Shown piece after piece: positions 1 to 64,000 of a stretch of 64,000 nucleotides of DNA. Origin of the DNA: Bacteroidota bacterium (GTDB taxonomy: Bacteria > Bacteroidota > Bacteroidia > Chitinophagales > Chitinophagaceae); the NCBI GenBank assembly GCA_026391435.1, contig JAPLEJ010000008.1, positions 1 to 64,000 on the forward strand, in the 5' to 3' direction. Each line of letters begins with the position of its first letter. Position 1 is the first letter of the stretch. The notes below the pieces were generated by a model, which worked only from the letters and a program-made list of their open reading frames with translations, ran no database searches and had not been told where the DNA came from. Position numbers and translations under genes: made by a program.

Positions 1-330
1 GATGGGAAATTAATGGAGATTATCCATTTGCCTGGTGCAGGTGTTTGTAGACCAGTGATTAAAGGAGATTATTTATATGCTGCTGTTTTACGCTCTCCTA
101 TGTCAGTTGAAAAAAGTGGATTTGTAACCATTCTTAATAAGGAAAATAAAGTGGTGTCCAACATTGGCGGTACAGAACCTGTTTATGAAAACAATGTGTT
201 AAAGCCAATGGCTCAAGCCGAGAAAATATTTGAACACCCACACGATGTTTGCGTGGATGATGAAGGAAATATTTATGTTGCACAATGGGCTTCAGGAAAA
301 GTATATCCTTATAAATTAACCCGTGCTTAA
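1..330 (+). CDS. C-terminal fragment of an NHL/6-bladed beta-propeller protein (5' end outside the window)
   Basis: The reading frame is already open at base 1, so this is the last 109 codons of a longer gene. The visible part has a HPHDVCVDDEGNIYVAQW segment, which is the typical NHL-repeat strand pattern (position, D, G, N, IYVA). NHL propellers are secreted or periplasmic scaffolds or lyase-like proteins. The gene runs in the same direction as the DUF1549/DUF1553 gene 47 bases downstream, and such propellers often accompany these modules in Planctomycetes. The first in-frame ATG at base 13 is probably internal. Function beyond the fold cannot be inferred. Confidence 0.7.
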   Translation, partial: DGKLMEIIHLPGAGVCRPVIKGDYLYAAVLRSPMSVEKSGFVTILNKENKVVSNIGGTEPVYENNVLKPMAQAEKIFEHPHDVCVDDEGNIYVAQWASGKVYPYKLTRA

Positions 331-377
331 ATATTAACTTGGAAATAAATTATTGAATTAATTTTTGATTGTTGTCT

Positions 378-2717
378 ATGAAAAAATACATGAGTTTTGG
401 GGCTATTGTTTTAGTTGTTATTGGACTAATATATGGCATCACTTATCTTGCCAATGGGAAAAAAGGCAATCGTTCCAAAGCAGTTTCTTATAACAGAGAC
501 ATTCGTCCCATATTATCAGATAAATGTTTTGCTTGTCATGGTCCTGATGTAAACAAAGTAAAAGCAGGTTTAAGATTGGATATTCCTTCAAGGGCTTTTG
601 CTGAACTAGAAAAAAACAAAGGACATTACGCTATTGTACCTGGTTTTCCTGAAAAGAGTGAACTCATCACCAGAATTGAATCTATAGATCCTAAAATAAT
701 GATGCCGCTTCCAGAAAGCCACCTTACTAGATTATCAAAGGATGAAATTGCATTATTTAAAAGATGGATTCAGGAAGGAGCAAAATATGAAAAGCATTGG
801 GCTTTTGTAGCGCCTAAAAAAGCACCTTTACCAGAAGTGGATCATACCAAATGGGTACGCAATGAAATAGATCATTTCATTTTGGAAAAAATGGAAGACA
901 AAGGATTTAGTCCAAATGATGAGGCTTCACGTGATGCATTAATAAAAAGAGCTTACGCCGATGTGACTGGATTACCTCCTAGTTATGAAGCATTAAATGA
1001 ATGGAGAAAATCGACCGATGAAAATTGGTATACAAAATTGCTTGATCAATTATTACAAAAGCCAGCTTACGGTGAAAAGATGGGAATTTTGTGGTTAGAC
1101 TTAGCAAGGTATTCCGATTCTTATGGTTTTCAGGATGATAATATTCGCTCCCAATGGCCTTGGAGAGATTGGGTGATTAATTCATTTAATAAGAATATGC
1201 CTTACAATGAATTTTTAACCAATCAAATTGCAGGCGACTTAATGCCTAATGCAACAAAAGCAAATATTTTAGCAACTGCCTTTTTTAGAAATCATAAATA
1301 CACCGAAGAAGGTGGTATCATTGAAGAAGAATATCGCGTATCCTACAATATCGACAAAACGAGAACTTATGGTAAAGCGATTCTTGGTGTAACCATTGAG
1401 TGCGCTCAATGCCATGATCATAAATACGATCCATTTTCAAATAAAGATTATTATCAACTTTACGCGTTTTTTAATGAGAGTAAGGAAAAAGGGTTTGAAG
1501 GAGATGTAGGTCAATCTACGATGGCAAAAAATCCTAAATTATTTATTAGTAAAGAAGAGCGAAATAATTTATTGACTTTTGTGAATGGAGTAGATACAGG
1601 TATGATTGAAGTATCGGTGATGGGAGATTGGAAACAAGGAGATACGGTGAAACCAAGACCTACTTATATTTTAAGCCGTGGAAGTTATGATGCACCTACC
1701 AATATTCTAGTAAAGCCTACCGGGTTGGAATCCATCATGCCTTATGATACTTTACAATATCCAGCAAATCGTTTGGGCTTAGCACAATGGACCACCAATA
1801 AAAAAAATCCATTAACTGCACGTGTGTTTGTCAACTTTATTTGGCAGGATATTTTTGGTAGAGGTCTTGTTAAAACATCAGGCGACTTTGGATTACAAGG
1901 TGAGCTTCCTTCACACCCAGAATTATTAGATTGGTTGGCTGTTGATTTTATGGAGCACCAATGGGATATAAAATATTTAGTCAAAAAAATATTAAGTAGT
2001 AATACCTACAAACAATCTAATATTATTAGCACAAAGCAACACGAACAAGATCCTGATAATTTATATTACTCAAGATCGCCTCGCATTCGTTTTAAAGCAG
2101 AAATAGTACGTGATTTAATTTTAAGTACAAGTGGTTTATTAAATACCACCATTGGTGGACCAAGTGTAAAACCCTATCAACCTAAGGGTGTATGGGAAAC
2201 TTCAACATCAGGTCGTGGTGTGTTAGCAACCTATAAACAAGATCATGGTAAAGATATTTATCGTCGAGGCTTATATACATTTATTAAATTGACTGCCCCG
2301 CCACCAAGTATGATGATTTTTGATGCAAGTAACAGAGATCAATGCGAAGCAAAACGATCAAGCACTAATACTCCATTACAAGCATTGACCATGCTTAATG
2401 ATCCAACTATTTTAGAAGCTTCAAGGGTGTTGGCCGAAAATATTTCATTAAATAAAAAATCATTGGAGGAAAAAGTAGAGCAAGCGTTTGAATCGATTGT
2501 AATACGAAAACCTTCCAAATTTGAGCGTCAAAAATTAATAGACTACTGTGAAAAGCAAGTTGCTTTTTTTAATACAAACCCATCTGTTGTAAAAGCAACT
2601 TTAGCTGTAGGCGAATTTGAACATCCGAAGCAAAACTATAATTCATCTGAAGCCGCGGCTTTAATGAAGACTATATTAATCATGTATAATTTAGAAGAAA
2701 CCATAACAAAATCATAA
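378..2717 (+). CDS. Module 1 PSCyt1-DUF1549-DUF1553 haem protein
   Basis: This 779-residue protein begins with a membrane anchor or signal (about residues 7-25), followed by a planctomycete-type cytochrome domain with C50-F-A-C53-H54. The DUF1549 domain follows and carries a second haem motif, C342-A-Q-C345-H346, and then DUF1553 fills the C-terminal half (NPLTARVFVNFIW and the NTPLQALTMLNDP signature). The join between the two large domains is short here, without the inserted binding domain of the paralogues at 12661 and 62024. I chose ATG 378 over in-frame TTG 369 because MKK followed by a hydrophobic stretch is a normal export signal. The DUF1501 partner starts 6 bases after the stop. The family has no firmly assigned reaction; extracytoplasmic oxidation of a sugar or polymer is inference. 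Confidence 0.9.
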   Translation: MKKYMSFGAIVLVVIGLIYGITYLANGKKGNRSKAVSYNRDIRPILSDKCFACHGPDVNKVKAGLRLDIPSRAFAELEKNKGHYAIVPGFPEKSELITRIESIDPKIMMPLPESHLTRLSKDEIALFKRWIQEGAKYEKHWAFVAPKKAPLPEVDHTKWVRNEIDHFILEKMEDKGFSPNDEASRDALIKRAYADVTGLPPSYEALNEWRKSTDENWYTKLLDQLLQKPAYGEKMGILWLDLARYSDSYGFQDDNIRSQWPWRDWVINSFNKNMPYNEFLTNQIAGDLMPNATKANILATAFFRNHKYTEEGGIIEEEYRVSYNIDKTRTYGKAILGVTIECAQCHDHKYDPFSNKDYYQLYAFFNESKEKGFEGDVGQSTMAKNPKLFISKEERNNLLTFVNGVDTGMIEVSVMGDWKQGDTVKPRPTYILSRGSYDAPTNILVKPTGLESIMPYDTLQYPANRLGLAQWTTNKKNPLTARVFVNFIWQDIFGRGLVKTSGDFGLQGELPSHPELLDWLAVDFMEHQWDIKYLVKKILSSNTYKQSNIISTKQHEQDPDNLYYSRSPRIRFKAEIVRDLILSTSGLLNTTIGGPSVKPYQPKGVWETSTSGRGVLATYKQDHGKDIYRRGLYTFIKLTAPPPSMMIFDASNRDQCEAKRSSTNTPLQALTMLNDPTILEASRVLAENISLNKKSLEEKVEQAFESIVIRKPSKFERQKLIDYCEKQVAFFNTNPSVVKATLAVGEFEHPKQNYNSSEAAALMKTILIMYNLEETITKS

Positions 2718-2723
2718 ATATTT

Positions 2724-4169
2724 ATGAACGAATTTTTAGAACATGGCTTGAACCAAAACAGGCGTAAATTTTTATCTAAACTAAGTTTAGGTATCGGTGG
2801 CCTTGCCTTGGGTTCCTTAGTGGCCCCTGGATTATTTAATGCAGCAAACGAGGACGATCTTTTTGCAAATGTGTTACCTCATTTTGCCCCTAAGGCAAAA
2901 CGTATTATATACTTGTTTCAAAACGGAGCCCCTTCGCAATTGGACTTGTTTGATTACAAGCCATTGTTACAAAAAATGCACGGGTCCGAGTTGCCAGCAA
3001 GTATTCGTATGGGTCAACGCTTAACAGGCATGACAGCCAATCAAGCAAAATTTCCATTAGCAGGGACTAAGTTTAATTTTTCTCAACATGGAAGCAGTGG
3101 TGCTTGGTTTAGTGAAACACTTCCGCACTTGGCGACCATGGCCGATGATATGTGTATTGTAAAAACAATTTATACCGAAGCCATTAACCACGATCCGGCA
3201 CTTACCTTTTTTCAAACAGGTTCGCAAGTAGGTAATCGACCAAGTATGGGTTCTTGGATAAGTTATGGTCTAGGAAGTGAAAATAAAAACCTGCCTGCTT
3301 TTTGTGTTTTGTTAAGTAAAGGAAAAGGAAATGGACAAGGGGTATATTCAAAATTATGGAACAATGGCTTTTTAGATTCTATTCACCAAGGGGTACAATT
3401 TAGTAGTGGAGAAGAGCCTGTAAAATATTTAACAGATCCAGAATTTATTAAGCGTGGCGATAAGCGAGCGATATTAGATGAAATCGCCGCTTTAAACCAA
3501 GAGTCATATAAAGAAATTGGTGATCCGGAAATTGTGACCAAAATTCAGCAATATGAATTATCCTATCGCATGCAAATGGCCGTTCCAGAAATTACTTCTT
3601 TACAAAATGAGCCAGAGTCTATTGTTAAAATGTACGGACCAGAGTGTTTAGTGCCTGGCACTTATGCGGCCAATTGCTTATTGGCAAGGAAGTTGTCCGA
3701 AAACGGAGTACGATTTGTACAATTATACCATCAAGGTTGGGATACACACGGAAATTTACCTTCAGAATTAGAAGGACAATGTAAAGATGTAGATCAATCC
3801 TCTGCGGCATTAATTAAAGATTTAAAACAAAGAGGTTTGTTAGATGAAACTTTAGTGATATGGGGCGGTGAATTTGGAAGAACCAATTATTGTCAAGGTG
3901 CATTAACAAAAGATAACTACGGAAGAGATCATCATCCAAAATGCTTTACCATTTGGATGGCGGGTGGTGGTGTAAAACCAGGTGTACATGGCGAAACAGA
4001 TGATTTCGGTTATAATATTAATTCATTACCTGTGCATGTGCATGACTTTCATGCAACCGTCATGCACTTGATGGGTATTCGTCATGAGGAATTTACTTAT
4101 AAACATTTAGGAAGGAGATATCGATTAACCGATGTATCTGGAAATGTGATAAATGATTTAATTAGTTAA
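2724..4169 (+). CDS. Module 1 DUF1501 protein, Tat-exported
   Basis: The 481-residue protein has a twin-arginine signal (R13-R14-K-F-L) followed by a Gly/Ala/Leu-rich segment, so export in folded form, perhaps with a cofactor or metal, is expected. The body matches DUF1501, a sulfatase/alkaline-phosphatase-fold family, with the conserved C-terminal block WGGEFGRT, GRDHHP, AGGGVKPG and GETDDFG. DUF1501 genes are routinely paired with DUF1549/DUF1553 genes, as here (6 bases upstream), and the DUF2231 cytochrome gene follows after 2 bases, so the three are almost certainly one transcript. The enzymatic activity of DUF1501 is not established; the His/Asp-rich block suggests metal binding. Confidence 0.9.
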   Translation: MNEFLEHGLNQNRRKFLSKLSLGIGGLALGSLVAPGLFNAANEDDLFANVLPHFAPKAKRIIYLFQNGAPSQLDLFDYKPLLQKMHGSELPASIRMGQRLTGMTANQAKFPLAGTKFNFSQHGSSGAWFSETLPHLATMADDMCIVKTIYTEAINHDPALTFFQTGSQVGNRPSMGSWISYGLGSENKNLPAFCVLLSKGKGNGQGVYSKLWNNGFLDSIHQGVQFSSGEEPVKYLTDPEFIKRGDKRAILDEIAALNQESYKEIGDPEIVTKIQQYELSYRMQMAVPEITSLQNEPESIVKMYGPECLVPGTYAANCLLARKLSENGVRFVQLYHQGWDTHGNLPSELEGQCKDVDQSSAALIKDLKQRGLLDETLVIWGGEFGRTNYCQGALTKDNYGRDHHPKCFTIWMAGGGVKPGVHGETDDFGYNINSLPVHVHDFHATVMHLMGIRHEEFTYKHLGRRYRLTDVSGNVINDLIS

Positions 4170-4171
4170 TA

Positions 4172-6331
4172 ATGAGGTTAAATAAATTGAGTGCTTATAC
4201 ACTTAACGCACTGTGGCTATTAAATCCATTTTTATTATTGATTGCCCTATTTAATGAAAAATTAAAATTAGGCATCTACCTTGAGTGGTTGGGTAAAATG
4301 CATCCGTTGTTTTTACATTTTCCTATCGTCTTAGGGACCCTCATTGGTATATATTTTATAGTAGATAAAAAAAATAGTATCGATGAGAAAAACGTACATG
4401 CCATTTTGGTAGGTAACGCTTTTTTATCAAGTATGGTAGCCATTCTCGGTATTTTTTTATCTAAACAAGATAGTTATGATGAGCAATTGATTTTTTTACA
4501 CCAATGGGGCGGTGTTGCCATTGCATTCATTAGTTGGGGATTGATTTATTTACAAAAAAGTCAAATCTTTAAAAATAAATACAACTATAGAGTCCAATTC
4601 TCAATGGTGTATCTATTGGTGATTATCATTTTTACACATAAGGGGGCGCAACTTACCCATGGGGCTAATGTCATCAACTTCCCTCAAAAAGAAGTGGCTA
4701 ATGAATTACAAGCAGTCAAAGTAGTCACCGATTCAAATGCTACTTTATATGTGAAAGCAGTAGAGCCTATTTTACAACAAAAATGTGTGGGCTGTCATGG
4801 CGCTGATAAAGTGAAAGGGGAATTATTATTAAACACACCTGCTAATATTCTTAAGGGTGGAAAGGATGGTAATATACTTTCCTTTGATAAGGATAAGGAA
4901 TCAATGCTATTTGAGCGTATTCATTTAGACATCACGCATAAAAAACACATGCCTCCAGAAGGTAAAACTCAATTGACTACAGAAGAGGTAGCTATATTAA
5001 GTAGATGGATTAAGGCAGGTGGTGATTTTAAAGTTAAAATGAGAGAACTAGCTAAAACGGACAGCTTATTTTTATTCGCAAATAAGTATACACCGGTTGA
5101 TAATACTAAGGTAATTGGCAAAACTGGATTACCAGATTTAAAAGAATATAATTCAAGTTATTGTACAGTCAATTATTTATTCAATGGTAGTGATGCCATT
5201 GATGTTAATTTTTTTCAACGTAATTTTTATAGTCAAGCGGTATTGAAAAAATTAGAAAATGTAAAAGATCAAATTATTAGACTGAATATGCAAAGTATGC
5301 CTTTGACATCGGAAGATATCAATATCATAAGTCAATTTAATAATGTAGAAAATATAAACTTAAATTATACATCACTTGATCTAAAAGCAATTGAACCATT
5401 AAAACAACTAAAAAAATTAAAATATTTATCCATTTGTGGTATCAAATTTAGCGAAGCTGAATTAAATTCCTTTTTAAAAGGCGCTACCTTCTCTAAAATA
5501 AATGTATGGTCCAATGTGAATAATCAAGCACAATTAGAAAAATTAGCTGCCCAGTATCCTAAGATTAAATTTACAATTGGAGATAATTTAGAAAATGAAT
5601 TATTTAAAATTAATGTACCTACTATTGATCAAGACTCTTCGATCATCACTCGTTTTTTAGATGTTAAAATAAAACATTTATTAAACGGAGTCACTATACG
5701 CTATACAACGGATGGCGCCGATCCAGATAGCGCCACTAGTCCTGTTTATAAAAACACATTACGCTTAACTAGAAACACTAATTTAAAAGTAAAAGTATTT
5801 AAGCCAGGTTGGCTCAGTAGCGATATTGTTCAGCGTAATTTTTATAAGTCCGAGATTCATCCTGATTCTATTTACCTAGTATCTTCTCCGGATAAAAAAT
5901 ACCTTGGAGATGGTGCTAAAACATTGGTAGATCTTGAATTAGGCGGCTCTAATTTCACTAATAAAAAATGGTTGGGTTATAAGGACACTACTATGAAATT
6001 TATAGTTGATTTTAAACAACCTCAACTATTACATCAAGCATTTTTAAATAGTTTAATAGATGTAGGCGGTTATGTATTCCCGATTGTTTCTATCGCAGTG
6101 GAAGGAAGTGATGATGGTGTAAAATATAAAAAAATAAGTGAAACTAAATTCCCTACCATTACTCAAAAAGATGTGATGAGGGATATCAAAACATTTACTT
6201 ATATATTTCCTAATAATACCACATATAAGCATTATCGATTTACAGTTCTGAATTTAAAAAAATTACCTGTATGGCATCCTGGAAAGGGAACGCCTGCTTG
6301 GATTTTTATTGATGAACTATTTTTAAATTAA
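4172..6331 (+). CDS. Module 1 DUF2231-cytochrome c-Fn3_assoc membrane fusion protein
   Basis: The 719-residue protein is a multidomain fusion. Residues about 13-160 hold several membrane helices with histidines shared with its paralogues (HPLFLHFPI, HQWGG, THKGAQLTHG), matching DUF2231. A c-type haem domain follows (C205-V-G-C208-H209, likely distal Met in KKHMPPEG near residue 260). A degenerate leucine-rich region spans about 360-450. A chitobiase-C-terminal/Fn3_assoc type beta domain (IRYTTDGADPDSATSPVY) is near 510-560, and a C-terminal beta region resembles discoidin folds. The paralogues at 16940 and 60624 end after the leucine-rich repeats, so the last two domains are specific to this module. 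The likely role is a membrane electron acceptor with a glycan-binding outer part (inference). It ends just before a bidirectional terminator. Confidence 0.85.
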   Translation: MRLNKLSAYTLNALWLLNPFLLLIALFNEKLKLGIYLEWLGKMHPLFLHFPIVLGTLIGIYFIVDKKNSIDEKNVHAILVGNAFLSSMVAILGIFLSKQDSYDEQLIFLHQWGGVAIAFISWGLIYLQKSQIFKNKYNYRVQFSMVYLLVIIIFTHKGAQLTHGANVINFPQKEVANELQAVKVVTDSNATLYVKAVEPILQQKCVGCHGADKVKGELLLNTPANILKGGKDGNILSFDKDKESMLFERIHLDITHKKHMPPEGKTQLTTEEVAILSRWIKAGGDFKVKMRELAKTDSLFLFANKYTPVDNTKVIGKTGLPDLKEYNSSYCTVNYLFNGSDAIDVNFFQRNFYSQAVLKKLENVKDQIIRLNMQSMPLTSEDINIISQFNNVENINLNYTSLDLKAIEPLKQLKKLKYLSICGIKFSEAELNSFLKGATFSKINVWSNVNNQAQLEKLAAQYPKIKFTIGDNLENELFKINVPTIDQDSSIITRFLDVKIKHLLNGVTIRYTTDGADPDSATSPVYKNTLRLTRNTNLKVKVFKPGWLSSDIVQRNFYKSEIHPDSIYLVSSPDKKYLGDGAKTLVDLELGGSNFTNKKWLGYKDTTMKFIVDFKQPQLLHQAFLNSLIDVGGYVFPIVSIAVEGSDDGVKYKKISETKFPTITQKDVMRDIKTFTYIFPNNTTYKHYRFTVLNLKKLPVWHPGKGTPAWIFIDELFLN

Positions 6332-6346
6332 AGATCATCTATTTAT

Positions 6347-6383
6347 AAAAAAAAGCGTCCCAATTTTCGGGACGCTTTTTTTT
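6347..6383. terminator. Bidirectional rho-independent terminator
   Basis: A perfect 7-bp GC-rich stem (6355-6361 with 6369-6375) around a 7-nt loop is flanked by eight A on the left and eight T on the right. It can terminate both module 1 and the minus-strand glycosidase gene whose stop codon overlaps the T tract. Confidence 0.93.
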
Positions 6384-8550
6384 ATTCAATGACAAACCAG
6401 TTATAAGTATCAGGCGGAATGGTAAAAGTAAAATTGACAGTATAGTCTCTATTTAAAGAGTATTGAGTAACAACACCTTTAGAATCGGTAATTTTTGCTT
6501 TATTAGAAAGCCCTGTATAATATAATGGAAGTTGAATGGTTTTAGTCATGACCTCATGCGTAGGATTAAACAACATCATGAATCCTTTTTGTGAGGTTGC
6601 AGGATTCACATGCATCCAACCATCCCAATCGCGACCATCAGCACGACGCAATTGAATCATATCTGCATTTAATATAGATCTGTATTTTTTATACCATTGT
6701 ATGGTTTTTGATACTAATGCTTTGGTGGTTTCAGTATCATACAATCGAGGGCCTCTATAACAAGCTTGTACTCCAGCACCATAGTACTGCATCATCAGTT
6801 GTTCATAATCATTTAAATGTTCGCTGAGTGGCTCAAGCACTGCATCTTCGGTGCCTCCTTGGTATTTTGTCAATGGAACAAAACCCCAGGCCATTGAAGG
6901 AATTTTTTCCAAAGTACCATCATGGATATTTTGGCGATTCAATAATTTTTGTTGTTCTCTAGACAAAGAAAAATTGACCTCGCGATATCCTAATGCAATT
7001 TTATTAGTGCCGTCTAAAAAATACCAATCCGGTGCGTTAATGTAAACACCACTTTCATTGAGCCAATGGTATAATTCTTTTTGAATTTCCATTTGTCTCC
7101 ATTGAGAATCATCATAGCCTTTATGGCCTGGGTGTGTAGTAGAAGCACAAACATCGCCTGGATAGGGTCCATCATTCTCCCAAATATCAAAGCCAGTGGA
7201 TTTAAAAAAGTATTTTATTTTATCTCGATATGCTAATCCCCATTTACTTCCAAAACAAGGAGCGTTACCAAAAAATGCACCACCTGGCTTACCTGTTTTA
7301 ATATCTACTACATCATCCTCATCGCTAATGCGTCGACTACTAAATAAAGAGTATCCACCTAACAAAATATGATGTTGGTGTGCGTAATCGGTTAACGCTT
7401 TCCATTTTTTAATATTAGAAGCCGAGCTGTCTTCCATTTCTAAATGACTACCAAAACTTAAAATCACTGCTTCATATCCAGTGGCAACACATTGGTCAAT
7501 CGCGTTTTTAACTTCCTGGTCATTCCTGCTCACTAAATGCATAAAAATGGGATTTTGCGTGGTCCAAGGAGCAATAGTACGGTACATCTTTTTTAACATG
7601 AGTCCTCGTCTTTGCCTATCATAACTATCCATTAATAATTCATTCGTGCGAACGGATTTGAAATTTTCATTTGGCGCTAAATCAATACCAGGAGCCTTTT
7701 CCGGGTATATCTCTAATAAACAAGGTGTTTCATAATTATAATTTACCTGAGAAGTATAAGCAAGATCGGTTTTCCAATGAGTGGTTTGATCACTAATATC
7801 ATAGCGCATGGCGTTGTTAAAAGCATAATTTGTTTCAACATAGATTCCATGTTGTTTTTTCATTTCCTCTGGCTTTCCTACTACGGCACTTTCCTCTTCT
7901 ACCAGCCCAAGTACTTCATTCACCACTCTATTTATTTTGATGGATTTATTGGATGCATTATCAATAGATATCCATTTCGTAATTAAAGGAATGCCATCAT
8001 ATAATTCATAATGCACTTTAATAATAATATTTTTAAGTGCGGCTAAAGGAGATACGAATTCAAATACAATACTTGCACCAGTAGGTTGTTGACCATTAGT
8101 GAGCCAGGTAGTGGGCTTCCAATGTATAAAGGGTTCGATAGTAGAAATACTATGGCGAACATATACAAAATCAGAATCGTTTTTTTGAAGCCCTTTGATG
8201 CTCGCTAATTTTAAGTACGCTTTTTCTCTTTGTCCAGATAAGCCACCCACTTTGTAACTCACTTGATCCAAAATTACTTTGGCTTCTGGTTCAATACTAC
8301 GAATAAGCTGTTGCCCATTACTTAAATTAGTATAATCAAAGCAAGCCACATTAGGTGAAATGATAAAAACCCTTTTTACAAGTCCATTATTCATTACAAT
8401 ATTTTGACCCTCGACGGTAATTTTTGCTTTCTGAGCAATGGGGCTTATCAACCAATCTGCAATGGGTGACTTGCTGACTACTCCCTTAGTTGATTGTGCA
8501 TGAGCATAAGTAGATAAAAGAACTAAAAAATATACAATTGTTTTTTTCAT
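6382..8550 (-). CDS. Secreted glycoside hydrolase, clan-D (GH27/GH36-like)
   Basis: The 722-residue protein has a clear signal peptide (MKKTIVYFLVLL ending in AHAQ). The N-terminal third is beta-rich. The central part looks like a TIM barrel with FDIWENDGPYPGD near residue 457, reminiscent of the acidic strand-end motifs of alpha-galactosidase-type clan-D enzymes. The C-terminal part resembles a small beta domain, with YYTGLSNKAKI and a last strand ending in NWFVIE. I recognise the family only loosely, and substrate (galactoside, N-acetylgalactosaminide or other) is not determinable. It is the third gene of a minus-strand run after gamma-glutamyltransferase and a CBM9-like protein, 87 bases from the latter. 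Confidence 0.6.
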   Translation of the reverse strand: MKKTIVYFLVLLSTYAHAQSTKGVVSKSPIADWLISPIAQKAKITVEGQNIVMNNGLVKRVFIISPNVACFDYTNLSNGQQLIRSIEPEAKVILDQVSYKVGGLSGQREKAYLKLASIKGLQKNDSDFVYVRHSISTIEPFIHWKPTTWLTNGQQPTGASIVFEFVSPLAALKNIIIKVHYELYDGIPLITKWISIDNASNKSIKINRVVNEVLGLVEEESAVVGKPEEMKKQHGIYVETNYAFNNAMRYDISDQTTHWKTDLAYTSQVNYNYETPCLLEIYPEKAPGIDLAPNENFKSVRTNELLMDSYDRQRRGLMLKKMYRTIAPWTTQNPIFMHLVSRNDQEVKNAIDQCVATGYEAVILSFGSHLEMEDSSASNIKKWKALTDYAHQHHILLGGYSLFSSRRISDEDDVVDIKTGKPGGAFFGNAPCFGSKWGLAYRDKIKYFFKSTGFDIWENDGPYPGDVCASTTHPGHKGYDDSQWRQMEIQKELYHWLNESGVYINAPDWYFLDGTNKIALGYREVNFSLSREQQKLLNRQNIHDGTLEKIPSMAWGFVPLTKYQGGTEDAVLEPLSEHLNDYEQLMMQYYGAGVQACYRGPRLYDTETTKALVSKTIQWYKKYRSILNADMIQLRRADGRDWDGWMHVNPATSQKGFMMLFNPTHEVMTKTIQLPLYYTGLSNKAKITDSKGVVTQYSLNRDYTVNFTFTIPPDTYNWFVIE

Positions 8551-8637
8551 ACGAGGTAATTGAAAATAAAGAAGCTTTGATTTAATAATGTTAAATATAG
8601 GAACGATTTAATGGAGTCAAATAATAAATGAATAGTG

Positions 8638-9471
8638 TTAATGTATAAAATGTAAATAACCCCAGCGATTAGGAACGTGCATGTCTACCATACCTATTGG
8701 TGACCAAACCCAATTGAATTCAGGAATAGGATTGCCATTAGCCTGCTTTTTTTTAGTATAACTGATACCCTGTTTTTCCATGGTCCACTCCACTCTCGAA
8801 AAATTAATACGCCAAGGTGAAGTAGTTTGGGGTAAATAATTTCTACCTGGCTTTTTTAAACATGCATAAGGTATGGCCATTTCTACGTACCAACCTTTAT
8901 CCTTGTCTCGATTATCATTCAGGGTACCTATATAAGTGACTGCTTTTTTCATCCCAACAGTATTCCAACTCATATCCATGGGCCCGCCATGACGATAGGA
9001 CTTAAACATAAATAAATCCATCACGGTTCCAAGTGTATTGATTTCAATTTCGAAATACTGATTCTCGTCATTATTTGGATCAATGAACACTTCAAAATCA
9101 TGGTCTCTAAAAATAATATCATCCGGATTTGTAAGGGTAGCCCATAAATCCGGTTCTTTTAAATAGGCACCGATATATAAATATTGGCTATCCCACAACA
9201 TTTTAACCCTGGTGTCAAATAAAGGTTTAGGCTTTTTATCTCCTTCAATATCTACAAATAAATCGGTCCATTGGGCGAGCTTCCAAGCAGGATCAGAAAG
9301 CTTCCCATCAATTTGAATGGTCTTTGATGTATATTTTACTTCGTATGATTTGATTAATGAGGTATCCTGTTCTATCTTATTATTTAATATTGAACTTGCC
9401 TTGAGATTGGAGGTCATCAGAAAAAAAAAGATAAAAAATTGGTAAGAATAAATAAAAACTTGCTTACGCAT
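8638..9471 (-). CDS. Secreted carbohydrate-binding family 9-like (DOMON-type) protein
   Basis: Starting at ATG 9471, the product is 277 residues with a hydrophobic export signal. An in-frame ATG lies 45 bases upstream at 9516, but MRKQ followed by the hydrophobic core is the better start. The body fits the CBM9-like fold: IDGKLSDPAWKLA near the start, VKMLWDSQYLYIGAYL, HDFEVFIDPNNDENQYFEIE, then GWYVEMAIPY and WRINFSRVEW. Such single-domain proteins are common in Bacteroidota and Planctomycetes near glycosidases and are usually left as carbohydrate-binding family 9-like. It probably binds sugar chains at the cell surface or in the periplasm (inference). It lies 48 bases downstream of gamma-glutamyltransferase. 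Confidence 0.85.
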   Translation of the reverse strand: MRKQVFIYSYQFFIFFFLMTSNLKASSILNNKIEQDTSLIKSYEVKYTSKTIQIDGKLSDPAWKLAQWTDLFVDIEGDKKPKPLFDTRVKMLWDSQYLYIGAYLKEPDLWATLTNPDDIIFRDHDFEVFIDPNNDENQYFEIEINTLGTVMDLFMFKSYRHGGPMDMSWNTVGMKKAVTYIGTLNDNRDKDKGWYVEMAIPYACLKKPGRNYLPQTTSPWRINFSRVEWTMEKQGISYTKKKQANGNPIPEFNWVWSPIGMVDMHVPNRWGYLHFIH

Positions 9472-9519
9472 AGTAGATTTTTGTAGGTATATAAATATAC
9501 AAAAAAATAAATACATACT

Positions 9520-11421
9520 TTACCAACCAATGCCATAGTCTTCGCCATTATTAGAACTGCCTCCCCATAAACTTCCATGTTTCCAATCAAAATAAATAGC
9601 GTTGATAGGACCACTGGTGCGATCTCCAACTGATATGCTATACCCCATTGCTCGTAAATCCTTTTTGATGGATTCGGATAGCGTGTTGCCAACTAATATA
9701 TTACCTGGTTTTGGTCGACGATCAGCCAATGCACTTCCTCCTAAGGATAACCATAATTGATTGGAATTAATATTAGCTGCTTCGCTAGATTGTTGTACTG
9801 TCATTCCAAACTCTACTATATTTAAAAAAAACTGTAATAAATTTTGATCCTGTGTATCTCCACCTTGTACACCAAAAGCTAAAAAAGGTTTTCCTTCTTT
9901 CATTGCTATACTTGGCGTTAAAGTTACTCTTGGTCTTTTCCCTGGAGCAACAACATTAAATGGATTAATAGCAGAATCCAATACAAAGCTTTGCATGCGT
10001 TGACTCATGCCCACACCTGTATTACCTGCAATAACCGCTGGCAACCAACCACCACTTGGTGTAATTGATACAACCCAACCTTCTTTATCTGCTGATTCCA
10101 CAGAAGTGGTGCCACGCCATAATCTATCCATATATTCAGGATCAATGATTGGATTTAAATTTTGTTGTGCCATTCTTGCATCATGTACTGGAATAGCATT
10201 GCTTTTTGATTTAATCGAATCACCACTTATTAATTGGGCGCGCGTATTTAAAATATTTAAAAAAGGATTTTGTTTTCCTTCATATGGATAAGGATCACCT
10301 GGTGCTGTATTTGGATTGTTCATTAAGCTATTCATTTCACTTGCTCTTTGCTTAGCATAAGCCTTACTCAATAAACCCTCCATAGGTTGATTCTTTGAAA
10401 ATCTCGGATCTCCATAATAAAAATCACGATCTGCAAAACTTAAATTCATCGCTTGATATACAGTATGAATATATTTTGTTGAATTATAGCCCATACTCTT
10501 TAAATCAAAATTCTCTAAAATATTTAAAGCTTGTAATAATGCAGGACCTTGCGTCCATTGTTGCAACTTATAAACATCAATACCTTTATAATTAATATGT
10601 GTAGTGGCTTCTTCAACGGGCTGCCAATTAGCTAAATCCTGTTTTGTAATTAAGCCTCCTTGTTCTTTCACTCCACGCACAAATTCATCTGCAATATCTC
10701 CTTTATAAAAACGATCATAAGCAGCAGCAATCGCTTGTTGACGTGATTTCCCTTTTTTTAATGCACTCTGTTCGGCATCTACCATTTTTTGTAGTGTCGC
10801 TAATAAATCTTTTTGAATAAAAATTTCACCTGCCTCAGGTGCTTCTCTTTTTTGTCCCAAATGCGTTAATAAAACTTTAGTGCTATAAGGCCAATCTTTA
10901 ATTTTTGCTTTACCCCTTTCAATACTATTGGCTGTTTGTGCATCTATTGGATAGCCTGCAGCTAATTCCATAGCAGGTGCTAATACTTGTTTTAAACTCA
11001 TGGTGCCATAATGTGAAAGCATATAACAAATTCCTCCAGGCGTACCTGGTGTGGTCGCAGCCAATGCGCCATATTCTGGCGGAAATTGATACCCTTTACT
11101 TTTAAAAAATTCAGGCGTCGCTCCTGTTGGTGCTACACCCATTGCATTGATAGCAATGACTTGTTTTGTTTTAGGATTATAAATAAGTGCTTGTGTTTCA
11201 CCACCCCAACTTAATACATCCCACATGGTACAAGTAGCAGCCAACATAGCACAAGCGGCATCTACTGCATTTCCTCCTTTTTCAAATATGATCGAACCTG
11301 CTGTGGCAGCGAGGGGTTTGCCTGTTATAGCCATCCAGTTTTTTCCATGCAATGGTGGCTTTTGCGTTTGTTGTGCAACTAATGAAGTAGATACCAATAA
11401 AAGAATCAAAACCTTTTTCAT
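9520..11421 (-). CDS. Gamma-glutamyltransferase family protein, secreted
   Basis: The 633-residue protein has a signal peptide (MKKVLILLLVSTSLVAQQ). It shows the Ntn-hydrolase layout of gamma-glutamyltransferase: an N-terminal GGNAVDAACAMLAA block, TTPGTPGG, and a self-cleavage site in RGTTSVES near residue 436, where the second Thr would become the catalytic N-terminus of the small subunit. Downstream come a WLPAVIAGNTGVGMSQRM segment and PGKRPRVTLTPSIAMKEGKP, the usual small-subunit signature region. The family cleaves gamma-glutamyl bonds of glutathione and peptides in the periplasm. The SADKEGWVVSITPSGG segment differs a little from the classic enzyme, so substrate may differ. It is first in a minus-strand run with the CBM9-like and glycosidase genes. 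Confidence 0.9.
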   Translation of the reverse strand: MKKVLILLLVSTSLVAQQTQKPPLHGKNWMAITGKPLAATAGSIIFEKGGNAVDAACAMLAATCTMWDVLSWGGETQALIYNPKTKQVIAINAMGVAPTGATPEFFKSKGYQFPPEYGALAATTPGTPGGICYMLSHYGTMSLKQVLAPAMELAAGYPIDAQTANSIERGKAKIKDWPYSTKVLLTHLGQKREAPEAGEIFIQKDLLATLQKMVDAEQSALKKGKSRQQAIAAAYDRFYKGDIADEFVRGVKEQGGLITKQDLANWQPVEEATTHINYKGIDVYKLQQWTQGPALLQALNILENFDLKSMGYNSTKYIHTVYQAMNLSFADRDFYYGDPRFSKNQPMEGLLSKAYAKQRASEMNSLMNNPNTAPGDPYPYEGKQNPFLNILNTRAQLISGDSIKSKSNAIPVHDARMAQQNLNPIIDPEYMDRLWRGTTSVESADKEGWVVSITPSGGWLPAVIAGNTGVGMSQRMQSFVLDSAINPFNVVAPGKRPRVTLTPSIAMKEGKPFLAFGVQGGDTQDQNLLQFFLNIVEFGMTVQQSSEAANINSNQLWLSLGGSALADRRPKPGNILVGNTLSESIKKDLRAMGYSISVGDRTSGPINAIYFDWKHGSLWGGSSNNGEDYGIGW

Positions 11422-11493
11422 TCAATACTAATTTTAAAATGGAGTGCTGTATAGCGAATATGAAAATACTCATTTATTCGCAACTTTAAAATC

Positions 11494-11532
11494 AAAAAGC
11501 CCCGCCTCGATTGCTCGAGACAGGGCTTTTTT
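11494..11532. terminator. Rho-independent terminator between the 268-aa membrane protein and ggt-like gene
   Basis: A run AAAAAGCCC pairs with GGGCTTTTTT around an inner stem CTCGA/TCGAG and a 4-nt loop. It lies directly downstream of the minus-strand gene at 11565-12371 and separates it from the gamma-glutamyltransferase gene, which therefore needs its own promoter in 11422-11493. Confidence 0.9.
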
Positions 11533-11564
11533 AAAAATAGTATTATTTATTAATACGCTCCCTA

Positions 11565-12371
11565 CTATTTGCTTTTCATTGAAATAGGAATAGAAGGACT
11601 TTGGATCCACTTAATAAAGTTAGAAACAATCGTATATAAAAAATGATAGATGGCAAGGTTAACATACAATACAGCTAAACCAACCGCTACATTAATAAAG
11701 GCGCCCGCTACAATTATTAAATCATTTGCATTCCATAACATATCTCCTGTAAAGCTTTGTGTGCCTGTCATTGAGAAGCTACCGAATGAATGTAAAACCG
11801 CTGTTAGGTAGTCTAATTTTAAAGCACCAAATAAATTAGTCAATCCTTCCATTGGTAAAGTAGTTAAACCACTAATAGCACCCAATGAAGTCGTTGTTGT
11901 TACATTGTATAAATTAGTATCAAATACAAAAGATAAAGTAAGGCAAGCGGCACCTATAAATGCACCTACTGCTACTACCTCTCCAAGTATTTTGATATTG
12001 GTCGTAACAAAATCTTTAAAGATAAAAGTTACAATACCATGGTGAGAACCACCCAAGCTTTCGCCTCTTGATCTGATAATGTGTGCAATTGGGAAAGCTG
12101 AATAAATCAACAATAATGTGGTTAAAACACTACCTGCTTTACCTAAGCCGGTGCTTGTTGCATCTGTAAAATAAGCCATAGCACCTCTGACAATGGCTAC
12201 TTCCATAGTAATAAGAACGACTAAAGATAAAATTTGATAAATGGTCGCAGTGTAGCTTCTTACTCCGTTTTGAGTGTCAAAGTTGTCTACTGCAGAATTT
12301 AACTGCGCATTTAGCACCTTTTGATTCACCATTTGGGGGAAATCAAGAATTTGCTGATAGATTTTTTTCAT
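11565..12371 (-). CDS. Polytopic membrane protein of unknown function (268 aa)
   Basis: I do not recognise a characterised family. The N-terminal 35 residues are polar (ILDFPQMVNQKVLNAQL), followed by about four hydrophobic segments, near residues 45-66, 78-98, 128-150 and 218-245. A Gly/His-containing loop (RGESLGGSHHG) lies between the second and third, and a Thr/Ser/Gly-rich loop between the third and fourth. There is no signal peptide. It is a single-gene unit: a terminator follows it and about 290 bases precede it before the divergent module 2. Its 5' leader contains a CCAAA-type triple repeat. A channel, transporter subunit or membrane organiser is possible, but nothing in the sequence decides. 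Confidence 0.7.
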   Translation of the reverse strand: MKKIYQQILDFPQMVNQKVLNAQLNSAVDNFDTQNGVRSYTATIYQILSLVVLITMEVAIVRGAMAYFTDATSTGLGKAGSVLTTLLLIYSAFPIAHIIRSRGESLGGSHHGIVTFIFKDFVTTNIKILGEVVAVGAFIGAACLTLSFVFDTNLYNVTTTTSLGAISGLTTLPMEGLTNLFGALKLDYLTAVLHSFGSFSMTGTQSFTGDMLWNANDLIIVAGAFINVAVGLAVLYVNLAIYHFLYTIVSNFIKWIQSPSIPISMKSK

Positions 12372-12660
12372 TTTGGTTTGGTTTGGTTAGAAAAAAGCAA
12401 TTTTCATTATTAAAATTTACAAATATTATTTAGGTTTATATGGTAATGGTTTGTTAAGCTATTTGGCGAAAAAGTTTAAAAAAAGTTAAACAGCTTGTAA
12501 TCAAATCCTTAGCACTCCAATTAAAACGAGGCTCCTTTAATTTTATGTTTTTATTAACACATCATAAGGCCAAAAGCATTGATTAGTAAGGATTTCGTAC
12601 ATTAGAGCTCTTGCATATAAATAAAAATCACTTATCTTAAATACTGAAAATAGTGAACCC
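12372..12660. promoter_or_regulatory. Divergent intergenic region before module 2 and the 268-aa membrane protein
   Basis: These 289 bases separate two divergently transcribed genes and must carry promoters for both. On the minus strand the leader reads CCAAACCAAACCAAA immediately before the ATG. On the plus side the sequence is AT-rich. I found no full TTTG/TAnnTTTG pair and no long inverted repeat. Confidence 0.5.
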
Positions 12661-15417
12661 ATGCTTTTAAACAGATTTCCTAAAAGGTACCTTGTATTAT
12701 CCCTCTTTGTAATGAGTGCTTTTTGCGTTTCTGTCTATTTTATAAAAGACAAAAAGGTTGATTTTAACACCGAGGTTAAACCATTATTAAACAAAAAATG
12801 TATTACCTGCCATGGAGGTGTAAAAAGGCAAAGTGGTTTTAGTTTATTATTTAGACAGGATGCGCTCGCTATTAATAAATCGGGAAAGGCAGCCATCTTA
12901 CCTGGCGATGCAGAACATAGTGAAATGATTAGGCGCCTCACACTAAAGGACCCCGAGGAACGCATGCCTTATAAACATCCTCCTTTAAATAAAGATGAAA
13001 TTGCATTATTAAAAAATTGGATTAATCAAGGAGCGCAATGGGGAAATCACTGGGCCTATGTTTCAGTAGAAGAAACCCCCATCCCCAAAGTGGGCGCTGG
13101 TCCCTTTGGATGGTTTGGTCAACCTAGCTGGATAAAAAATAATATAGATCCTTTTATTTATCAAAAAATAAAACAAGAAGGATTAACACCTTCCGCTATT
13201 GCAGACAAACCTACTTTATTAAGAAGAGTAAGCTTTGATATTATTGGAATGCCTGCAAGTGATGCGATTGCAAAAAAATATTTATCTAATAACAATGAAG
13301 ATGCTTATGAAATTTTAATAAACGATTTATTAGCCAGTAAAGAGTATGGAGAAAAATGGACAAGCATGTGGATGGATATTGCGCGATATGCTGATACCAA
13401 AGGCTTTGAGAAAGATGATTCACGAACCATCTGGAGATATCGAGATTGGTTAATTGACGCATTTAATAAGGACAAGCCTTACAATGAATTTTTAACCGAA
13501 CAGCTAGCGGGTGATTTATTACCTAATCCATCGGATGCACAATATATCGCTACTGCCTTTCATAGAAATACTTTAACCAATGATGAAGGTGGAACGGATA
13601 ATGAAGAATTTAGAACGGCTGCTGTTATAGATCGCGTTAATACAACATGGGTGACCTTGATGGGAACCACTTTTGCTTGTGTGCAATGTCATAGTCATCC
13701 ATATGATCCTTTTAAGCATGAGGAGTATTATAAATTCATGGCCTTATTTAATAATACAAGTGATGAAGATACTTATGCAGAATATCCATTTTTAAAAGAA
13801 TTCCATCAAAAGGATAGTGTAAGATTAAATCAATTGCAAACCTGGCTTCATCAAAACGCACCTAGTAGAGAAAAAGAAATCATTCGATTTATCAAAACGG
13901 GTCAGCCTGCCTTTAATTCATTAGCAGCTGATCAAATTGTCAATGGCACATTAGAAGGCACTATTTGGTTGTTGTTAAGAAACAATGGTACTGCGCGCTT
14001 AAAAAATATTGACTTTACAGGAAGTAGCTTATTATATTATAAATACAGGAGTTGGAAAGCAGGTGGCAAATTGCAAATTCATTTAGATTCTGCCACTGGG
14101 CCCCTTTTAAAAAATATAAATGTAGAAAATACAAAAGGCAATTGGAAAATTACAACCATTGACCTACCTGCCTCCAATGGCAAGCATCATTGGTATTTTA
14201 CTTATAATAATCGTCAAATAAGTAATCCTGAAGAAAGTGGTATTGTATTTGATTGGTTACATTTTGACAATCCATTTCCTAAAAACGGTTCAGCTGACAA
14301 TGCATTGGCTGCTCAAAATTTTGATTCACTTATAATTGCGACTAATTATACGGGTACGCCCATTATGATTGACAATCCCGCCACCATGTCTCGTACGACG
14401 AATGTATTTGAAAGAGGCAACTGGATGGTAAAAGGAAAAGCAGTCGTACCAGATGTTCCAGCCTCATTAGGAGGCCTGCCTGCTAATGCGCCAAAAAATA
14501 GATTAGGCATGGCCATGTGGTTAACAGATAAAAAAAATCCGCTCACCGCTAGAACAATGGTGAATCGTATTTGGGAACAACTATTTGGACAAGGCATTAC
14601 AGAAACTTTAGAAGATTTTGGAACACAAGGTATTGCTCCCACACATGAAGCTTTATTAAATTACTTAGCATGGCAATTAATGAATACGCATCATTGGAGT
14701 ATTAAAAAAATGATCAAAGAAATAGTGATGAGTGCCACCTATCAACAAGATTCTAAATTTAATAATGAAGCAGCAAGTAAGGACCCTTATAATAAATTAT
14801 ATGCAAGAGGACCAAGGGTAAGATTATCAGCCGAGCAAGTAAGAGATCAGGCATTAAGGGTGAGTGGATTATTAAGTGATAAAATGTTTGGTCCAAGTGT
14901 GATGCCTTATCAGCCGGAAGGAATATGGAAGTCGCCTTATAATGGGGCTACTTGGAATATTAGTACAGAAGGCAATCAATATAGACGCGCATTATATACT
15001 TTTTGGAAAAGATCTGCGCCCTATCCTTCGATGATCAGTTTTGATGGCACAAGTAGGGAAGTATGTTCGGCACGACGCATTCGAACCAACACCCCATTGC
15101 AAGCATTGAATGCATTAAATGATTCGGTATACATTGAAGCAGCGCAACACTTTGCTAAACGCGTTCAATCCTTAGTGCCTCAAAATGCAAGTAAACAAAT
15201 AAGCAAAGCCTATGAATTGGCTTTTAATAAAAACATCACAGAGGCGCAACAAAAGGTATTTGAAAAATTGTATCGTATCTCCTTTGTAAAATACAGTCAA
15301 GATTCATTAAAATCGCAACAAATCACAGGTAATAAAAATGCAGACCCTGGTTCAGCAGCATTGATAATGGTAGCAACAGCATTATTAAATACCGATGAAT
15401 TTTTGACAAAAAATTAA
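12661..15417 (+). CDS. Module 2 PSCyt1-DUF1549-[CBM6-like]-DUF1553 haem protein
   Basis: This 918-residue paralogue of the gene at 378 has an N-terminal hydrophobic anchor (about 9-28), a cytochrome motif C47-I-T-C50-H51, DUF1549 with a second motif C340-V-Q-C343-H344, and C-terminal DUF1553 (NPLTARTMVNRIWEQLFG, TNTPLQALNALND). Between them is an extra region of roughly 150 residues (about 430-550). It has TARLKNIDFTGSSLLYYKY, LQIHLDSATGPLL and VFDWLHFDNPFP, the layout of a CBM6-type beta-sandwich. The insert replaces the LamG-type domain of the paralogue at 62024. The DUF1501 gene starts 5 bases after the stop. Export, two covalently bound haems and glycan binding are inferred from the motifs; the reaction is unknown. 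Confidence 0.9.
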   Translation: MLLNRFPKRYLVLSLFVMSAFCVSVYFIKDKKVDFNTEVKPLLNKKCITCHGGVKRQSGFSLLFRQDALAINKSGKAAILPGDAEHSEMIRRLTLKDPEERMPYKHPPLNKDEIALLKNWINQGAQWGNHWAYVSVEETPIPKVGAGPFGWFGQPSWIKNNIDPFIYQKIKQEGLTPSAIADKPTLLRRVSFDIIGMPASDAIAKKYLSNNNEDAYEILINDLLASKEYGEKWTSMWMDIARYADTKGFEKDDSRTIWRYRDWLIDAFNKDKPYNEFLTEQLAGDLLPNPSDAQYIATAFHRNTLTNDEGGTDNEEFRTAAVIDRVNTTWVTLMGTTFACVQCHSHPYDPFKHEEYYKFMALFNNTSDEDTYAEYPFLKEFHQKDSVRLNQLQTWLHQNAPSREKEIIRFIKTGQPAFNSLAADQIVNGTLEGTIWLLLRNNGTARLKNIDFTGSSLLYYKYRSWKAGGKLQIHLDSATGPLLKNINVENTKGNWKITTIDLPASNGKHHWYFTYNNRQISNPEESGIVFDWLHFDNPFPKNGSADNALAAQNFDSLIIATNYTGTPIMIDNPATMSRTTNVFERGNWMVKGKAVVPDVPASLGGLPANAPKNRLGMAMWLTDKKNPLTARTMVNRIWEQLFGQGITETLEDFGTQGIAPTHEALLNYLAWQLMNTHHWSIKKMIKEIVMSATYQQDSKFNNEAASKDPYNKLYARGPRVRLSAEQVRDQALRVSGLLSDKMFGPSVMPYQPEGIWKSPYNGATWNISTEGNQYRRALYTFWKRSAPYPSMISFDGTSREVCSARRIRTNTPLQALNALNDSVYIEAAQHFAKRVQSLVPQNASKQISKAYELAFNKNITEAQQKVFEKLYRISFVKYSQDSLKSQQITGNKNADPGSAALIMVATALLNTDEFLTKN

Positions 15418-15422
15418 ATGTA

Positions 15423-16925
15423 ATGAGTAAACAGAACAATAAAAAAATAATACAGGAAGCCAACCTAGAAACATCACATCAAATTACTAGAAAATATTTT
15501 TTTAAAGAATGTTTTTCTGGAATAGGTGCTATGGCATTAGGTTCGATGGTAGGTGGTTGTGATTGGTTAGGTAATAAGGATAGTTTTGGAAATTTTACCA
15601 ACACCAATCCATTAATGGCACATGCCCCTCATTTTATTGGCAAAGCCAAGTCGGTTATTTATTTACACATGGCAGGCGCCCCTTCTCAACTTGAATTATT
15701 TGACTATAAACCTGAATTATTAAAATTAGATGGGCAGGATTGTCCTCAAAGTTTATTGGATGGAAAAAAATTCGCTTTCATAAGAGGGGTTCCTAAAATG
15801 TTAGGGCCGCAAGCCGTCTTTAAACAAAGAGGGCAAAGTGGTGCATGGATTTCTGATAACCTTCCTCATCTAGCAACAGTAGCAGATGAAATAAGTTTTT
15901 TAAAAGCAGTACAAACCGATCAATTCAACCATGGTCCTGCGCAATTATTAATGCATACGGGTTCCCCAAGATTAGGCAGACCTAGTATTGGGGCTTGGGT
16001 TACTTATGGACTTGGAAGTGAGAACAGCAACCTTCCCGGTTTTGTGGTACTTACTTCGGGAGGAAATAATCCTGACGCTGGAAAAAGTGTTTGGGGAAAT
16101 GGTTTTTTACCATCAGTATACCAAGGTGTTCAATGTCGTAGTGAAGGAGATCCCGTTTTATTTTTAAAAGATCCTGCGGGTATTGATCGTGATTTACGAA
16201 AAGCATCTATTGATGCCATCAATGAAGCGAATCAATTAACTTATAATGAATTCAAGGATCCTGAAATTGTTGCAAGAATGGCGCAATATGAAATGGCATT
16301 TAAAATGCAAATTTCGGTTCCTGATGTCATGAACATTAATGACGAGCCTGCTTATATTCATGAAATGTATGGTACCCATCCAGGAAAAGCAAGTTTCGCA
16401 AATAATGTTTTGTTGGCTCGAAAATTAGTTGAAAAAGGAGTTCGATTTGTACAATTATTTGATTGGGGTTGGGATAGTCACGGAACAGATGTAAGCAACG
16501 CTGTTGATATAGGACTTGTAAATAAATGCCGCACCATTGACAAACCAATTACTGCTTTATTACTTGATTTAAAACAAAGAGGTTTGTTGGATGAAACCTT
16601 AGTCGTATGGGGCGGTGAATTTGGTCGAACACCAATGCAAGAAAATAGAGATGGAAAAACATTGCCATTCAAAGGACGCGATCATCATACTGAAGCATTT
16701 ACCACATGGATGGCAGGGGGTGGCATAAAACAAGGAAGTAGCTTTGGCGAAACGGATGAGATTGGTTACAGTGCCATTAGTGGTAAAGTAACCGCCTACG
16801 ATATGCAAGCCACTATTTTAAATCAGTTGGGATTTGATCATGAAAAATTAATTTACCCTTTTCAAGGAAGATCTTTTAGATTAACTGATGTGCATGGAAG
16901 AGTCATTAATGAAATTGTAGCATAA
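15423..16925 (+). CDS. Module 2 DUF1501 protein, Tat-like signal with lipobox
   Basis: The 500-residue protein shares the DUF1501 core with the gene at 2724: WGGEFGRTPM, a GRDHHTEAF block, AGGGIKQG and GETDEIGY. The N-terminus differs. A 22-residue polar leader precedes T-R23-K24-Y-F-F, a twin-arginine-like motif with Lys at the second position, and the hydrophobic core ends in V-G-G-C46, a plausible lipobox. This suggests a Tat-dependent lipoprotein anchored to a membrane, unlike the soluble module 1 homologue. It is co-transcribed with its neighbours (5 bases upstream gap, 14 bases downstream). Function of DUF1501 is undetermined. Confidence 0.9.
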   Translation: MSKQNNKKIIQEANLETSHQITRKYFFKECFSGIGAMALGSMVGGCDWLGNKDSFGNFTNTNPLMAHAPHFIGKAKSVIYLHMAGAPSQLELFDYKPELLKLDGQDCPQSLLDGKKFAFIRGVPKMLGPQAVFKQRGQSGAWISDNLPHLATVADEISFLKAVQTDQFNHGPAQLLMHTGSPRLGRPSIGAWVTYGLGSENSNLPGFVVLTSGGNNPDAGKSVWGNGFLPSVYQGVQCRSEGDPVLFLKDPAGIDRDLRKASIDAINEANQLTYNEFKDPEIVARMAQYEMAFKMQISVPDVMNINDEPAYIHEMYGTHPGKASFANNVLLARKLVEKGVRFVQLFDWGWDSHGTDVSNAVDIGLVNKCRTIDKPITALLLDLKQRGLLDETLVVWGGEFGRTPMQENRDGKTLPFKGRDHHTEAFTTWMAGGGIKQGSSFGETDEIGYSAISGKVTAYDMQATILNQLGFDHEKLIYPFQGRSFRLTDVHGRVINEIVA

Positions 16926-16939
16926 TAAAATAAAAGAAC

Positions 16940-18343
16940 TTGGAAAGTATTATCAAATTAATAGGTCACTTTCATCCTTTATGGGTTCACTTTCCCATTG
17001 GTATATTATTATTTGCAATTTTGATACACGGATTATCAAGTTGGGAAAAATATAAAAAAATAGAATCCGCCTTACCCTTCACTTATTTAATGGGTGCCCT
17101 AAGTGCTGTATTTTCGTGCATAACAGGTTACGCATTATCTAATAACGGCGACTATGATGCCAATTTAATTTTTAAACATCAATGGTTAGGTATTAGTGTT
17201 GCTTCCATTTCTCTTTTAGGATATGTATTTATTAAAACACATAAAACTATTTATTTAAAATGGACCGCCTTTGTCTTACTTATATTAATTTTTTTAACGG
17301 GACATTATGGAGGCACTTTAACCCACGGTGAAGGTTATTTAACCAAGGGCGTTTTTGTTGAGGACAAACAAGTCATAAAAAATAAACCCATCATTCCTAA
17401 TGTACAAGAAGCTGTTTTATTTAATGATATCATTCAACCCATATTAGAAGAAAAATGTTATGGCTGTCATTCCAGTATCAAAAAAAAGGGGAAATTAAGA
17501 TTAGATGCGCAAGAATGGATTTTGAAAGGGGGTGAAGATGGATTGGTGTTACACGCAGGCGATCCACTCAAAAGTCCATTGTATAAAAATATTTTATTAG
17601 ACCCTGTGGATGAAAAGCACATGCCTCCAAAAGGCAAGCCACAAGTGACTGAGCAAGAAAGAAGGTTGTTAGAATGGTGGATTAGTAGTGGGGCTTCCTT
17701 TAATAAAAAAGTGAAAGAGTTGTTACCTCCAAGCAATATGGAAAGTGTGTTATTAGCTGTACAAAATAACAATGGTCCTAAAGTTCAAATACAAGCCATC
17801 CCTTCAATTGAGATTGGACCTGCTGATCAAAAAATTATTAATGGATTAAAAAAAATGGGTGTGACCATTGTGAATGTGGCATTAAACAGTAATTATATAA
17901 GTGCCAACTTTATTACGGTACCCCATGCCAATGACACGATTAATGATTTAATAAAACAAATCAATGATAATGTAGTTTGGATAAAAATGCCAGGCATGAT
18001 TTTTAATGACCCCTTAGTAAATATATTAGCAGATTGCAAGTCATTAACAAAATTAAGTATCGAAAACACAAACATAAGTGACAAGCAATTAGCTATTTTG
18101 AATGATTTACATGAATTACAATATTTAAATATTGTCAATACAAAAATTTCACTTAACGGTTTAATGCAGCTCAATAATTTGAAAAAAATAAACCAGTTAT
18201 ATGTAGGTCAAACTAATATTAAGGAAACAGATTTAGCACGTATTAAAACAGTATTCCCTAATGCAACTGTGAATTTTGGAAATTACAATGTCGAAAAGCT
18301 CATCACTGACACGCAAATTTTAAAAGTGCCGCAAAAAAAGTAA
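16940..18343 (+). CDS. Module 2 DUF2231-cytochrome c-LRR membrane protein
   Basis: The 467-residue protein starts at a TTG. No upstream ATG exists in frame, and the first residues (ESIIKLIGHFHPLWVHFPIG) align with the ATG-started paralogue at 60624, which fixes the start. About four membrane helices (residues about 15-125) carry HPLWVHFPIG, KHQWLG and GHYGGTLTHG. A cytochrome domain follows with C173-Y-G-C176-H177 and a likely distal Met in EKHMPPKG. The C-terminus has leucine-rich repeats (LTKLSIENTNIS, LQYLNIVNTKIS). It probably passes electrons between extracytoplasmic haem proteins and the membrane quinone pool (inference). The next gene begins 1 base after the stop. Confidence 0.87.
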   Translation: MESIIKLIGHFHPLWVHFPIGILLFAILIHGLSSWEKYKKIESALPFTYLMGALSAVFSCITGYALSNNGDYDANLIFKHQWLGISVASISLLGYVFIKTHKTIYLKWTAFVLLILIFLTGHYGGTLTHGEGYLTKGVFVEDKQVIKNKPIIPNVQEAVLFNDIIQPILEEKCYGCHSSIKKKGKLRLDAQEWILKGGEDGLVLHAGDPLKSPLYKNILLDPVDEKHMPPKGKPQVTEQERRLLEWWISSGASFNKKVKELLPPSNMESVLLAVQNNNGPKVQIQAIPSIEIGPADQKIINGLKKMGVTIVNVALNSNYISANFITVPHANDTINDLIKQINDNVVWIKMPGMIFNDPLVNILADCKSLTKLSIENTNISDKQLAILNDLHELQYLNIVNTKISLNGLMQLNNLKKINQLYVGQTNIKETDLARIKTVFPNATVNFGNYNVEKLITDTQILKVPQKK

Positions 18344-18344
18344 T

Positions 18345-19301
18345 ATGAAAAAATCAACACGCATCCTCCTTTATACGAGTTCAATTATCTTACTCTTATT
18401 TGTTGTATTGTTTTCCTTATTTGCGCAAAGAGACATTCCTGTTGAAAAATTGAAAGTAAAGTATGCGACAGGTAATTCAAAATTCATACCCTTCATGGGC
18501 ATGCAAGTGCACTATCGTGACGAAGGCAATCCAAAAGATCCTTCACCCTTAGTTTTAATACATGGCACATCGGCATCTTTAAACACTTGGGATAGTGTCG
18601 TGAATATCATATTAGCTGGACCCAATAATCATAAACGAATTATAAGATTCGACTTACCTGCCTTTGGATTAACCGGACCCAATCCCGAAAATAATTATGT
18701 AGCGCCCTACTATGTACATTTTGTTGATTCCTTTTTAACACAACTCAAGGTAAATAAATGTATCATAGCAGGAAATTCATTAGGTGGTGGAATTGCTTGG
18801 GAATACACAGTGGCTTATCCAAAAAAAGTCACAAAACTTATTTTAATTGATGCAGTCGGATATCCTAAAAAAAATGAAAAAGGAAATCTTGGCTTTACCA
18901 TTGCGAGTATGCCTGTTATTAATAAATTGCTTTTATTTATTACACCAAAATCTTTAGTGAAAAAAAGCTTGGAATCGGTTTTTTATGACCCTTCCTTTGT
19001 AACAGAAGCGACCATCACCAGATATCATGACTTATTATTAAGTGCTGGCAATCGAAGTGCCGCTTTATCCTTATTTAAATATAGAGCCCCGCTCCATTCA
19101 GCCGATATTAAGACCATCAATCAACCTAGTCTTATTATATGGGGCGAACAAGATCAATTGATTTCGGTAGATAATGCCTATCTATTCAAACAAGACATAA
19201 AAAATAGTCAATTGTTTATTTTACCTAATGTCGGGCATATCCCTATGGAGGAATCCTACCTAAAAGTGGCGAATGCCATTCAGGCTTTTATTAATCACTA
19301 A
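18345..19301 (+). CDS. Membrane-anchored alpha/beta hydrolase
   Basis: The 318-residue protein has an N-terminal hydrophobic segment (about 7-27) that serves as anchor or signal. It then shows the alpha/beta-hydrolase fold: LVLIHGTSASLNTWD for the oxyanion region, the nucleophile elbow G-N-S-L-G-G, SLIIWGEQDQLI with the acid Asp, and the His in NVGHIPMEE. The family covers esterases, lactonases and epoxide or haloalkane hydrolases. It lies between module 2 (1 base upstream) and the rhamnose genes (57 bases downstream), so hydrolysis of a sugar lactone or an ester on a rhamnose-containing substrate is a reasonable guess, but only from context. Confidence 0.85.
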   Translation: MKKSTRILLYTSSIILLLFVVLFSLFAQRDIPVEKLKVKYATGNSKFIPFMGMQVHYRDEGNPKDPSPLVLIHGTSASLNTWDSVVNIILAGPNNHKRIIRFDLPAFGLTGPNPENNYVAPYYVHFVDSFLTQLKVNKCIIAGNSLGGGIAWEYTVAYPKKVTKLILIDAVGYPKKNEKGNLGFTIASMPVINKLLLFITPKSLVKKSLESVFYDPSFVTEATITRYHDLLLSAGNRSAALSLFKYRAPLHSADIKTINQPSLIIWGEQDQLISVDNAYLFKQDIKNSQLFILPNVGHIPMEESYLKVANAIQAFINH

Positions 19302-19358
19302 AAGAGTTTGATTTTGACCAAAGACTTGTTAAATTTACTTGAATTTAAATAAGTAAGC

Positions 19359-20414
19359 ATGCAAGTATTATTGGGCGTTATTTTTCATTTTATTGGAGGA
19401 TTTGCTTCTGGTAGTTTTTATATGCCCTATAAAAAAGTAAAACAATGGAATTGGGAAAGTTACTGGATTATTGGAGGTTTATTTTCATGGCTTATCGTTC
19501 CCCCTCTTGCTGCCTATTTAACCATACCTGGATTTGTTGAAATTATCAAAGCCACTCCTATTGATACCATAAAATACACATTATTCTTTGGCGTATTATG
19601 GGGATTTGGCGGATTAACTTATGGGCTTGGTGTAAGGTATTTAGGAATGTCATTGGGTAATTCCGTGGTCTTGGGTTTTTGTTCTGCTTTTGGCGCGCTT
19701 GTCCCTTCTATCTATTATAATTTTAACCCCACGCAAGGAAAAACAACTTTCAACGATTTAATAGGGACCACTTGGGGTCGTATTGTTTTAGTAGGTGTTT
19801 TGATATGCTTGTTGGGAATTTATCTTTCTGGAAAGGCAGGGATGATGAAAGAAAAAGAAATGACGGAAGTAGAAAAACAAAAATCCGTTGCAGAATTTAA
19901 TTTAGTAAAAGGTTTGGTCGTTGCTATTTTTTCAGGGATCATGAGTGCTTGTTTTAATTTTGGCATTGAAGCAGGAAAACCAATGGCAGAAGCCGCTGTA
20001 GCGCATGGCATGAATCCCCTTTTTCAGAATAATGTAATCTATGTTATTTTATTATGGGGCGGCCTAGCTACTAATTTTATTTGGTGCTTTATATTAAATA
20101 CAAAAAATAAATCCTTTGGCGATTATACCAATAAAGAAACGCCTTTGTTAAAAAATTATTTATTATCGGCACTAGCAGGTACTACTTGGTTTTTACAATT
20201 CTTTTTTTATGGCATGGGCGAAAGTAAATTAGGCAACGGAGCAAGTAGTTGGATTTTGCATATGGCTTTTATTATATTAGTAGCTAATATGTGGGGTATT
20301 GTATTAAAAGAATGGAAGGGCGTAAGTAAAAAAACAAAGACAACCATCACATTGGGTATTGCCACCATTATATTATCTGTGTTGGTAGTGGGTTATGGCA
20401 ATTCATTAAAATAA
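19359..20414 (+). CDS. rhaT: L-rhamnose/H+ symporter family transporter RhaT
   Basis: The 351-residue, about ten-helix protein matches the RhaT family in length and motifs: an N-terminal FHFIGGFASGSFYMPYKKVK, then a WNWESYWIIGGLFSW segment and WGFGGLTYGLG. RhaT imports L-rhamnose with a proton across the inner membrane. It heads a complete rhamnose catabolic set, the aldolase/dehydrogenase gene starting 33 bases downstream. Family assignment is strong; L-rhamnose as substrate follows from family and neighbours. Confidence 0.92.
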   Translation: MQVLLGVIFHFIGGFASGSFYMPYKKVKQWNWESYWIIGGLFSWLIVPPLAAYLTIPGFVEIIKATPIDTIKYTLFFGVLWGFGGLTYGLGVRYLGMSLGNSVVLGFCSAFGALVPSIYYNFNPTQGKTTFNDLIGTTWGRIVLVGVLICLLGIYLSGKAGMMKEKEMTEVEKQKSVAEFNLVKGLVVAIFSGIMSACFNFGIEAGKPMAEAAVAHGMNPLFQNNVIYVILLWGGLATNFIWCFILNTKNKSFGDYTNKETPLLKNYLLSALAGTTWFLQFFFYGMGESKLGNGASSWILHMAFIILVANMWGIVLKEWKGVSKKTKTTITLGIATIILSVLVVGYGNSLK

Positions 20415-20447
20415 AAAATAAATCAAACAATAGAAAAATCATTCATC

Positions 20448-22565
20448 ATGTCAGGAAACAAAACATTTAAGTTCGTAAGTTATTTATGGGAAGATGCAAA
20501 AGCAAAAGCCTTAGCAGGTGACGAAGTTGCTTTATTAGTATACCGATCCAATTTATTAGGAGCCGATTTAAGATTAACCAATTATGGTGGTGGAAATACT
20601 TCTTGTAAAGTGGCTAGTATGGATCCGCTTACTCAAAAACAAGTAGATGTGATGTGGGTAAAAGGAAGTGGTGGCGACTTAGGTACTATGAAAAAAGAAG
20701 GCCTTGCTGCACTTTATTTGGACCGCTTGCATGACTTGCAAAATATATACAAGGGGCTTGCCTTTGAAGATGAAATTGTTGCCTTATACAACCATTGCAT
20801 ATTTGACTTTGATTCAAAAGCACCTTCTATTGATACCGCATTACATGGATTACTTCCTTTCAAACATATTGACCATTTACATCCTGATGCCGCTATTGCA
20901 ATTGCTGCAGCAAAGGATGGTGAAAAAATTACAAAAGAATTATTTAAAGGAACCATTGGATGGGTTCCTTGGCAAAGACCCGGTTTTGATTTAGGGCTTC
21001 AATTAAAAAAATGCCTCGAAGACAATCCTGGTATTAGAGGCATCATGTTAGGCTCGCATGGTTTATTTACTTGGGGCGACAATGCCTATGAAAGTTATAT
21101 GAATACGTTGGAGGTCATCGAAATTTGTGCGCAGTACCTTGAAGATAGTTACATCAAAAAAGGAGCTGCGTTCAAAGGTCAAAAAATAAATGCCTTACCA
21201 AAGGAACAAAGAATGACACAAGCGGCTGCCTTAGCTCCCATTTTAAGAGGCTTTTGCTCGTCTGAAACAAAGATGATTGGACACTTCACCGACGATGATC
21301 GTGTTTTAGAATTTATTAATTCAACTGATTTAGATCGATTAGCGCCCATGGGTACAAGTTGTCCTGATCATTTTTTAAGAACTAAAATTGCACCACTTGT
21401 TTTAAATATCCCTGCGGATATTGACATGAAAAACAGTGCCGACATAAAGCAAAAAATAGAACCTCTATTTATTGCTTACCGAAAAATGTATTCGGATTAT
21501 TATCAACAATGTAAAAGAGACAATAGCCCTGCGCTACGAGATGCAAACCCAGTGGTCATATTGTTTCCAGGAGTGGGCATGTTTACTTTTGCAAAAGACA
21601 AACAAACAGCAAGGGTTTCCTCTGAATTTTATACCAATGCAATTAATGTAATGAAAGGAGCTGAAGCCATTTCTAGTTACACTTCACTTCCTTTACAAGA
21701 GGCTTTCAATATTGAATATTGGTTATTAGAGGAAGCAAAATTACAAAGAATGCCAAAAGCAAAATCCTTAAAAGGAAAAATTGCATTGGTGACTGGAAGT
21801 GGCGGTGGTATTGGAAAAGCAATCGCTCATAAATTTGCAAGCGAAGGTGCTTGTGTTATTTTATCTGATAATAATTTAGAAAGATTGCAATTAGCAAAGG
21901 ACGAATTTATTGCTGCTTATGGAAAAGATGTGGTTGCTGCTGATATTCTAGATGTCACAGATGCAGCTAGTATTAAAAAAACAATGCAAACAGCCTCTTT
22001 ACAATTTGGTGGATTAGATATCATTGTAAATAATGCAGGTTTATCTATTTCAAAAACAATGGAAGATCATACTGAACAAGATTGGGATTTATTATATGAT
22101 GTATTGGTGAAAGGTCAATTTTTAGTGACGCAAAGTGCTATTGATATGATGCGCAAGCAGTCCGTAGGGGGAGATATATTAAATATAGTAAGTAAAAATG
22201 CATTGGTGAGTGGACCTAATAATGCAGGATATGGCTCGGCCAAAGCAGCACAACTTCATTTAAGTAGATTGAATGCAGCCGAACTAGGTAAGGATAAAAT
22301 TAGAGTGAATGTGGTGAATCCAGATGCGGTCATTGCCGGAAGTAATATATGGAGTAGTGGATGGGCCGAGGGTCGTGCAAAAGCATATGGTATTAGTATT
22401 GAAGCCTTACCTGAATATTATGCAAGTAGGACTTTATTAAATGAAATCATTTTACCAACAGATATTGCAAATGCTTGTTTTGCTTATGTGGGTGGCTTGT
22501 TAAATAAAACAACAGGAAATGTAATCAATGTAGATGGTGGTATCGCCAATTCATTTGTTAGATAA
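20448..22565 (+). CDS. rhaEW: Bifunctional L-rhamnulose-1-phosphate aldolase / short-chain dehydrogenase
   Basis: The 705-residue fusion has a class II aldolase N-terminal part (about 1-430), with the zinc-ligand type HIDHLHPDAA segment and a later GSHGLFTWG. The short-chain dehydrogenase part (about 445-705) has TGSGGGIGKAIA for NAD(P) binding, NNAG, and the catalytic Y-G-S-A-K. In this family (RhaEW in Bacillus and Sinorhizobium) the aldolase splits L-rhamnulose-1-phosphate into dihydroxyacetone phosphate and L-lactaldehyde, and the dehydrogenase oxidises L-lactaldehyde to L-lactate. It is cytoplasmic, in an operon with rhaT upstream and the mutarotase 10 bases downstream. The rhaEW symbol is by analogy. 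Confidence 0.93.
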   Translation: MSGNKTFKFVSYLWEDAKAKALAGDEVALLVYRSNLLGADLRLTNYGGGNTSCKVASMDPLTQKQVDVMWVKGSGGDLGTMKKEGLAALYLDRLHDLQNIYKGLAFEDEIVALYNHCIFDFDSKAPSIDTALHGLLPFKHIDHLHPDAAIAIAAAKDGEKITKELFKGTIGWVPWQRPGFDLGLQLKKCLEDNPGIRGIMLGSHGLFTWGDNAYESYMNTLEVIEICAQYLEDSYIKKGAAFKGQKINALPKEQRMTQAAALAPILRGFCSSETKMIGHFTDDDRVLEFINSTDLDRLAPMGTSCPDHFLRTKIAPLVLNIPADIDMKNSADIKQKIEPLFIAYRKMYSDYYQQCKRDNSPALRDANPVVILFPGVGMFTFAKDKQTARVSSEFYTNAINVMKGAEAISSYTSLPLQEAFNIEYWLLEEAKLQRMPKAKSLKGKIALVTGSGGGIGKAIAHKFASEGACVILSDNNLERLQLAKDEFIAAYGKDVVAADILDVTDAASIKKTMQTASLQFGGLDIIVNNAGLSISKTMEDHTEQDWDLLYDVLVKGQFLVTQSAIDMMRKQSVGGDILNIVSKNALVSGPNNAGYGSAKAAQLHLSRLNAAELGKDKIRVNVVNPDAVIAGSNIWSSGWAEGRAKAYGISIEALPEYYASRTLLNEIILPTDIANACFAYVGGLLNKTTGNVINVDGGIANSFVR

Positions 22566-22575
22566 ATAATGCTTT

Positions 22576-22890
22576 ATGCAACAGTTGGCATTTGAAATGA
22601 AATTAATGAAAGGCTATGAAGCGGAGTACCAAAAAAGGCATACTGCTATTTGGCCCGAATTAACTGCATTACTAAAGTCCCATGGCGTGAGTGAATATTA
22701 TATTTACTTAAATGAGCAAAGTTTAAGTTTATTTGGAATCATGAAAGTGGAGGACCCTATTCAATTGGATGCATTACCTCATCACCCCATTATGAAAAAG
22801 TGGTGGGCGTATATGAAAGACATTATGGAAACCAATTCAGATTATTCTCCCTTATCTATTTCCTTAAAGAATGTTTTTTACATGCCTTAA
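22576..22890 (+). CDS. rhaM: L-rhamnose mutarotase
   Basis: The 104-residue protein matches the RhaM family (DUF718) in size and motifs: an early KGYEAEYQKRH, then IWPELTALLKSHGVSEYYIYL, and a C-terminal KKWWAYMKDIMETN. It interconverts alpha- and beta-anomers of L-rhamnose to feed the isomerase. It lies 10 bases after the aldolase/dehydrogenase and 11 bases before the isomerase. ATG 22576 sets the family-typical N-terminus; an out-of-frame ATG at 22569 is not used. Confidence 0.95.
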   Translation: MQQLAFEMKLMKGYEAEYQKRHTAIWPELTALLKSHGVSEYYIYLNEQSLSLFGIMKVEDPIQLDALPHHPIMKKWWAYMKDIMETNSDYSPLSISLKNVFYMP

Positions 22891-22901
22891 TCAATTAATT
22901 T

Positions 22902-24173
22902 ATGAGAATTAACAAAGCAACTATTGACCAACATAATGAGGCACATTTAAAAACGCATCAGCAAAAGTTGGCTTATATAAGTGGGCAGTTAAGTGAGGTG
23001 GAAACGGTGATTCAAAAATTAATGGACTTTAATGTAGCCATTCCTAGTTGGGCATTAGGTACAGGAGGTACTAGGTTTGCAAGATTTTCAGGAGCAGGCG
23101 AACCCGCCACCTTAAAAGATAAAATGGAAGATGTGGGTTTATTACACGCACTTAATAAATCAAGTGGTGCTATATCACTTCATATTCCTTGGGACATACC
23201 AGATGATTACAAGGCAATACAAAATTTAGCAGCAGATTTAGATTTAAAATTTGACGCTGTGAATTCAAATACTTTTCAAGATCAAAAAGGCCAATTACAA
23301 AGTTATAAATTTGGATCCCTTCAGCATACTAATAAAGCAGTAAGACAACAAGCGATTCAACATAATATTGAAGTCATACAACACGGAGCTGCATTAGGGT
23401 CAAAAGCACTAACAGTTTGGTTAAGTGATGGCAGTTGCTTTCCAGGCCAACTTAATTTTAGAAAAGCTTTTCAGAATACACTCGAAGGTTTACAGGAGAT
23501 TTATGCTGCCTTGCCGTCGGATTGGAAAATATTTATTGAATACAAAGCCTTTGAGCCTAATTTTTATTCTACCACGGTAGGTGATTGGGGTCAATCTTTA
23601 TTATATGCAAATAAGTTGGGGCCCCAAGCTTTCACTTTAGTGGATCTTGGCCATCATTTACCTAATGCCAATATTGAACAAATAGTAGCCTTATTATTAA
23701 TGGAAAAAAAATTAGCTGGATTCCATTTTAATGATAGTAAATATGGCGATGACGATTTAACAGTAGGAAGTATAAAACCATATCAGTTATTTTTAATTTT
23801 TAATGAATTAGTAGAGGGTATGGATGCAAGGGGAATGAATCATACAAAGGATTTAGGATGGATGATTGATGCAAGTCATAATGTAAAAGACCCCTTGGAG
23901 GATTTAATACAATCGGTAGAAGCCATTATGATTTCCTATGCACAAGCATTATTAGTGGATCGTAAAAAATTAAACGAGGCCCAAGAAAATAATGATGTGG
24001 TTGCCGCACAGGAAATTTTACAAAATAGTTTTAGAACCGATATCAGAGCCTTAGTAGCAGAAGCCAGGCTAAGAAGTAATGGCGCTTTAGCCCCGCATTC
24101 ATTTTACAGAACACAACAAATCAGAAATCAATTAATCAAACAAAGAGGTAATACCATCGCAACAGGATTATAA
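22902..24173 (+). CDS. rhaI: L-rhamnose isomerase (Pseudomonas stutzeri-type sugar isomerase)
   Basis: The 423-residue TIM-barrel protein belongs to the RhaI-type sugar isomerases rather than the RhaA type of E. coli. Visible metal-site segments in order are IEYKAFEP (Glu), LVDLGHH (Asp, His), GFHFNDSKYGDDDL (His, Asp, Asp) and WMIDASHNVKDP. It converts L-rhamnose to L-rhamnulose with divalent metal in the cytoplasm. Its TAA overlaps the ATG of the kinase gene by one base (TAATG), which implies translational coupling. Confidence 0.93.
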   Translation: MRINKATIDQHNEAHLKTHQQKLAYISGQLSEVETVIQKLMDFNVAIPSWALGTGGTRFARFSGAGEPATLKDKMEDVGLLHALNKSSGAISLHIPWDIPDDYKAIQNLAADLDLKFDAVNSNTFQDQKGQLQSYKFGSLQHTNKAVRQQAIQHNIEVIQHGAALGSKALTVWLSDGSCFPGQLNFRKAFQNTLEGLQEIYAALPSDWKIFIEYKAFEPNFYSTTVGDWGQSLLYANKLGPQAFTLVDLGHHLPNANIEQIVALLLMEKKLAGFHFNDSKYGDDDLTVGSIKPYQLFLIFNELVEGMDARGMNHTKDLGWMIDASHNVKDPLEDLIQSVEAIMISYAQALLVDRKKLNEAQENNDVVAAQEILQNSFRTDIRALVAEARLRSNGALAPHSFYRTQQIRNQLIKQRGNTIATGL

Positions 24174-25492
24174 TGAATGCAACTCCCGTCATACTTATTT
24201 TTGATATTGGAAAAACCAATAAAAAATTATTGCTCTTTAATGAATCCTATGATTTAGTATATGAATCTATTGAACAGTTTGCCGAAATAAAGGATGAAGA
24301 TGGATTTGAGGGTGAAGACATCATCATGTTAAAGCAGTGGATGTATCAGTCTTTTCAGGAAATCATGGACAATGCCTCCTTTGAAATAAAAGCCATTAAT
24401 TTTTCTGGCTATGGTGCCAGTTTTGTTTTTTTAGATCATGAAGACAATGAAATCACGCCATTGTATAATTACCTTAAACCTTTAGATAAGGAAATTAGTG
24501 ATTCTTTTTATGCTCAATATGGTGGTGAAATGCATATGGCAAAGGAGACTGCCTCTCCTATTTTAGGAAATTTAAATTCAGGAATGCAGTTGTACCGAAT
24601 AAAAAAGCAAGTTCCTGCTAAATTTGATTCCATTAAAACAGCTTTACACTTACCTCAATACTTAAGTTTTTTATTTACCAAACAATGCTATTCGGATATT
24701 ACAAGTATTGGTTGTCATACCCATTTATGGAATTTTAATAAAATGGAATACCATGAGTGGGTTGCAAAGGAAGGGGTATTGAATAAATTAGCACCCATTA
24801 AAAAAAGTGATGATGTAGTAGAAGTTTCTTTTCCATTATATCATACCCAGCTTAAAGTGGGCATCGGATTACACGATAGTTCGGCCGCATTGGTGCCCTA
24901 TATTCATTCTTTTCAGGAGCCCTATATTTTAATTTCAACAGGTACATGGAGTATTAGCTTAAACCCCTTTAATCAAAGTACTCTTACCGAACAAGAATTG
25001 CAACAAGATTGTTTATGTTATATTTCCTACACTGGCCAACCCATTAAGGCTTCCCGCTTATTTGCTGGCAATCAACATGAACAAGAAATAAAAAAATTAG
25101 CGCAGCAATTTAATACGGCATTAGATTATTATAAAACCGTTGACTTTAATATTGCTATTTATAAAAACATTATAGAGTCTGGTGACCTTACTATTATCGA
25201 AACTTATGAAGAAGCGTATCATCTTATGATACATCATATTATTCAACAACAAGTGATTAGCTCCAACTTGGTATTGCAAAATGCAGATGTCCGTCAAATA
25301 TTTGTAGATGGCGGGTTTAGTAATAACCCCGTTTTTATGCATTATTTAGCTGCCGCTTATCCTGATAAAAAAGTTTTTGCAGCAACCCTTTCACAAGCTT
25401 CAAGTTTAGGAGCGGCCATGGCTATTCATGCCCATTGGAATTCAAAAAGCATTCCACAGCAACTGATTCAATTAAAACAATATTTGTTTTAA
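24173..25492 (+). CDS. rhaB: FGGY-family carbohydrate kinase, probable L-rhamnulokinase
   Basis: The 439-residue protein has the actin-like ATPase folds of FGGY kinases: LIFDIGKTNKKLLLF for phosphate 1, INFSGYGASFVFLDH, GIGLHDSSAALVPY, ISTGTWSISLNP for phosphate 2 and IFVDGGFSNNPVF for adenosine. It would phosphorylate L-rhamnulose to the 1-phosphate that the aldolase cleaves. It is last in the rhamnose operon and is followed by a strong terminator. Family members also act on L-fuculose; position beside rhaI and rhaM favours rhamnulose. Confidence 0.9.
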   Translation: MNATPVILIFDIGKTNKKLLLFNESYDLVYESIEQFAEIKDEDGFEGEDIIMLKQWMYQSFQEIMDNASFEIKAINFSGYGASFVFLDHEDNEITPLYNYLKPLDKEISDSFYAQYGGEMHMAKETASPILGNLNSGMQLYRIKKQVPAKFDSIKTALHLPQYLSFLFTKQCYSDITSIGCHTHLWNFNKMEYHEWVAKEGVLNKLAPIKKSDDVVEVSFPLYHTQLKVGIGLHDSSAALVPYIHSFQEPYILISTGTWSISLNPFNQSTLTEQELQQDCLCYISYTGQPIKASRLFAGNQHEQEIKKLAQQFNTALDYYKTVDFNIAIYKNIIESGDLTIIETYEEAYHLMIHHIIQQQVISSNLVLQNADVRQIFVDGGFSNNPVFMHYLAAAYPDKKVFAATLSQASSLGAAMAIHAHWNSKSIPQQLIQLKQYLF

Positions 25493-25504
25493 ATTATAGA
25501 AATT

Positions 25505-25544
25505 AAAAAAGCCCCGTTCCAATAAATTGGAACGGGGCTTTTTT
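25505..25544. terminator. Bidirectional rho-independent terminator after the rhamnose operon
   Basis: A 13-bp perfect stem (25511-25523 with 25526-25538) flanked by six A and six T closes the plus-strand operon and the convergent MFS transporter gene. It is the strongest terminator in the window and marks the end of the long plus-strand run that starts at 12661. Confidence 0.95.
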
Positions 25545-25562
25545 AATAAATTCAATAACACT

Positions 25563-26771
25563 TTATGCGTGTTGTTTCTTTTTTCCAAAGAAATACAAAG
25601 CAGTAAATGCAACAATAAGTATCGCTGGGAAAAGCAACATATTAGATAAAGTAGATTGGCCTGCAGCTAAATCTGCAGCATCGCCTATTAATCCCTTTCC
25701 TTCTGCAATCACCTTATTATCTTTAATCCATCCACCAATGATGGGTTGGAACATAGAAGAGGAGAACATTCCAATACCACCCAAGATTGAAAGACCAAGG
25801 GCTCCAGTTTGAGGTAAATTTTCTGCAATATAACCAAGCATATTAGGCCAGAAATAACAAATACCTAATGCATAAAATACAGCTGCAACATATAACATAG
25901 AGCCTTGCATGGTACTCATCATATAAAGTCCTATTACACCAAAAACAGCAGAACCTAACAATACGCCTACTGTATTTAATTGCTTAATCAATGGACCAGC
26001 AAAGTAGCGACCTACCGCCATCAATCCTGTTACCAATGCTAAAATCAACATAGGACTTGCACCCGCTTTTGCTAAAATAGGTCCTACCCATTGTTGTGGA
26101 CCAAATTCTGAAATAGCAGTAAGTGCCATACAAGCGGCCATGAATAAATATAATGGATTCAACATAGCTTTAAAATTAGCCACGACCGAGTTGTCTGCAA
26201 TTCTTGGCTTAGGAAAACTTTGGCCATAAAATAAAACTGCATAAATAATAGTTGGTATTAAGATGATCCAAATTTGTGCTTGCCAATGTAAGTTTGCATC
26301 TGTCATGAACTTAGAAACTAATGCGCCTATTACAATTCCACCTGGGAACCACATATGAAAACGATTAATTTTTTTGTTAAAGTCTAATCCTGAATAAGAA
26401 TCAGCAATCATAGGATTACATGCTGCTTCGGTACATCCATTGCCTAACCCAATTAATAAAGTAGAAATTAATAAGGTGCTGTAGCCAGTTGCATAAATAG
26501 TTAATAAAATACCCACTGTATGTGCGACTAATGCAATTTGCATAATGAATTTAGGTCCCATAGAAGTATAAAAAATACCCCCTAAAATCATTGAAATAGG
26601 AAATCCAAGAAACCACATTGAGTTGATGGTTCCTAATTGGACTGTGTCTAAATGCATTTCAGTTCCCAACTGTGTAAGTATCCCAGCTCGGATGCTGAAC
26701 GAAAAAGCCGTCGTGATAAGTGCAAAGCAACTAGCCAAGAATAGGCGATTTGCATTAATTGGTTGACTCAT
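25563..26771 (-). CDS. MFS sugar transporter
   Basis: The 402-residue protein has about 12 membrane helices and major-facilitator features: FLGFPISMILGGIFYTSMG in the helix 2-3 region, LLIGLGNGCTEAACNPMIADSY in helix 4-5, and FHMWFPGGIVIGALVS. The last motif resembles FucP/GlcP-type sugar-proton symporters and relatives next to Gfo/Idh genes in Bacteroidota. The gene is convergent with rhaB and divergent from the amidohydrolase gene. Substrate is not determinable; rhamnose, fucose or an oxidised sugar are candidates from context. Confidence 0.85.
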   Translation of the reverse strand: MSQPINANRLFLASCFALITTAFSFSIRAGILTQLGTEMHLDTVQLGTINSMWFLGFPISMILGGIFYTSMGPKFIMQIALVAHTVGILLTIYATGYSTLLISTLLIGLGNGCTEAACNPMIADSYSGLDFNKKINRFHMWFPGGIVIGALVSKFMTDANLHWQAQIWIILIPTIIYAVLFYGQSFPKPRIADNSVVANFKAMLNPLYLFMAACMALTAISEFGPQQWVGPILAKAGASPMLILALVTGLMAVGRYFAGPLIKQLNTVGVLLGSAVFGVIGLYMMSTMQGSMLYVAAVFYALGICYFWPNMLGYIAENLPQTGALGLSILGGIGMFSSSMFQPIIGGWIKDNKVIAEGKGLIGDAADLAAGQSTLSNMLLFPAILIVAFTALYFFGKKKQHA

Positions 26772-26907
26772 AAGTAATTGGTTTTAGTGATTTGGTTTTA
26801 AGTACTTTGAAGCTAAATAATCTTAGCCTTTTTTCCAAAATAACCAAGCAATATTTTTACCATCTTAATCGAAATATTCTAATTATGCATAGATTTATAG
26901 AACCATT

Positions 26908-26920
26908 TTAACAATGTTAA
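26908..26920. promoter_or_regulatory. Short inverted repeat in the divergent MFS/amidohydrolase region
   Basis: TTAACA and TGTTAA arms are separated by one base and overlap a second dyad ACAAT-N4-ATTGT. The site is in the 219-base region between the divergent MFS (start 26771) and amidohydrolase (start 26991) genes. It may be an operator for an unidentified regulator, but AT-rich DNA makes chance arms likely. Confidence 0.3.
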
Positions 26921-26990
26921 TTGTAAAAACACCTCATTTATACGAATCAGTAGGATTTTGATCACGATCGCATCAAATAAAATATGAATT

Positions 26991-28553
26991 ATGAAAAAAT
27001 ATTTGCTTTCAATTTTAAGTTTTGTTTTTTATTTCAATAGCAATGCACAAACCGCTGATTTTATCATCCGTCATGGAAAAGTAATGGATGGCATGGGGAA
27101 TCAATGGCAATACAAAGATGTCGCAATCACCCAAGATAAAATTGTAGCAGTAGGAAATTTACAAAAATGGAAAGGGGTTAGAGAGATTGATGCTAAAGGT
27201 TTAATTATATCTCCAGGATTTATAGATGTACATGGACATTTAGAAGGTGGAGAAAAAAGAAATCCATTGGCTTCTAATTTTATTTATGATGGTGTTACTA
27301 CTGTCATTACTGGAAATTGCGGAGGATCGGCGGAAAATTTAAATAAATATTTTAATGTACTTGATTCTATCGGCGTTTCCATTAATATCGCTTCTTTAAT
27401 TGGACATAATACAATACGCAAGCAAGTGATGGGAACTGCTAATCGTAACGCGACCGAAGAAGAATTAAGTAAAATGGAACAATTAACTCAACAAGCGATG
27501 AAGGAGGGTGCAGTTGGTATGTCCACTGGATTGATTTATATACCGGGCACTTACGCTCCTACTTCAGAAATTGTTCGACTTGCAAAAGTGGTGGCAATGA
27601 ATGGTGGCGTTTATTCATCTCATATTAGATATGAGGAAGATAAAGTAGTAGATGCCGTTAACGAGGCCATCAATATTGGTAGGGAAGCCAATATCCCCGT
27701 AGAGATTTCACACTTTAAAGTAAGTGGACAAAATAATTGGGGAAGAAGTAAGGAAACCATTCCAATAGTTGTGAATGCAAGGAAGGAAGGAATTGATGTC
27801 ACCATTGACCAATACCCTTATACAGCAAGCAGTACACAGCTTAGTGTATTACTACCTGATTGGGTTTTAGCGGATGGACAAGATTCCATCATGGCCAGAT
27901 TAAGTAATCCCATCATTCGAAAAAAAGTAGCGGAGCACAGTATCGATATCATTAAAAAAAGAAGATTAAAACATTTTAGTTATGCAGTCGTTGCTAGTTA
28001 TGGTGCAGACAGTTCTTATAATGGAAAAAGTATAGAAGAAATTAATATTTTAAGAGGAAATAAAAATAATGCAAAAGCCGAAGCTGAAACCATTATTCAA
28101 ATGATTGAAAAAGGAGGTGCACAAATGGTGTATCATGGCATGAGTGAAGAAGATGTGAAAGTGATTATGCAATATCCATTTAATATGTTTGCGAGCGATG
28201 CAGGTATTGCTAGTTTTGGTGCAGGCATGCCGCATCCTAGAGCCTATGGTACCAATGCAAGGGTATTAGGTAAGTATGTAAAAACATTAGGCGTTATTAC
28301 CTTAGAAGAAGCAATTCGAAGAATGACAAGTTTACCGGCTAATAAATTTAATTTAAAAAACAGAGGCCTCATTAAAGAAGGATATTTTGCGGATGTTATT
28401 ATTTTTGATGAAGATGAAATTTCAGACATGTCTGAATACAATGCACCGCATCAATATAGCAAGGGTGTAAAATATGTATGGGTAAATGGCGCCTTAAGTT
28501 TGGAACAAGGGAAACAAAATACAACAAGAAAAGGTAGGGCCATTCGTAACTAA
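26991..28553 (+). CDS. Secreted N-acyl-D-amino-acid deacylase-type amidohydrolase
   Basis: The 520-residue protein has a signal peptide ending in NSNAQ and the composite amidohydrolase-superfamily fold of D-aminoacylases: ADFIIRHGKVMDGMG and SPGFIDVHGHLEGG with the HxH metal ligands. Later come GVTTVITGNCGGS, SSHIRYEEDKVVDAV, PVEISHFKVSG, DQYPYTASST and FASDAGIASFGAGMPHPR. The family removes acyl groups from N-acyl-D-amino acids or related dipeptides. Its stop codon overlaps that of the convergent VIT1-like gene by 4 bases. Confidence 0.9.
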   Translation: MKKYLLSILSFVFYFNSNAQTADFIIRHGKVMDGMGNQWQYKDVAITQDKIVAVGNLQKWKGVREIDAKGLIISPGFIDVHGHLEGGEKRNPLASNFIYDGVTTVITGNCGGSAENLNKYFNVLDSIGVSINIASLIGHNTIRKQVMGTANRNATEEELSKMEQLTQQAMKEGAVGMSTGLIYIPGTYAPTSEIVRLAKVVAMNGGVYSSHIRYEEDKVVDAVNEAINIGREANIPVEISHFKVSGQNNWGRSKETIPIVVNARKEGIDVTIDQYPYTASSTQLSVLLPDWVLADGQDSIMARLSNPIIRKKVAEHSIDIIKKRRLKHFSYAVVASYGADSSYNGKSIEEINILRGNKNNAKAEAETIIQMIEKGGAQMVYHGMSEEDVKVIMQYPFNMFASDAGIASFGAGMPHPRAYGTNARVLGKYVKTLGVITLEEAIRRMTSLPANKFNLKNRGLIKEGYFADVIIFDEDEISDMSEYNAPHQYSKGVKYVWVNGALSLEQGKQNTTRKGRAIRN

Positions 28554-29257
28554 GCGGCTTGGATAAGTTTAGCAATTGTAAAAGCAGCACCTGCAGCAAC
28601 TGCTCCAATCATCATTACCTTTAATCCTCCCAACCAAGGATTAATGCCAGTGATTTTGCTTTTAAAGAAACCAAATATATATAAGCAAATCAAGGTGATG
28701 ATCGCTGATACCTTTAATCCATCAATCGCATTTTCTACAAAAAAATACGGCACTAATGGCACCATTCCACCCACGATATAGCTGGCTCCTATATTAAAGG
28801 CGCTTTTTTTAGCCCTTTTGGGGTCTGGTTTTTGTAAACCCAACTCATGTTTCATCATAAATTCAACCCAACGATCATCCTCTTTGATAATTTCCATGGT
28901 CGCCTCCTCGGCGGTAGCTGCACTTAAGCCCCATTCTATAAAAACGCGTCGAACTTCATCTATTTCAACCTCCCTCTTATGTTCTAACTCCCAATATTCT
29001 TTTTTTAACTCGCTATTATAATGATCTTGCTCGGTTTTGCCTGCCAAATAGCCTCCAAGACCCATTGCAATACTCCCAGCTGCAATTTCAGCAATACCCG
29101 CTATCCAAATTAAACTCACATTCCCTTGTACAGCACCACTTAAGCCCGCCGCTAATGCAAAGGGGACAGTAAGACCATCACTCATTCCTATGACAATATC
29201 TGTTAATAAATCGCTGCTTTGTAAATGTTCTTCCAGGTGCAAATGAGTGGGTTCCAT
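28550..29257 (-). CDS. VIT1/CCC1 family iron or manganese transporter
   Basis: From ATG 29257 the protein has 235 residues. A further in-frame ATG lies at 29380, but the extra 41 residues are not family-like, while MEPTHLHLEEHLQ is. Motifs include SDLLTDIVIGMSDGLTVPFALAAGL, the typical first helix of VIT1/CCC1 proteins. A central acidic cytoplasmic region follows (ELKKEYWELEHKREVEIDEVRR and KHELGL), then PKRAKKSAFNIGASYIVGG. The family moves Fe2+ or Mn2+ across membranes. It is unrelated in function to its neighbours, with 28 bases from a TAAATTTG -7 box. Confidence 0.9.
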   Translation of the reverse strand: MEPTHLHLEEHLQSSDLLTDIVIGMSDGLTVPFALAAGLSGAVQGNVSLIWIAGIAEIAAGSIAMGLGGYLAGKTEQDHYNSELKKEYWELEHKREVEIDEVRRVFIEWGLSAATAEEATMEIIKEDDRWVEFMMKHELGLQKPDPKRAKKSAFNIGASYIVGGMVPLVPYFFVENAIDGLKVSAIITLICLYIFGFFKSKITGINPWLGGLKVMMIGAVAAGAAFTIAKLIQAA

Positions 29258-29287
29258 GATAATTATTTTAATACGATAGGGATCTAC

Positions 29288-29295
29288 CAAATTTA
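29288..29295 (-). promoter_or_regulatory. Bacteroidota -7 box (TAAATTTG) for the VIT1-like gene
   Basis: The minus strand reads TAAATTTG, a match to TAnnTTTG, about 30 bases before ATG 29257. No TTTG -33 element is at the usual 19-21 base spacing, so this is a half-match. It also supports ATG 29257, because the longer reading frame would begin upstream of the promoter. Confidence 0.4.
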
Positions 29296-29408
29296 AGCAA
29301 AAAATGATAAATTTAGAGAGGCAAATATTTGCCGTTATTAACCAATATAGGCAATTGATGAGCGAATAATTCGCTCTCATTGTTTTTAAAATTTCTCAAA
29401 ACTATTTC

Positions 29409-30101
29409 ATGAAAAAATTACAAGTGATTTTAATGTTCTTATTCATCTTAGGAGCCAATGCTATTATGGCACAAACTAATTCCGTATCAGTTCCAAACAC
29501 AACAGGAAAAGGATGGAAAAACTTATTTGGAAATAATTTATCTAATGCTATTTATGATAAAGCTATTTGGAAAGATTCAAGCGGTGTGATCACTGCAAGT
29601 AAAGATGACGCTATTTGGAGCTTTGAAGAATATGACGATTTTGTTTTGGATTTAGATTTTCAAAATGCCGACGGAACCAATAGTGGTGTGATTGTTCATG
29701 CTACAGATATTGTAGAATGGATTCCTCATTCAGTTGAAATTCAAATTGCAGATGATTATTCAAAGCAATGGAGTAAGGCAGATCCTAGCTGGCAGTGTGC
29801 GGCTATTTTTGGACATAAGCCTGCTACCAATAAATCATTAAAACCAGCAGGCGAGTGGAATCACTATACTATTACTTGTAAAGGAAAAATGATTTCAATT
29901 GTCTTAAATGGCACATTGGTTAATGAGTGTAATATGAACGATTACACTTCTGCTAAAAAAAATCCAGACGGAACCAATATTCCTTCTTGGTTAAGCAATC
30001 CCATGGCAACGCTTGAACTACATGGCCACATTGGTTTACAAGGAAAACATGCAGGCGCTCCTATTTATTTTAAAAATGTAAAAGTTTTAAAACTACGTTA
30101 A
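29409..30101 (+). CDS. Secreted DUF1080 (3-keto-glycoside hydrolase-like) protein
   Basis: The 230-residue protein has a signal peptide ending in IMAQ and one DUF1080 beta-sandwich domain. Typical segments are a GWKNLFGNNL opening, YDDFVLDLDFQNADGTNSGVIVHA, HSVEIQIADDY, a short GEWNHYTITCKG and LELHGHIGLQGK near the end. DUF1080 proteins are concanavalin-like and some have been characterised as 3-keto-glycoside hydrolases or lyases. It is followed after 50 bases by a Gfo/Idh/MocA oxidoreductase and then by a double-DUF1080 protein, which fits a 3-keto-sugar route (oxidation, then cleavage). Confidence 0.9.
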   Translation: MKKLQVILMFLFILGANAIMAQTNSVSVPNTTGKGWKNLFGNNLSNAIYDKAIWKDSSGVITASKDDAIWSFEEYDDFVLDLDFQNADGTNSGVIVHATDIVEWIPHSVEIQIADDYSKQWSKADPSWQCAAIFGHKPATNKSLKPAGEWNHYTITCKGKMISIVLNGTLVNECNMNDYTSAKKNPDGTNIPSWLSNPMATLELHGHIGLQGKHAGAPIYFKNVKVLKLR

Positions 30102-30151
30102 TCTAATAGGAATAAAATATTTGTCGTACCCAATATCAAAATAAATTTAAA

Positions 30152-31417
30152 ATGAAAATTGAAAAAAATTCAAGGCGAAAATTTATCCAGAATACCGCAA
30201 CCATCATTGCAGGGATTTCGATTATTCCTAGACATGTTTTAGGAAGAGGCTTTATTGCTCCTAGTGACCAGCTCACCAAGGGTATCATTGGATTAGGTGG
30301 AATGGGTCGTGGACATATTGGGTATGCAGGTACGCGTGTCGTAGCTATTTGTGATGTTGATAAAAATCATTTATTGAGTGCTGAAAAATTAGTGGGTGGA
30401 GGCGTAAAAACTTTTCACAATCACCATGATTTAATTGCACTTCCCGAAGTTGATATTGTACATATTGCTACGCCACCTCACTGGCATGGAATTATTGCCG
30501 TTGATGCGGCTAAGGCAGGAAAAGATATTTGGTGTGAAAAACCAATGACCCGAACCATTGGTGAAGGAAAAAGAGTAGTGGAAGCAGTTAAAGAATATAA
30601 GCGCATGTTCCGATTAAATACTTGGTTCCGCTTTGAAGAAAATTTTTACGGAATGAATACCACCGTTAAGCCAATAAAAAAATTAGTAGAATCTGGTTTA
30701 TTAGGATGGCCTTTAACCGTAACAGTAAGTAAAACCACAGGCTTTGATTGGAAATTTTATTGGATAGGAAAAACAAAACTAGAAGAACAGCCTATACCTG
30801 AGGAATTAGACTACGACAGATGGTTAGGACCAGCGCCTTACAAGCCATACAATGCACATCGCGTTCATGGCACTTTTAGAGGCTATTGGGATTATGACGG
30901 AGGAGGATTGGGAGATATGGGACAACACTATCTTGATCCCATTCAATATTTTTTAGGCAAGGATGAAACAAGTCCTATTAAAGTAGAAGTAGATGCTGAG
31001 CAACAACATCCTGATGCTTGTGGAACCTTCCGAAAAATCACTTACACTTATGCGGATGGTTGTAAAATAATTTTAGATGGTGAAGCCACCGATCCAAATG
31101 CAGCTTATATAGAAGGTCCTAAAGGAAAATTGTTTGCTGGGTTTAAATCAGATATTCCGAATTTAAAGGAAAAAATTGCAATGATGCCTGATCCAGCTCC
31201 ACAGGTAACTAATTTTTTAGATTCTGTAAAATACCGAACGCCTTTTGCTTTGAATGAATCCAATGGATTTAGATCATGTACTTTGATCAATTTAGGTAAA
31301 GCGGCTTTACAGCTTGGTAGAACTTTGCATTTTGATCCAGACACGCAGGAGTTCATCAATGATAGGGAAGCTAATTTTTTAATCAACCCTCCTATGCGTG
31401 GGCCTTGGACTTTTTAA
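30152..31417 (+). CDS. Tat-exported Gfo/Idh/MocA family oxidoreductase
   Basis: The 421-residue protein starts with a twin-arginine signal (S-R8-R9-K-F-I then a hydrophobic stretch), so it is exported with its nucleotide already bound. A Rossmann fold follows, with IIGLGGMGRGHIG and VVAICDVDKNH, then the conserved WCEKPM containing the catalytic-region Lys. The C-terminal half has the oligomer beta-sheet of the family and a GGGLGDMGQHYLDP metal-like block. Exported members oxidise or reduce sugars with tightly bound NAD(H). Neighbouring DUF1080 genes point to formation or use of 3-keto sugars. Confidence 0.92.
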   Translation: MKIEKNSRRKFIQNTATIIAGISIIPRHVLGRGFIAPSDQLTKGIIGLGGMGRGHIGYAGTRVVAICDVDKNHLLSAEKLVGGGVKTFHNHHDLIALPEVDIVHIATPPHWHGIIAVDAAKAGKDIWCEKPMTRTIGEGKRVVEAVKEYKRMFRLNTWFRFEENFYGMNTTVKPIKKLVESGLLGWPLTVTVSKTTGFDWKFYWIGKTKLEEQPIPEELDYDRWLGPAPYKPYNAHRVHGTFRGYWDYDGGGLGDMGQHYLDPIQYFLGKDETSPIKVEVDAEQQHPDACGTFRKITYTYADGCKIILDGEATDPNAAYIEGPKGKLFAGFKSDIPNLKEKIAMMPDPAPQVTNFLDSVKYRTPFALNESNGFRSCTLINLGKAALQLGRTLHFDPDTQEFINDREANFLINPPMRGPWTF

Positions 31418-31451
31418 TGATCTCTTATTTCAAAATATAGTAACTATAATT

Positions 31452-33452
31452 ATGAAAAAATATTTTTACCTAATTGCTTTAAGTCTTTGTATTAGTTTTA
31501 GTACACAAGCACAAAATGGAGATAATAAAGTAAATGAAACCTTACAAGTATTTCCGTATAAACATGCAAATGAAATTACAGATGCATTAACCAATATGGG
31601 CACTTGGACATCATCAGAATGGAAGGTTTTATTTAAAATGCTAGAGGATGATTCACTAAAATTAAAAGCCACCTACGCATTAAATGCTTATGTAAATAGC
31701 GTTTCATTAGTAGAAGCTCAAAAAGTTAAAACCATTAAACTCCTTCAGAAGCAGTTAAAAAAAGCAACTACAAATTATGCTACTACTTTTATACATACCG
31801 AAATTGGTTTATTAAGTTCGGCAAGTCAAGTAAAAAGCAGTTTGGAAAATTTACCTTCAATTACAAAAGCGGATACCAAAATAGGAGCTGTTGAAAAAAA
31901 TTCAACCCAACAACTTTTACAACTCCAAGATCAAATGCAGATGGTGTTGGTAAGTGGAAATGAAATACAAAAAAAGAATATTTTATTTCAAGCTTCTAAA
32001 ATACCTAGTCTAGGCGCTTTCATTTTTGTAGGACAATTTTTAGAGGATGCGGCTGTACAAAAGGACGCTGCTATCATTGTAAGTAGATTGGCTATGGCGA
32101 ACCCTTCCATTAAAGGTCCTATTGTAAGACAGGCACTTGAAAAAGCCTTACCCTTCATTAAAGGGGAAGACAGTGCTGTATTGGTTCCAATGCTAACTGC
32201 ACACTTAAAAAAGATGCCTTATGATTATGGATTTATTTCTCTTTTCAATGGCAAGGATTTAACAGGATGGAAGGGATTGGTTGCTAATCCAATTGCGCGT
32301 TCAAAAATGAGTGCTGCAGAATTACAAACAGCACAAGCAAAAGCAAATGAAACTATAAAAAATGATTGGGTCATTAAAGATGGCTTATTGATATTTACTG
32401 GACATGGCGATAATTTATGTACTGAAAAAATGTATGGTGATATAGAAATGTTTGTAGACTGGAAAATTACGGAGAAAGGAGATGCAGGTATTTATTTAAA
32501 AGGAACACCACAGGTACAAATTTGGGATACCAGCCGTCGTGAAGTGGGCGCCCAAGTAGGTTCAGGTGGTTTGTATAACAATCAAAAAAATGTAAGTAAG
32601 CCTTTGGTAGTGGCAGATAATAAGATTGGAGAGTGGAATACTTTTCATATCATCATGAACGGAGATAAAGTGACTGTTTATTTAAATGGAATTTTAGTAA
32701 CAGATAATATTGGACTGGAAAATTATTGGGACCGTAAACTTCCGCTATTTACTAAGGATCAAATTGAATTACAAGCCCATGGCACTTATGTTGCCTATCG
32801 TAATATTTATGTAAGAGAGTTGCCCAATGATTCAAGCACGAAAACTGTTTTAACTTATGCTGAAAATATAGAAGGCTTTACAAGCTTATTTGATGGAACA
32901 CAAATGAACGATTGGGTTGGAAATAAATCGGGCTACTTATTAAAAGATGGCGTGATTGAAGTAAACCCTGAAGCTAAGGGAGGCGGTAATTTATATACAA
33001 AGGAAGAATACAGTGATTTTATTTACCGATTTGAATTTCAATTAACACCCGGTGCGAATAACGGTATTGGTATTCATGCACCTTTAGAAGGAGATGCAGC
33101 ATATGTGGGTATGGAAATTCAAGTGTTAGATAATGAGGCAGACATGTATAAAAATCTAAAGCCTTATCAATACCATGGTTCAGTATATGGTATTGTGCCA
33201 GCTAAAAGAGGTTTTTTAAAACCCTTAGGCGAATGGAATGAGGAGGAGATAATGATGCAAGGATCTAAAATTAAAGTTACACTGAATGGAACTGTGATTA
33301 CTGAAGCAGATTTAAAAGAAGCTACTAAAAATGGTACCATGGACCACAATGAACACCCAGGTTTAAAAAATACCACCGGTCATATTGGATTTTTAGGTCA
33401 TGGCGATGTCGTTCGATTTAAAAATATGCGCATCAAAAAACTGAGTAAATAA
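31452..33452 (+). CDS. Secreted protein with two DUF1080 domains
   Basis: Starting at ATG 31452 (in-frame ATG 31398 would overlap the upstream gene and lacks a signal peptide), the product is 666 residues. Residues 1-19 are an export signal. About 25-260 are helical and repeat-like (HEAT-like, unassigned). The first DUF1080 domain is about 270-465 (FISLFNGKDLTGWKG, GDAGIYLKGTPQVQIWD) and the second about 480-666 (FTSLFDGTQMNDWVG, GANNGIGIHAPLEGDAAYVGM). The two domains differ enough to act on different residues, or one may bind. It ends the plus-strand 3-keto-sugar type cluster that starts at 29409. Confidence 0.9.
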   Translation: MKKYFYLIALSLCISFSTQAQNGDNKVNETLQVFPYKHANEITDALTNMGTWTSSEWKVLFKMLEDDSLKLKATYALNAYVNSVSLVEAQKVKTIKLLQKQLKKATTNYATTFIHTEIGLLSSASQVKSSLENLPSITKADTKIGAVEKNSTQQLLQLQDQMQMVLVSGNEIQKKNILFQASKIPSLGAFIFVGQFLEDAAVQKDAAIIVSRLAMANPSIKGPIVRQALEKALPFIKGEDSAVLVPMLTAHLKKMPYDYGFISLFNGKDLTGWKGLVANPIARSKMSAAELQTAQAKANETIKNDWVIKDGLLIFTGHGDNLCTEKMYGDIEMFVDWKITEKGDAGIYLKGTPQVQIWDTSRREVGAQVGSGGLYNNQKNVSKPLVVADNKIGEWNTFHIIMNGDKVTVYLNGILVTDNIGLENYWDRKLPLFTKDQIELQAHGTYVAYRNIYVRELPNDSSTKTVLTYAENIEGFTSLFDGTQMNDWVGNKSGYLLKDGVIEVNPEAKGGGNLYTKEEYSDFIYRFEFQLTPGANNGIGIHAPLEGDAAYVGMEIQVLDNEADMYKNLKPYQYHGSVYGIVPAKRGFLKPLGEWNEEEIMMQGSKIKVTLNGTVITEADLKEATKNGTMDHNEHPGLKNTTGHIGFLGHGDVVRFKNMRIKKLSK

Positions 33453-33472
33453 AACAATACATTTTATTTCAC
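33445..33472. terminator. Weak AT-rich hairpin between convergent genes
   Basis: GTAAATAAAA and TTTTATTTCAC can pair with one bulge around a 7-nt loop, spanning the 11 bases between the stop codons of the double-DUF1080 gene and the convergent phosphodiester glycosidase gene. GC content is low, so termination is uncertain. Confidence 0.3.
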
Positions 33473-34450
33473 ATAAAACACAGCAGGAACAGGCCTTTGG
33501 CCAGTCGCGTCTGAGGGTTTAATGGTTTCTTTACCATTCACCAATAAGCAGGAGCTTCCTCCGCCATCTAAATTAATGGCTTCATAACATCCTAGCTGTT
33601 CAAATAAATTCGCCAACTCAGGAAGTGTGATTCCTGCTGCAACTCCTTTCATTCTACCCTGTATGGCCATAATGATTAATTTACCCTCTTGAGTGTAACC
33701 CATTGCTGTGCGAGGATGGAAATCTAAGATGGCTTTACCAGCAAATTTTCGTTCTTCATTATTGGATATATTAATACTACCCTCTCTCATTAAAACAGGT
33801 CCGCCACCGATAGCCCAATTCAATTTCCAATGATTCAAGTTAGATAAATGCAAATCCGTACTTGTAAATTTTATATTAGAATCCACGAATGGCGTCATAG
33901 GTGTTTCTTGAAATTGAATGCGCTTACTACTTGAATCCGTATAAGTGTATGCAATATCCATCCTACCTTTTTTATCCATTCCTAAAGCGGCGCCTAATAC
34001 ATGCGTATAAGTGAGTGTATCTTTCCCTTTGCCGGCAATATTGTGAATATTATAAGAAACAGGTTTCCCGTTTTGCACAACCACATTGACATTGGTGTTA
34101 TTTTTAAATTCAAAAAAAGAAGCATTCACTACCAATATAGGTTGTCCTAGTCGTGAAAAAAAAGCCTGCGGTGTTAAGCGTCTAAATAAAGTAGTGTCTG
34201 TATCTAAATGAAGTACTTTATCTCTAGTATCTACTTCAACATAAAAAGCTTTGAAAGCGCTATCCTTAAAAATATTTGCTGATTCAAATACTTTTATAGA
34301 ATTAGGTAGTGGCCCAAATTGTTTACTTACTTCATGCCATTGTAAATTAGATGATTGAGCATATAAGCATGTAGTATAACATGATATTATTAAAATGAAC
34401 AAAATAATAGACGTCCTTAATTTAATATAGTTCGACATGTTATGATTCAT
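33464..34450 (-). CDS. Secreted phosphodiester glycosidase (NAGPA-like)
   Basis: From ATG 34450 the product is 328 residues; ATG 34438, which gives MSNYIKLRTS, is an equally good alternative. The N-terminus has an export signal ending in CLYAQ. The C-terminal half carries the NAGPA-family block HPRTAMGYTQEGKL, a VAAGITLPELANLFEQLGC helix and INLDGGGSSCLLV. The family includes the lysosomal uncovering enzyme that cleaves N-acetylglucosamine-1-phosphodiesters; bacterial members act on envelope or wall phosphodiesters. The gene follows the M14 peptidase by 10 bases on the minus strand. Reading further upstream would run through the peptidase gene, so the longer start is rejected. Confidence 0.9.
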   Translation of the reverse strand: MNHNMSNYIKLRTSIILFILIISCYTTCLYAQSSNLQWHEVSKQFGPLPNSIKVFESANIFKDSAFKAFYVEVDTRDKVLHLDTDTTLFRRLTPQAFFSRLGQPILVVNASFFEFKNNTNVNVVVQNGKPVSYNIHNIAGKGKDTLTYTHVLGAALGMDKKGRMDIAYTYTDSSSKRIQFQETPMTPFVDSNIKFTSTDLHLSNLNHWKLNWAIGGGPVLMREGSINISNNEERKFAGKAILDFHPRTAMGYTQEGKLIIMAIQGRMKGVAAGITLPELANLFEQLGCYEAINLDGGGSSCLLVNGKETIKPSDATGQRPVPAVFYVK

Positions 34451-34460
34451 GAAAAAGTAT

Positions 34461-37148
34461 TTAATACAATTGATTGAATAACATTTTAAAACTAGCATGG
34501 GTTTGACCTCTAAAAGTAATTTCAGGACCAAATACACAAAGCTTGCCTTTACCGATATTGGCTTCAAAAGCAGCAATGCCATCCTGTAGATAAGCTTGGC
34601 CAAAAGCCCATCCGCTTCTTAGGGTTTTGGCTGATGCATACCAAGCCAATGGTACTATTTGCTTTTGCGCAATGGCATCTGGTAATAATCTAAATACAGG
34701 GCTTGAATTAAAATATACATCTGCAGTTGCATTCATACCCCAATTCGCTTGATTATTATTATCAAGTGTTATTTGCATCACACTTCCTGGAATAAAATAT
34801 TTTTCACCTGGTAAAGATTTTTCTTTCCCATCTACCATTTCAACAAGGGCATTTCGAACAGGCGCATTTAAATGATATGCTAGGTTGGCACTTGAGCCTA
34901 TCGTAATTACCTTCCCCCCTTTTTGTATAAAATTGGCTATTGCTGGAATAGATTTATTAATGGTAATATTTCCTAACATAGATTTAAATTCAACAGGCAC
35001 TTCTTCCATCTTGGGTTGGCGTTCTTCAAAAGAAACAGAGGCTTCTGTTTTCAAAGGCGGAATGGCCCCTTCAACAAATACAATCACATCATACTTTGAA
35101 ATTAAATTGGCTGTATCTATTTCCTGAGCAAAAATAAGATTGAATGGAAAATGATATTGTTCAAACACCCACCTTACCCATCCAGATGAAATAGACCCTC
35201 CGTATTTATCCCAAAGTCCAATACGAAGTGCTTTAAGTATTTGTATTGTATCGGTAGGCGGCTTGGTAACACTTGTAAAAACAACGCCATGAGCGCTACT
35301 TAATTTTTCAATAGAAGCATTTAGTTGGTCCGAAAAGCGAACAAAATATTGATCCTTATTTTTATACACTTTGGCGCCTTCCTTTAATAGCTCGTTTACT
35401 GCAACATAAGATGCATTGTCATTTGTAGGAAAAGAATAGCCATAAATATTGGTGATAGATCTATTTATTTTACCAATCGGTTTTTGAATTTCACCATAAG
35501 CTAATGTTTCAAATGGGCCTGAAAAATCATTGAGGATGCGATCAAACTCAATGCCCATTGTAAATGCAGGTGTCCATCCTGCTGCATCATAAGGTCGTAC
35601 TGGGGGTCCCCCTGGATATAAAAAATCATTAGGATGATCTTGTGGTTCAAACATATCTAACACATGAGGTCTATATGCTTGATTCGTCTTGACAATATAA
35701 GAACCTGCGGCATAATTTTTTCCAGCTACCATAAAATCGGAGCTCGCTTGTTGTACTTTAATGCCGCTATTGATTAAAATATTAATGAATTGAATCGCTG
35801 TTGTAGATTGACTGATTGGAATAATATAACCTCGAGGATCTCTCATCGTAGGATTTTTATATATTTTATCAAACACCGTCAGCTGAAATGAATCAATTTT
35901 TCCTGATGGCTTTTCTGTTTTTAATAATTCAGTTAATGCATCTGCTCTTTTAGGATATAATGTCCAGCTGTCTTTGCTTCCTGCGTCAATACTATGCCTT
36001 CCCATGGTATAAATATTAAAAAGCAATTCATCTTTATAACGCGCTGCATAATTTAAAACTGCATAGTTTAAAGAAATAGAATAATCGATTGAATTTTTAA
36101 AATACCATTTTTGTGGTAAAATTGGATAAGGTAAACCACTATTAGGAATTAATTTTTGTGGGACTAATGGAATACTAGAAGGTGTAGGATTACCAATAAT
36201 TTCCGTCAATAATCCAATAATATTATGATAATAAGCAGTCGTTCGTAATCCACCATTCCACCAAGTAGAATAAACGGAACCCCCCTTCATTGTATAACCA
36301 GGTTTACTCTCAGCATTAAGTCGACTACTCATGGCTGCGCCTAATGCATCAATGCCTGTAATTAATAAAGGATCGTACACATGATTAAATGGATCACGAT
36401 AAGGAGGTCCAGCAACAACTGTACCCGGGGGCCCAGTTTGATGATGATTGTATAATATTTGAGGCATCCATTCAATATATTGTTGATGACTCATGTTCCT
36501 TGATTCACTCATATTCATCATATAAAAATCACGATTATTATCATGTCCAATATATTTTTGGTAGAGCCTTGGTAAATTGGAAGTGGTACGCTTTAAAGTA
36601 TCACTACTACGCATATACCAATTGGATACCAATTCTTGCCCATCAGGATTCGCATGGACAAATAAAATAATAGTTGATTTTAAAATACGCTTGGTTTCTT
36701 CGTCATTGCGTGTAATGATTTGGTACATCGTTTCAATCCATTGGTGAATGCCCACCACTTCGGTTGCGTGTAAGCCGCCATCAATCCACACCACCGCCTT
36801 TCCGTCCATAGATAATTTTTTAGCTTCTTCGGGTGTGATATCTTCCGCATGTGCTAATTTTTGAGCAATCAATTTGTATTTTTCCAAATTAGCTAAATTG
36901 CTTGGGTCTGAAACAATCATCATATATTGATTTCTACCCTCTTCCGTTTGACCAATTACTTGCAATTTTACTTTTTTAGAACTAACTGCAACTTTTTTTA
37001 AATACTGCTCCGTTTGTGTAAAATTGGCCAAATGATAATTATCGCCAATTTCAAACCCAAAATGTGATTTTGGACTAGGTACGTTCTGGGCAATTGAAAA
37101 AAAAGAGCTTAACAAAACGAAACTTAAAAGAAAAATAATCTTACGCAT
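34461..37148 (-). CDS. Secreted M14 family zinc carboxypeptidase
   Basis: The 895-residue protein has a signal peptide ending in SIAQ. It shows zinc ligands H127-A-T-E130 in GGLHATEVVG, then VHANPDG near 165, and another His in the YNHHQTGPPG region (235-236), with a later LTEIIGNP, the order expected for M14 peptidases. The C-terminal 400 residues look like a class I glutamine amidotransferase-like or ThuA-like domain plus beta segments (LRIGLWDKYGGSISSGWVRW). Such large M14 proteins are common in Bacteroidota and release amino acids or cleave peptidoglycan peptides. It is the first gene of a minus-strand pair with the NAGPA-like gene. Confidence 0.87.
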   Translation of the reverse strand: MRKIIFLLSFVLLSSFFSIAQNVPSPKSHFGFEIGDNYHLANFTQTEQYLKKVAVSSKKVKLQVIGQTEEGRNQYMMIVSDPSNLANLEKYKLIAQKLAHAEDITPEEAKKLSMDGKAVVWIDGGLHATEVVGIHQWIETMYQIITRNDEETKRILKSTIILFVHANPDGQELVSNWYMRSSDTLKRTTSNLPRLYQKYIGHDNNRDFYMMNMSESRNMSHQQYIEWMPQILYNHHQTGPPGTVVAGPPYRDPFNHVYDPLLITGIDALGAAMSSRLNAESKPGYTMKGGSVYSTWWNGGLRTTAYYHNIIGLLTEIIGNPTPSSIPLVPQKLIPNSGLPYPILPQKWYFKNSIDYSISLNYAVLNYAARYKDELLFNIYTMGRHSIDAGSKDSWTLYPKRADALTELLKTEKPSGKIDSFQLTVFDKIYKNPTMRDPRGYIIPISQSTTAIQFINILINSGIKVQQASSDFMVAGKNYAAGSYIVKTNQAYRPHVLDMFEPQDHPNDFLYPGGPPVRPYDAAGWTPAFTMGIEFDRILNDFSGPFETLAYGEIQKPIGKINRSITNIYGYSFPTNDNASYVAVNELLKEGAKVYKNKDQYFVRFSDQLNASIEKLSSAHGVVFTSVTKPPTDTIQILKALRIGLWDKYGGSISSGWVRWVFEQYHFPFNLIFAQEIDTANLISKYDVIVFVEGAIPPLKTEASVSFEERQPKMEEVPVEFKSMLGNITINKSIPAIANFIQKGGKVITIGSSANLAYHLNAPVRNALVEMVDGKEKSLPGEKYFIPGSVMQITLDNNNQANWGMNATADVYFNSSPVFRLLPDAIAQKQIVPLAWYASAKTLRSGWAFGQAYLQDGIAAFEANIGKGKLCVFGPEITFRGQTHASFKMLFNQLY

Positions 37149-37375
37149 TTATTTAAATTTATATTAAAAGTAGGCTGCTCTTTAGGCGCTGCTGATGAGC
37201 AAGCTCAATTTAAAATTTTTAGTTATCAAATACTAATTATCTCCCGTTTTTTACATGAATGATGCGCCTTATGGTCTGTCAATTTATAAAGGGGGCAGTT
37301 CTAAATTAAGGAAATGAAAAATAGCATAAGCATTTTAAGTGAAAAGCATTAAATTACAAATTAAATACAAGTGTT
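37149..37375. promoter_or_regulatory. Divergent intergenic region between M14 peptidase and thioredoxin-like genes
   Basis: The 227 bases contain the start regions of two divergent genes. I saw a partial dyad around GCTGCTC (37174) and GAGCAAGC but no full promoter pair. Nothing else stands out. Confidence 0.4.
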
Positions 37376-37921
37376 ATGAAAAATATATTGATCCTCTTTT
37401 TACTTATTGGCAGTTTACAAGTGAGTGCTCAAACAACTCAAGCACAAGCAGTCGCCATCGCAAAACCCAAAGCGGATGTAGACATGAAAACATTCAACTT
37501 ATATAATCCATATGAGAATGTAGATTCTGCAATAAAAGTTGCACAAAAATTAGCTGCCAAGGAAGGCAAGCATATTTTTTTACAAATGGGTGGCAATTGG
37601 TGTATATGGTGTGCTCGATTTAATGCCTTCACCACAAGTGATGCTAAAATAGATTCTATTATCAAAGCGAATTACATTGTAGTGCATGTTAATTATTCTA
37701 AGGAAAATAAAAATAAAAGTATTCAGGAAAAATATGAATATCCAGCTCGATTTGGATTTCCTGTTTTTGTCATATTAGATGCAAAAGGAAAAAGATTACA
37801 CACTCAAAACAGCAGTTACGTAGAAAAAGATGCTAATTATAGTAAAGAAAAAGTAATTGAATTTTTTGAGAGCTGGGCTCCTTCTGCATTGAATCCAAAA
37901 AAATACGATTGGTTAAACTAA
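37376..37921 (+). CDS. Secreted thioredoxin-fold protein
   Basis: The 181-residue protein has a signal peptide ending in VSAQ. The active-site motif is W-C76-I-W-C79, inside HIFLQMGGNW, and the downstream cis-Pro segment is FGFPVFVILDAKGK. It lacks the extra helices of DsbA. This is the thioredoxin_7/DUF255-like type of Bacteroidota periplasmic proteins and probably reduces or isomerises disulfides, which could help maturation of the many CxxCH haem proteins in this window (inference). Confidence 0.87.
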   Translation: MKNILILFLLIGSLQVSAQTTQAQAVAIAKPKADVDMKTFNLYNPYENVDSAIKVAQKLAAKEGKHIFLQMGGNWCIWCARFNAFTTSDAKIDSIIKANYIVVHVNYSKENKNKSIQEKYEYPARFGFPVFVILDAKGKRLHTQNSSYVEKDANYSKEKVIEFFESWAPSALNPKKYDWLN

Positions 37922-37927
37922 AATAAA

Positions 37928-37977
37928 AAGGAGTAATAAAAACACCTAAATTTTATTTGATGTTATTATTACTCCTT
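37928..37977. terminator. AT-rich terminator-like hairpin
   Basis: Perfect 12-bp arms (AAGGAGTAATAA at 37928-37939 and TTATTACTCCTT at 37966-37977) enclose 26 bases, with further pairing of AACA and TGTT. It lies between the convergent thioredoxin-like gene and TlpA-like gene. GC content is low and there is no long T tract. Confidence 0.45.
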
Positions 37978-38001
37978 AACTATTTTAAAACTATTTATTT
38001 T

Positions 38002-39144
38002 TTATTTAAATAGTTCAGCTAATTTTTCATTTAAAGCATCTCCTCGTAAATCCTTTCCTATAATGATTCCTTTAGGATCGATTAAATAATTTTGAGGTAT
38101 TGCTTGTATACCATACATCACCGCTACTTCATTTTTCCAATATTTTAAATCCGACACTTGGGTCCAAGTTAAATTGTCCTTATGGATGGCTTCCAACCAT
38201 CTGTCTTTACCTGTAGGTTGATCTAATGAAACACCCAATACTGTAAACCCTTTTGTGTTATACTTTGCAAAAGCTATAACCACATTCGGATTTTCTTGTC
38301 TGCAAGGACCACACCAGCTAGCCCAAAAATCAATCAGCACATATTTACCTTTAAAGGAGGCAAGCGATACGGCTACCCCAGCTGTATCGTTTTGAGTAAA
38401 ATCCATCGCTGGTTTGCCAATACCTGTTTTTTTAGCAATAGCAATTTTATCGCCCATCTCTTTTCCTTTTACAGAATTACGAATAGCTAAAGGTACTTTT
38501 AAAAATATAGGCTCTACTTCGTCTGCCTTAATACTGTACCCGGCAAAATTACTAAACGCATACATCACAATAGGAGAATTTAAATTAGCTAAAACAAATG
38601 CTTTTTGTTTTACTTTCATTTCGGCGTCTAACTTATCATATTCTTCATCTAATTTTTTCATACCCGCCTGATCTTTCTTTTTATACAAGTCATTATAAGC
38701 TGCACTTAGTATTTCAATTTTATCGGTTACTGGTTTGGTAAAACTGTTTAATTTTTTATACTCTATATGTGCTTTTGAACCTATAATAGTTGCGTTGGCA
38801 AAAGAGTCTACACTATTCACTTTAATCATAGAATTCTCCAGATAAATAGGAGTCACATCTTTTTTATATGACATCATTCGCTTGGTCTTGCTAGCAGTAT
38901 CCGCCTTATAAGAAGCACGTAAGTTAGCCAATGTTGGTTCTGCTAAAGTACCCTTTAAAGTATATTTACCATTTACTACAACAGCACTATCCTGTGTGGA
39001 TATGCCATTAAAATAATAAGATAAGTAAACCTTAGAAATGGTCTCCTTCACTTTACTTACATCACCTGTAAGGATATATTGTTTTTTTTGCGATTGTACG
39101 GTGGTAGATAATAATACCAACCCAATCAAAATAAATTTTTTCAT
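38002..39144 (-). CDS. TlpA-like thiol-disulfide oxidoreductase with N-terminal DUF4369-like domain
   Basis: The 380-residue protein has a signal peptide, an N-terminal beta domain of the DUF4369 type (SKVYLSYYFNGISTQD, VVNGKYTLKGTLAEPTLANL), a helical linker and a C-terminal AhpC/TSA-TlpA domain. The active site is W-C278-G-P-C281-R within LIDFWASWCGPCRQE, with the cis-Pro region AIPQNYLIDPKG. Members in Bacteroidota are periplasmic reductants, some serving cytochrome c maturation by keeping CxxCH thiols reduced. It is on the minus strand, with an SGNH hydrolase 44 bases downstream of its own stop in map order. Confidence 0.9.
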   Translation of the reverse strand: MKKFILIGLVLLSTTVQSQKKQYILTGDVSKVKETISKVYLSYYFNGISTQDSAVVVNGKYTLKGTLAEPTLANLRASYKADTASKTKRMMSYKKDVTPIYLENSMIKVNSVDSFANATIIGSKAHIEYKKLNSFTKPVTDKIEILSAAYNDLYKKKDQAGMKKLDEEYDKLDAEMKVKQKAFVLANLNSPIVMYAFSNFAGYSIKADEVEPIFLKVPLAIRNSVKGKEMGDKIAIAKKTGIGKPAMDFTQNDTAGVAVSLASFKGKYVLIDFWASWCGPCRQENPNVVIAFAKYNTKGFTVLGVSLDQPTGKDRWLEAIHKDNLTWTQVSDLKYWKNEVAVMYGIQAIPQNYLIDPKGIIIGKDLRGDALNEKLAELFK

Positions 39145-39188
39145 GTTATTTTTTATTTGTTAGTTGAAGATACGCAATAGATACCTAC

Positions 39189-39869
39189 TTATTTAACCAA
39201 AAGATGAGGAGCAAGCTGTTTTTGCCATATTGCGTAGCCTTTTTCATTCATATGAAGGTGGTCAGCAATAAAAATATCTTTCATCACCGTGCCATCTGAT
39301 TGTAACATTGGAGTATGAATGTCAATAAATTGAGTATTGGATTGCTTTGCTAAAAAAGCTGAAATCAGCTCATTGGCTTGTACCATTTTAGCCTCCAAAT
39401 GCCATCGTAAGATGCTGGGCTTTAAGGATATAAATACAATATTGGTCTTTTGACCTAATTGACTACGAATGATATTAAATAAAATCAAAAAACGCTCATA
39501 TACTATTGCTGGCGTTATCGTATCATTACTAGCGATGTCATTTTCACCACAATAAATAACGACTTGCTTAGGCTTGTATTTTAAAATGGTTGCATCCGCA
39601 TATTGAATAACATCTGGCAAAGTAGACCCCCCAAACCCTCTATTAATGATGGCATAGCCTGGAAAATATTGATTGATGTCCTTCCACTTAGCAAAAGAGG
39701 AGCTACCCACAAAAACAATTTTTCCTTGTAAAGGAGACACCATCGAATCTGATTTTGAAAATGCAATAATTTCTTTTTCAAATGGATTTACTTGTGCCCA
39801 TAAACCCATTGAAAAATGAACTAATAAAAAAACCACTAGTCCGTATTTTTTAAGGAAGTTATTTTTCAT
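39189..39869 (-). CDS. Secreted SGNH/GDSL hydrolase
   Basis: The 226-residue protein has a signal peptide (about 1-26) and the SGNH blocks: FVGSSSFAKW (Ser), NRGFGGSTLPD (Gly), YCGENDIAS (Asn) and IADHLHMNEKGY (Asp-x-x-His). It is a lipase, esterase or carbohydrate deacetylase type enzyme. Its start overlaps the end of the GH95 gene by 11 bases, so the two are translationally linked. That pairing suggests deacetylation of the glycan whose fucose is removed (inference). Confidence 0.9.
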   Translation of the reverse strand: MKNNFLKKYGLVVFLLVHFSMGLWAQVNPFEKEIIAFSKSDSMVSPLQGKIVFVGSSSFAKWKDINQYFPGYAIINRGFGGSTLPDVIQYADATILKYKPKQVVIYCGENDIASNDTITPAIVYERFLILFNIIRSQLGQKTNIVFISLKPSILRWHLEAKMVQANELISAFLAKQSNTQFIDIHTPMLQSDGTVMKDIFIADHLHMNEKGYAIWQKQLAPHLLVK

Positions 39870-42297
39870 TCGTTTTTATTGTTGCCATTTTACCGTTCAT
39901 TAAAACCTGAGCGGTTGTGTTGGTGGTTGATTTTATTTTTACATTGGTCACTTGTCCTTTACTCCAAGTCATATCAATTTCATAATTACCTCTTGCCTTT
40001 AAACCCTTTACTGACCCGGATTGCCAAGCTTTTGGAATAGCAGGTAATAACTCAATGTAGTCAGCATTGGATTGAACTAACATCTCTGCTACGGCTGCTG
40101 CCCCTCCAAAATTACCATCAATTTGAAAGGGTGGATGTGCATCTAATAAGTTGGGATAAGTGCCACCCATATTGGTATAATTTTCCTTCGTTTCATCTGC
40201 TGGAACATATTTTAATAATTCTCGATACATTTTATAAGCATGTTCCCCGTCTTTTAATCTTGCCCATAAATTGATGCGCCAACCTTTTGACCAACCTGTC
40301 GTTTCATCTCCTTTAATTTCTAAAGTCTTTTTTGCAGCTGCCGCAATCAATGGTGTATTTTGAACAGTAACGTGTGTACCAGGATATAGTCCATATAAAT
40401 GACTTTGGTGTCTATGTTGTGGTTCCACATCTTGCCAATCATAATACCATTCTTGTAAATTACCTGCTTTACCAACTTGATAAGGATGCAAATTATTAAG
40501 CGCATTATTTATACTTGATGCAAAGGCAGTATCATTTTTTAATATTTTTTGTGCAGCAATGACATCTAAAAATAATTCACGAATCATAGCAAGATCGGCA
40601 GTGCCGCCAAATAAAGTGTTACCTCGATATCCTGTATTGGTGATAAAACTATTCTCGGGAGAAGTGGATGGAGAAGTAATAAATTGACCTGCCGAATCCT
40701 TAATTAACCAAGCCAAGCAAAATTCAGCAGCGCCTCGCATAAGGGGATATGCTTTTTGTTTTAAGAAAGTAGCGTCTTGAGTAAATAAGTAATGTTCCCA
40801 TAAATGCGCCGACGCCCAAGTGCCCCCCATGGGCCAGTTCGCCCAGCTAGGATCACCATCACCAAAATTACCTACTGGATTTGACATAGCCCATATATCA
40901 GAATTATGATGCGAAACCCATCCTGGCATATTGTAAAATGTTTTTGCAGTAATTTTTCCTGTGGTCGATAAATTATTTAAAAATTGTAAAAACGGCTGAT
41001 GCATTTCAGATAAATTGGTGTTTTCAGCTAACCAATAATTTTCTTCAGCATTAATATTCATGGTATAATTACTTGACCAAGGTGGCTGCAAGTAGGAATT
41101 CCATAAGCCTTGTAAATTAGCAGGGACAGCTGTTGTACGAGAACTACTAATTAATAAATAACGGCCGTATTGAAAATATAGGGTTTCTAAATAAGGATCG
41201 GATTCCCCTTTAGCATATCGTTTTAATCTTTCGTTAGTAGGTATATTGGAAGCTTGTAGACCGTCTAATTTTAAAGCTACTCTATTAAAATAATTTTGAT
41301 AATCTTTGACATGTTTATTTTTAATTTCATCCCATCCAACATTTATGGCTTTTGTTAATTGTGATTGTGCAATGGCATTTTGATTTAAGCCTTGTGTGGC
41401 AGGGTCTTTATCAAAACCATTAAAACTAGTTGCCATTGAAATATAAATAGTTGCTTCGCTTGCATTTGCTAAAGTTAAAGTAGAGTCGGTATTGGTAATT
41501 TTTCCCGAACTAGTTTTAATTTGAATATTAGCTGCAAATTTTGTTCCTCTTTTTTTATCAAATAAAATTGAATTACGCTTTTTTTGAACATAACTTGGAT
41601 CTGCCTTGACAGGCGCTACACCATTGGCTTGTAATAAATTATTTGTAGCAGATGTCGTATGTAATAATAATGATTCAAAGCGAATGGTAAAACCCAATGC
41701 CCCCACTTTTTTACTTTTTAAATGAATGGCAAAAATTTTATCAGGATTCGAAACTAAATATTCTCTTTCGATGGTATTTGAATTAGATTCCGTTTTCACT
41801 TTTGCAATGGCTTGATTCAAATCCAATTCGCGATAATAATCGCTGATATAAGGATCATCATTAAAATCAAGATACAATGTGCCCAATGGCGCATAGGATT
41901 CGGAAAATTTACCTTGTAATTTTTTAATGAGTTCGCCCGCTTTTTTATAATTTTTTTCAGCAAGTGCTTTACGCACTGCGGGTAAATTTTTATAGGCTTG
42001 TGGATTCATATTCGCATTCACTGGTTCTCCTGACCAAAGTGTTAAATCATTTAAATAAATTTTATCGGTCGAGATGCCACCAAAAACGGTAGCCCCTTGT
42101 TGTCCATTACCTAAGACCAAGGACTCCTCAAAGTATTGCGCAGGCGCATCATACCAAAGCTTCAGTGGCGGCTTTATTGGCGCTTCAACTATGACTGTTT
42201 TGGGTATTGGCTTTTTTACCGACTTCGTAACTTTTTTTTGAGCCTGCATTGGTATGGCAAAAAGAATAAGAAAAACAACAAGTATATTTTTGAACAT
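39859..42297 (-). CDS. Secreted GH95 alpha-L-fucosidase
   Basis: The 812-residue protein has a signal peptide ending in MQAQ and the complete GH95 layout. The N-terminal beta-sandwich begins with LKLWYDAPAQYFEESLVLGNG and IYLNDLTLWSGEPV. An (alpha/alpha)6 barrel follows with MNINAEENYWLAENTNLSE (the substrate-activating Asn pair), SPSTSPENSFI (the likely general acid Glu), and HPPFQIDGNFGG at the C-terminus. GH95 enzymes are inverting alpha-1,2-L-fucosidases, and some act on galactosides. It is exported and joined to the SGNH hydrolase by an 11-base overlap. Confidence 0.93.
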   Translation of the reverse strand: MFKNILVVFLILFAIPMQAQKKVTKSVKKPIPKTVIVEAPIKPPLKLWYDAPAQYFEESLVLGNGQQGATVFGGISTDKIYLNDLTLWSGEPVNANMNPQAYKNLPAVRKALAEKNYKKAGELIKKLQGKFSESYAPLGTLYLDFNDDPYISDYYRELDLNQAIAKVKTESNSNTIEREYLVSNPDKIFAIHLKSKKVGALGFTIRFESLLLHTTSATNNLLQANGVAPVKADPSYVQKKRNSILFDKKRGTKFAANIQIKTSSGKITNTDSTLTLANASEATIYISMATSFNGFDKDPATQGLNQNAIAQSQLTKAINVGWDEIKNKHVKDYQNYFNRVALKLDGLQASNIPTNERLKRYAKGESDPYLETLYFQYGRYLLISSSRTTAVPANLQGLWNSYLQPPWSSNYTMNINAEENYWLAENTNLSEMHQPFLQFLNNLSTTGKITAKTFYNMPGWVSHHNSDIWAMSNPVGNFGDGDPSWANWPMGGTWASAHLWEHYLFTQDATFLKQKAYPLMRGAAEFCLAWLIKDSAGQFITSPSTSPENSFITNTGYRGNTLFGGTADLAMIRELFLDVIAAQKILKNDTAFASSINNALNNLHPYQVGKAGNLQEWYYDWQDVEPQHRHQSHLYGLYPGTHVTVQNTPLIAAAAKKTLEIKGDETTGWSKGWRINLWARLKDGEHAYKMYRELLKYVPADETKENYTNMGGTYPNLLDAHPPFQIDGNFGGAAAVAEMLVQSNADYIELLPAIPKAWQSGSVKGLKARGNYEIDMTWSKGQVTNVKIKSTTNTTAQVLMNGKMATIKTNEK

Positions 42298-42385
42298 AAG
42301 CTTAGTAATAAAGACTTTTTTATTTATAAGGACTTCAAGCTACAATTTAGGCAATAAAATAACATCATGAAGTGATTAACTTTTG

Positions 42386-42393
42386 TATTTTTG
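42386..42393 (+). promoter_or_regulatory. Bacteroidota -7 box (TATTTTTG)
   Basis: TATTTTTG matches TAnnTTTG 13 bases before ATG 42407. A -33 TTTG at proper spacing is missing, and the leader would be very short, so support is modest. Confidence 0.3.
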
Positions 42394-42406
42394 ATACATC
42401 AAGCAA

Positions 42407-43540
42407 ATGACATTGAGATATATCTTATTATATAGTTTTTTATTAGGGGCGCTCCCCTTATTCGCTCAAATCACCATCAAAGGAAAAGTGGTTGATAAGG
42501 AAACAAATATGCCTATTGATAATGTCAGCGTATATATCAGCAATTCTTCTAGCGGAACAAGAACTGATGCAACAGGAAATTTTATTCTGACTACTAGGGC
42601 TACTGGACAATTTGAATTAATCTTATCTATCATGGGATATGATATCAAAAATGTCCCTATGAATTCCAGTGCGCCATTAGATTTTTTAAACATCACCATG
42701 TCTGCCAAATCGAATGACTTACCCGATGTAGTATTAAGAACTTATATAAAAAATGGATGGAAAGTTTGGGGTAATATATTTTTAAGCCAATTTATTGGTA
42801 CGACTCCAATAAGTACTGATTGCAAAATTTTAAACCCAGAAGTGATTCATTTTCAATTCAAAAAAAGGGATAGTGTACTTAGTGCTTTTGCAAATGAAAC
42901 CATACTGATACAAAATAAAAAATTGGGCTATCTATTGCGCTACGACTTGAGTGAATTTCAATATGATTTTATGAACAGTCGAATTATTTTTCAAGGATAC
43001 CCCTTATTTGAACCATTAAAAAATAGTGAAACCAAAAAAGTGATCAACAAAAGAGCAGAGATTTATAAGGGATCGGTTATGCACTTTATGCGAAGTTTAT
43101 TTACAAATACATTGAAGGAAAACAATTTTGAAATTAGAAGAATGGTCAAGACTATTAATTTAGGCGGACAAGATATTGTAATTGATGGCGCCACTAATTA
43201 CGATAACACTAAACCCGTAAAATATGAACTAATTAGTGATAAGCTTCCTGCTGATAGTATTGCTTATGTCGAAAGTCAAAATACAGCAGGTCTATTTTTT
43301 AAAAATTATTTACAAGTAACTTATTTTAATAATAAAGTGTCTAATTACTATAATAGATATTACATTAACAGCAATCAGGGTAATGTATCTGAAATTACAC
43401 TCATGAAAAAGATACCGCTTTTAGTGTATCCCAATGGCACTTATTATGAACCTACCAACTTACTACTATCAGGATATTGGAGTTGGTCCGAAAAAATTGG
43501 ATACCTACTGCCCTTTGATTACATACCACCTTCTAAGTAG
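42407..43540 (+). CDS. Exported protein with carboxypeptidase-regulatory-like domain
   Basis: The 377-residue protein has an N-terminal export signal followed by a CarboxypepD_reg-like beta domain (about 20-105: ITIKGKVVDKETNMPIDNVSVYISNSSSGTRTD). The same domain begins TonB-dependent SusC receptors, but no plug or barrel follows here. The remaining 270 residues resemble the periplasmic/outer-membrane proteins that carry this domain in Bacteroidota, with FKKRDSVLSAFANETILIQN and SRIIFQGYPLFEPL. Function is unknown; an envelope role is likely. Confidence 0.75.
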   Translation: MTLRYILLYSFLLGALPLFAQITIKGKVVDKETNMPIDNVSVYISNSSSGTRTDATGNFILTTRATGQFELILSIMGYDIKNVPMNSSAPLDFLNITMSAKSNDLPDVVLRTYIKNGWKVWGNIFLSQFIGTTPISTDCKILNPEVIHFQFKKRDSVLSAFANETILIQNKKLGYLLRYDLSEFQYDFMNSRIIFQGYPLFEPLKNSETKKVINKRAEIYKGSVMHFMRSLFTNTLKENNFEIRRMVKTINLGGQDIVIDGATNYDNTKPVKYELISDKLPADSIAYVESQNTAGLFFKNYLQVTYFNNKVSNYYNRYYINSNQGNVSEITLMKKIPLLVYPNGTYYEPTNLLLSGYWSWSEKIGYLLPFDYIPPSK

Positions 43541-43598
43541 AATAAATTGTATTAAATTAGTGTATAAAAAAGGAAGAATACTTTAAAATAAACCTCAT

Positions 43599-46500
43599 AT
43601 GATAAAATTACTTTTGCGTTGTAGCTTATTATTATTCATTACGCCATGGATAACAGCTCAAACACCTAATGATTCACTCCAACAGGAATTAAATAAAACA
43701 TTTCAATCTGTGAAATGGCGAAGTATTGGACCCTTTCGTGGCGGACGCTCTAATATTGCAGTGGGAGTAGTGGGCAGCCCCATGGTATATTATATGGGCA
43801 CTACGGGTGGTGGATTATGGAAAACGGAAGACATGGGAATCAGTTGGAAAAATATTTCTGATGGCTTTTTTAAAACTGCTACGGTGGGTGGTATTGCAGT
43901 TGCAGAAAGCGATCCCAATGTAGTATATGTTGGAATGGGAGAACACGCCATTCGTGGCGTTATGACACATCATGGAGATGGCATGTATAAAAGTACAGAT
44001 GCAGGAAAAACTTGGAAACCCATCGGATTAGAAGCAACACATCATATTGCGCGCATTGTAGTTGATCCTAAAAATGCAAATATTGTTTTTGTAGCTGCGC
44101 AAGGTTCATTGACCAATAATTCAAAGGATCGTGGTATTTATAAATCCATAGATGGCGGAAGCACTTGGAATAAAGTATTATATATAGATGAAAAAACAGG
44201 TTGTGCAGAATTATCAATGGATATGAATAACCCATCTGTATTATATGCAGCCATGTGGGAACATGGTCGTTTACCTTGGAAGGTAATCAGCGGTGGCCCT
44301 GGAAGTGCTTTGTATAAATCAACAGATGGCGGCGATACATGGAATAAAATGGTAGACGGTTTACCAAAAGAAATGGGAAAGATGGCAATAGCAGTTAGTC
44401 GTGCTAATTCCGAAAAAGTGTATGCATTAATTGAAAGTGATTTTAGCAAAGAAGCAGGTGGAATGTATGTTTCAGAGAATGCAGGAAAAACTTGGAGTCA
44501 GGCCACTAGTGATCATCGCATCATTGGAAGAGCTTGGTATTATATTGAAGTATTTGCCGATCCTATTATCGAAAATACATTGTACGTTATGAATGCGCCG
44601 GCTTTAAAATCAACAGATGGAGGAAAAACTTGGGAAAATATATCTGCTACGCATGGCGATTATCATAATTTATGGATTAACCCAAGTAATAGCAATAACA
44701 TGATTATTGCAGATGATGGAGGCGCTGCCATTACTTTTAATGGAGGTAAATCATGGAGTAGTCAAAATAATATGCCTACTGCACAATTTTATCGAATTAA
44801 TGTAGATAATGAATTTCCATATAATATTTATGGAGGACAACAAGATAATAGTTCGGTAAAAATTGCAAGCAGATCCTTTGGTGGCGGGATCAATGTAACC
44901 AACTGGAGTGCTTCTGCTGGAGGTGAAAGTGCTTTCTTAGCTTTTAATCCTGATGATCCAAGATATGTAGTTGGAGGAAGTTATCAAGGAACGATTGAAG
45001 TATTGGATACAAAATCAAAAGGCAGTACGAATATCATGGCTGCTCCGATTCAATATTTAGGTAAGGATGCAAAAGATGATAAGTATAGATTTAATTGGAA
45101 TGCTCCCATTATTTGGAGCAAGCATGAGCCCAATACATTTTATCATGGGGCGCAATTATTATTGAGAACAAGAGATATGGGAAAAACATGGACAGAAGCC
45201 TCTCCTGATTTAACAAGAAACGAAAAATCTAAACAAGGAAAACCAGGTGGACCTTATACCAATGAAGCAGTGGGCGCTGAAAATTATGGAACATTAAGTT
45301 ACGTAATAGAATCCCCTAATGAAAAGGGGGTCATCTATACAGGTAGCGATGATGGATTTGTTTATATCACAAAGGATGGAGGAACTACATGGAAAAATAT
45401 AACCCCTCCAGGATTAGCCGAATGTTTAATTAATGCAATTGAAGTATCTCCTTTTGATAATGCCACTGCATATATTGCTACAACACGTTTTAAGTTTGAT
45501 GATTATACGCCAGGTTTATATAAAACAACAGATTATGGTAAATCTTGGACTAAAATAAACAATGGTATCGCTAATAATGCTTTCACTAGAGTGGTAAGAG
45601 AAGATACTAAAGTAAAAGATTTATTATTTGCCGGAACGGAGATAGGAATGTACATGTCAAGAAATGGCGGTAAAAATTGGATGCCCTTTCAGTTAAATTT
45701 ACCCAATACGCCTATTACTGATTTACGCATTCACCAAAATAATTTAATTGCTGCCACATCTGGTAGATCATTTTGGATTTTAGATGATTTGGATTTATTT
45801 AGACAATATAAAAAGGATACCAATAATATTATATTATATCAACCTAGTCAAACCTATTTAGCTATAGGTTATAGTGAATTAGATCAAAATAATGACGAAT
45901 TCAAAGGCGCTAAGTTATTGGATGGCGTGAATCCAGCATCGGGGGTGGTGATGTATTATCAGCTTCCAACTTTAAAGGAAAACGAGGAAGTAAAACTTGA
46001 AATAAAAGATGAAACAGGAAATTTAGTTCGAAAATTTAGTTCTAAAAAAGAAGGTGGAAATAAAATAAGTGGAAGCGGACGTCGAAGTGCTAAAGAGCCA
46101 ACGCTAACAAATAATAAAGGACTGAATCGTTTTGTTTGGGATATGCGCTACCCAACTATTCCTGCAATTCCTGGAGTTTATATTGAAAGTAGTTATAAGG
46201 GGCATAAAGCAAGTCCGGGGAATTATATCGTAACAATGACGGTCGGCGAAAAAGCTTCGAATACAACAGCAACTATTTTAGCCAATCCATTATATGCAAT
46301 GGGGGTAAATGATTATAAAGAGTATGATGCTTTAATGAAACAGATGGAAGCTGAAGTGATTACCATGCATCAATTGATCAATGCATTGTATGAGAGTAAA
46401 AATCAATTAGAATCAGTTATCAAAAATTTACCTACAGCATCTAAATATGCTAATGTAAAAACAGCAGGCGAAGAACTAATAAAAAAATTAATTGCATGGG

Positions 46501-46766
46501 ATGAAGATATGATTCAACGAAAATCAACTGCATATGACGATGTTGAAAATTTTCCCAATAAATTCACTGCTAATTATTTATTTATGATCAATCAAACTGA
46601 AAGTGATATACCAAGGGTAAATCAACCTTCACTTGATTTGTTAAAGGAATACAACACACAATGGGAAAGCCTAAAAGCAAGGGCACTTGAATTAAAGGAT
46701 GGTTTAATTCCCGATTTAAACAAGCAACTCTGGGATGCCGGTATAGGCGCCGTTTGGATTAAATAG
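43599..46766 (+). CDS. Secreted sortilin/VPS10-type beta-propeller (BNR) protein
   Basis: The 1055-residue protein has a signal peptide ending in ITAQ. It has many Asp-box/BNR repeats: [72 protein letters not shown] and [11 protein letters not shown], plus an N-terminal [17 protein letters not shown]. The C-terminal 250 residues are helical. This is the Sortilin/Vps10 group seen in Bacteroidota and often labelled glycosyl hydrolase; some relatives bind or cleave xyloglucan, but no catalytic residue can be named. It is probably a surface or periplasmic protein. A terminator follows. Confidence 0.85.
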
Positions 46767-46783
46767 AAGTCAATTAGCTTATA

Positions 46784-46818
46784 AAAACCCAATCTTTATC
46801 AACTAAAGATTGGGTTTT
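46784..46818. terminator. Rho-independent terminator after the sortilin-type gene
   Basis: A perfect 15-bp stem (46784-46798 with 46804-46818) with a 5-nt loop and T-rich right end lies 18 bases past the stop codon. Confidence 0.9.
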
Positions 46819-46845
46819 ACTTTTTAATTATACGCAATAAATAAG

Positions 46846-46853
46846 TAAATTTG
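46846..46853 (+). promoter_or_regulatory. Bacteroidota -7 box (TAAATTTG)
   Basis: TAAATTTG lies 34 bases before ATG 46888, just after a terminator, which is where a promoter is expected. The -33 position is T-rich but has no TTTG. Confidence 0.4.
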
Positions 46854-46887
46854 GAGCATCATTTAGTGTCTAAATTTAATTAGGGTA

Positions 46888-49803
46888 ATGAAGGGGAAAC
46901 TGCAAAAACTATCAACACAATTACAGGGCGATTTATATTATGATACCACGATGCGAACGCTTTATGCGACCGACGCATCTGCGTATCGAGAAATGCCTTT
47001 AGCTGTTGCCATTCCCAAATCAAAAAATGACATTCTTACATTAATACAATTTGCGAATGAACATCAGACAAATTTAGTTCCTCGTACCGCTGGGACCTCC
47101 TTGGCTGGACAGGTAGTAGGGAGTGGTATTATTGTGGATGTTTCAAAACATTTTACTAAAATAATTGAGCTCAATGCAAAGGAATCTTGGGTGCGCGTTG
47201 AGCCTGGTGTGATCCGTGATGAATTGAATTTATTTTTACACGATCACGGATTATATTTTGGACCAGAGACCTCAACAGCCAATCGAGCTATGATGGGAGG
47301 AATGGTAGGCAATAATTCATGTGGTTCCAATTCGGTGGTATATAAAAGTACAAGAGAGCACTTAATGGAAGTGACTGCTTTTTTGAGTGATGGAACTGAA
47401 GTGGTTTTTAAATCCTTATCATTAGATGACTTTCATGCAAAATGTGAATTGCCCACACTCGAGGGGTCAATTTACAAAAGCACAAGAAGTATGTTGAGTC
47501 AGTATGATAACCAAGTAGAAATAAAAAAAGAATTTCCTAAAAAATCAGTTGAAAGACGCAATACCGGATACGCAATTGATATATTAGTAGATATGGCACC
47601 CTTTACAGCGGGTGGTGAAGATTTTAATTTTTGTTCTCTTATCGCTGGATCAGAAGGTACACTGGCGTTTATTACTGAAATAAAATTGCATCTAAATCCT
47701 TTGCCCGAAAAGGAAGTTGGTTTGTTATGTGTGCATTTTAATAGTATTGATGAAGCATTGCGTGCGAATTTAATTGGATTAAAATACAAGCCCACTGCAA
47801 GCGAATTAATTGATCACTATATATTAGAATGTACCAAAGAAAATATTGAACAAAGTAAAAATAGATTTTTTGTACAAGGGGATCCTGGTGCTATATTAGT
47901 AATAGAGTTTACAAAAAAAACACGTGAAGAAATTACACAGATCACAGATCAAGTGGCTGCCGATATGCGCGAAGCAGGTTTAGGATATCACTTTCCCGTT
48001 TTATTTGGACAGGATACAAAAAAGATATGGACCTTGCGCAAAGCGGGTTTGGGACTACTTGGTAATTTGCCTGGAGATGAAAAAGCAGTACCTGTTATTG
48101 AAGATACGGCAGTAGACGTCGTTGATTTACCTAATTACATAAGAGACTTTAATGCTATTTTAGTAAAACATAATTTACATGCAGTGCATTATGCGCATGC
48201 AGGATCGGGTGAAATTCATTTGCGTCCTATTATAAATTTAAAAACAGTTGAAGGAAATGCATTGTTTAGAACCATAGCACAGGAAGTGGCAACCCTTGTA
48301 AAAAAATACCAAGGCTCATTGAGTGGAGAACATGGAGATGGGCGACTAAGAGGAGAATTTATACAGCAAATGGTAGGTGAAAAAAATTATGCGCTATTAA
48401 AGAATGTAAAATATACTTGGGATGCAAATAATATCTTTAATCCAAATAAAATTGTAGATACCCCTCCTATGAATACGATGTTAAGGTATGCGCCAGCTCA
48501 ATTTACGCCTACCTTTACAAGTATATTTAGATTTCATCAACAAGATATCTTACAACATGCCGAGCAGTGCAATGGTTCGGGAGATTGTCGAAAAACGCAT
48601 TTATCTGGTGGCACGATGTGCCCCTCTTTTATGGCGACAAGAGATGAAAAAGACAGCACACGTGCGCGCGCCAATATTTTAAGAGAATTTTTAACTCAAT
48701 CGGATAAAGTAAATCGATTTGATCATAAAGAAATTTATGAGGTCATGGATTTATGTTTAAGCTGTAAAGCATGTAAATCAGAATGTCCGTCGAATGTGGA
48801 TATGGCTAAGTTAAAAGCAGAATTTTTACAACAGTATTATGATGCAAATGGGGTGCCCTTTAGATCTCAATTAATAGCACATTTTACTCAATCTGCTCAA
48901 CTGGCTTCTATGGTACCTAGTTTGTATAATTTTTTAATATCCAATTCATTTACAAGCACCCTCATTAAAAAATTATCTGGCTTTGCTATTAAAAGATCAT
49001 TACCTAAAATAGCAACGGTTACTTTAGAAAATTGGTTTCATAAAAATTACAAATCAGCAAATACTAAAGGAAATAAAAAGGTGTATCTCTTTTGTGATGA
49101 ATTCACCAATTATAACGATGCTGAAATTGGTAAAAAAGGAGTTTTGTTATTAGAAAAATTAGGCTATGAGGTTTTACTACCAACACAGGTAGAAAGCGGC
49201 AGAGCTTGGCTATCAAAAGGTTTATTAAGACAAGCGCAAAAAATTGCAAATAAAAATATTGAACTTTTAGGCAAAATAGTAAGTGCTGACATACCATTGA
49301 TTGGTATAGAGCCTTCGGCCATTCTAACATTTAGAGATGAGTACCCCGATTTGGCCTATGATCAAAATGTAGACACTGCTCAAGCCTTATCAAAAAATGT
49401 ATTTTTAATAGATGAATTTATTGCGAATGAAATAACAAAAGGAAATATTAAAAAAGAATCATTCACAACAAAACCAAAGTTGATAAAATTACATGGTCAT
49501 TGTCAGCAAAAAGCGATTGCCTCTATGGCACCCACACAAAATATATTATCCTTTCCTGAAAATTATAAGGTAGAGCTTATCCCTTCTGGTTGTTGTGGAA
49601 TGGCAGGATCCTTTGGATATGAAAAAGAGCATTATGATTTATCAATGCAAATAGGAGAATTGGTTTTACTCCCTACTGTTCGAACGCAATTAAGCGATAC
49701 CCTCATCGCAGCGCCAGGTACCAGTTGTCGACATCAAATTAAAGATGGGGCGCAAAAAATAGCCTTACATCCGGTGGAAATTTTATTTGAAGCTTTAACC
49801 TAA
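46888..49803 (+). CDS. FAD-linked D-lactate/glycolate-type dehydrogenase fused to Fe-S and CCG domains
   Basis: The 971-residue protein fuses GlcD-like and GlcF-like parts. An FAD-binding PCMH domain has PRTAGTSLAGQVVG and GMVGNNSCGSN, followed by the FAD-oxidase C domain with YAHAGSGEIHLRP and GEHGDGRLRGEF. Two cysteine blocks come at C561-NGSGDC and C623-L-S-C-K-A-C-K-S-E-C-P (4Fe-4S), and then a CCG heterodisulfide-reductase-like domain with HGHCQQKA and SGCCGMAGSFGYE near 901. Family members oxidise D-lactate, glycolate or other 2-hydroxyacids and pass electrons to quinone. The rhamnose route yields L-lactate, so this enzyme is not obviously its partner. Confidence 0.9.
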   Translation: MKGKLQKLSTQLQGDLYYDTTMRTLYATDASAYREMPLAVAIPKSKNDILTLIQFANEHQTNLVPRTAGTSLAGQVVGSGIIVDVSKHFTKIIELNAKESWVRVEPGVIRDELNLFLHDHGLYFGPETSTANRAMMGGMVGNNSCGSNSVVYKSTREHLMEVTAFLSDGTEVVFKSLSLDDFHAKCELPTLEGSIYKSTRSMLSQYDNQVEIKKEFPKKSVERRNTGYAIDILVDMAPFTAGGEDFNFCSLIAGSEGTLAFITEIKLHLNPLPEKEVGLLCVHFNSIDEALRANLIGLKYKPTASELIDHYILECTKENIEQSKNRFFVQGDPGAILVIEFTKKTREEITQITDQVAADMREAGLGYHFPVLFGQDTKKIWTLRKAGLGLLGNLPGDEKAVPVIEDTAVDVVDLPNYIRDFNAILVKHNLHAVHYAHAGSGEIHLRPIINLKTVEGNALFRTIAQEVATLVKKYQGSLSGEHGDGRLRGEFIQQMVGEKNYALLKNVKYTWDANNIFNPNKIVDTPPMNTMLRYAPAQFTPTFTSIFRFHQQDILQHAEQCNGSGDCRKTHLSGGTMCPSFMATRDEKDSTRARANILREFLTQSDKVNRFDHKEIYEVMDLCLSCKACKSECPSNVDMAKLKAEFLQQYYDANGVPFRSQLIAHFTQSAQLASMVPSLYNFLISNSFTSTLIKKLSGFAIKRSLPKIATVTLENWFHKNYKSANTKGNKKVYLFCDEFTNYNDAEIGKKGVLLLEKLGYEVLLPTQVESGRAWLSKGLLRQAQKIANKNIELLGKIVSADIPLIGIEPSAILTFRDEYPDLAYDQNVDTAQALSKNVFLIDEFIANEITKGNIKKESFTTKPKLIKLHGHCQQKAIASMAPTQNILSFPENYKVELIPSGCCGMAGSFGYEKEHYDLSMQIGELVLLPTVRTQLSDTLIAAPGTSCRHQIKDGAQKIALHPVEILFEALT

Positions 49804-49928
49804 GCTCGATACAGCTTGATCATTTGATTGCACACTACTACCACTTATAATAGATACAGCCTATTTTATACTGTTTCCTAAACAGGTGTATTAAATATTG
49901 TCTATTTTTAATAAGTAAAAATATACTT

Positions 49929-51509
49929 ATGAAAATGAACCTACAAAAAACGCTTGTACTCATCTTATGTGCAATGATTCAAATGCCATTGATACAAGCG
50001 CAAAAAATAAAACCAATTAGTGAAAAACAAATTGATTCCTTAACCGAGTTGGTATTAAAAACCTTTGATGTGCCAGGTATTGCAGTGGGTGTCGTAAAAG
50101 ATGGAAAATTAATTCATGCAAAAGGATATGGTATTGCAAATTTAAGAACAGGAACAAAGGTAGATGCCAATACCTTATTTGGAATTGCATCTAACTCAAA
50201 AGCTTTTACAACAGCTGCTTTAGGAATGTTAGTAGATGAAGGAAAAATTAAATGGGACGACAAAGTGATTCAATATATTCCTGACTTTCAACTATACAAC
50301 CCATATGTAAGCAATGAATTTACCATTCGTGATTTATTAACCCACAGAAGTGGTCTAGGATTAGGTGCTGGAGATTTAATGATGTGGCCTAATGGAAGTG
50401 ATTTTACAAAAAATGATATTATTCATAATCTTCGGTATTTGAAACAAGTTTCAGGTTTTAGAACAAAGTATGACTATGATAATAATTTATATATTGTAGC
50501 GGGCGAAGTGATTGCAAAAGTAGCAGGGATGTCCTGGGAAGATTTTGTTGAAACAAAAATTATGAAGCCACTAGGAATGAATGCAACTGCAGCTTCTGTT
50601 TCTAGATTAAAAGATACAAGAAACAGCATTATACCTCATGCCCCTATTAATGGAAAAGTAGAAGCAATAGATATTTATTGGAGTGAAACTGCGAACGCAG
50701 CAGGGGGCATCTGGAGTAATATCACCGATATAAGTAAATGGATAACTATGCAAATGAATCATGGAAAATATGGTGATCGTTTACAAAATACCTTGTTTAG
50801 TGAAACAGTGCACGAGGAAATGTGGTCATCACAAACCATACAACCCGTATTTACATCTGCGCCTTATAATAGCCATTTTGCAGCTTATGGTCTAGGCTGG
50901 GGTTTGAATGATATCAAAGGATACAAGCAAGTATCTCATACAGGCGGCTTAGCTGGAATTGTTACACAAGTAATGATGTTTCCTGACATTAAATTAGGAA
51001 TTATTGTTTTTACCAATCAACAAGTAGGTGCTGCTTTTAGTGCGATTAGTGCTACCATAAAAGATAGTTATATAGGTGTTACAGGTTATGATTGGGTTAA
51101 AATTTTACACGATCGTGTCATCGCAAATGAAACGAATGCAAACAAAATGAGTAATGAGGTTGCAAAAAATATAGAAGAAAAAATAAAAGCAACACTTGGT
51201 CATTATGATATGGCACCTTTTTTAGGCGCGTATATAGATGAATGGTTTGGAGAAATAAATATTACAACCAAAGAAGGTAAAACCTGGTTTCAATCAAAAA
51301 GGTCGCCTCGTCTTATTGGAGAAGTATTTCCCTACAATAACAATACACTCATTGTAAAATGGAATGATCGAAGTTTAGATGCGGATGCTTTTTTAATTTT
51401 TAATACGGATGCGGCTGGAAAGCCTTTGGGGTTAAAGATGAAAGCCATTTCTCCCTTAACTGATTTTAGCTTTGATTTCCAGGATTTAGATTTAAAGAAG
51501 TATAAATAG
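49929..51509 (+). CDS. Secreted class C beta-lactamase-type serine hydrolase with DUF3471-like tail
   Basis: The 526-residue protein has a signal peptide ending in IQAQ and beta-lactamase-fold motifs: S88-N-S-K91 (nucleophile and base), Y183-D-N185 and HTGGLAG (the third, KTG-like box). An additional C-terminal domain of about 110 residues (about 415-526, MAPFLGAYIDEWFGE) is of the DUF3471 type. Such proteins are usually esterases or D-amino peptidases rather than true beta-lactamases. It has its own upstream region and no obvious operon partner other than the small membrane protein 36 bases downstream. Confidence 0.88.
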   Translation: MKMNLQKTLVLILCAMIQMPLIQAQKIKPISEKQIDSLTELVLKTFDVPGIAVGVVKDGKLIHAKGYGIANLRTGTKVDANTLFGIASNSKAFTTAALGMLVDEGKIKWDDKVIQYIPDFQLYNPYVSNEFTIRDLLTHRSGLGLGAGDLMMWPNGSDFTKNDIIHNLRYLKQVSGFRTKYDYDNNLYIVAGEVIAKVAGMSWEDFVETKIMKPLGMNATAASVSRLKDTRNSIIPHAPINGKVEAIDIYWSETANAAGGIWSNITDISKWITMQMNHGKYGDRLQNTLFSETVHEEMWSSQTIQPVFTSAPYNSHFAAYGLGWGLNDIKGYKQVSHTGGLAGIVTQVMMFPDIKLGIIVFTNQQVGAAFSAISATIKDSYIGVTGYDWVKILHDRVIANETNANKMSNEVAKNIEEKIKATLGHYDMAPFLGAYIDEWFGEINITTKEGKTWFQSKRSPRLIGEVFPYNNNTLIVKWNDRSLDADAFLIFNTDAAGKPLGLKMKAISPLTDFSFDFQDLDLKKYK

Positions 51510-51545
51510 TGTAACTTACGGTCTTAAAATACAAAAATAAAAATT

Positions 51546-51974
51546 ATGCAAGAACAAAATTTTAAGAACCATGCTAAAATGGTTCCCGGTTTTCATTATA
51601 TTGGCATGTTGTCTATACTTGCTTTATTAGGAGGTTCTATTAATTATTTATGTCGCGCTACTCCAGATAATAAGTATTTAGCTTCCCTATTAACTTTAAC
51701 TGCATTTATTTTGGCGGTATTATGGATTTATATACGCACGTTTCCTTTAAAAGCACAAGATCGTGCCATTCGTGCAGATGAAAATTTACGCTACTATGTA
51801 TTAACAGGAAAATTATTTCCTGCAGAATTAAAAATTCAACAAATCATTGCACTTCGATTTGCACCCGATAATGAATTCGTCACCTTAGTAGATAGAGCAA
51901 TAAAAGAAAATTTAAGTAACAAGGATATTAAATTAGCCATCCAACATTGGAAAGCAGATTTTTACAGAGTATAA
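51546..51974 (+). CDS. Small two-helix membrane protein, probably DUF6526
   Basis: The 142-residue protein has two membrane helices (about 17-36 and 43-65) and a soluble C-terminal part with RAIRADENLRYYVLTGKLFP and IIALRFAPDNEFVTLVDRAI. The QEQNFKNHAKMVPGFHY start is typical of the DUF6526 family as I recall it. Function is unknown. A strong terminator follows. Confidence 0.75.
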   Translation: MQEQNFKNHAKMVPGFHYIGMLSILALLGGSINYLCRATPDNKYLASLLTLTAFILAVLWIYIRTFPLKAQDRAIRADENLRYYVLTGKLFPAELKIQQIIALRFAPDNEFVTLVDRAIKENLSNKDIKLAIQHWKADFYRV

Positions 51975-51993
51975 TTAGGACGATAAAATTATG

Positions 51994-52028
51994 AATCCGG
52001 TGGCTTGTAAGCCACCGGATTTTTTTTG
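51994..52028. terminator. Rho-independent terminator
   Basis: A perfect 12-bp stem (AATCCGGTGGCT, 51994-52005, with 52010-52021) with TGTA loop and a T tract. Confidence 0.95.
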
Positions 52029-52224
52029 CCATCATATGAATAATACTCATTTCCTCTTCGCTTGGGGCTAATGGGTTTCAAAGTAAAAGGGTTGAACCTA
52101 ACCATACGACTATGTGCATCATGAAATAAGCTGCTAGAAGGGTCTGAATTTCATCAGAAAATCATTAAATTCAATCTTGAAATTGAATCTAAAACGGCAT
52201 TCAATTAAATCTATATTAAATACT

Positions 52225-55200
52225 ATGAATCCAATGAAAACAGTTTTATTCGCCTTGATGCTGGCTTTGACAATGCAAGTGAATGCGCAAACCCGCGTAT
52301 TGGTCTTTTCAAAAACAGCAGCCTTCCGACACAGTTCGATTGAAGTAGCTAAATTAGCCCTACTAAAAATAGGATCTGAAAACAATATTAAAATAGATAC
52401 GACCGAAAGTACGGCTGTATTTACCGAAGAGGGTTTAAAAAAATACAGCGCTGTTGTTTTTTTAAGTACAACAGGGGATGTATTAAATAATTTTGAACAA
52501 GCTGTATTTGAAAGGTACATTCAAGCGGGTGGTGGTTATGTTGGAATTCATGCGGCTACCGATTGCGAATATACTTGGCCTTGGTATGGAAAATTATCGG
52601 GTGCTTATTTTAAAAGTCACCCTGACCAACAAAAAGCAAAATTAGTCATCAACGACAATACACATCCAAGCACGGCACATCTTCCTGCTATTTGGGAGCG
52701 CTTCGATGAGTGGTATAATTTTAAAACTGCACCAGGTAGTGAAGTAAAAGTGCTTATAAGTATAGATGAAAAATCATATGTGGGTGGAAGCAATGGCATT
52801 AATCACCCAATGGCATGGTATCATGATTATGACGGAGGCAGGGCTTTTTATACAGAGCTTGGGCATACTGATGAGTCCTATAGCGATCCATTGTATTTGA
52901 AACATCTTTTAGGTGGAATAAAATATGCTATTGGAAATAATGTTAAACTAAATTATTCAAAAGTAAAATCAAATTTAGTTCCTGAGGAAGATCGTTTTAC
53001 AAAAAATATATTAGCGGGTGGCATGTTTGATGAGCCTACAGAAATGGCGATACTCCCTAATTTAGATATACTAATTGTACAACGCAAAGGAGAAGTGATG
53101 TTTTACAATCACCTCACAAAAAAAGTAACACAAGTAGCAAAGCTGGATGTGTATCATAAATCAAATGCGAAGGGAGTCAATGCAGAGGAAGGATTAATTG
53201 GTGTTACTGCTGATCCAAATTATGCAAAAAATAATTTTGTTTATTTATTTTATGCAACCAAGGATACTGCAGCCAATCGGTTATCTCGTTTTGTATTGAA
53301 AAATGGAATATTAGATAGATCCTCTGAAAAAAAGATCATTGATGTAGGCACTACAAGAGATATTTGTTGTCACACAGCTGGTTCTCTTTCATTTGGACCA
53401 GATGGAACTTTGTTTGTTTCAACAGGCGACAATACCACTCCATTTGATCAACCTAATTCAAAATATGTGTTGGAAGGATATGGACCCATTGACAATCGTG
53501 CTGGATTTGAACAATATGATGGTCGAAGAGGATCAAGTAATACCAACGATTTACGCGGAAAGGTTTTAAGATTAAAAATAAATTCAGACGCCACTTATAG
53601 CATTCCCGAAGGAAATCTTTTTAAACCAGGCACACCAAAAACCAGACCTGAAATTTATGCAATGGGTACAAGAAATCCTTATCGTATTTCGATAGACAGA
53701 AAAAATGGATTTTTATATTGGGGCGATGTGGGACCTGATGCAGGTGAAAATAAAATGAGTGAGAAAGGTCCACGCGGATATGATGAATTAAATCAAGCAC
53801 GCAAAGCCGGTTATTTTGGATACCCTTTATTTATTGGAGGAAATTATCCATATCGTCAATTTGATTATACAACAGGTGTGGTTGGAGATTTCTTTGATCC
53901 CCAAAAACCAATGAACCTATCAAAAAATAATACAGGATTAGTTGAGTTACCTCCTGTAAGTCCAGCGTTCATCTGGTATCCCTATGCCAATTCTCCTGAA
54001 TTTCCTGAAGTAGGTTCGGGAGGTAGAAACGCAATGGCAGGGCCCATCTATTATCCTGAATTTTATCCTAAGGAAACAAGATACCCGGCCTATTTTAATG
54101 GAAAATTATTATTTTATGAATGGATTAGAGGTTGGTTAAAATTGGTTTCAATGGACGAGGCTGGGAATTATCAGCAAATGGAACCTTTTATGCCCAACAC
54201 TAAATTTAATAGTGAAATAGATATTGAAGTAGGTCCTGATGGAAGATATTATGTGCTTGAATATGGATCTGGTTGGTTTTCAAAAAATGCAGATGCGGCA
54301 CTTTCTAGAATTGATTATAATGGTGGCAATAGAGCACCTAAGGCAAGTATTCATATCAATAAATTAAATGGCGCTATTCCATTTACCATTCAGGCAGATG
54401 CAATAGGATCGACTGATGCGGATGGTGATGCACTAACTTATATTTGGAGTTTTGGTAATCAAATCAAAAAAACAAAAACAAATGCAACGCCATTCACTTT
54501 TAATAAAGCAGGAGAATATGCCGTGTCCGTTGCTGTCCAAGATGCAAAGGGTGCTATCACGAAAAGCGAGGTCATTAAAATTTATGCAGGTAACGAATCT
54601 CCAGCAGTTGAAATAAAATTAACTGGGAATGATCATTTTTATTATCCTGGTGCGCCCATTCCTTATATGGTAAATATTAAGGACAAGGAAGATGGTTCCA
54701 CCGAAAAAGGAGGAATTGATAATAAATCTATTTATGTAAAAGTAGATTACTTAAGTGGGCCCGATAAGGCACAAGTAGTGGGACACCAAGTAATGACAGC
54801 ATTAATGGAAGGCAAAAATTTAGTAGCCACTTTAGATTGTAAATCCTGTCATAAGGAAGCGGAAAAATCGATTGGACCTTCCTTTGCTATGATTTCAGAT
54901 AAATATAAGAATGACTTAAAAAATAAAACATACTTATCTAATAAAATAATAAAAGGCGGTAGTGGTGTTTGGGGCGCAGTAGCGATGGCCGCACATCCGA
55001 ATCTTAAGCAGGAAGAATTAGACTTGATTATTGATTGGATTTTAAGTGTCAATAAAAAGAAAGAAGCAAGCTTACCTTCTAAAGGAAATATTATCGCATC
55101 TGCCGAAGATATGGGCCCAGAAAATTTAATGCAAATTACAGCAAGTTACACCGACAAGGGAGGCATAGGTATTAAACCACTCAGTGCTTCCAATAGTATC

Positions 55201-55617
55201 ACTTTACGCAGTGCCTTAATAAATATGTCAAGTAATAATATGGCTACTAGGGTGAATGTCAATAATTGGAAAGAATATCGCGCTGCTTTTTTAAATGGAG
55301 AGGAGGGATGGTTGGAATTTTCTAATTTCAATTTAGATGATATTAAATCGATTGAATTATCATATGGCATTCCTGAAACTTTAGACAAAGGATATATCAT
55401 TACACTTTATCAGGATGAGCCAAGTGAGAATAAGTCTAATAAGATTGCGGAACTCAAATTAGCTAATGCACAAAGTTCCTTATTAAGTAAAACTGTATTG
55501 GATTTGCAAAATGTAAAACAAGGTCAGCATAAATTATTTTTGAAAATACAAAGAGTGGATAAATTAGAGAAAAACCGCTTAGCAGTCATCTCAATGAAGT
55601 TGATTCAAAAAAAATAA
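52225..55617 (+). CDS. ThuA - sugar dehydrogenase propeller - PKD - cytochrome c - C-terminal beta-domain fusion
   Basis: Taken from ATG 52225 (in-frame TTG 52177 gives no signal, ATG 52234 is also possible), the protein is 1130 residues. In order: signal peptide ending in NAQ; ThuA domain about 20-235 (trehalose utilisation, GIHAATDCEY, NHPMAWYHDYDGGRAFYTELGH); a glucose/sorbosone dehydrogenase propeller about 260-700 (GLIGVTADPNY, GSLSFGPDGTL, MGTRNPYRIS); a PKD domain about 710-790; a cytochrome c domain near 872 (C-K-S-C-H); and a C-terminal beta-sandwich of the CBM6 kind. The propeller oxidises an aldose with PQQ and the built-in haem could take its electrons. The sulfatase starts 3 bases after the stop. 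Confidence 0.9.
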   Translation: MNPMKTVLFALMLALTMQVNAQTRVLVFSKTAAFRHSSIEVAKLALLKIGSENNIKIDTTESTAVFTEEGLKKYSAVVFLSTTGDVLNNFEQAVFERYIQAGGGYVGIHAATDCEYTWPWYGKLSGAYFKSHPDQQKAKLVINDNTHPSTAHLPAIWERFDEWYNFKTAPGSEVKVLISIDEKSYVGGSNGINHPMAWYHDYDGGRAFYTELGHTDESYSDPLYLKHLLGGIKYAIGNNVKLNYSKVKSNLVPEEDRFTKNILAGGMFDEPTEMAILPNLDILIVQRKGEVMFYNHLTKKVTQVAKLDVYHKSNAKGVNAEEGLIGVTADPNYAKNNFVYLFYATKDTAANRLSRFVLKNGILDRSSEKKIIDVGTTRDICCHTAGSLSFGPDGTLFVSTGDNTTPFDQPNSKYVLEGYGPIDNRAGFEQYDGRRGSSNTNDLRGKVLRLKINSDATYSIPEGNLFKPGTPKTRPEIYAMGTRNPYRISIDRKNGFLYWGDVGPDAGENKMSEKGPRGYDELNQARKAGYFGYPLFIGGNYPYRQFDYTTGVVGDFFDPQKPMNLSKNNTGLVELPPVSPAFIWYPYANSPEFPEVGSGGRNAMAGPIYYPEFYPKETRYPAYFNGKLLFYEWIRGWLKLVSMDEAGNYQQMEPFMPNTKFNSEIDIEVGPDGRYYVLEYGSGWFSKNADAALSRIDYNGGNRAPKASIHINKLNGAIPFTIQADAIGSTDADGDALTYIWSFGNQIKKTKTNATPFTFNKAGEYAVSVAVQDAKGAITKSEVIKIYAGNESPAVEIKLTGNDHFYYPGAPIPYMVNIKDKEDGSTEKGGIDNKSIYVKVDYLSGPDKAQVVGHQVMTALMEGKNLVATLDCKSCHKEAEKSIGPSFAMISDKYKNDLKNKTYLSNKIIKGGSGVWGAVAMAAHPNLKQEELDLIIDWILSVNKKKEASLPSKGNIIASAEDMGPENLMQITASYTDKGGIGIKPLSASNSITLRSALINMSSNNMATRVNVNNWKEYRAAFLNGEEGWLEFSNFNLDDIKSIELSYGIPETLDKGYIITLYQDEPSENKSNKIAELKLANAQSSLLSKTVLDLQNVKQGQHKLFLKIQRVDKLEKNRLAVISMKLIQKK

Positions 55618-55620
55618 ATT

Positions 55621-57066
55621 ATGAAAAATATTACGAGTTTATTATTTCTATTATGCATCAGCGTTGGGGTTCAATCCCAAAAAAAATCTACTGCGCCTAA
55701 TATCATTTTGATCTATATGGATGATATGGGCTACGGCGATTTATCCTGTTATGGTGCCTTAGATATTAATACTCCTAATATTGATCGTTTGGCAAGCGAG
55801 GGAATTCGCTTCACTAATTTTATGTCAAGTCAAGCGGTATGCAGTGCCTCCAGAGCCTCCATCATGACAGGCTGCTATGCCAACCGAGTTGGAATAAGTG
55901 GCGCTTTATCACCGGGTAGTAAGGTAGGATTGGCAGCTGATGAAATGACCATTGCAGAATTATTGAAACAAAAAAATTATGCCACTGCTATTTATGGTAA
56001 ATGGCATTTGGGAGACGCCAAACAATTTTTGCCACTACAACAAGGTTTCGATGAATACATTGGCATCCCCTATTCTAATGATATGTGGCCGGTGAATTAC
56101 GATGGCAAGCCAGCAGACAGCAGCAGCTATAAATCAAAATGGCCTCCTTTGTTTGTAATGAAGGATAATGAAAAATGGATACCCATTAACACATTGGAGG
56201 ATCAATCTACTTTAACAGAACACTACACGGTTGCCGCCGAAAGTTTTATAAAAAAAAATAAAAACAAGCCATTCTTTTTATACCTACCCCATTCAATGCC
56301 ACATGTACCTATTAATGCATCACCTGCTTTTAGAGGAAAAAGCAAGCAAGGTTTATATGGTGATGTGATTCAAGAAATTGATGCATCGGTGGGTCGCATT
56401 TTAAAAACAGTAAAGGAAGCGGGACTTGATCAAAATACAATTATTATATTTTCAAGCGATAATGGGCCATGGCTAAATTTTGGAAATCATGCAGGGTCCA
56501 CTGGTGGATTAAGAGAAGGCAAGGGAACTTCCTTTGAAGGAGGACAGCGCGTACCAGGTATTATAAGATGGAAGGGGACAATACAACCTAATGCAATTAG
56601 TAATCAATTGGCTTCGACCATTGATATTTTACCCACCATTGCGGCGATTACGCATACCGCATTACCTAATAAAAAAATAGATGGGGTAAGCATATTACCC
56701 ATTTTACAAGGAGATAAAAATGCAAGTCCTCGAAAAACATTTTTATATTATTATCGTCGTAATTCATTAGAAGCGGTGCGTATTGATAATTGGAAATTGG
56801 TATTAGAACATCCATCTCGATCTTATTTACATCAATTACCAGGTATGAATGGATTACCAGGCCCAACACCCGAAGATGTTCCCATGCCTATGGCTTTATA
56901 TGATTTAAGAAGAGATCCAGGTGAAAATTATGATGTAAAGGAATTACACCCAGATATCATGAAGAAATTACAGGCACTAGCGGAAGAAGCTCGTGCTGAT
57001 TTAGGAGATGATTTACAAAAAAGAATAGGTGCAAATAACCGTCCTGCAGGTAAAATAAATCTTTAA
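55621..57066 (+). CDS. Secreted sulfatase (formylglycine-dependent arylsulfatase type)
   Basis: The 481-residue protein has a signal peptide ending in VQSQ and the type I sulfatase signature C74-S-A-S-R78 (Cys-type, where maturation to formylglycine needs an FGE or anSME). The metal-site segments are IYMDDMGYGDLSCYG, IYGKWHLGD and IIFSSDNGPW. The C-terminus contains LYDLRRDPGENYDV. It hydrolyses sulfate esters, plausibly on carbohydrates. No maturation enzyme is visible in the window. The gene starts 3 bases after the ThuA-dehydrogenase fusion, so the two are co-expressed. Confidence 0.93.
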   Translation: MKNITSLLFLLCISVGVQSQKKSTAPNIILIYMDDMGYGDLSCYGALDINTPNIDRLASEGIRFTNFMSSQAVCSASRASIMTGCYANRVGISGALSPGSKVGLAADEMTIAELLKQKNYATAIYGKWHLGDAKQFLPLQQGFDEYIGIPYSNDMWPVNYDGKPADSSSYKSKWPPLFVMKDNEKWIPINTLEDQSTLTEHYTVAAESFIKKNKNKPFFLYLPHSMPHVPINASPAFRGKSKQGLYGDVIQEIDASVGRILKTVKEAGLDQNTIIIFSSDNGPWLNFGNHAGSTGGLREGKGTSFEGGQRVPGIIRWKGTIQPNAISNQLASTIDILPTIAAITHTALPNKKIDGVSILPILQGDKNASPRKTFLYYYRRNSLEAVRIDNWKLVLEHPSRSYLHQLPGMNGLPGPTPEDVPMPMALYDLRRDPGENYDVKELHPDIMKKLQALAEEARADLGDDLQKRIGANNRPAGKINL

Positions 57067-57085
57067 ATAAAACAGGCCTTTGTAT

Positions 57086-57093
57086 TACCTTTG
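57086..57093 (+). promoter_or_regulatory. Bacteroidota -7 box (TACCTTTG)
   Basis: TACCTTTG fits TAnnTTTG 18 bases before ATG 57112. A TTTG just upstream is only a few bases away, so the -33 element is not correctly placed. Confidence 0.35.
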
Positions 57094-57111
57094 TAGCATA
57101 TATAAAAAATT

Positions 57112-57345
57112 ATGAGCGAAAATTTAATTATCAGTATTTGGATACTCTCTGCAATTTATTGTTTGTACAAATTATACCAAAGATCAAAAGCATCTTCATT
57201 AGATGGGGTTACAGGATACACACCTGGTTTGGAATTAATTATGGTGATTATTCTAGGCCCTTTATTAGCGATCATTGACATGTCGCTTACGTGGATTCGC
57301 ATCTATAAGGAAGCCGAAGAAGCTCGAAGAAGAAGCGACAAGTAA
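57112..57345 (+). CDS. Small two-helix membrane protein (77 aa)
   Basis: The 77-residue protein has two hydrophobic segments (about 5-22 and 40-61) and an Arg/Lys/Glu-rich C-terminus (YKEAEEARRRSDK). I do not recognise a family. A -7 box precedes it and a terminator follows, which supports a real gene of its own. Confidence 0.6.
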   Translation: MSENLIISIWILSAIYCLYKLYQRSKASSLDGVTGYTPGLELIMVIILGPLLAIIDMSLTWIRIYKEAEEARRRSDK

Positions 57346-57360
57346 TAAATTTGAAATTAT

Positions 57361-57400
57361 AAAAAAGGGGTACGTCTTTATAAAGACCTACCCCTTTTTT
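57361..57400. terminator. Bidirectional terminator between small membrane protein and sialidase
   Basis: GGGGTA (57367-57372) and TACCCC (57389-57394) enclose an inner self-complementary GTCTTTATAAAGAC with one C-C mismatch; A tract left, T tract right. Confidence 0.9.
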
Positions 57401-57411
57401 ATTAGGTCAAT

Positions 57412-58596
57412 TTATTTTAATGGTTTTTCCCAATTGACTACAGTGAATACAATTTTAGAATAATTATCTTTTTCATATAATATACCAATATTGCTTTTTT
57501 TAAGTAGAACAATATCAGAATATGCCGAATTATTAGCCATTTGCTTTTCTTCCGTCGAGGCGTCTACTAAAATATTTTTAGCCCAGGTTTTACCTTCATC
57601 AAAACTTATTCTTAGCGTTAAGTTGTTTCTATTTTTAGTATCCGCTGCATTAACGAAAGCAAGTACTTGTTTTTTATTTTTTACACCAATATTTAAAATG
57701 CTCCCTTCGCAAACTGGATCTGGAAGTTGGGTATCAAAATAAGTAGTATCCCAATTGGCACCTCCATTATGACTAATTGCAATTAATCTAGATTTTATTT
57801 CACCATTTTGATTTCTAGCATTCAGTAGTAATCCATTATTAGATAGTTCGGCAGCAGTAGATTCATTACTTCCTGGAATATTCACCGACTCACTTAATTT
57901 AAAGCTAAGACCGTGATCATCGGTATAAAAGCCATGTGCAACATAGTCATTAAAGTGATTTTTGGGTTCGCCCACAGAATGATTGGCCGGAATATAAATT
58001 CGTCCTTTATATAAGCCCGAAGTGATTTGTAATGCATGACCAGGTGTATTTGCATAGGATCTCCAATCTTCATCAAAATGATACAAGGGATTAAATTTAA
58101 TTTGATTGGGACGATGGGTTTGGGTCGTAATATTTACTCCTTTACTCCATGTTAATCCATTATCTATAGAAGTTATATACCAAACCTCCCTTACCCCCAA
58201 TCCTTTTCGAACTTCGCTTTCGAAATTATTACCCGTATTATAAAATAAATATATTTTTCCTTTTGGAAATGCAGGATCGGTCAAATCAACCACCGGCGCA
58301 GGATTACCGGCTTGCAGAGAATCATAATTCGCTACAATATAAATGGGCGACCATGTATTGCCATTGTCGGTACTTCGTTTCATAACAATATCTATATTTC
58401 CAAAATCACTTGATGAATTTACCCGGCCTTCACAAAAAGCCAGCAAATCATTATTGGGTGCTTTTATGATAGCGGGGATACGATAGCTTTTAAAACCATC
58501 GTTTCCAGATACAAAAACGGGCACTTTTTTATCCTGCGAAAAAAGGAGATTGGATAAAAACAGAAGCGGAATTAGAAGAAGGTTTATTTTTTTCAT
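57412..58596 (-). CDS. Secreted exo-alpha-sialidase (GH33)
   Basis: The 394-residue protein has a signal peptide ending in LLFSQ. It has the sialidase YRIP motif (F-K-S-Y-R-I-P-A) carrying a substrate-binding Arg, and four Asp boxes: RSTDNGNTW, TSIDNGLTW, SHNGGANW and SFDEGKTW. Further active-site segments are FCEGR and YFDTQLPDPVCEGS. GH33 sialidases release terminal sialic acid from glycans. A sialic acid catabolic set (nanA, nanE) is not visible in the window. The gene is divergent from an HxlR regulator with an 11-bp palindrome between them. Confidence 0.92.
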   Translation of the reverse strand: MKKINLLLIPLLFLSNLLFSQDKKVPVFVSGNDGFKSYRIPAIIKAPNNDLLAFCEGRVNSSSDFGNIDIVMKRSTDNGNTWSPIYIVANYDSLQAGNPAPVVDLTDPAFPKGKIYLFYNTGNNFESEVRKGLGVREVWYITSIDNGLTWSKGVNITTQTHRPNQIKFNPLYHFDEDWRSYANTPGHALQITSGLYKGRIYIPANHSVGEPKNHFNDYVAHGFYTDDHGLSFKLSESVNIPGSNESTAAELSNNGLLLNARNQNGEIKSRLIAISHNGGANWDTTYFDTQLPDPVCEGSILNIGVKNKKQVLAFVNAADTKNRNNLTLRISFDEGKTWAKNILVDASTEEKQMANNSAYSDIVLLKKSNIGILYEKDNYSKIVFTVVNWEKPLK

Positions 58597-58675
58597 TTTG
58601 GATTTAGTTTAAAATTAAACCAAAATTCTTTATGATTGAACTTTTGAGTATTCCTATTGAAGATGGGCCAATAAC

Positions 58676-58698
58676 TTATTGAATATCATATTCAATAA
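58676..58698. promoter_or_regulatory. Perfect inverted repeat, candidate HxlR operator
   Basis: TTATTGAATAT, one C, then ATATTCAATAA: 11-bp perfect arms. It sits about 80 bases from the sialidase start and 182 bases from the HxlR start, in their shared divergent region. A second, imperfect half-site TATTGAAGAT lies at 58655-58664. HxlR dimers bind such dyads, so control of both genes is possible. Confidence 0.6.
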
Positions 58699-58836
58699 AA
58701 ATTAACTACCCTAATTAGGTGCAAAGAAAGAAATGACATTCATCATGTTTTTTGTTTCTAGATAAAACTCTAACGAAAAATAATTTTTGCTTTTAAAATA
58801 AAAAAGGGGAACTACAATCATTAGAACTAAATTGTT

Positions 58837-58844
58837 TAAATTTG
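58837..58844 (+). promoter_or_regulatory. Bacteroidota -7 box (TAAATTTG) for the HxlR gene
   Basis: TAAATTTG lies 35 bases before ATG 58880. No -33 TTTG at the usual spacing, so a half-match. Confidence 0.4.
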
Positions 58845-58879
58845 CTTGTCGAAAATCAAATGATATAAATTAATATTTT

Positions 58880-59332
58880 ATGAAAAAAACTAAATTCAGA
58901 TCTATATGTGCCATTGCAACGGCAGTTGATATTGTGGGTGATAAATGGTCATTATTAATTATAAGAAATATGCTTTTCCATAAAAAACATACTTATGGAG
59001 AATTATTAGATATTCCTGAAAAAATTGCGACTCGCGTATTAGCAGATCGTTTAAAATCATTAGCAGCAGATGGCTTGATAGAAAGACGAAATCATGCTAC
59101 TAACAAAAAAGTATTTTTATACACACTTACTGATAAAGGAATTAGCACTATTAATATCATTGTTGATTTAATGAAATTTTCAATTGAGTTTTATCCTAAA
59201 CACACTAAGATCCCGAGTTCAGATAAAAATAGAGTATCCTACCAGTTTTTACATGCAGGTTCTGAAGATGAATTTATAAAAAATTCAAAAAAAGAGTACT
59301 CTAAATTTAAAAAAGAATTATTAGCAGCTTAA
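58880..59332 (+). CDS. HxlR family winged-helix transcriptional regulator
   Basis: The 150-residue protein has the HxlR pattern: ICAIATAVDIVGDKWSLLIIRNMLF at the start (here a Cys near residue 11, as in many redox- or aldehyde-sensing members), then a helix-turn-helix TRVLADRLKSLAADGLIERR and the wing with FLYTLTDKG. HxlR proteins respond to electrophiles, formaldehyde, quinones or redox state, and commonly regulate the adjacent divergent gene. The sialidase is its divergent neighbour, and the palindrome at 58676 is the candidate site. Its TAA overlaps the convergent stop of the DUF2961 gene by 4 bases. Confidence 0.92.
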   Translation: MKKTKFRSICAIATAVDIVGDKWSLLIIRNMLFHKKHTYGELLDIPEKIATRVLADRLKSLAADGLIERRNHATNKKVFLYTLTDKGISTINIIVDLMKFSIEFYPKHTKIPSSDKNRVSYQFLHAGSEDEFIKNSKKEYSKFKKELLAA

Positions 59333-60459
59333 TGTTTTATAGGTGCTCTTTTTTCTAATGGTAACATCGGCGGAAATGGGTTATGTGGCTCAGTTTGATA
59401 CCAATAGGCGACCGATGCAATATCATCATTTAATAAGCGATATTTTCCCTTATCATTCCATCCCAATGATTGTATGGTCACTTTTAATTTTGAATTAAAG
59501 GTGATGGGATCTTGAATATGCCAACGATATAAACTCCAGTAGTTAGGAAGGCTATCGCTGTCTTTGAAGGGCAGTGTGGTTCCAGCGTATGCAGTAGTAT
59601 AAGACTGCGGAAATCCATAACTTCCTAAAAAATAATCTTCGGTACCTGTACCGCATATCGTAGGATATTGTGTGTCTTCATCTTTATAAAATTTTACTTC
59701 GCCTTCGCCAAACCAACCCCTAGAAGTGAGTTGCGTCCATGCTAAAAAAGTACCCACATAGCGGCCCTTGCCTTTTACATTGTCTAATATAACATAAGGA
59801 TTTTGAACACTTGAGTTGGCTCTTCGCCATTGTGCATGAAAGTAGCTTATATTTTTAGTTAAGGGTTTTAATGCATATGTAATTTGATACGCAAGCAGGT
59901 GTAAATCATTTTTACTGTCATTGGTAAAAGTTATTTTAGCATGATGTTTAAAAGGCATTGACCAAAAAGAATTGAGCGCATTTTCAGGGTTATTAATAAT
60001 CACCTGCGAATTCACCCTTGCAAATTTTTCATGACCTACTGCAAAAAAATCAGGTGCCGGTACTTCAACCGAAGGTTCTGTTTCATTATCCCAATAGATT
60101 CTTATAATATTGGCACGACTTAATCCTTCGACCATCCAAATATGTTGAATGACGCCCGATCCCTCTACATCCATAAGTGTAACCGTTTCACCAGCATTGA
60201 CACGTAAAAAAGGTTTTACTTTCCATCCTTGACCCAAGCTATCGGCAGCCCTTGCTGAAGCAGCTGGAAAGGGTTCTAGCGGATCTGGGACTGCCATACC
60301 ACCTACTCCTTTTTCACCTGTTCTATTTTCTGCCGAGATGGATCTTGTTTCGGATTCATCTAAATAAGGTAAGCCTGCTACACCGGTTTGATTAGAGAAT
60401 TGAAGTTGATTACATCCAATAATAATAAAAACAAGCAAGGTTAATAAAAATGGTTTCAT
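59329..60459 (-). CDS. DUF2961/GH172-like lipoprotein
   Basis: The 376-residue protein has a lipoprotein signal ending in I-I-G-C (Cys near residue 16), so it is membrane-anchored. The body is DUF2961 (GH172 in CAZy): a GEGSGVIQ-like VEGSGVIQHIWM, then an SFWSMPFKHHAKI segment, WFGEGEVKFYKDED and TICGTGTEDYF, which contain the probable catalytic Glu residues. Characterised members act on difructose dianhydrides or D-arabinan; substrate here is unknown. It is convergent with the HxlR gene and divergent from module 3. Confidence 0.9.
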   Translation of the reverse strand: MKPFLLTLLVFIIIGCNQLQFSNQTGVAGLPYLDESETRSISAENRTGEKGVGGMAVPDPLEPFPAASARAADSLGQGWKVKPFLRVNAGETVTLMDVEGSGVIQHIWMVEGLSRANIIRIYWDNETEPSVEVPAPDFFAVGHEKFARVNSQVIINNPENALNSFWSMPFKHHAKITFTNDSKNDLHLLAYQITYALKPLTKNISYFHAQWRRANSSVQNPYVILDNVKGKGRYVGTFLAWTQLTSRGWFGEGEVKFYKDEDTQYPTICGTGTEDYFLGSYGFPQSYTTAYAGTTLPFKDSDSLPNYWSLYRWHIQDPITFNSKLKVTIQSLGWNDKGKYRLLNDDIASVAYWYQTEPHNPFPPMLPLEKRAPIKH

Positions 60460-60623
60460 AGGATCAGTTTAGCTGTGAATATTGATACTTCAATTTACTA
60501 AATAATACTTAAACAACGAAGCGCTATTACTCAAAAGGCTTTTTCCTATTAAATTTTGATGCTTTCTAATTAATGGTTAATTTGCTGTAAGCAAGCTTAC
60601 TATTTATTTTGATTCATTTTCAT

Positions 60624-62027
60624 ATGATTGAATTCATTGGTCACTTACATCCTGTTATTGTGCATTTGCCTATTGGTATTTTGTTTATGGGTGTATTCAT
60701 GATGCTATACGAACATTACAGCGGGACCGATTTAAAGACGCCTATTTCTTTGGCTTTTTTATTAGGTAGCATCGGCGCTGTTGTCGCATGTATAGCAGGA
60801 TGGTTATTGTCTAATTCCGGAGAATATGATGCCGCGTTAATCTTTAAGCACCAATGGACAGGCATCGCAACGGCTTTAACTGGAGCCCTTGTATATTTTT
60901 TAAGAGAGTACAAAAAATGGGGTGTGTTAATGCTTATTGTTTTATTAATATTTACAGGTCATTTTGGTGCCACCCTCACACACGGCGAAAATTATTTATG
61001 GGGATCTGATAAAAAAGAGACATTGATTGAACAAGACAGTTTAAAAAAAGAAACGAAAAAAATAACCCAAATTATTACCAACGGGAAAGACTCGATTAAA
61101 ATAGTAAAACATAATAGATACCAAGATGACATTATGCCCATCTTAAAATTGAGATGCTATAATTGTCACTCTGCATTAAAACAAAAAAACTTATTACGAT
61201 TGGATAGTGAAGGTTTTATAAAAAAGGGCGGAAAAACAGGAATGATATTAATGGCGGGTAATATTTTAAAAAGTCCACTTTATACTAATTTAATATTACC
61301 GTTGGAAGATGAAAAACATATGCCACCAAGGGGGAAACATCAATTAAGTGAAAATGAAATAGCCATCATACAAGAATGGATAAAAACAGGAGCGTCTTTT
61401 GAGGATCAAATAGATACGCTATCTATAAAAGAGACCCCCATTAAACTAGCGCCTATTAAAATAATTGTTGCAAAAAAAGTGGATACTGCTGTTCCTGTTA
61501 TTACAAATAAAATAACAGACCTGCAGACGGACAATACAGCAAACATAAGTGTTGCAACGATTGCATCTTTTAAACAACAAAATATTATTTTATCAAACTT
61601 ATCGGAAACCGCACCCTTTATAATGGCTAATTTTGTAAATGTAGTTCCATTTGATAATACTGTGTTATTGGAATTACAAAAAATAGAAAAGCAACTAGTG
61701 ATATTAAAATTAACCAACTTGCCCATTAAAGATAATGATGTTAAAATGTTGATTGATTTGAAAAAAATGAGAAGATTGAATTTAGAAAACACGGCCATTA
61801 CAAATGAATGCTTGCCGTATTTAAAACAATTGCCTGAATTAGAACAACTTAACTTGTATGGAACTAATATTTCGGATGAGGGATTAAAACAATTGGCTTC
61901 TTTTAAAAAATTATCGGTACTTTATTTATGGAAAACAAAGGTAACGGCGACTGGAGTTGATCAATTTAAAAAAGAAAGGCCCGATGTTAAAGTAGAAATA
62001 GGAAATTTTAAATTTCAAAAAAAATGA
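60624..62027 (+). CDS. Module 3 DUF2231-cytochrome c-LRR membrane protein
   Basis: From ATG 60624 the product is 467 residues, the same length as the module 2 homologue. A TTG at 60609 is in frame but ATG aligns better. It has membrane helices with HPVIVHLPIG, KHQWTG and GHFGATLTHGENYL, then a haem motif C178-Y-N-C181-H182 with a distal Met in EKHMPPRG, and leucine-rich repeats (RRLNLENTAIT, EQLNLYGTNIS, SVLYLWKTKVT). Its TGA overlaps the ATG of the next gene (ATGA). Here it precedes the DUF1549 gene, whereas in modules 1 and 2 it comes last. Confidence 0.88.
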   Translation: MIEFIGHLHPVIVHLPIGILFMGVFMMLYEHYSGTDLKTPISLAFLLGSIGAVVACIAGWLLSNSGEYDAALIFKHQWTGIATALTGALVYFLREYKKWGVLMLIVLLIFTGHFGATLTHGENYLWGSDKKETLIEQDSLKKETKKITQIITNGKDSIKIVKHNRYQDDIMPILKLRCYNCHSALKQKNLLRLDSEGFIKKGGKTGMILMAGNILKSPLYTNLILPLEDEKHMPPRGKHQLSENEIAIIQEWIKTGASFEDQIDTLSIKETPIKLAPIKIIVAKKVDTAVPVITNKITDLQTDNTANISVATIASFKQQNIILSNLSETAPFIMANFVNVVPFDNTVLLELQKIEKQLVILKLTNLPIKDNDVKMLIDLKKMRRLNLENTAITNECLPYLKQLPELEQLNLYGTNISDEGLKQLASFKKLSVLYLWKTKVTATGVDQFKKERPDVKVEIGNFKFQKK

Positions 62028-64000
62028 AAAAGTATTATTTATTAATAGGAATGGTCGGATTATTTTTTGCATTCACCACTATGCCCAAACTTCCTGAAGA
62101 TATAAATAAAGAGTACCTAAAATTGCCGTCGGTAATTGACTATAATGAGCATGTAAAACCTATTTTATCAGATAAATGTTTTTCTTGTCATGGCCCCGAT
62201 AAAGCAAAACAAAAAGCAGGACTCAGATTAGATATAGCAGAATCAGCCTATGGACCCTTGCCAGAAAGTCCAGGCAAAGTCGCTATTTATCCGGGCAACA
62301 TTAATAAAAGTGAATTATACTATCGTATCATATCAAAGGATTCATCTTATTTAATGCCGCACCCCAAATCTCATTTAAGTTTAAGTGCAAGAGAAAAAGC
62401 AATTCTAATTAAGTGGATTGAAATGGGTGCTGTATATAAACCTCATTGGGCCTTTGTAGCTCCACAAAAAAAAGCCATCCCCGAAATTTTTAATTATCAA
62501 GTAAATAACCCCATTGATCAATTTGTCATAAGTCGATTACAGCAGGAGGGATTGCAACCTAGCCCCACCGCATCAAGAGAAATTTTATTAAGGCGTGTTT
62601 CCTTGGATTTAACAGGTCTCCCACCCACCATTCAAGAAATAGACGAGTTTTTAAATGATAAAAGTCCCAATGCATATGAAAAACAAGTGGACCGATTATT
62701 AAACTCACCGCATTATGGGGAAAAAATGGCGACGCAGTGGTTGGACTTAGCTCGTTTTGCAGACTCTTATGGCTATACCGTGGATCGAACAAGAGATATG
62801 TCACTGTATAGAGATTGGGTGATAAAAGCTTTTAATGAAAACCTTTCTTACAAAGACTTTATACAATATCAATTAGCGGGCGATTTAATGCCGTCTCCAA
62901 CCAAGGACATGATCATTGCGACGGCATTTAACAGAAATCATCCTCAAAATATGGAAGGTGGTATTATAGAGCAAGAATTTCAAACAGAATATGTCATGGA
63001 TCGAACCAATACATTTGGTGAAGCTTTTTTATCCATTTCGGTAGGATGTGCTAGATGCCATGATCATAAATTTGATCCCGTATCACAGGAAAATTATTAT
63101 CAATTATATAGCTTCTTTAATAATGTTTTGGAGTCGGGTCAAATATCATGGAATGACGATATGCCAACACCTACATTAATGCTACCCACCCAAGAGGAAG
63201 AAAAAACAATACAATATATTAAAGGCTTAATCAAAGAAAAAGAATCACAATTACAGTCCGCATATACCCATTTGGCAACCAACTTTAATGATTGGATACA
63301 ACAAGAAAAATATAAATCCATTCCTAGCAAAGGAATACCTAGTGATCATTTGCAAGGCTATTATACATTTGAAGATTCTTTAAAAAATGAAATCAATAAA
63401 AGTAAAGCAGCCATATTAAGACGCGATTGGGATAATAAAATGGAGCAGCTCGTTTTTGAAAAAAATAACAATGGACAAGCCTTGGTTTTAAATGGAGATA
63501 CTTATTTAGATTTAAAAGAAGTGGGCGTGTTTCGAAATTCAGATCCCTTCACTATTGGACTTTGGTTATACATTCCTAAGGAAATGAAAGAGGGGGTGCT
63601 GTTTCACAAAAGCAATGCGGAGCGATTATATAATTATAAGGGGTATAATGTATACTTAAAAAACAATAAATTAGAAATGACCATGGCGCACACCGCGCCT
63701 TCTAATGCGATTACAAAAGTAGCATTAACTGATGTTCCGCGAAATCAATGGATTCATCTTGCCATGACCTATGACGGATCGTCTACTGCCAAAGGCTTTC
63801 AACTTTTGATCGATGGAAATCCACTCCAAATGGAAACGGTGATAGATCAACTATATAAAGACATTATTTTCTTCTCCAAGGATGAACCCGCATTACAAAT
63901 TGGGGGTTGGTATCGAGGCTTTGGTTTTAAAGGCGGCAAAATCGATGACATTACCGTATACAATAGACTACTGACTCCTTTTGAAATAAAAATATTGGCA
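62024..64000 (+). CDS. Module 3 PSCyt1-DUF1549-LamG protein (3' end outside the window)
   Basis: The frame is open for at least 659 codons to the window edge. An N-terminal signal (about 3-20) precedes a cytochrome motif C52-F-S-C55-H56, DUF1549 with C342-A-R-C345-H346 (spacing identical to the module 1 copy), and a linker. From about residue 476 to the edge is a LamG/concanavalin-like domain (LVLNGDTYLDLKEVGVF, SDPFTIGLWLY, NQWIHLAMTYDG, GKIDDITVYNRLLTPFEI). The DUF1553 part is expected beyond base 64000. Its ATG overlaps the upstream stop by 4 bases, so it is translationally coupled with the DUF2231 cytochrome gene. Confidence 0.9.
   Translation, partial: MKKYYLLIGMVGLFFAFTTMPKLPEDINKEYLKLPSVIDYNEHVKPILSDKCFSCHGPDKAKQKAGLRLDIAESAYGPLPESPGKVAIYPGNINKSELYYRIISKDSSYLMPHPKSHLSLSAREKAILIKWIEMGAVYKPHWAFVAPQKKAIPEIFNYQVNNPIDQFVISRLQQEGLQPSPTASREILLRRVSLDLTGLPPTIQEIDEFLNDKSPNAYEKQVDRLLNSPHYGEKMATQWLDLARFADSYGYTVDRTRDMSLYRDWVIKAFNENLSYKDFIQYQLAGDLMPSPTKDMIIATAFNRNHPQNMEGGIIEQEFQTEYVMDRTNTFGEAFLSISVGCARCHDHKFDPVSQENYYQLYSFFNNVLESGQISWNDDMPTPTLMLPTQEEEKTIQYIKGLIKEKESQLQSAYTHLATNFNDWIQQEKYKSIPSKGIPSDHLQGYYTFEDSLKNEINKSKAAILRRDWDNKMEQLVFEKNNNGQALVLNGDTYLDLKEVGVFRNSDPFTIGLWLYIPKEMKEGVLFHKSNAERLYNYKGYNVYLKNNKLEMTMAHTAPSNAITKVALTDVPRNQWIHLAMTYDGSSTAKGFQLLIDGNPLQMETVIDQLYKDIIFFSKDEPALQIGGWYRGFGFKGGKIDDITVYNRLLTPFEIKILA

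What the first reader, a model, noticed from the sequence alone, without database searches (positions are those of the whole stretch)
378..64000. Three paralogous haem-protein modules of planctomycete type in one Bacteroidota region
DUF1549/DUF1553 plus DUF2231-cytochrome gene sets, with DUF1501 in the two complete copies, occur at 378-6331, 12661-18343 and from 60624. Each adds three CxxCH haem motifs (two in the DUF1549 protein, one in the DUF2231 protein). Spacing of 2-14 bases or overlap indicates single transcripts. All are exported or membrane proteins, and their neighbours are sugar enzymes. Such sets are familiar in Planctomycetes but uncharacterised; three within 64 kb beside deoxy-sugar genes suggests an oxidative glycan-processing system with electron transfer to the membrane.
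Basis: partly seen in the sequence, partly recalled or inferred. Interest (0 to 1): 0.8.

Follow-up and report, generated by a model that had tools for sequence, protein, structure and literature searches.

The report
Exported haem enzymes with membrane partner
Three real but distinct sets of exported haem-protein genes sit near each other in a Chitinophagaceae genome; they look like an uncharacterised family of enzymes that work outside the cytoplasm and pass electrons to the membrane, and they are probably haem-carrying cousins of a second, haem-free family.

Summary
Three gene sets, each with DUF1549/DUF1553 (PSCyt1-PSCyt2-PSD1), DUF1501 and a membrane cytochrome, lie at the stated places; the third is complete beyond the window, and a fourth, fused form is elsewhere in the genome. 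They are not local duplicates: each belongs to its own clade, often with its own exported partner (NHL propeller or TIM barrel). 'Planctomycete type' is half right: the PSCyt2-DUF1501 pair is shared, but the membrane subunit lay beside 44 of 52 Bacteroidota copies and 0 of 21 planctomycete or verrucomicrobial ones. Rhamnose genes adjoin class 2 in 3 of 8 sister islands; fucosidases lie near 5 of 20 class 2 sets. DUF1501 has an alkaline-phosphatase-superfamily fold, no sulfatase signature and an invariant H/D-x-H/E-x-x-R/H set. New here: haem-free DUF1800 is probably a homologue of PSCyt2/PSD1 and also sits beside DUF1501, with the same residues. Likeliest reading: an exported two-protein enzyme whose partner gained haem and, in Bacteroidota, a membrane electron outlet. 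The substrate is unknown; a glycan is plausible, not shown.

The parts
1..330 (+). 3' end (109 aa) of the NHL 6-bladed propeller gene of module 1, cut by the contig start
   Evidence: NHL hit; matches the C-terminus of the 341-aa gene just upstream of the same module in L003, L004, L006, L045
378..2717 (+). Module 1 (class 1): PSCyt1-PSCyt2-PSD1 dihaem protein, 779 aa, CFACH and CAQCH
   Evidence: Pfam; AlphaFold2 pLDDT 90.5, pTM 0.89; class 1 clade
2724..4169 (+). Module 1: DUF1501, 481 aa, RR export signal, alkaline-phosphatase-superfamily fold
   Evidence: Pfam; model; fold matches
4172..6331 (+). Module 1: membrane subunit; 4 helices (DUF2231-like), PSCyt1, LRR, C-terminus like a GH20 hexosaminidase
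6382..8550 (-). Secreted 722-aa protein, convergent neighbour of class 1 sets in this genus (13 of 17 sets in the genus regions mapped); weakly GH36 alpha-galactosidase-like
   Evidence: Gene maps of relatives; PDB profile hit E 0.02; no Pfam hit at 1e-3
12661..15417 (+). Module 2 (class 2): PSCyt1-PSCyt2-PSD1, 918 aa, with a CBM6-like insert just below the Pfam cut-off
15423..16925 (+). Module 2: DUF1501, 500 aa
16940..18343 (+). Module 2: membrane subunit with PSCyt1
18345..19301 (+). Alpha/beta hydrolase, constant neighbour of module 2 in the eight sister islands compared
19359..25492 (+). Rhamnose catabolism genes (RhaT, RhaD-dehydrogenase fusion, rhamnose-isomerase-like, FGGY kinase); neighbour, not constant, probably not part of the module
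   Evidence: Families; present in 3 islands and absent in 5
25563..26771 (-). MFS permease, substrate not identified (NCBIfam FucP 23 bits, cut-off 280), constant neighbour of module 2 in the eight sister islands compared
60624..62027 (+). Module 3: membrane subunit with PSCyt1, first gene of the set (order reversed)
62024..64000 (+). Module 3 (class 3): PSCyt1-PSCyt2-PSD1 with LamG insert, 1071 aa; continues to contig base 65239, followed by DUF1501 (contig 65244-66713), both outside the window

Best explanation
Each set encodes one exported enzyme system. DUF1501 is a Tat-exported protein of the alkaline phosphatase superfamily with an altered, probably metal-binding site (H156, D340-x-H342, E383-x-x-R386, H403). 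It works with an obligate helical partner. In DUF1800 systems that partner has no haem; in PSCyt2/PSD1 it has acquired a c-haem inside the helical body plus an N-terminal PSCyt1 domain. An extracytoplasmic substrate is turned over at the DUF1501/partner pair with an electron-transfer step at the PSCyt2 haem. Electrons leave through PSCyt1 to the PSCyt1 of the membrane subunit, then to the five-His site at the periplasmic face of its four-helix DUF2231-like domain and on to the quinone pool. Class-specific exported proteins (NHL propeller in many class 1 and 3 sets; xylose-isomerase-like TIM barrel in many class 2 sets) act before or after this step. Shown: genes, families, predicted fold of DUF1501, invariant residues, class-specific neighbours, DUF1501 adjacency in both systems. 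Inferred: haem attachment, direction of electron flow, quinone, physical complex, metal, and a sugar or oligosaccharide as substrate.
For: Genome stoichiometry: 4 PSCyt2, 4 DUF1501 and 7 PSCyt1 hits, each inside one of four sets. DUF1501 is the next gene for 53 of 57 Bacteroidota, 9 of 11 Planctomycetota and 10 of 13 Verrucomicrobiota PSCyt2 genes. Natural fusion of DUF2231+PSCyt1 to PSCyt2/PSD1 in class 4. Both CxxCH in 148 of 148 PSCyt2/PSD1 rows; in 105 membrane-subunit rows H44 and H49 in 103 (2 gaps), H110 and H156 in 105, H163 in 104, haem His209 and Met260 in 105. The His lie at the starts of helices 1 and 3 and the end of helix 4. PSCyt1 resembles FoxE (E 2.4e-8; Z 9.8) and hydrazine synthase alpha (E 1.8e-6; Z 7.2). 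DUF1501 fold: Z 19.0 to an NPP-type phosphodiesterase and 18.0 to wild-type PafA. H156, D340, H342, R386, H403 in 126 of 126 module DUF1501 rows and 40 of 40 DUF1800 partners; E383 in 126 of 126 and 39 of 40. DUF1800-PSCyt2/PSD1 similarity. The genome encodes cytochrome c assembly and TatC proteins.
Against: No biochemical test of any member was seen in the papers listed or read. Many PVC copies have no membrane subunit nearby and would need another acceptor. The haem could be structural, regulatory or sensory. DUF1501 may be non-catalytic: the position after its first strand, where the superfamily usually has an Asp ligand (recalled), reads N/A/S. The extra exported gene is missing in 5 of 20, 5 of 20 and 5 of 10 regions of classes 1, 2 and 3. 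The 12 class 4 rows lack H348 beside the PSCyt2 haem. The DUF1800 link is weak in one direction (7 DUF1800 among the top 50 non-PSCyt2 hits), and the PSCyt2 part alone aligned best to the wrong end of DUF1800.
Confidence: 0.5

Rival explanations
1. One reading: a deoxy-sugar (fucose/rhamnose) glycan oxidation system, at least for class 2, serving the neighbouring glycan genes.
For: Module 2 is followed by rhamnose genes; a GH95, a sulfatase and a sialidase-like gene lie in the window. Fucosidase genes (PF01120 and/or GH95 type) lie 1-3 genes from the module in 5 of 20 class 2 regions (L087, L089, L091, L096, L097), against 2 of 20 class 1, 0 of 10 class 3, 1 of 8 class 4 and 2 of 44 other Bacteroidota class 1 regions. 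CBM6-like and LamG inserts and a GH20-like C-terminus occur in module proteins. Published glycan suggestion.
Against: 15 of 20 class 2 regions have no such gene. The fucosidase comparison was made after the fact, is only P 0.02-0.08, and flanks were at most about 10 kb. Rhamnose genes are present in 3 and absent in 5 sister islands. The constant MFS permease is not recognised as FucP.
Confidence: 0.2
2. DUF1501 with its helical partner is an extracytoplasmic hydrolase or transferase acting on an envelope or extracellular polymer, and the haems only gate or sense redox state or oxygen; no net substrate oxidation.
For: The same DUF1501 residues are kept with haem-free DUF1800. DUF1501-DUF1800 pairs are co-located with chitin synthase and a sugar epimerase in several bacteria including Dickeya and Pectobacterium (PMC5122149, passages). 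The superfamily members matched are mostly phosphoryl or sulfuryl transfer enzymes.
Against: Both haem sites are invariant in 148 of 148 rows, and Bacteroidota add a third c-haem and a His-rich membrane domain, which suits electron flow better than sensing. Class 4 fuses the membrane domain to the enzyme.
Confidence: 0.22
3. PSCyt2/PSD1 is a peroxidase- or MauG-like dihaem enzyme that modifies another protein (maturation of DUF1501 or of the propeller) instead of acting on a small substrate.
For: Two haems, one in a cytochrome-like domain and one in an enzyme body, next to a co-encoded protein partner.
Against: Haem-free DUF1800 pairs with a DUF1501 that keeps the same residues.
Confidence: 0.08

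Closest known systems
'Planctomycete-specific' cytochrome/PSD proteins (PSCyt1, PSCyt2, PSD1; Rhodopirellula PMC2754498, freshwater Verrucomicrobia PMC5615132; passages seen)
   Same: Same domains, DUF1501 as the usual next gene in the PVC loci fetched here, CBM-type inserts
   Different: Bacteroidota sets mostly add a membrane DUF2231-PSCyt1 subunit beside the pair, and often a class-specific exported gene
DUF1800-DUF1501 pairs (PF08811/PF07394; reported beside bacterial chitin synthases, PMC5122149, passages seen)
   Same: DUF1501 partner with the same invariant residues; DUF1800 profile resembles PSCyt2/PSD1 above controls
   Different: No CxxCH in 42 of 42 DUF1800 proteins; the loci held only about 1.5 kb of flank, so other partners were not examined
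Alkaline phosphatase superfamily (NPP, PafA, S1 sulfatases)
   Same: Predicted fold of DUF1501; Z about 17-19
   Different: No [CS]xPxR signature in 126 of 126 rows; the sulfatase D-N pair reads E-F
FoxE and hydrazine synthase alpha cytochrome domains
   Same: Best sequence and structure matches of the PSCyt1 domain
   Different: The match covers model residues 34-141 only, not the PSCyt2/PSD1 body

Membership tests
PSCyt1-PSCyt2-PSD1 (planctomycete-type cytochrome) family | PSCyt1, PSCyt2 and PSD1 domains over the Pfam cut-offs in one protein | tested here: met
   Copies 1 and 2 and the C52 copy; copy 3 has PSCyt1 and PSCyt2 in the window, its C-terminal part lies beyond and was only aligned
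PSCyt1-PSCyt2-PSD1 (planctomycete-type cytochrome) family | Two CxxCH sites per protein | tested here: met
   148 of 148 rows over 690 aa (146 distinct): 147 with two, one fused row with three
PSCyt1-PSCyt2-PSD1 (planctomycete-type cytochrome) family | DUF1501 as adjacent gene | tested here: met
   4 of 4 in this genome; 53/57, 9/11 and 10/13 in three phyla
PSCyt1-PSCyt2-PSD1 (planctomycete-type cytochrome) family | Haem covalently bound and redox active | not testable with these tools
   Only motifs, and the presence of cytochrome c assembly genes
DUF2231 membrane protein | Pfam DUF2231 over cut-off | tested here: inconclusive
   Not at E 1e-3 in the three window proteins; met in the fused homologue; the His positions align across 105 rows
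S1 sulfatase | C/S-x-P-x-R signature for the formylglycine nucleophile (motif recalled) | tested here: not met
   0 of 126 module DUF1501 rows, 122 distinct
S1 sulfatase | D-N pair after the TIIIFSSDNG strand (metal role recalled) | tested here: not met
   Profile alignment with 11 sulfatases puts E383-F384 there; E in 126 of 126, F in 125 of 126
Alkaline phosphatase superfamily | Superfamily fold | tested here: met
   Foldseek 166 matches at E<=0.001, TM-scores about 0.3-0.4; VIA Z 19.0, rmsd 3.8 over 245 residues; predicted model only
DUF1800 superfamily (homology of PSCyt2/PSD1) | Profile similarity above controls | tested here: met
   hhalign score 46.5, E 1.9e-4, probability 48%; controls 18.3-23.0; C-terminal half 40.1 against 12.4-21.2 in 20 column shuffles; DUF1800 profile ranking
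DUF1800 superfamily (homology of PSCyt2/PSD1) | Whole-length collinear similarity or shared fold | tested here: inconclusive
   The full alignment is collinear over 431 columns with large gaps, but the PSCyt2 part alone matched DUF1800 positions 547-619, out of order (score 32.7); no DUF1800 structure was predicted
MauG / dihaem peroxidase | Dihaem peroxidase fold | tested here: inconclusive
   The fold searches of the whole 779-residue model do not decide it

The most novel reading that the evidence does not exclude
PSCyt2/PSD1 and DUF1800 form one superfamily of obligate partners of DUF1501, so that a single widespread extracytoplasmic enzyme core, with a partner fold possibly not yet seen in the PDB and an unusual alkaline-phosphatase-superfamily site, exists in a haem-free and a haem-carrying form. 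The haem form couples to the respiratory chain through a new type of membrane subunit with a periplasmic five-His site. Class-specific lyase- or isomerase-like proteins (the NHL propeller shares similarity with the amidating-lyase part of PAM) would complete an oxidation-then-cleavage reaction.
Probability: 0.3. Interest if true: 0.82.

Novelty: new variant of a known kind. Interest (0 to 1): 0.57.

Why it matters
These domains occur in dozens of copies in planctomycetes (41 of each in R. baltica, PMC2754498, passage) and in 53 of 147 sampled genomes of this family, and are still called unknown in the papers seen. The link to DUF1800, the invariant DUF1501 residues and the membrane subunit turn a vague 'redox' label into testable predictions: which residues to mutate, which proteins to co-express, where electrons should go. 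A culturable Bacteroidota host with a few copies is an easier test bed than a planctomycete with 41.

Tried and rejected
Local duplication of one module: rejected, separate clades. Rhamnose-specific function: weakened by sister islands. Fucose link of class 2: found on re-checking, weak, kept as a rival and its odds raised from 0.15 to 0.2, with the hydrolase rival lowered to 0.22. S1 sulfatase: signature absent. Known fold for the PSCyt2/PSD1 body: Foldseek gave 0 of 65 matches at E<=0.001; VIA rows other than the PSCyt1 matches, FoxE and hydrazine synthase, had Z 4.8 or lower, and no peroxidase or MauG entry was among the rows shown. This proves nothing, since a 779-residue model can hide single-domain matches. 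DUF1800 against PSCyt2/PSD1 with 9 DUF1800 sequences gave probability 5%, with 42 sequences 48%. PDB relatives of the class 2 TIM barrel: none at E 0.1, and no NCBIfam family at 0.01. The 722-aa neighbour: only a weak alpha-galactosidase hit, E 0.02. PAL-like propeller: similarity to PAM exists (E 2.8e-10), but TRIM-NHL proteins score better, so no enzyme claim is made from it. MFS permease as FucP: not borne out. Membrane subunit as Bacteroidota-only: rejected, 7 of 20 PVC/Acidobacteriota genomes hold one homologue. Supplementary files of He et al. were not read.

Bias: the 80 named loci are the best 80 of 571 confirmed candidates for copy 1, themselves from a capped list, so PVC diversity is undersampled. 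The 60 family regions and 40 genus regions were picked by me, favouring long contigs. In one search, 11 near-duplicate loci were left out, neighbour counts are for whole regions of up to about 22 kb, and contigs that end early lower them. Rows repeat: 146 of 148 PSCyt2/PSD1, 122 of 126 DUF1501 and 102 of 105 membrane rows are distinct. Two long membrane-type rows (778 and 817 aa) were left out. In one search, 5 Bacteroidota, 2 Planctomycetota and 1 Verrucomicrobiota gene with fewer than three downstream genes were dropped from the 52/9/12 denominators; none of the eight had the subunit in view. Rows are related, so its P value is not used. The tree is a FastTree with local support, and it warns of long branches and uneven composition. 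Signal peptides were judged by eye and by an RR count, not by a predictor.

Full report
WHAT IS THERE. The window is the first 64 kb of contig C29 (160 kb) of a 1.91-Mb, 84% complete genome. Its family is Chitinophagaceae: family genome G055 has a contig of exactly the length of the named Chitinophagaceae chromosome CP128386 and an identical copy of the gene, and the closest named relative of copy 1 is a Chitinophagaceae MAG (79% identity). Set 1 is 378-6331, set 2 is 12661-18343, and set 3 starts at 60624 and ends outside the window. Pfam confirms PSCyt1, PSCyt2/DUF1549, PSD1/DUF1553, DUF1501 and a third, PSCyt1-bearing membrane protein. Set 3 is complete, with its DUF1501 at contig 65244-66713. 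Set 1 also has a cut NHL-propeller gene at 1-330. A fourth set on contig C52 has the DUF2231 membrane domain and PSCyt1 fused to PSCyt2/PSD1 in one 832-aa protein, with DUF1501 next to it. The 4 DUF1501 and 7 PSCyt1 hits in the genome are all in these sets.

FOUR CLASSES, NOT THREE DUPLICATES. In the family, 53 of 147 sampled genomes have PSCyt2, and in the genus 62 of 101. Open-frame lengths fall mostly near 780, 925, 1075 and 830 aa. A tree of 151 proteins (FastTree, local support) places these as separate clades: class 2 (22 rows, 100), class 4 (12 rows, 100), class 3 (11 rows, 93) and class 1 (67 rows, 100). Class 2 joins planctomycete, acidobacterial and verrucomicrobial rows (96); classes 1 and 3 lie in a wider Bacteroidota group (83). 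Window copy 1 groups with L003, L004 and L006, copy 2 with a same-genus genome (L102), and copy 3 with L108. The three copies are therefore distinct classes. In other species of the genus, class 1 and class 2 lie 12-15 kb apart on one contig (G243, G224, G213, G197, G208, G221), and G243 repeats the whole 1-2-3 arrangement. The linkage is inherited.

CLASS-SPECIFIC NEIGHBOURS. Many regions carry one more gene with an N-terminal RR-type signal. In the family regions fetched, an NHL propeller of 341-385 aa is present in 15 of 20 class 1 and 5 of 10 class 3 regions, and a TIM barrel of about 310 aa (AP_endonuc_2, just under the Pfam cut-off) in 15 of 20 class 2 regions; where both could be read they mostly lie between DUF1501 and the membrane subunit. 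In 44 further Bacteroidota regions of class 1 the propeller is in 14. Neither is among the 14 commonest neighbours of class 4 in 8 regions. In the window, set 2 lacks the TIM barrel. Eight islands of set 2 could be compared (G221 is cut off and not counted). Three have rhamnose genes and no TIM barrel (window, G243, G253); five have the TIM barrel and no rhamnose genes in the fetched stretch (G224, G213, G197, G208, G175). An alpha/beta hydrolase and an MFS permease are present in all eight. So the rhamnose genes are not a fixed partner. A fucosidase (PF01120 and/or GH95 type) lies in 5 of 20 class 2 regions, 2 of 20 class 1, 0 of 10 class 3, 1 of 8 class 4 and 2 of 44 other class 1 regions: a weak sign, found after the fact, that class 2 may serve fucose-containing glycans (Fisher P 0.023 against all others, 0.084 against the family regions).

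'PLANCTOMYCETE TYPE'. The PSCyt2-DUF1501 pair is shared: DUF1501 is the next gene in 53 of 57 Bacteroidota, 9 of 11 Planctomycetota and 10 of 13 Verrucomicrobiota genes. The membrane subunit is not. It lies within six genes of 44 of 57 Bacteroidota copies (44 of 52 with at least three downstream genes), but of 0 of 11 Planctomycetota (0 of 9) and 0 of 13 Verrucomicrobiota copies (0 of 12). A search of whole genomes with the membrane domain alone found one homologue in 7 of 20 PVC/Acidobacteriota genomes and 1-4 in 6 of 6 Bacteroidota genomes, among them four Bacteroidota genomes whose sampled set had none beside it. The three-gene set is thus best called the Bacteroidota form, within this sample.

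THE HAEM PATH. Both CxxCH sites are present in 148 of 148 PSCyt2/PSD1 rows over 690 aa. The N-terminal PSCyt1 resembles the FoxE and hydrazine synthase alpha cytochrome domains by sequence and structure (Z 9.8 and 7.2). In 105 membrane-subunit rows, fused ones included, the haem His209 and Met260 are invariant, and His 44, 49, 110, 156 and 163 are kept in 103-105. Hydropathy gives four helices in copy 1 (near 46-64, 78-96, 107-125, 141-161; less clear in copy 3), with the five His at the starts of helices 1 and 3 and the end of helix 4. By alternation these ends lie on one face, the same face as the following PSCyt1 domain, hence the periplasmic one (inference). A b-haem or a metal site there is the natural reading; neither is shown. 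The class 1 membrane protein also has LRR-like repeats and a C-terminus like GH20 hexosaminidase 6q63 (E 7.9e-44).

DUF1501. The model (pLDDT 84.2, pTM 0.84) has the alkaline-phosphatase-superfamily fold: 166 Foldseek matches at E<=0.001, Z 19.0 to a snake venom phosphodiesterase, 18.0 to wild-type PafA and about 17-18 to sulfatases. The profile also aligns with an alignment of 11 sulfatases led by the window's own (probability 95%). Yet there is no [CS]xPxR signature in 126 of 126 rows, and the sulfatase D-N pair reads E-F. Invariant instead are H156, D340, H342, E383, R386 and H403 (126 of 126 each). An RR pair lies in the first 40 residues of 121 of 126 rows, and the genome has TatC.

THE PSCyt2/PSD1 BODY AND DUF1800. 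The model of copy 1 is confident (pLDDT 90.5, pTM 0.89), but Foldseek gives no PDB match at E<=0.001, with the caveat that a model of this length can hide single-domain matches. DUF1800 was tested as a possible relative because DUF1800 and DUF1501 genes are known to share an operon (PMC5122149, passages). Of 42 DUF1800 proteins fetched here, none has CxxCH, and 41 have a DUF1501 homologue in the about 1.5 kb of flank (25 in the first profile round, 41 after one iteration). Profile-profile comparison gives score 46.5, E 1.9e-4, probability 48% over 431 columns in order but with large gaps. Controls are lower: the reversed DUF1800 alignment 23.0, DUF1501 20.9, sulfatases 18.3. For the C-terminal half alone the real score is 40.1 against 12.4-21.2 for 20 column shuffles. 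Against a full-length reading, the PSCyt2 part alone scored 32.7 but to the C-terminal end of DUF1800, out of order (all). The DUF1800 profile run against 2,537 proteins puts PSCyt2/PSD1 proteins in 48 of the top 50 places outside the DUF1800 set (47 with a strong PSCyt2/PSD1 score and one fused class 4 protein; one of the other two is a DUF1800 fragment confirmed by Pfam). The 177 strong PSCyt2/PSD1 proteins of 600 aa or more have median 3.9 and maximum 16.1 bits; 289 unrelated proteins of that length have median -2.8 and maximum 3.1, and 93 membrane-subunit-type ones median -2.8 and maximum 5.9. In the reverse direction the signal is weak: 7 DUF1800 among the top 50. The DUF1501 partners of DUF1800 keep the same residues (H156, D340, H342, R386, H403 in 40 of 40, E383 in 39 of 40). 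I conclude that the two helical partners are probably homologous, most clearly in the PSD1 part, and that the chemistry at DUF1501 is probably common to both systems, with haem a later addition (inference).

LITERATURE. He et al. 2017 (PMC5615132, passages) describe PSCyt/PSD genes in Verrucomicrobia, note that PSCyt2 and PSCyt3 genes are usually next to families of unknown genes, that some carry CBM-type domains and that sulfatase genes are often near, and suggest a role in carbohydrate metabolism with functions unknown. PMC2754498 (passages) gives 41 copies of each domain in R. baltica and a suggested redox function. PMC4452313 (passages) cites earlier work on DUF1501 clusters in PVC bacteria. 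PMC5122149 (passages) reports DUF1501-DUF1800 pairs with chitin synthases. PMC11495043, PMC3597751 and PMC7563939 (passages) only mention the domains. Searches for DUF1501, DUF1549, DUF1553, PSCyt, DUF1800 and DUF2231 showed no title or abstract that reports biochemistry of a member, and no passage read says that DUF1800 and PSCyt2/PSD1 are related. One search listed 40 of 772 papers, mostly on yeast Psd1; other listed papers that mention DUF1501 once to three times were not opened; subscription papers and supplements were not available.

VERDICT. The reading as a rhamnose/fucose system is not established, with a weak fucosidase signal for class 2 only. A haem-linked extracytoplasmic enzyme with an electron outlet to the membrane is the best model, with unknown substrate. 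The most useful new results are the membrane subunit's distribution and His pattern, the class-specific neighbours, and the probable kinship with haem-free DUF1800.

Noticed in passing
window 52177-57066: A ThuA - glucose/sorbosone dehydrogenase - PKD - cytochrome c fusion (1,146 aa as listed, one CxxCH seen) ends 3 bases before a sulfatase gene: another exported redox protein beside a glycan enzyme, also present in G243 (L157).
   Followed up: partly
window 29409-33452: DUF1080 (3-keto-disaccharide hydrolase) gene, Gfo/Idh/MocA oxidoreductase and a two-domain DUF1080 gene in a row: a candidate 3-keto-sugar pathway, also seen in the class 2 islands of G243, G253 and G208.
   Followed up: partly
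L155-L171 (genus islands), window 16925-19301: Rhamnose genes and the class 2 TIM barrel exclude each other in the eight islands compared (3 with rhamnose genes, 5 with the TIM barrel).
   Followed up: partly
L087, L089, L091, L096, L097: Fucosidase genes (PF01120 or GH95 type) lie 1-3 genes from class 2 sets in 5 of 20 family regions.
   Followed up: partly
L120 (8682), L122 (1134): A fifth, long-branched PSCyt2 class (965 and 1045 aa); in L122 a propeller resembling Mal s 1-like proteins lies between DUF1501 and the membrane subunit.
   Followed up: no
L141 3-572: A DUF1800 fragment (Pfam) lies about 9 kb from a class 1 set in a same-genus genome (G087), so haem and haem-free systems can be near neighbours.
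   Followed up: partly
L002 17093-18786: A glucose/sorbosone-dehydrogenase-type protein followed by a small cytochrome c lies about 7 kb from the fourth set.
   Followed up: partly
window 46888-49803: A 971-aa FAD/4Fe-4S fusion resembles D-2-hydroxyglutarate dehydrogenase YdiJ but scores well below that family's cut-off (643 of 1350 bits).
   Followed up: no
window 34461-34603: The two ORFs 33464-34603 and 34461-37148 overlap by 143 bases as listed; the shorter one probably starts further in.
   Followed up: no
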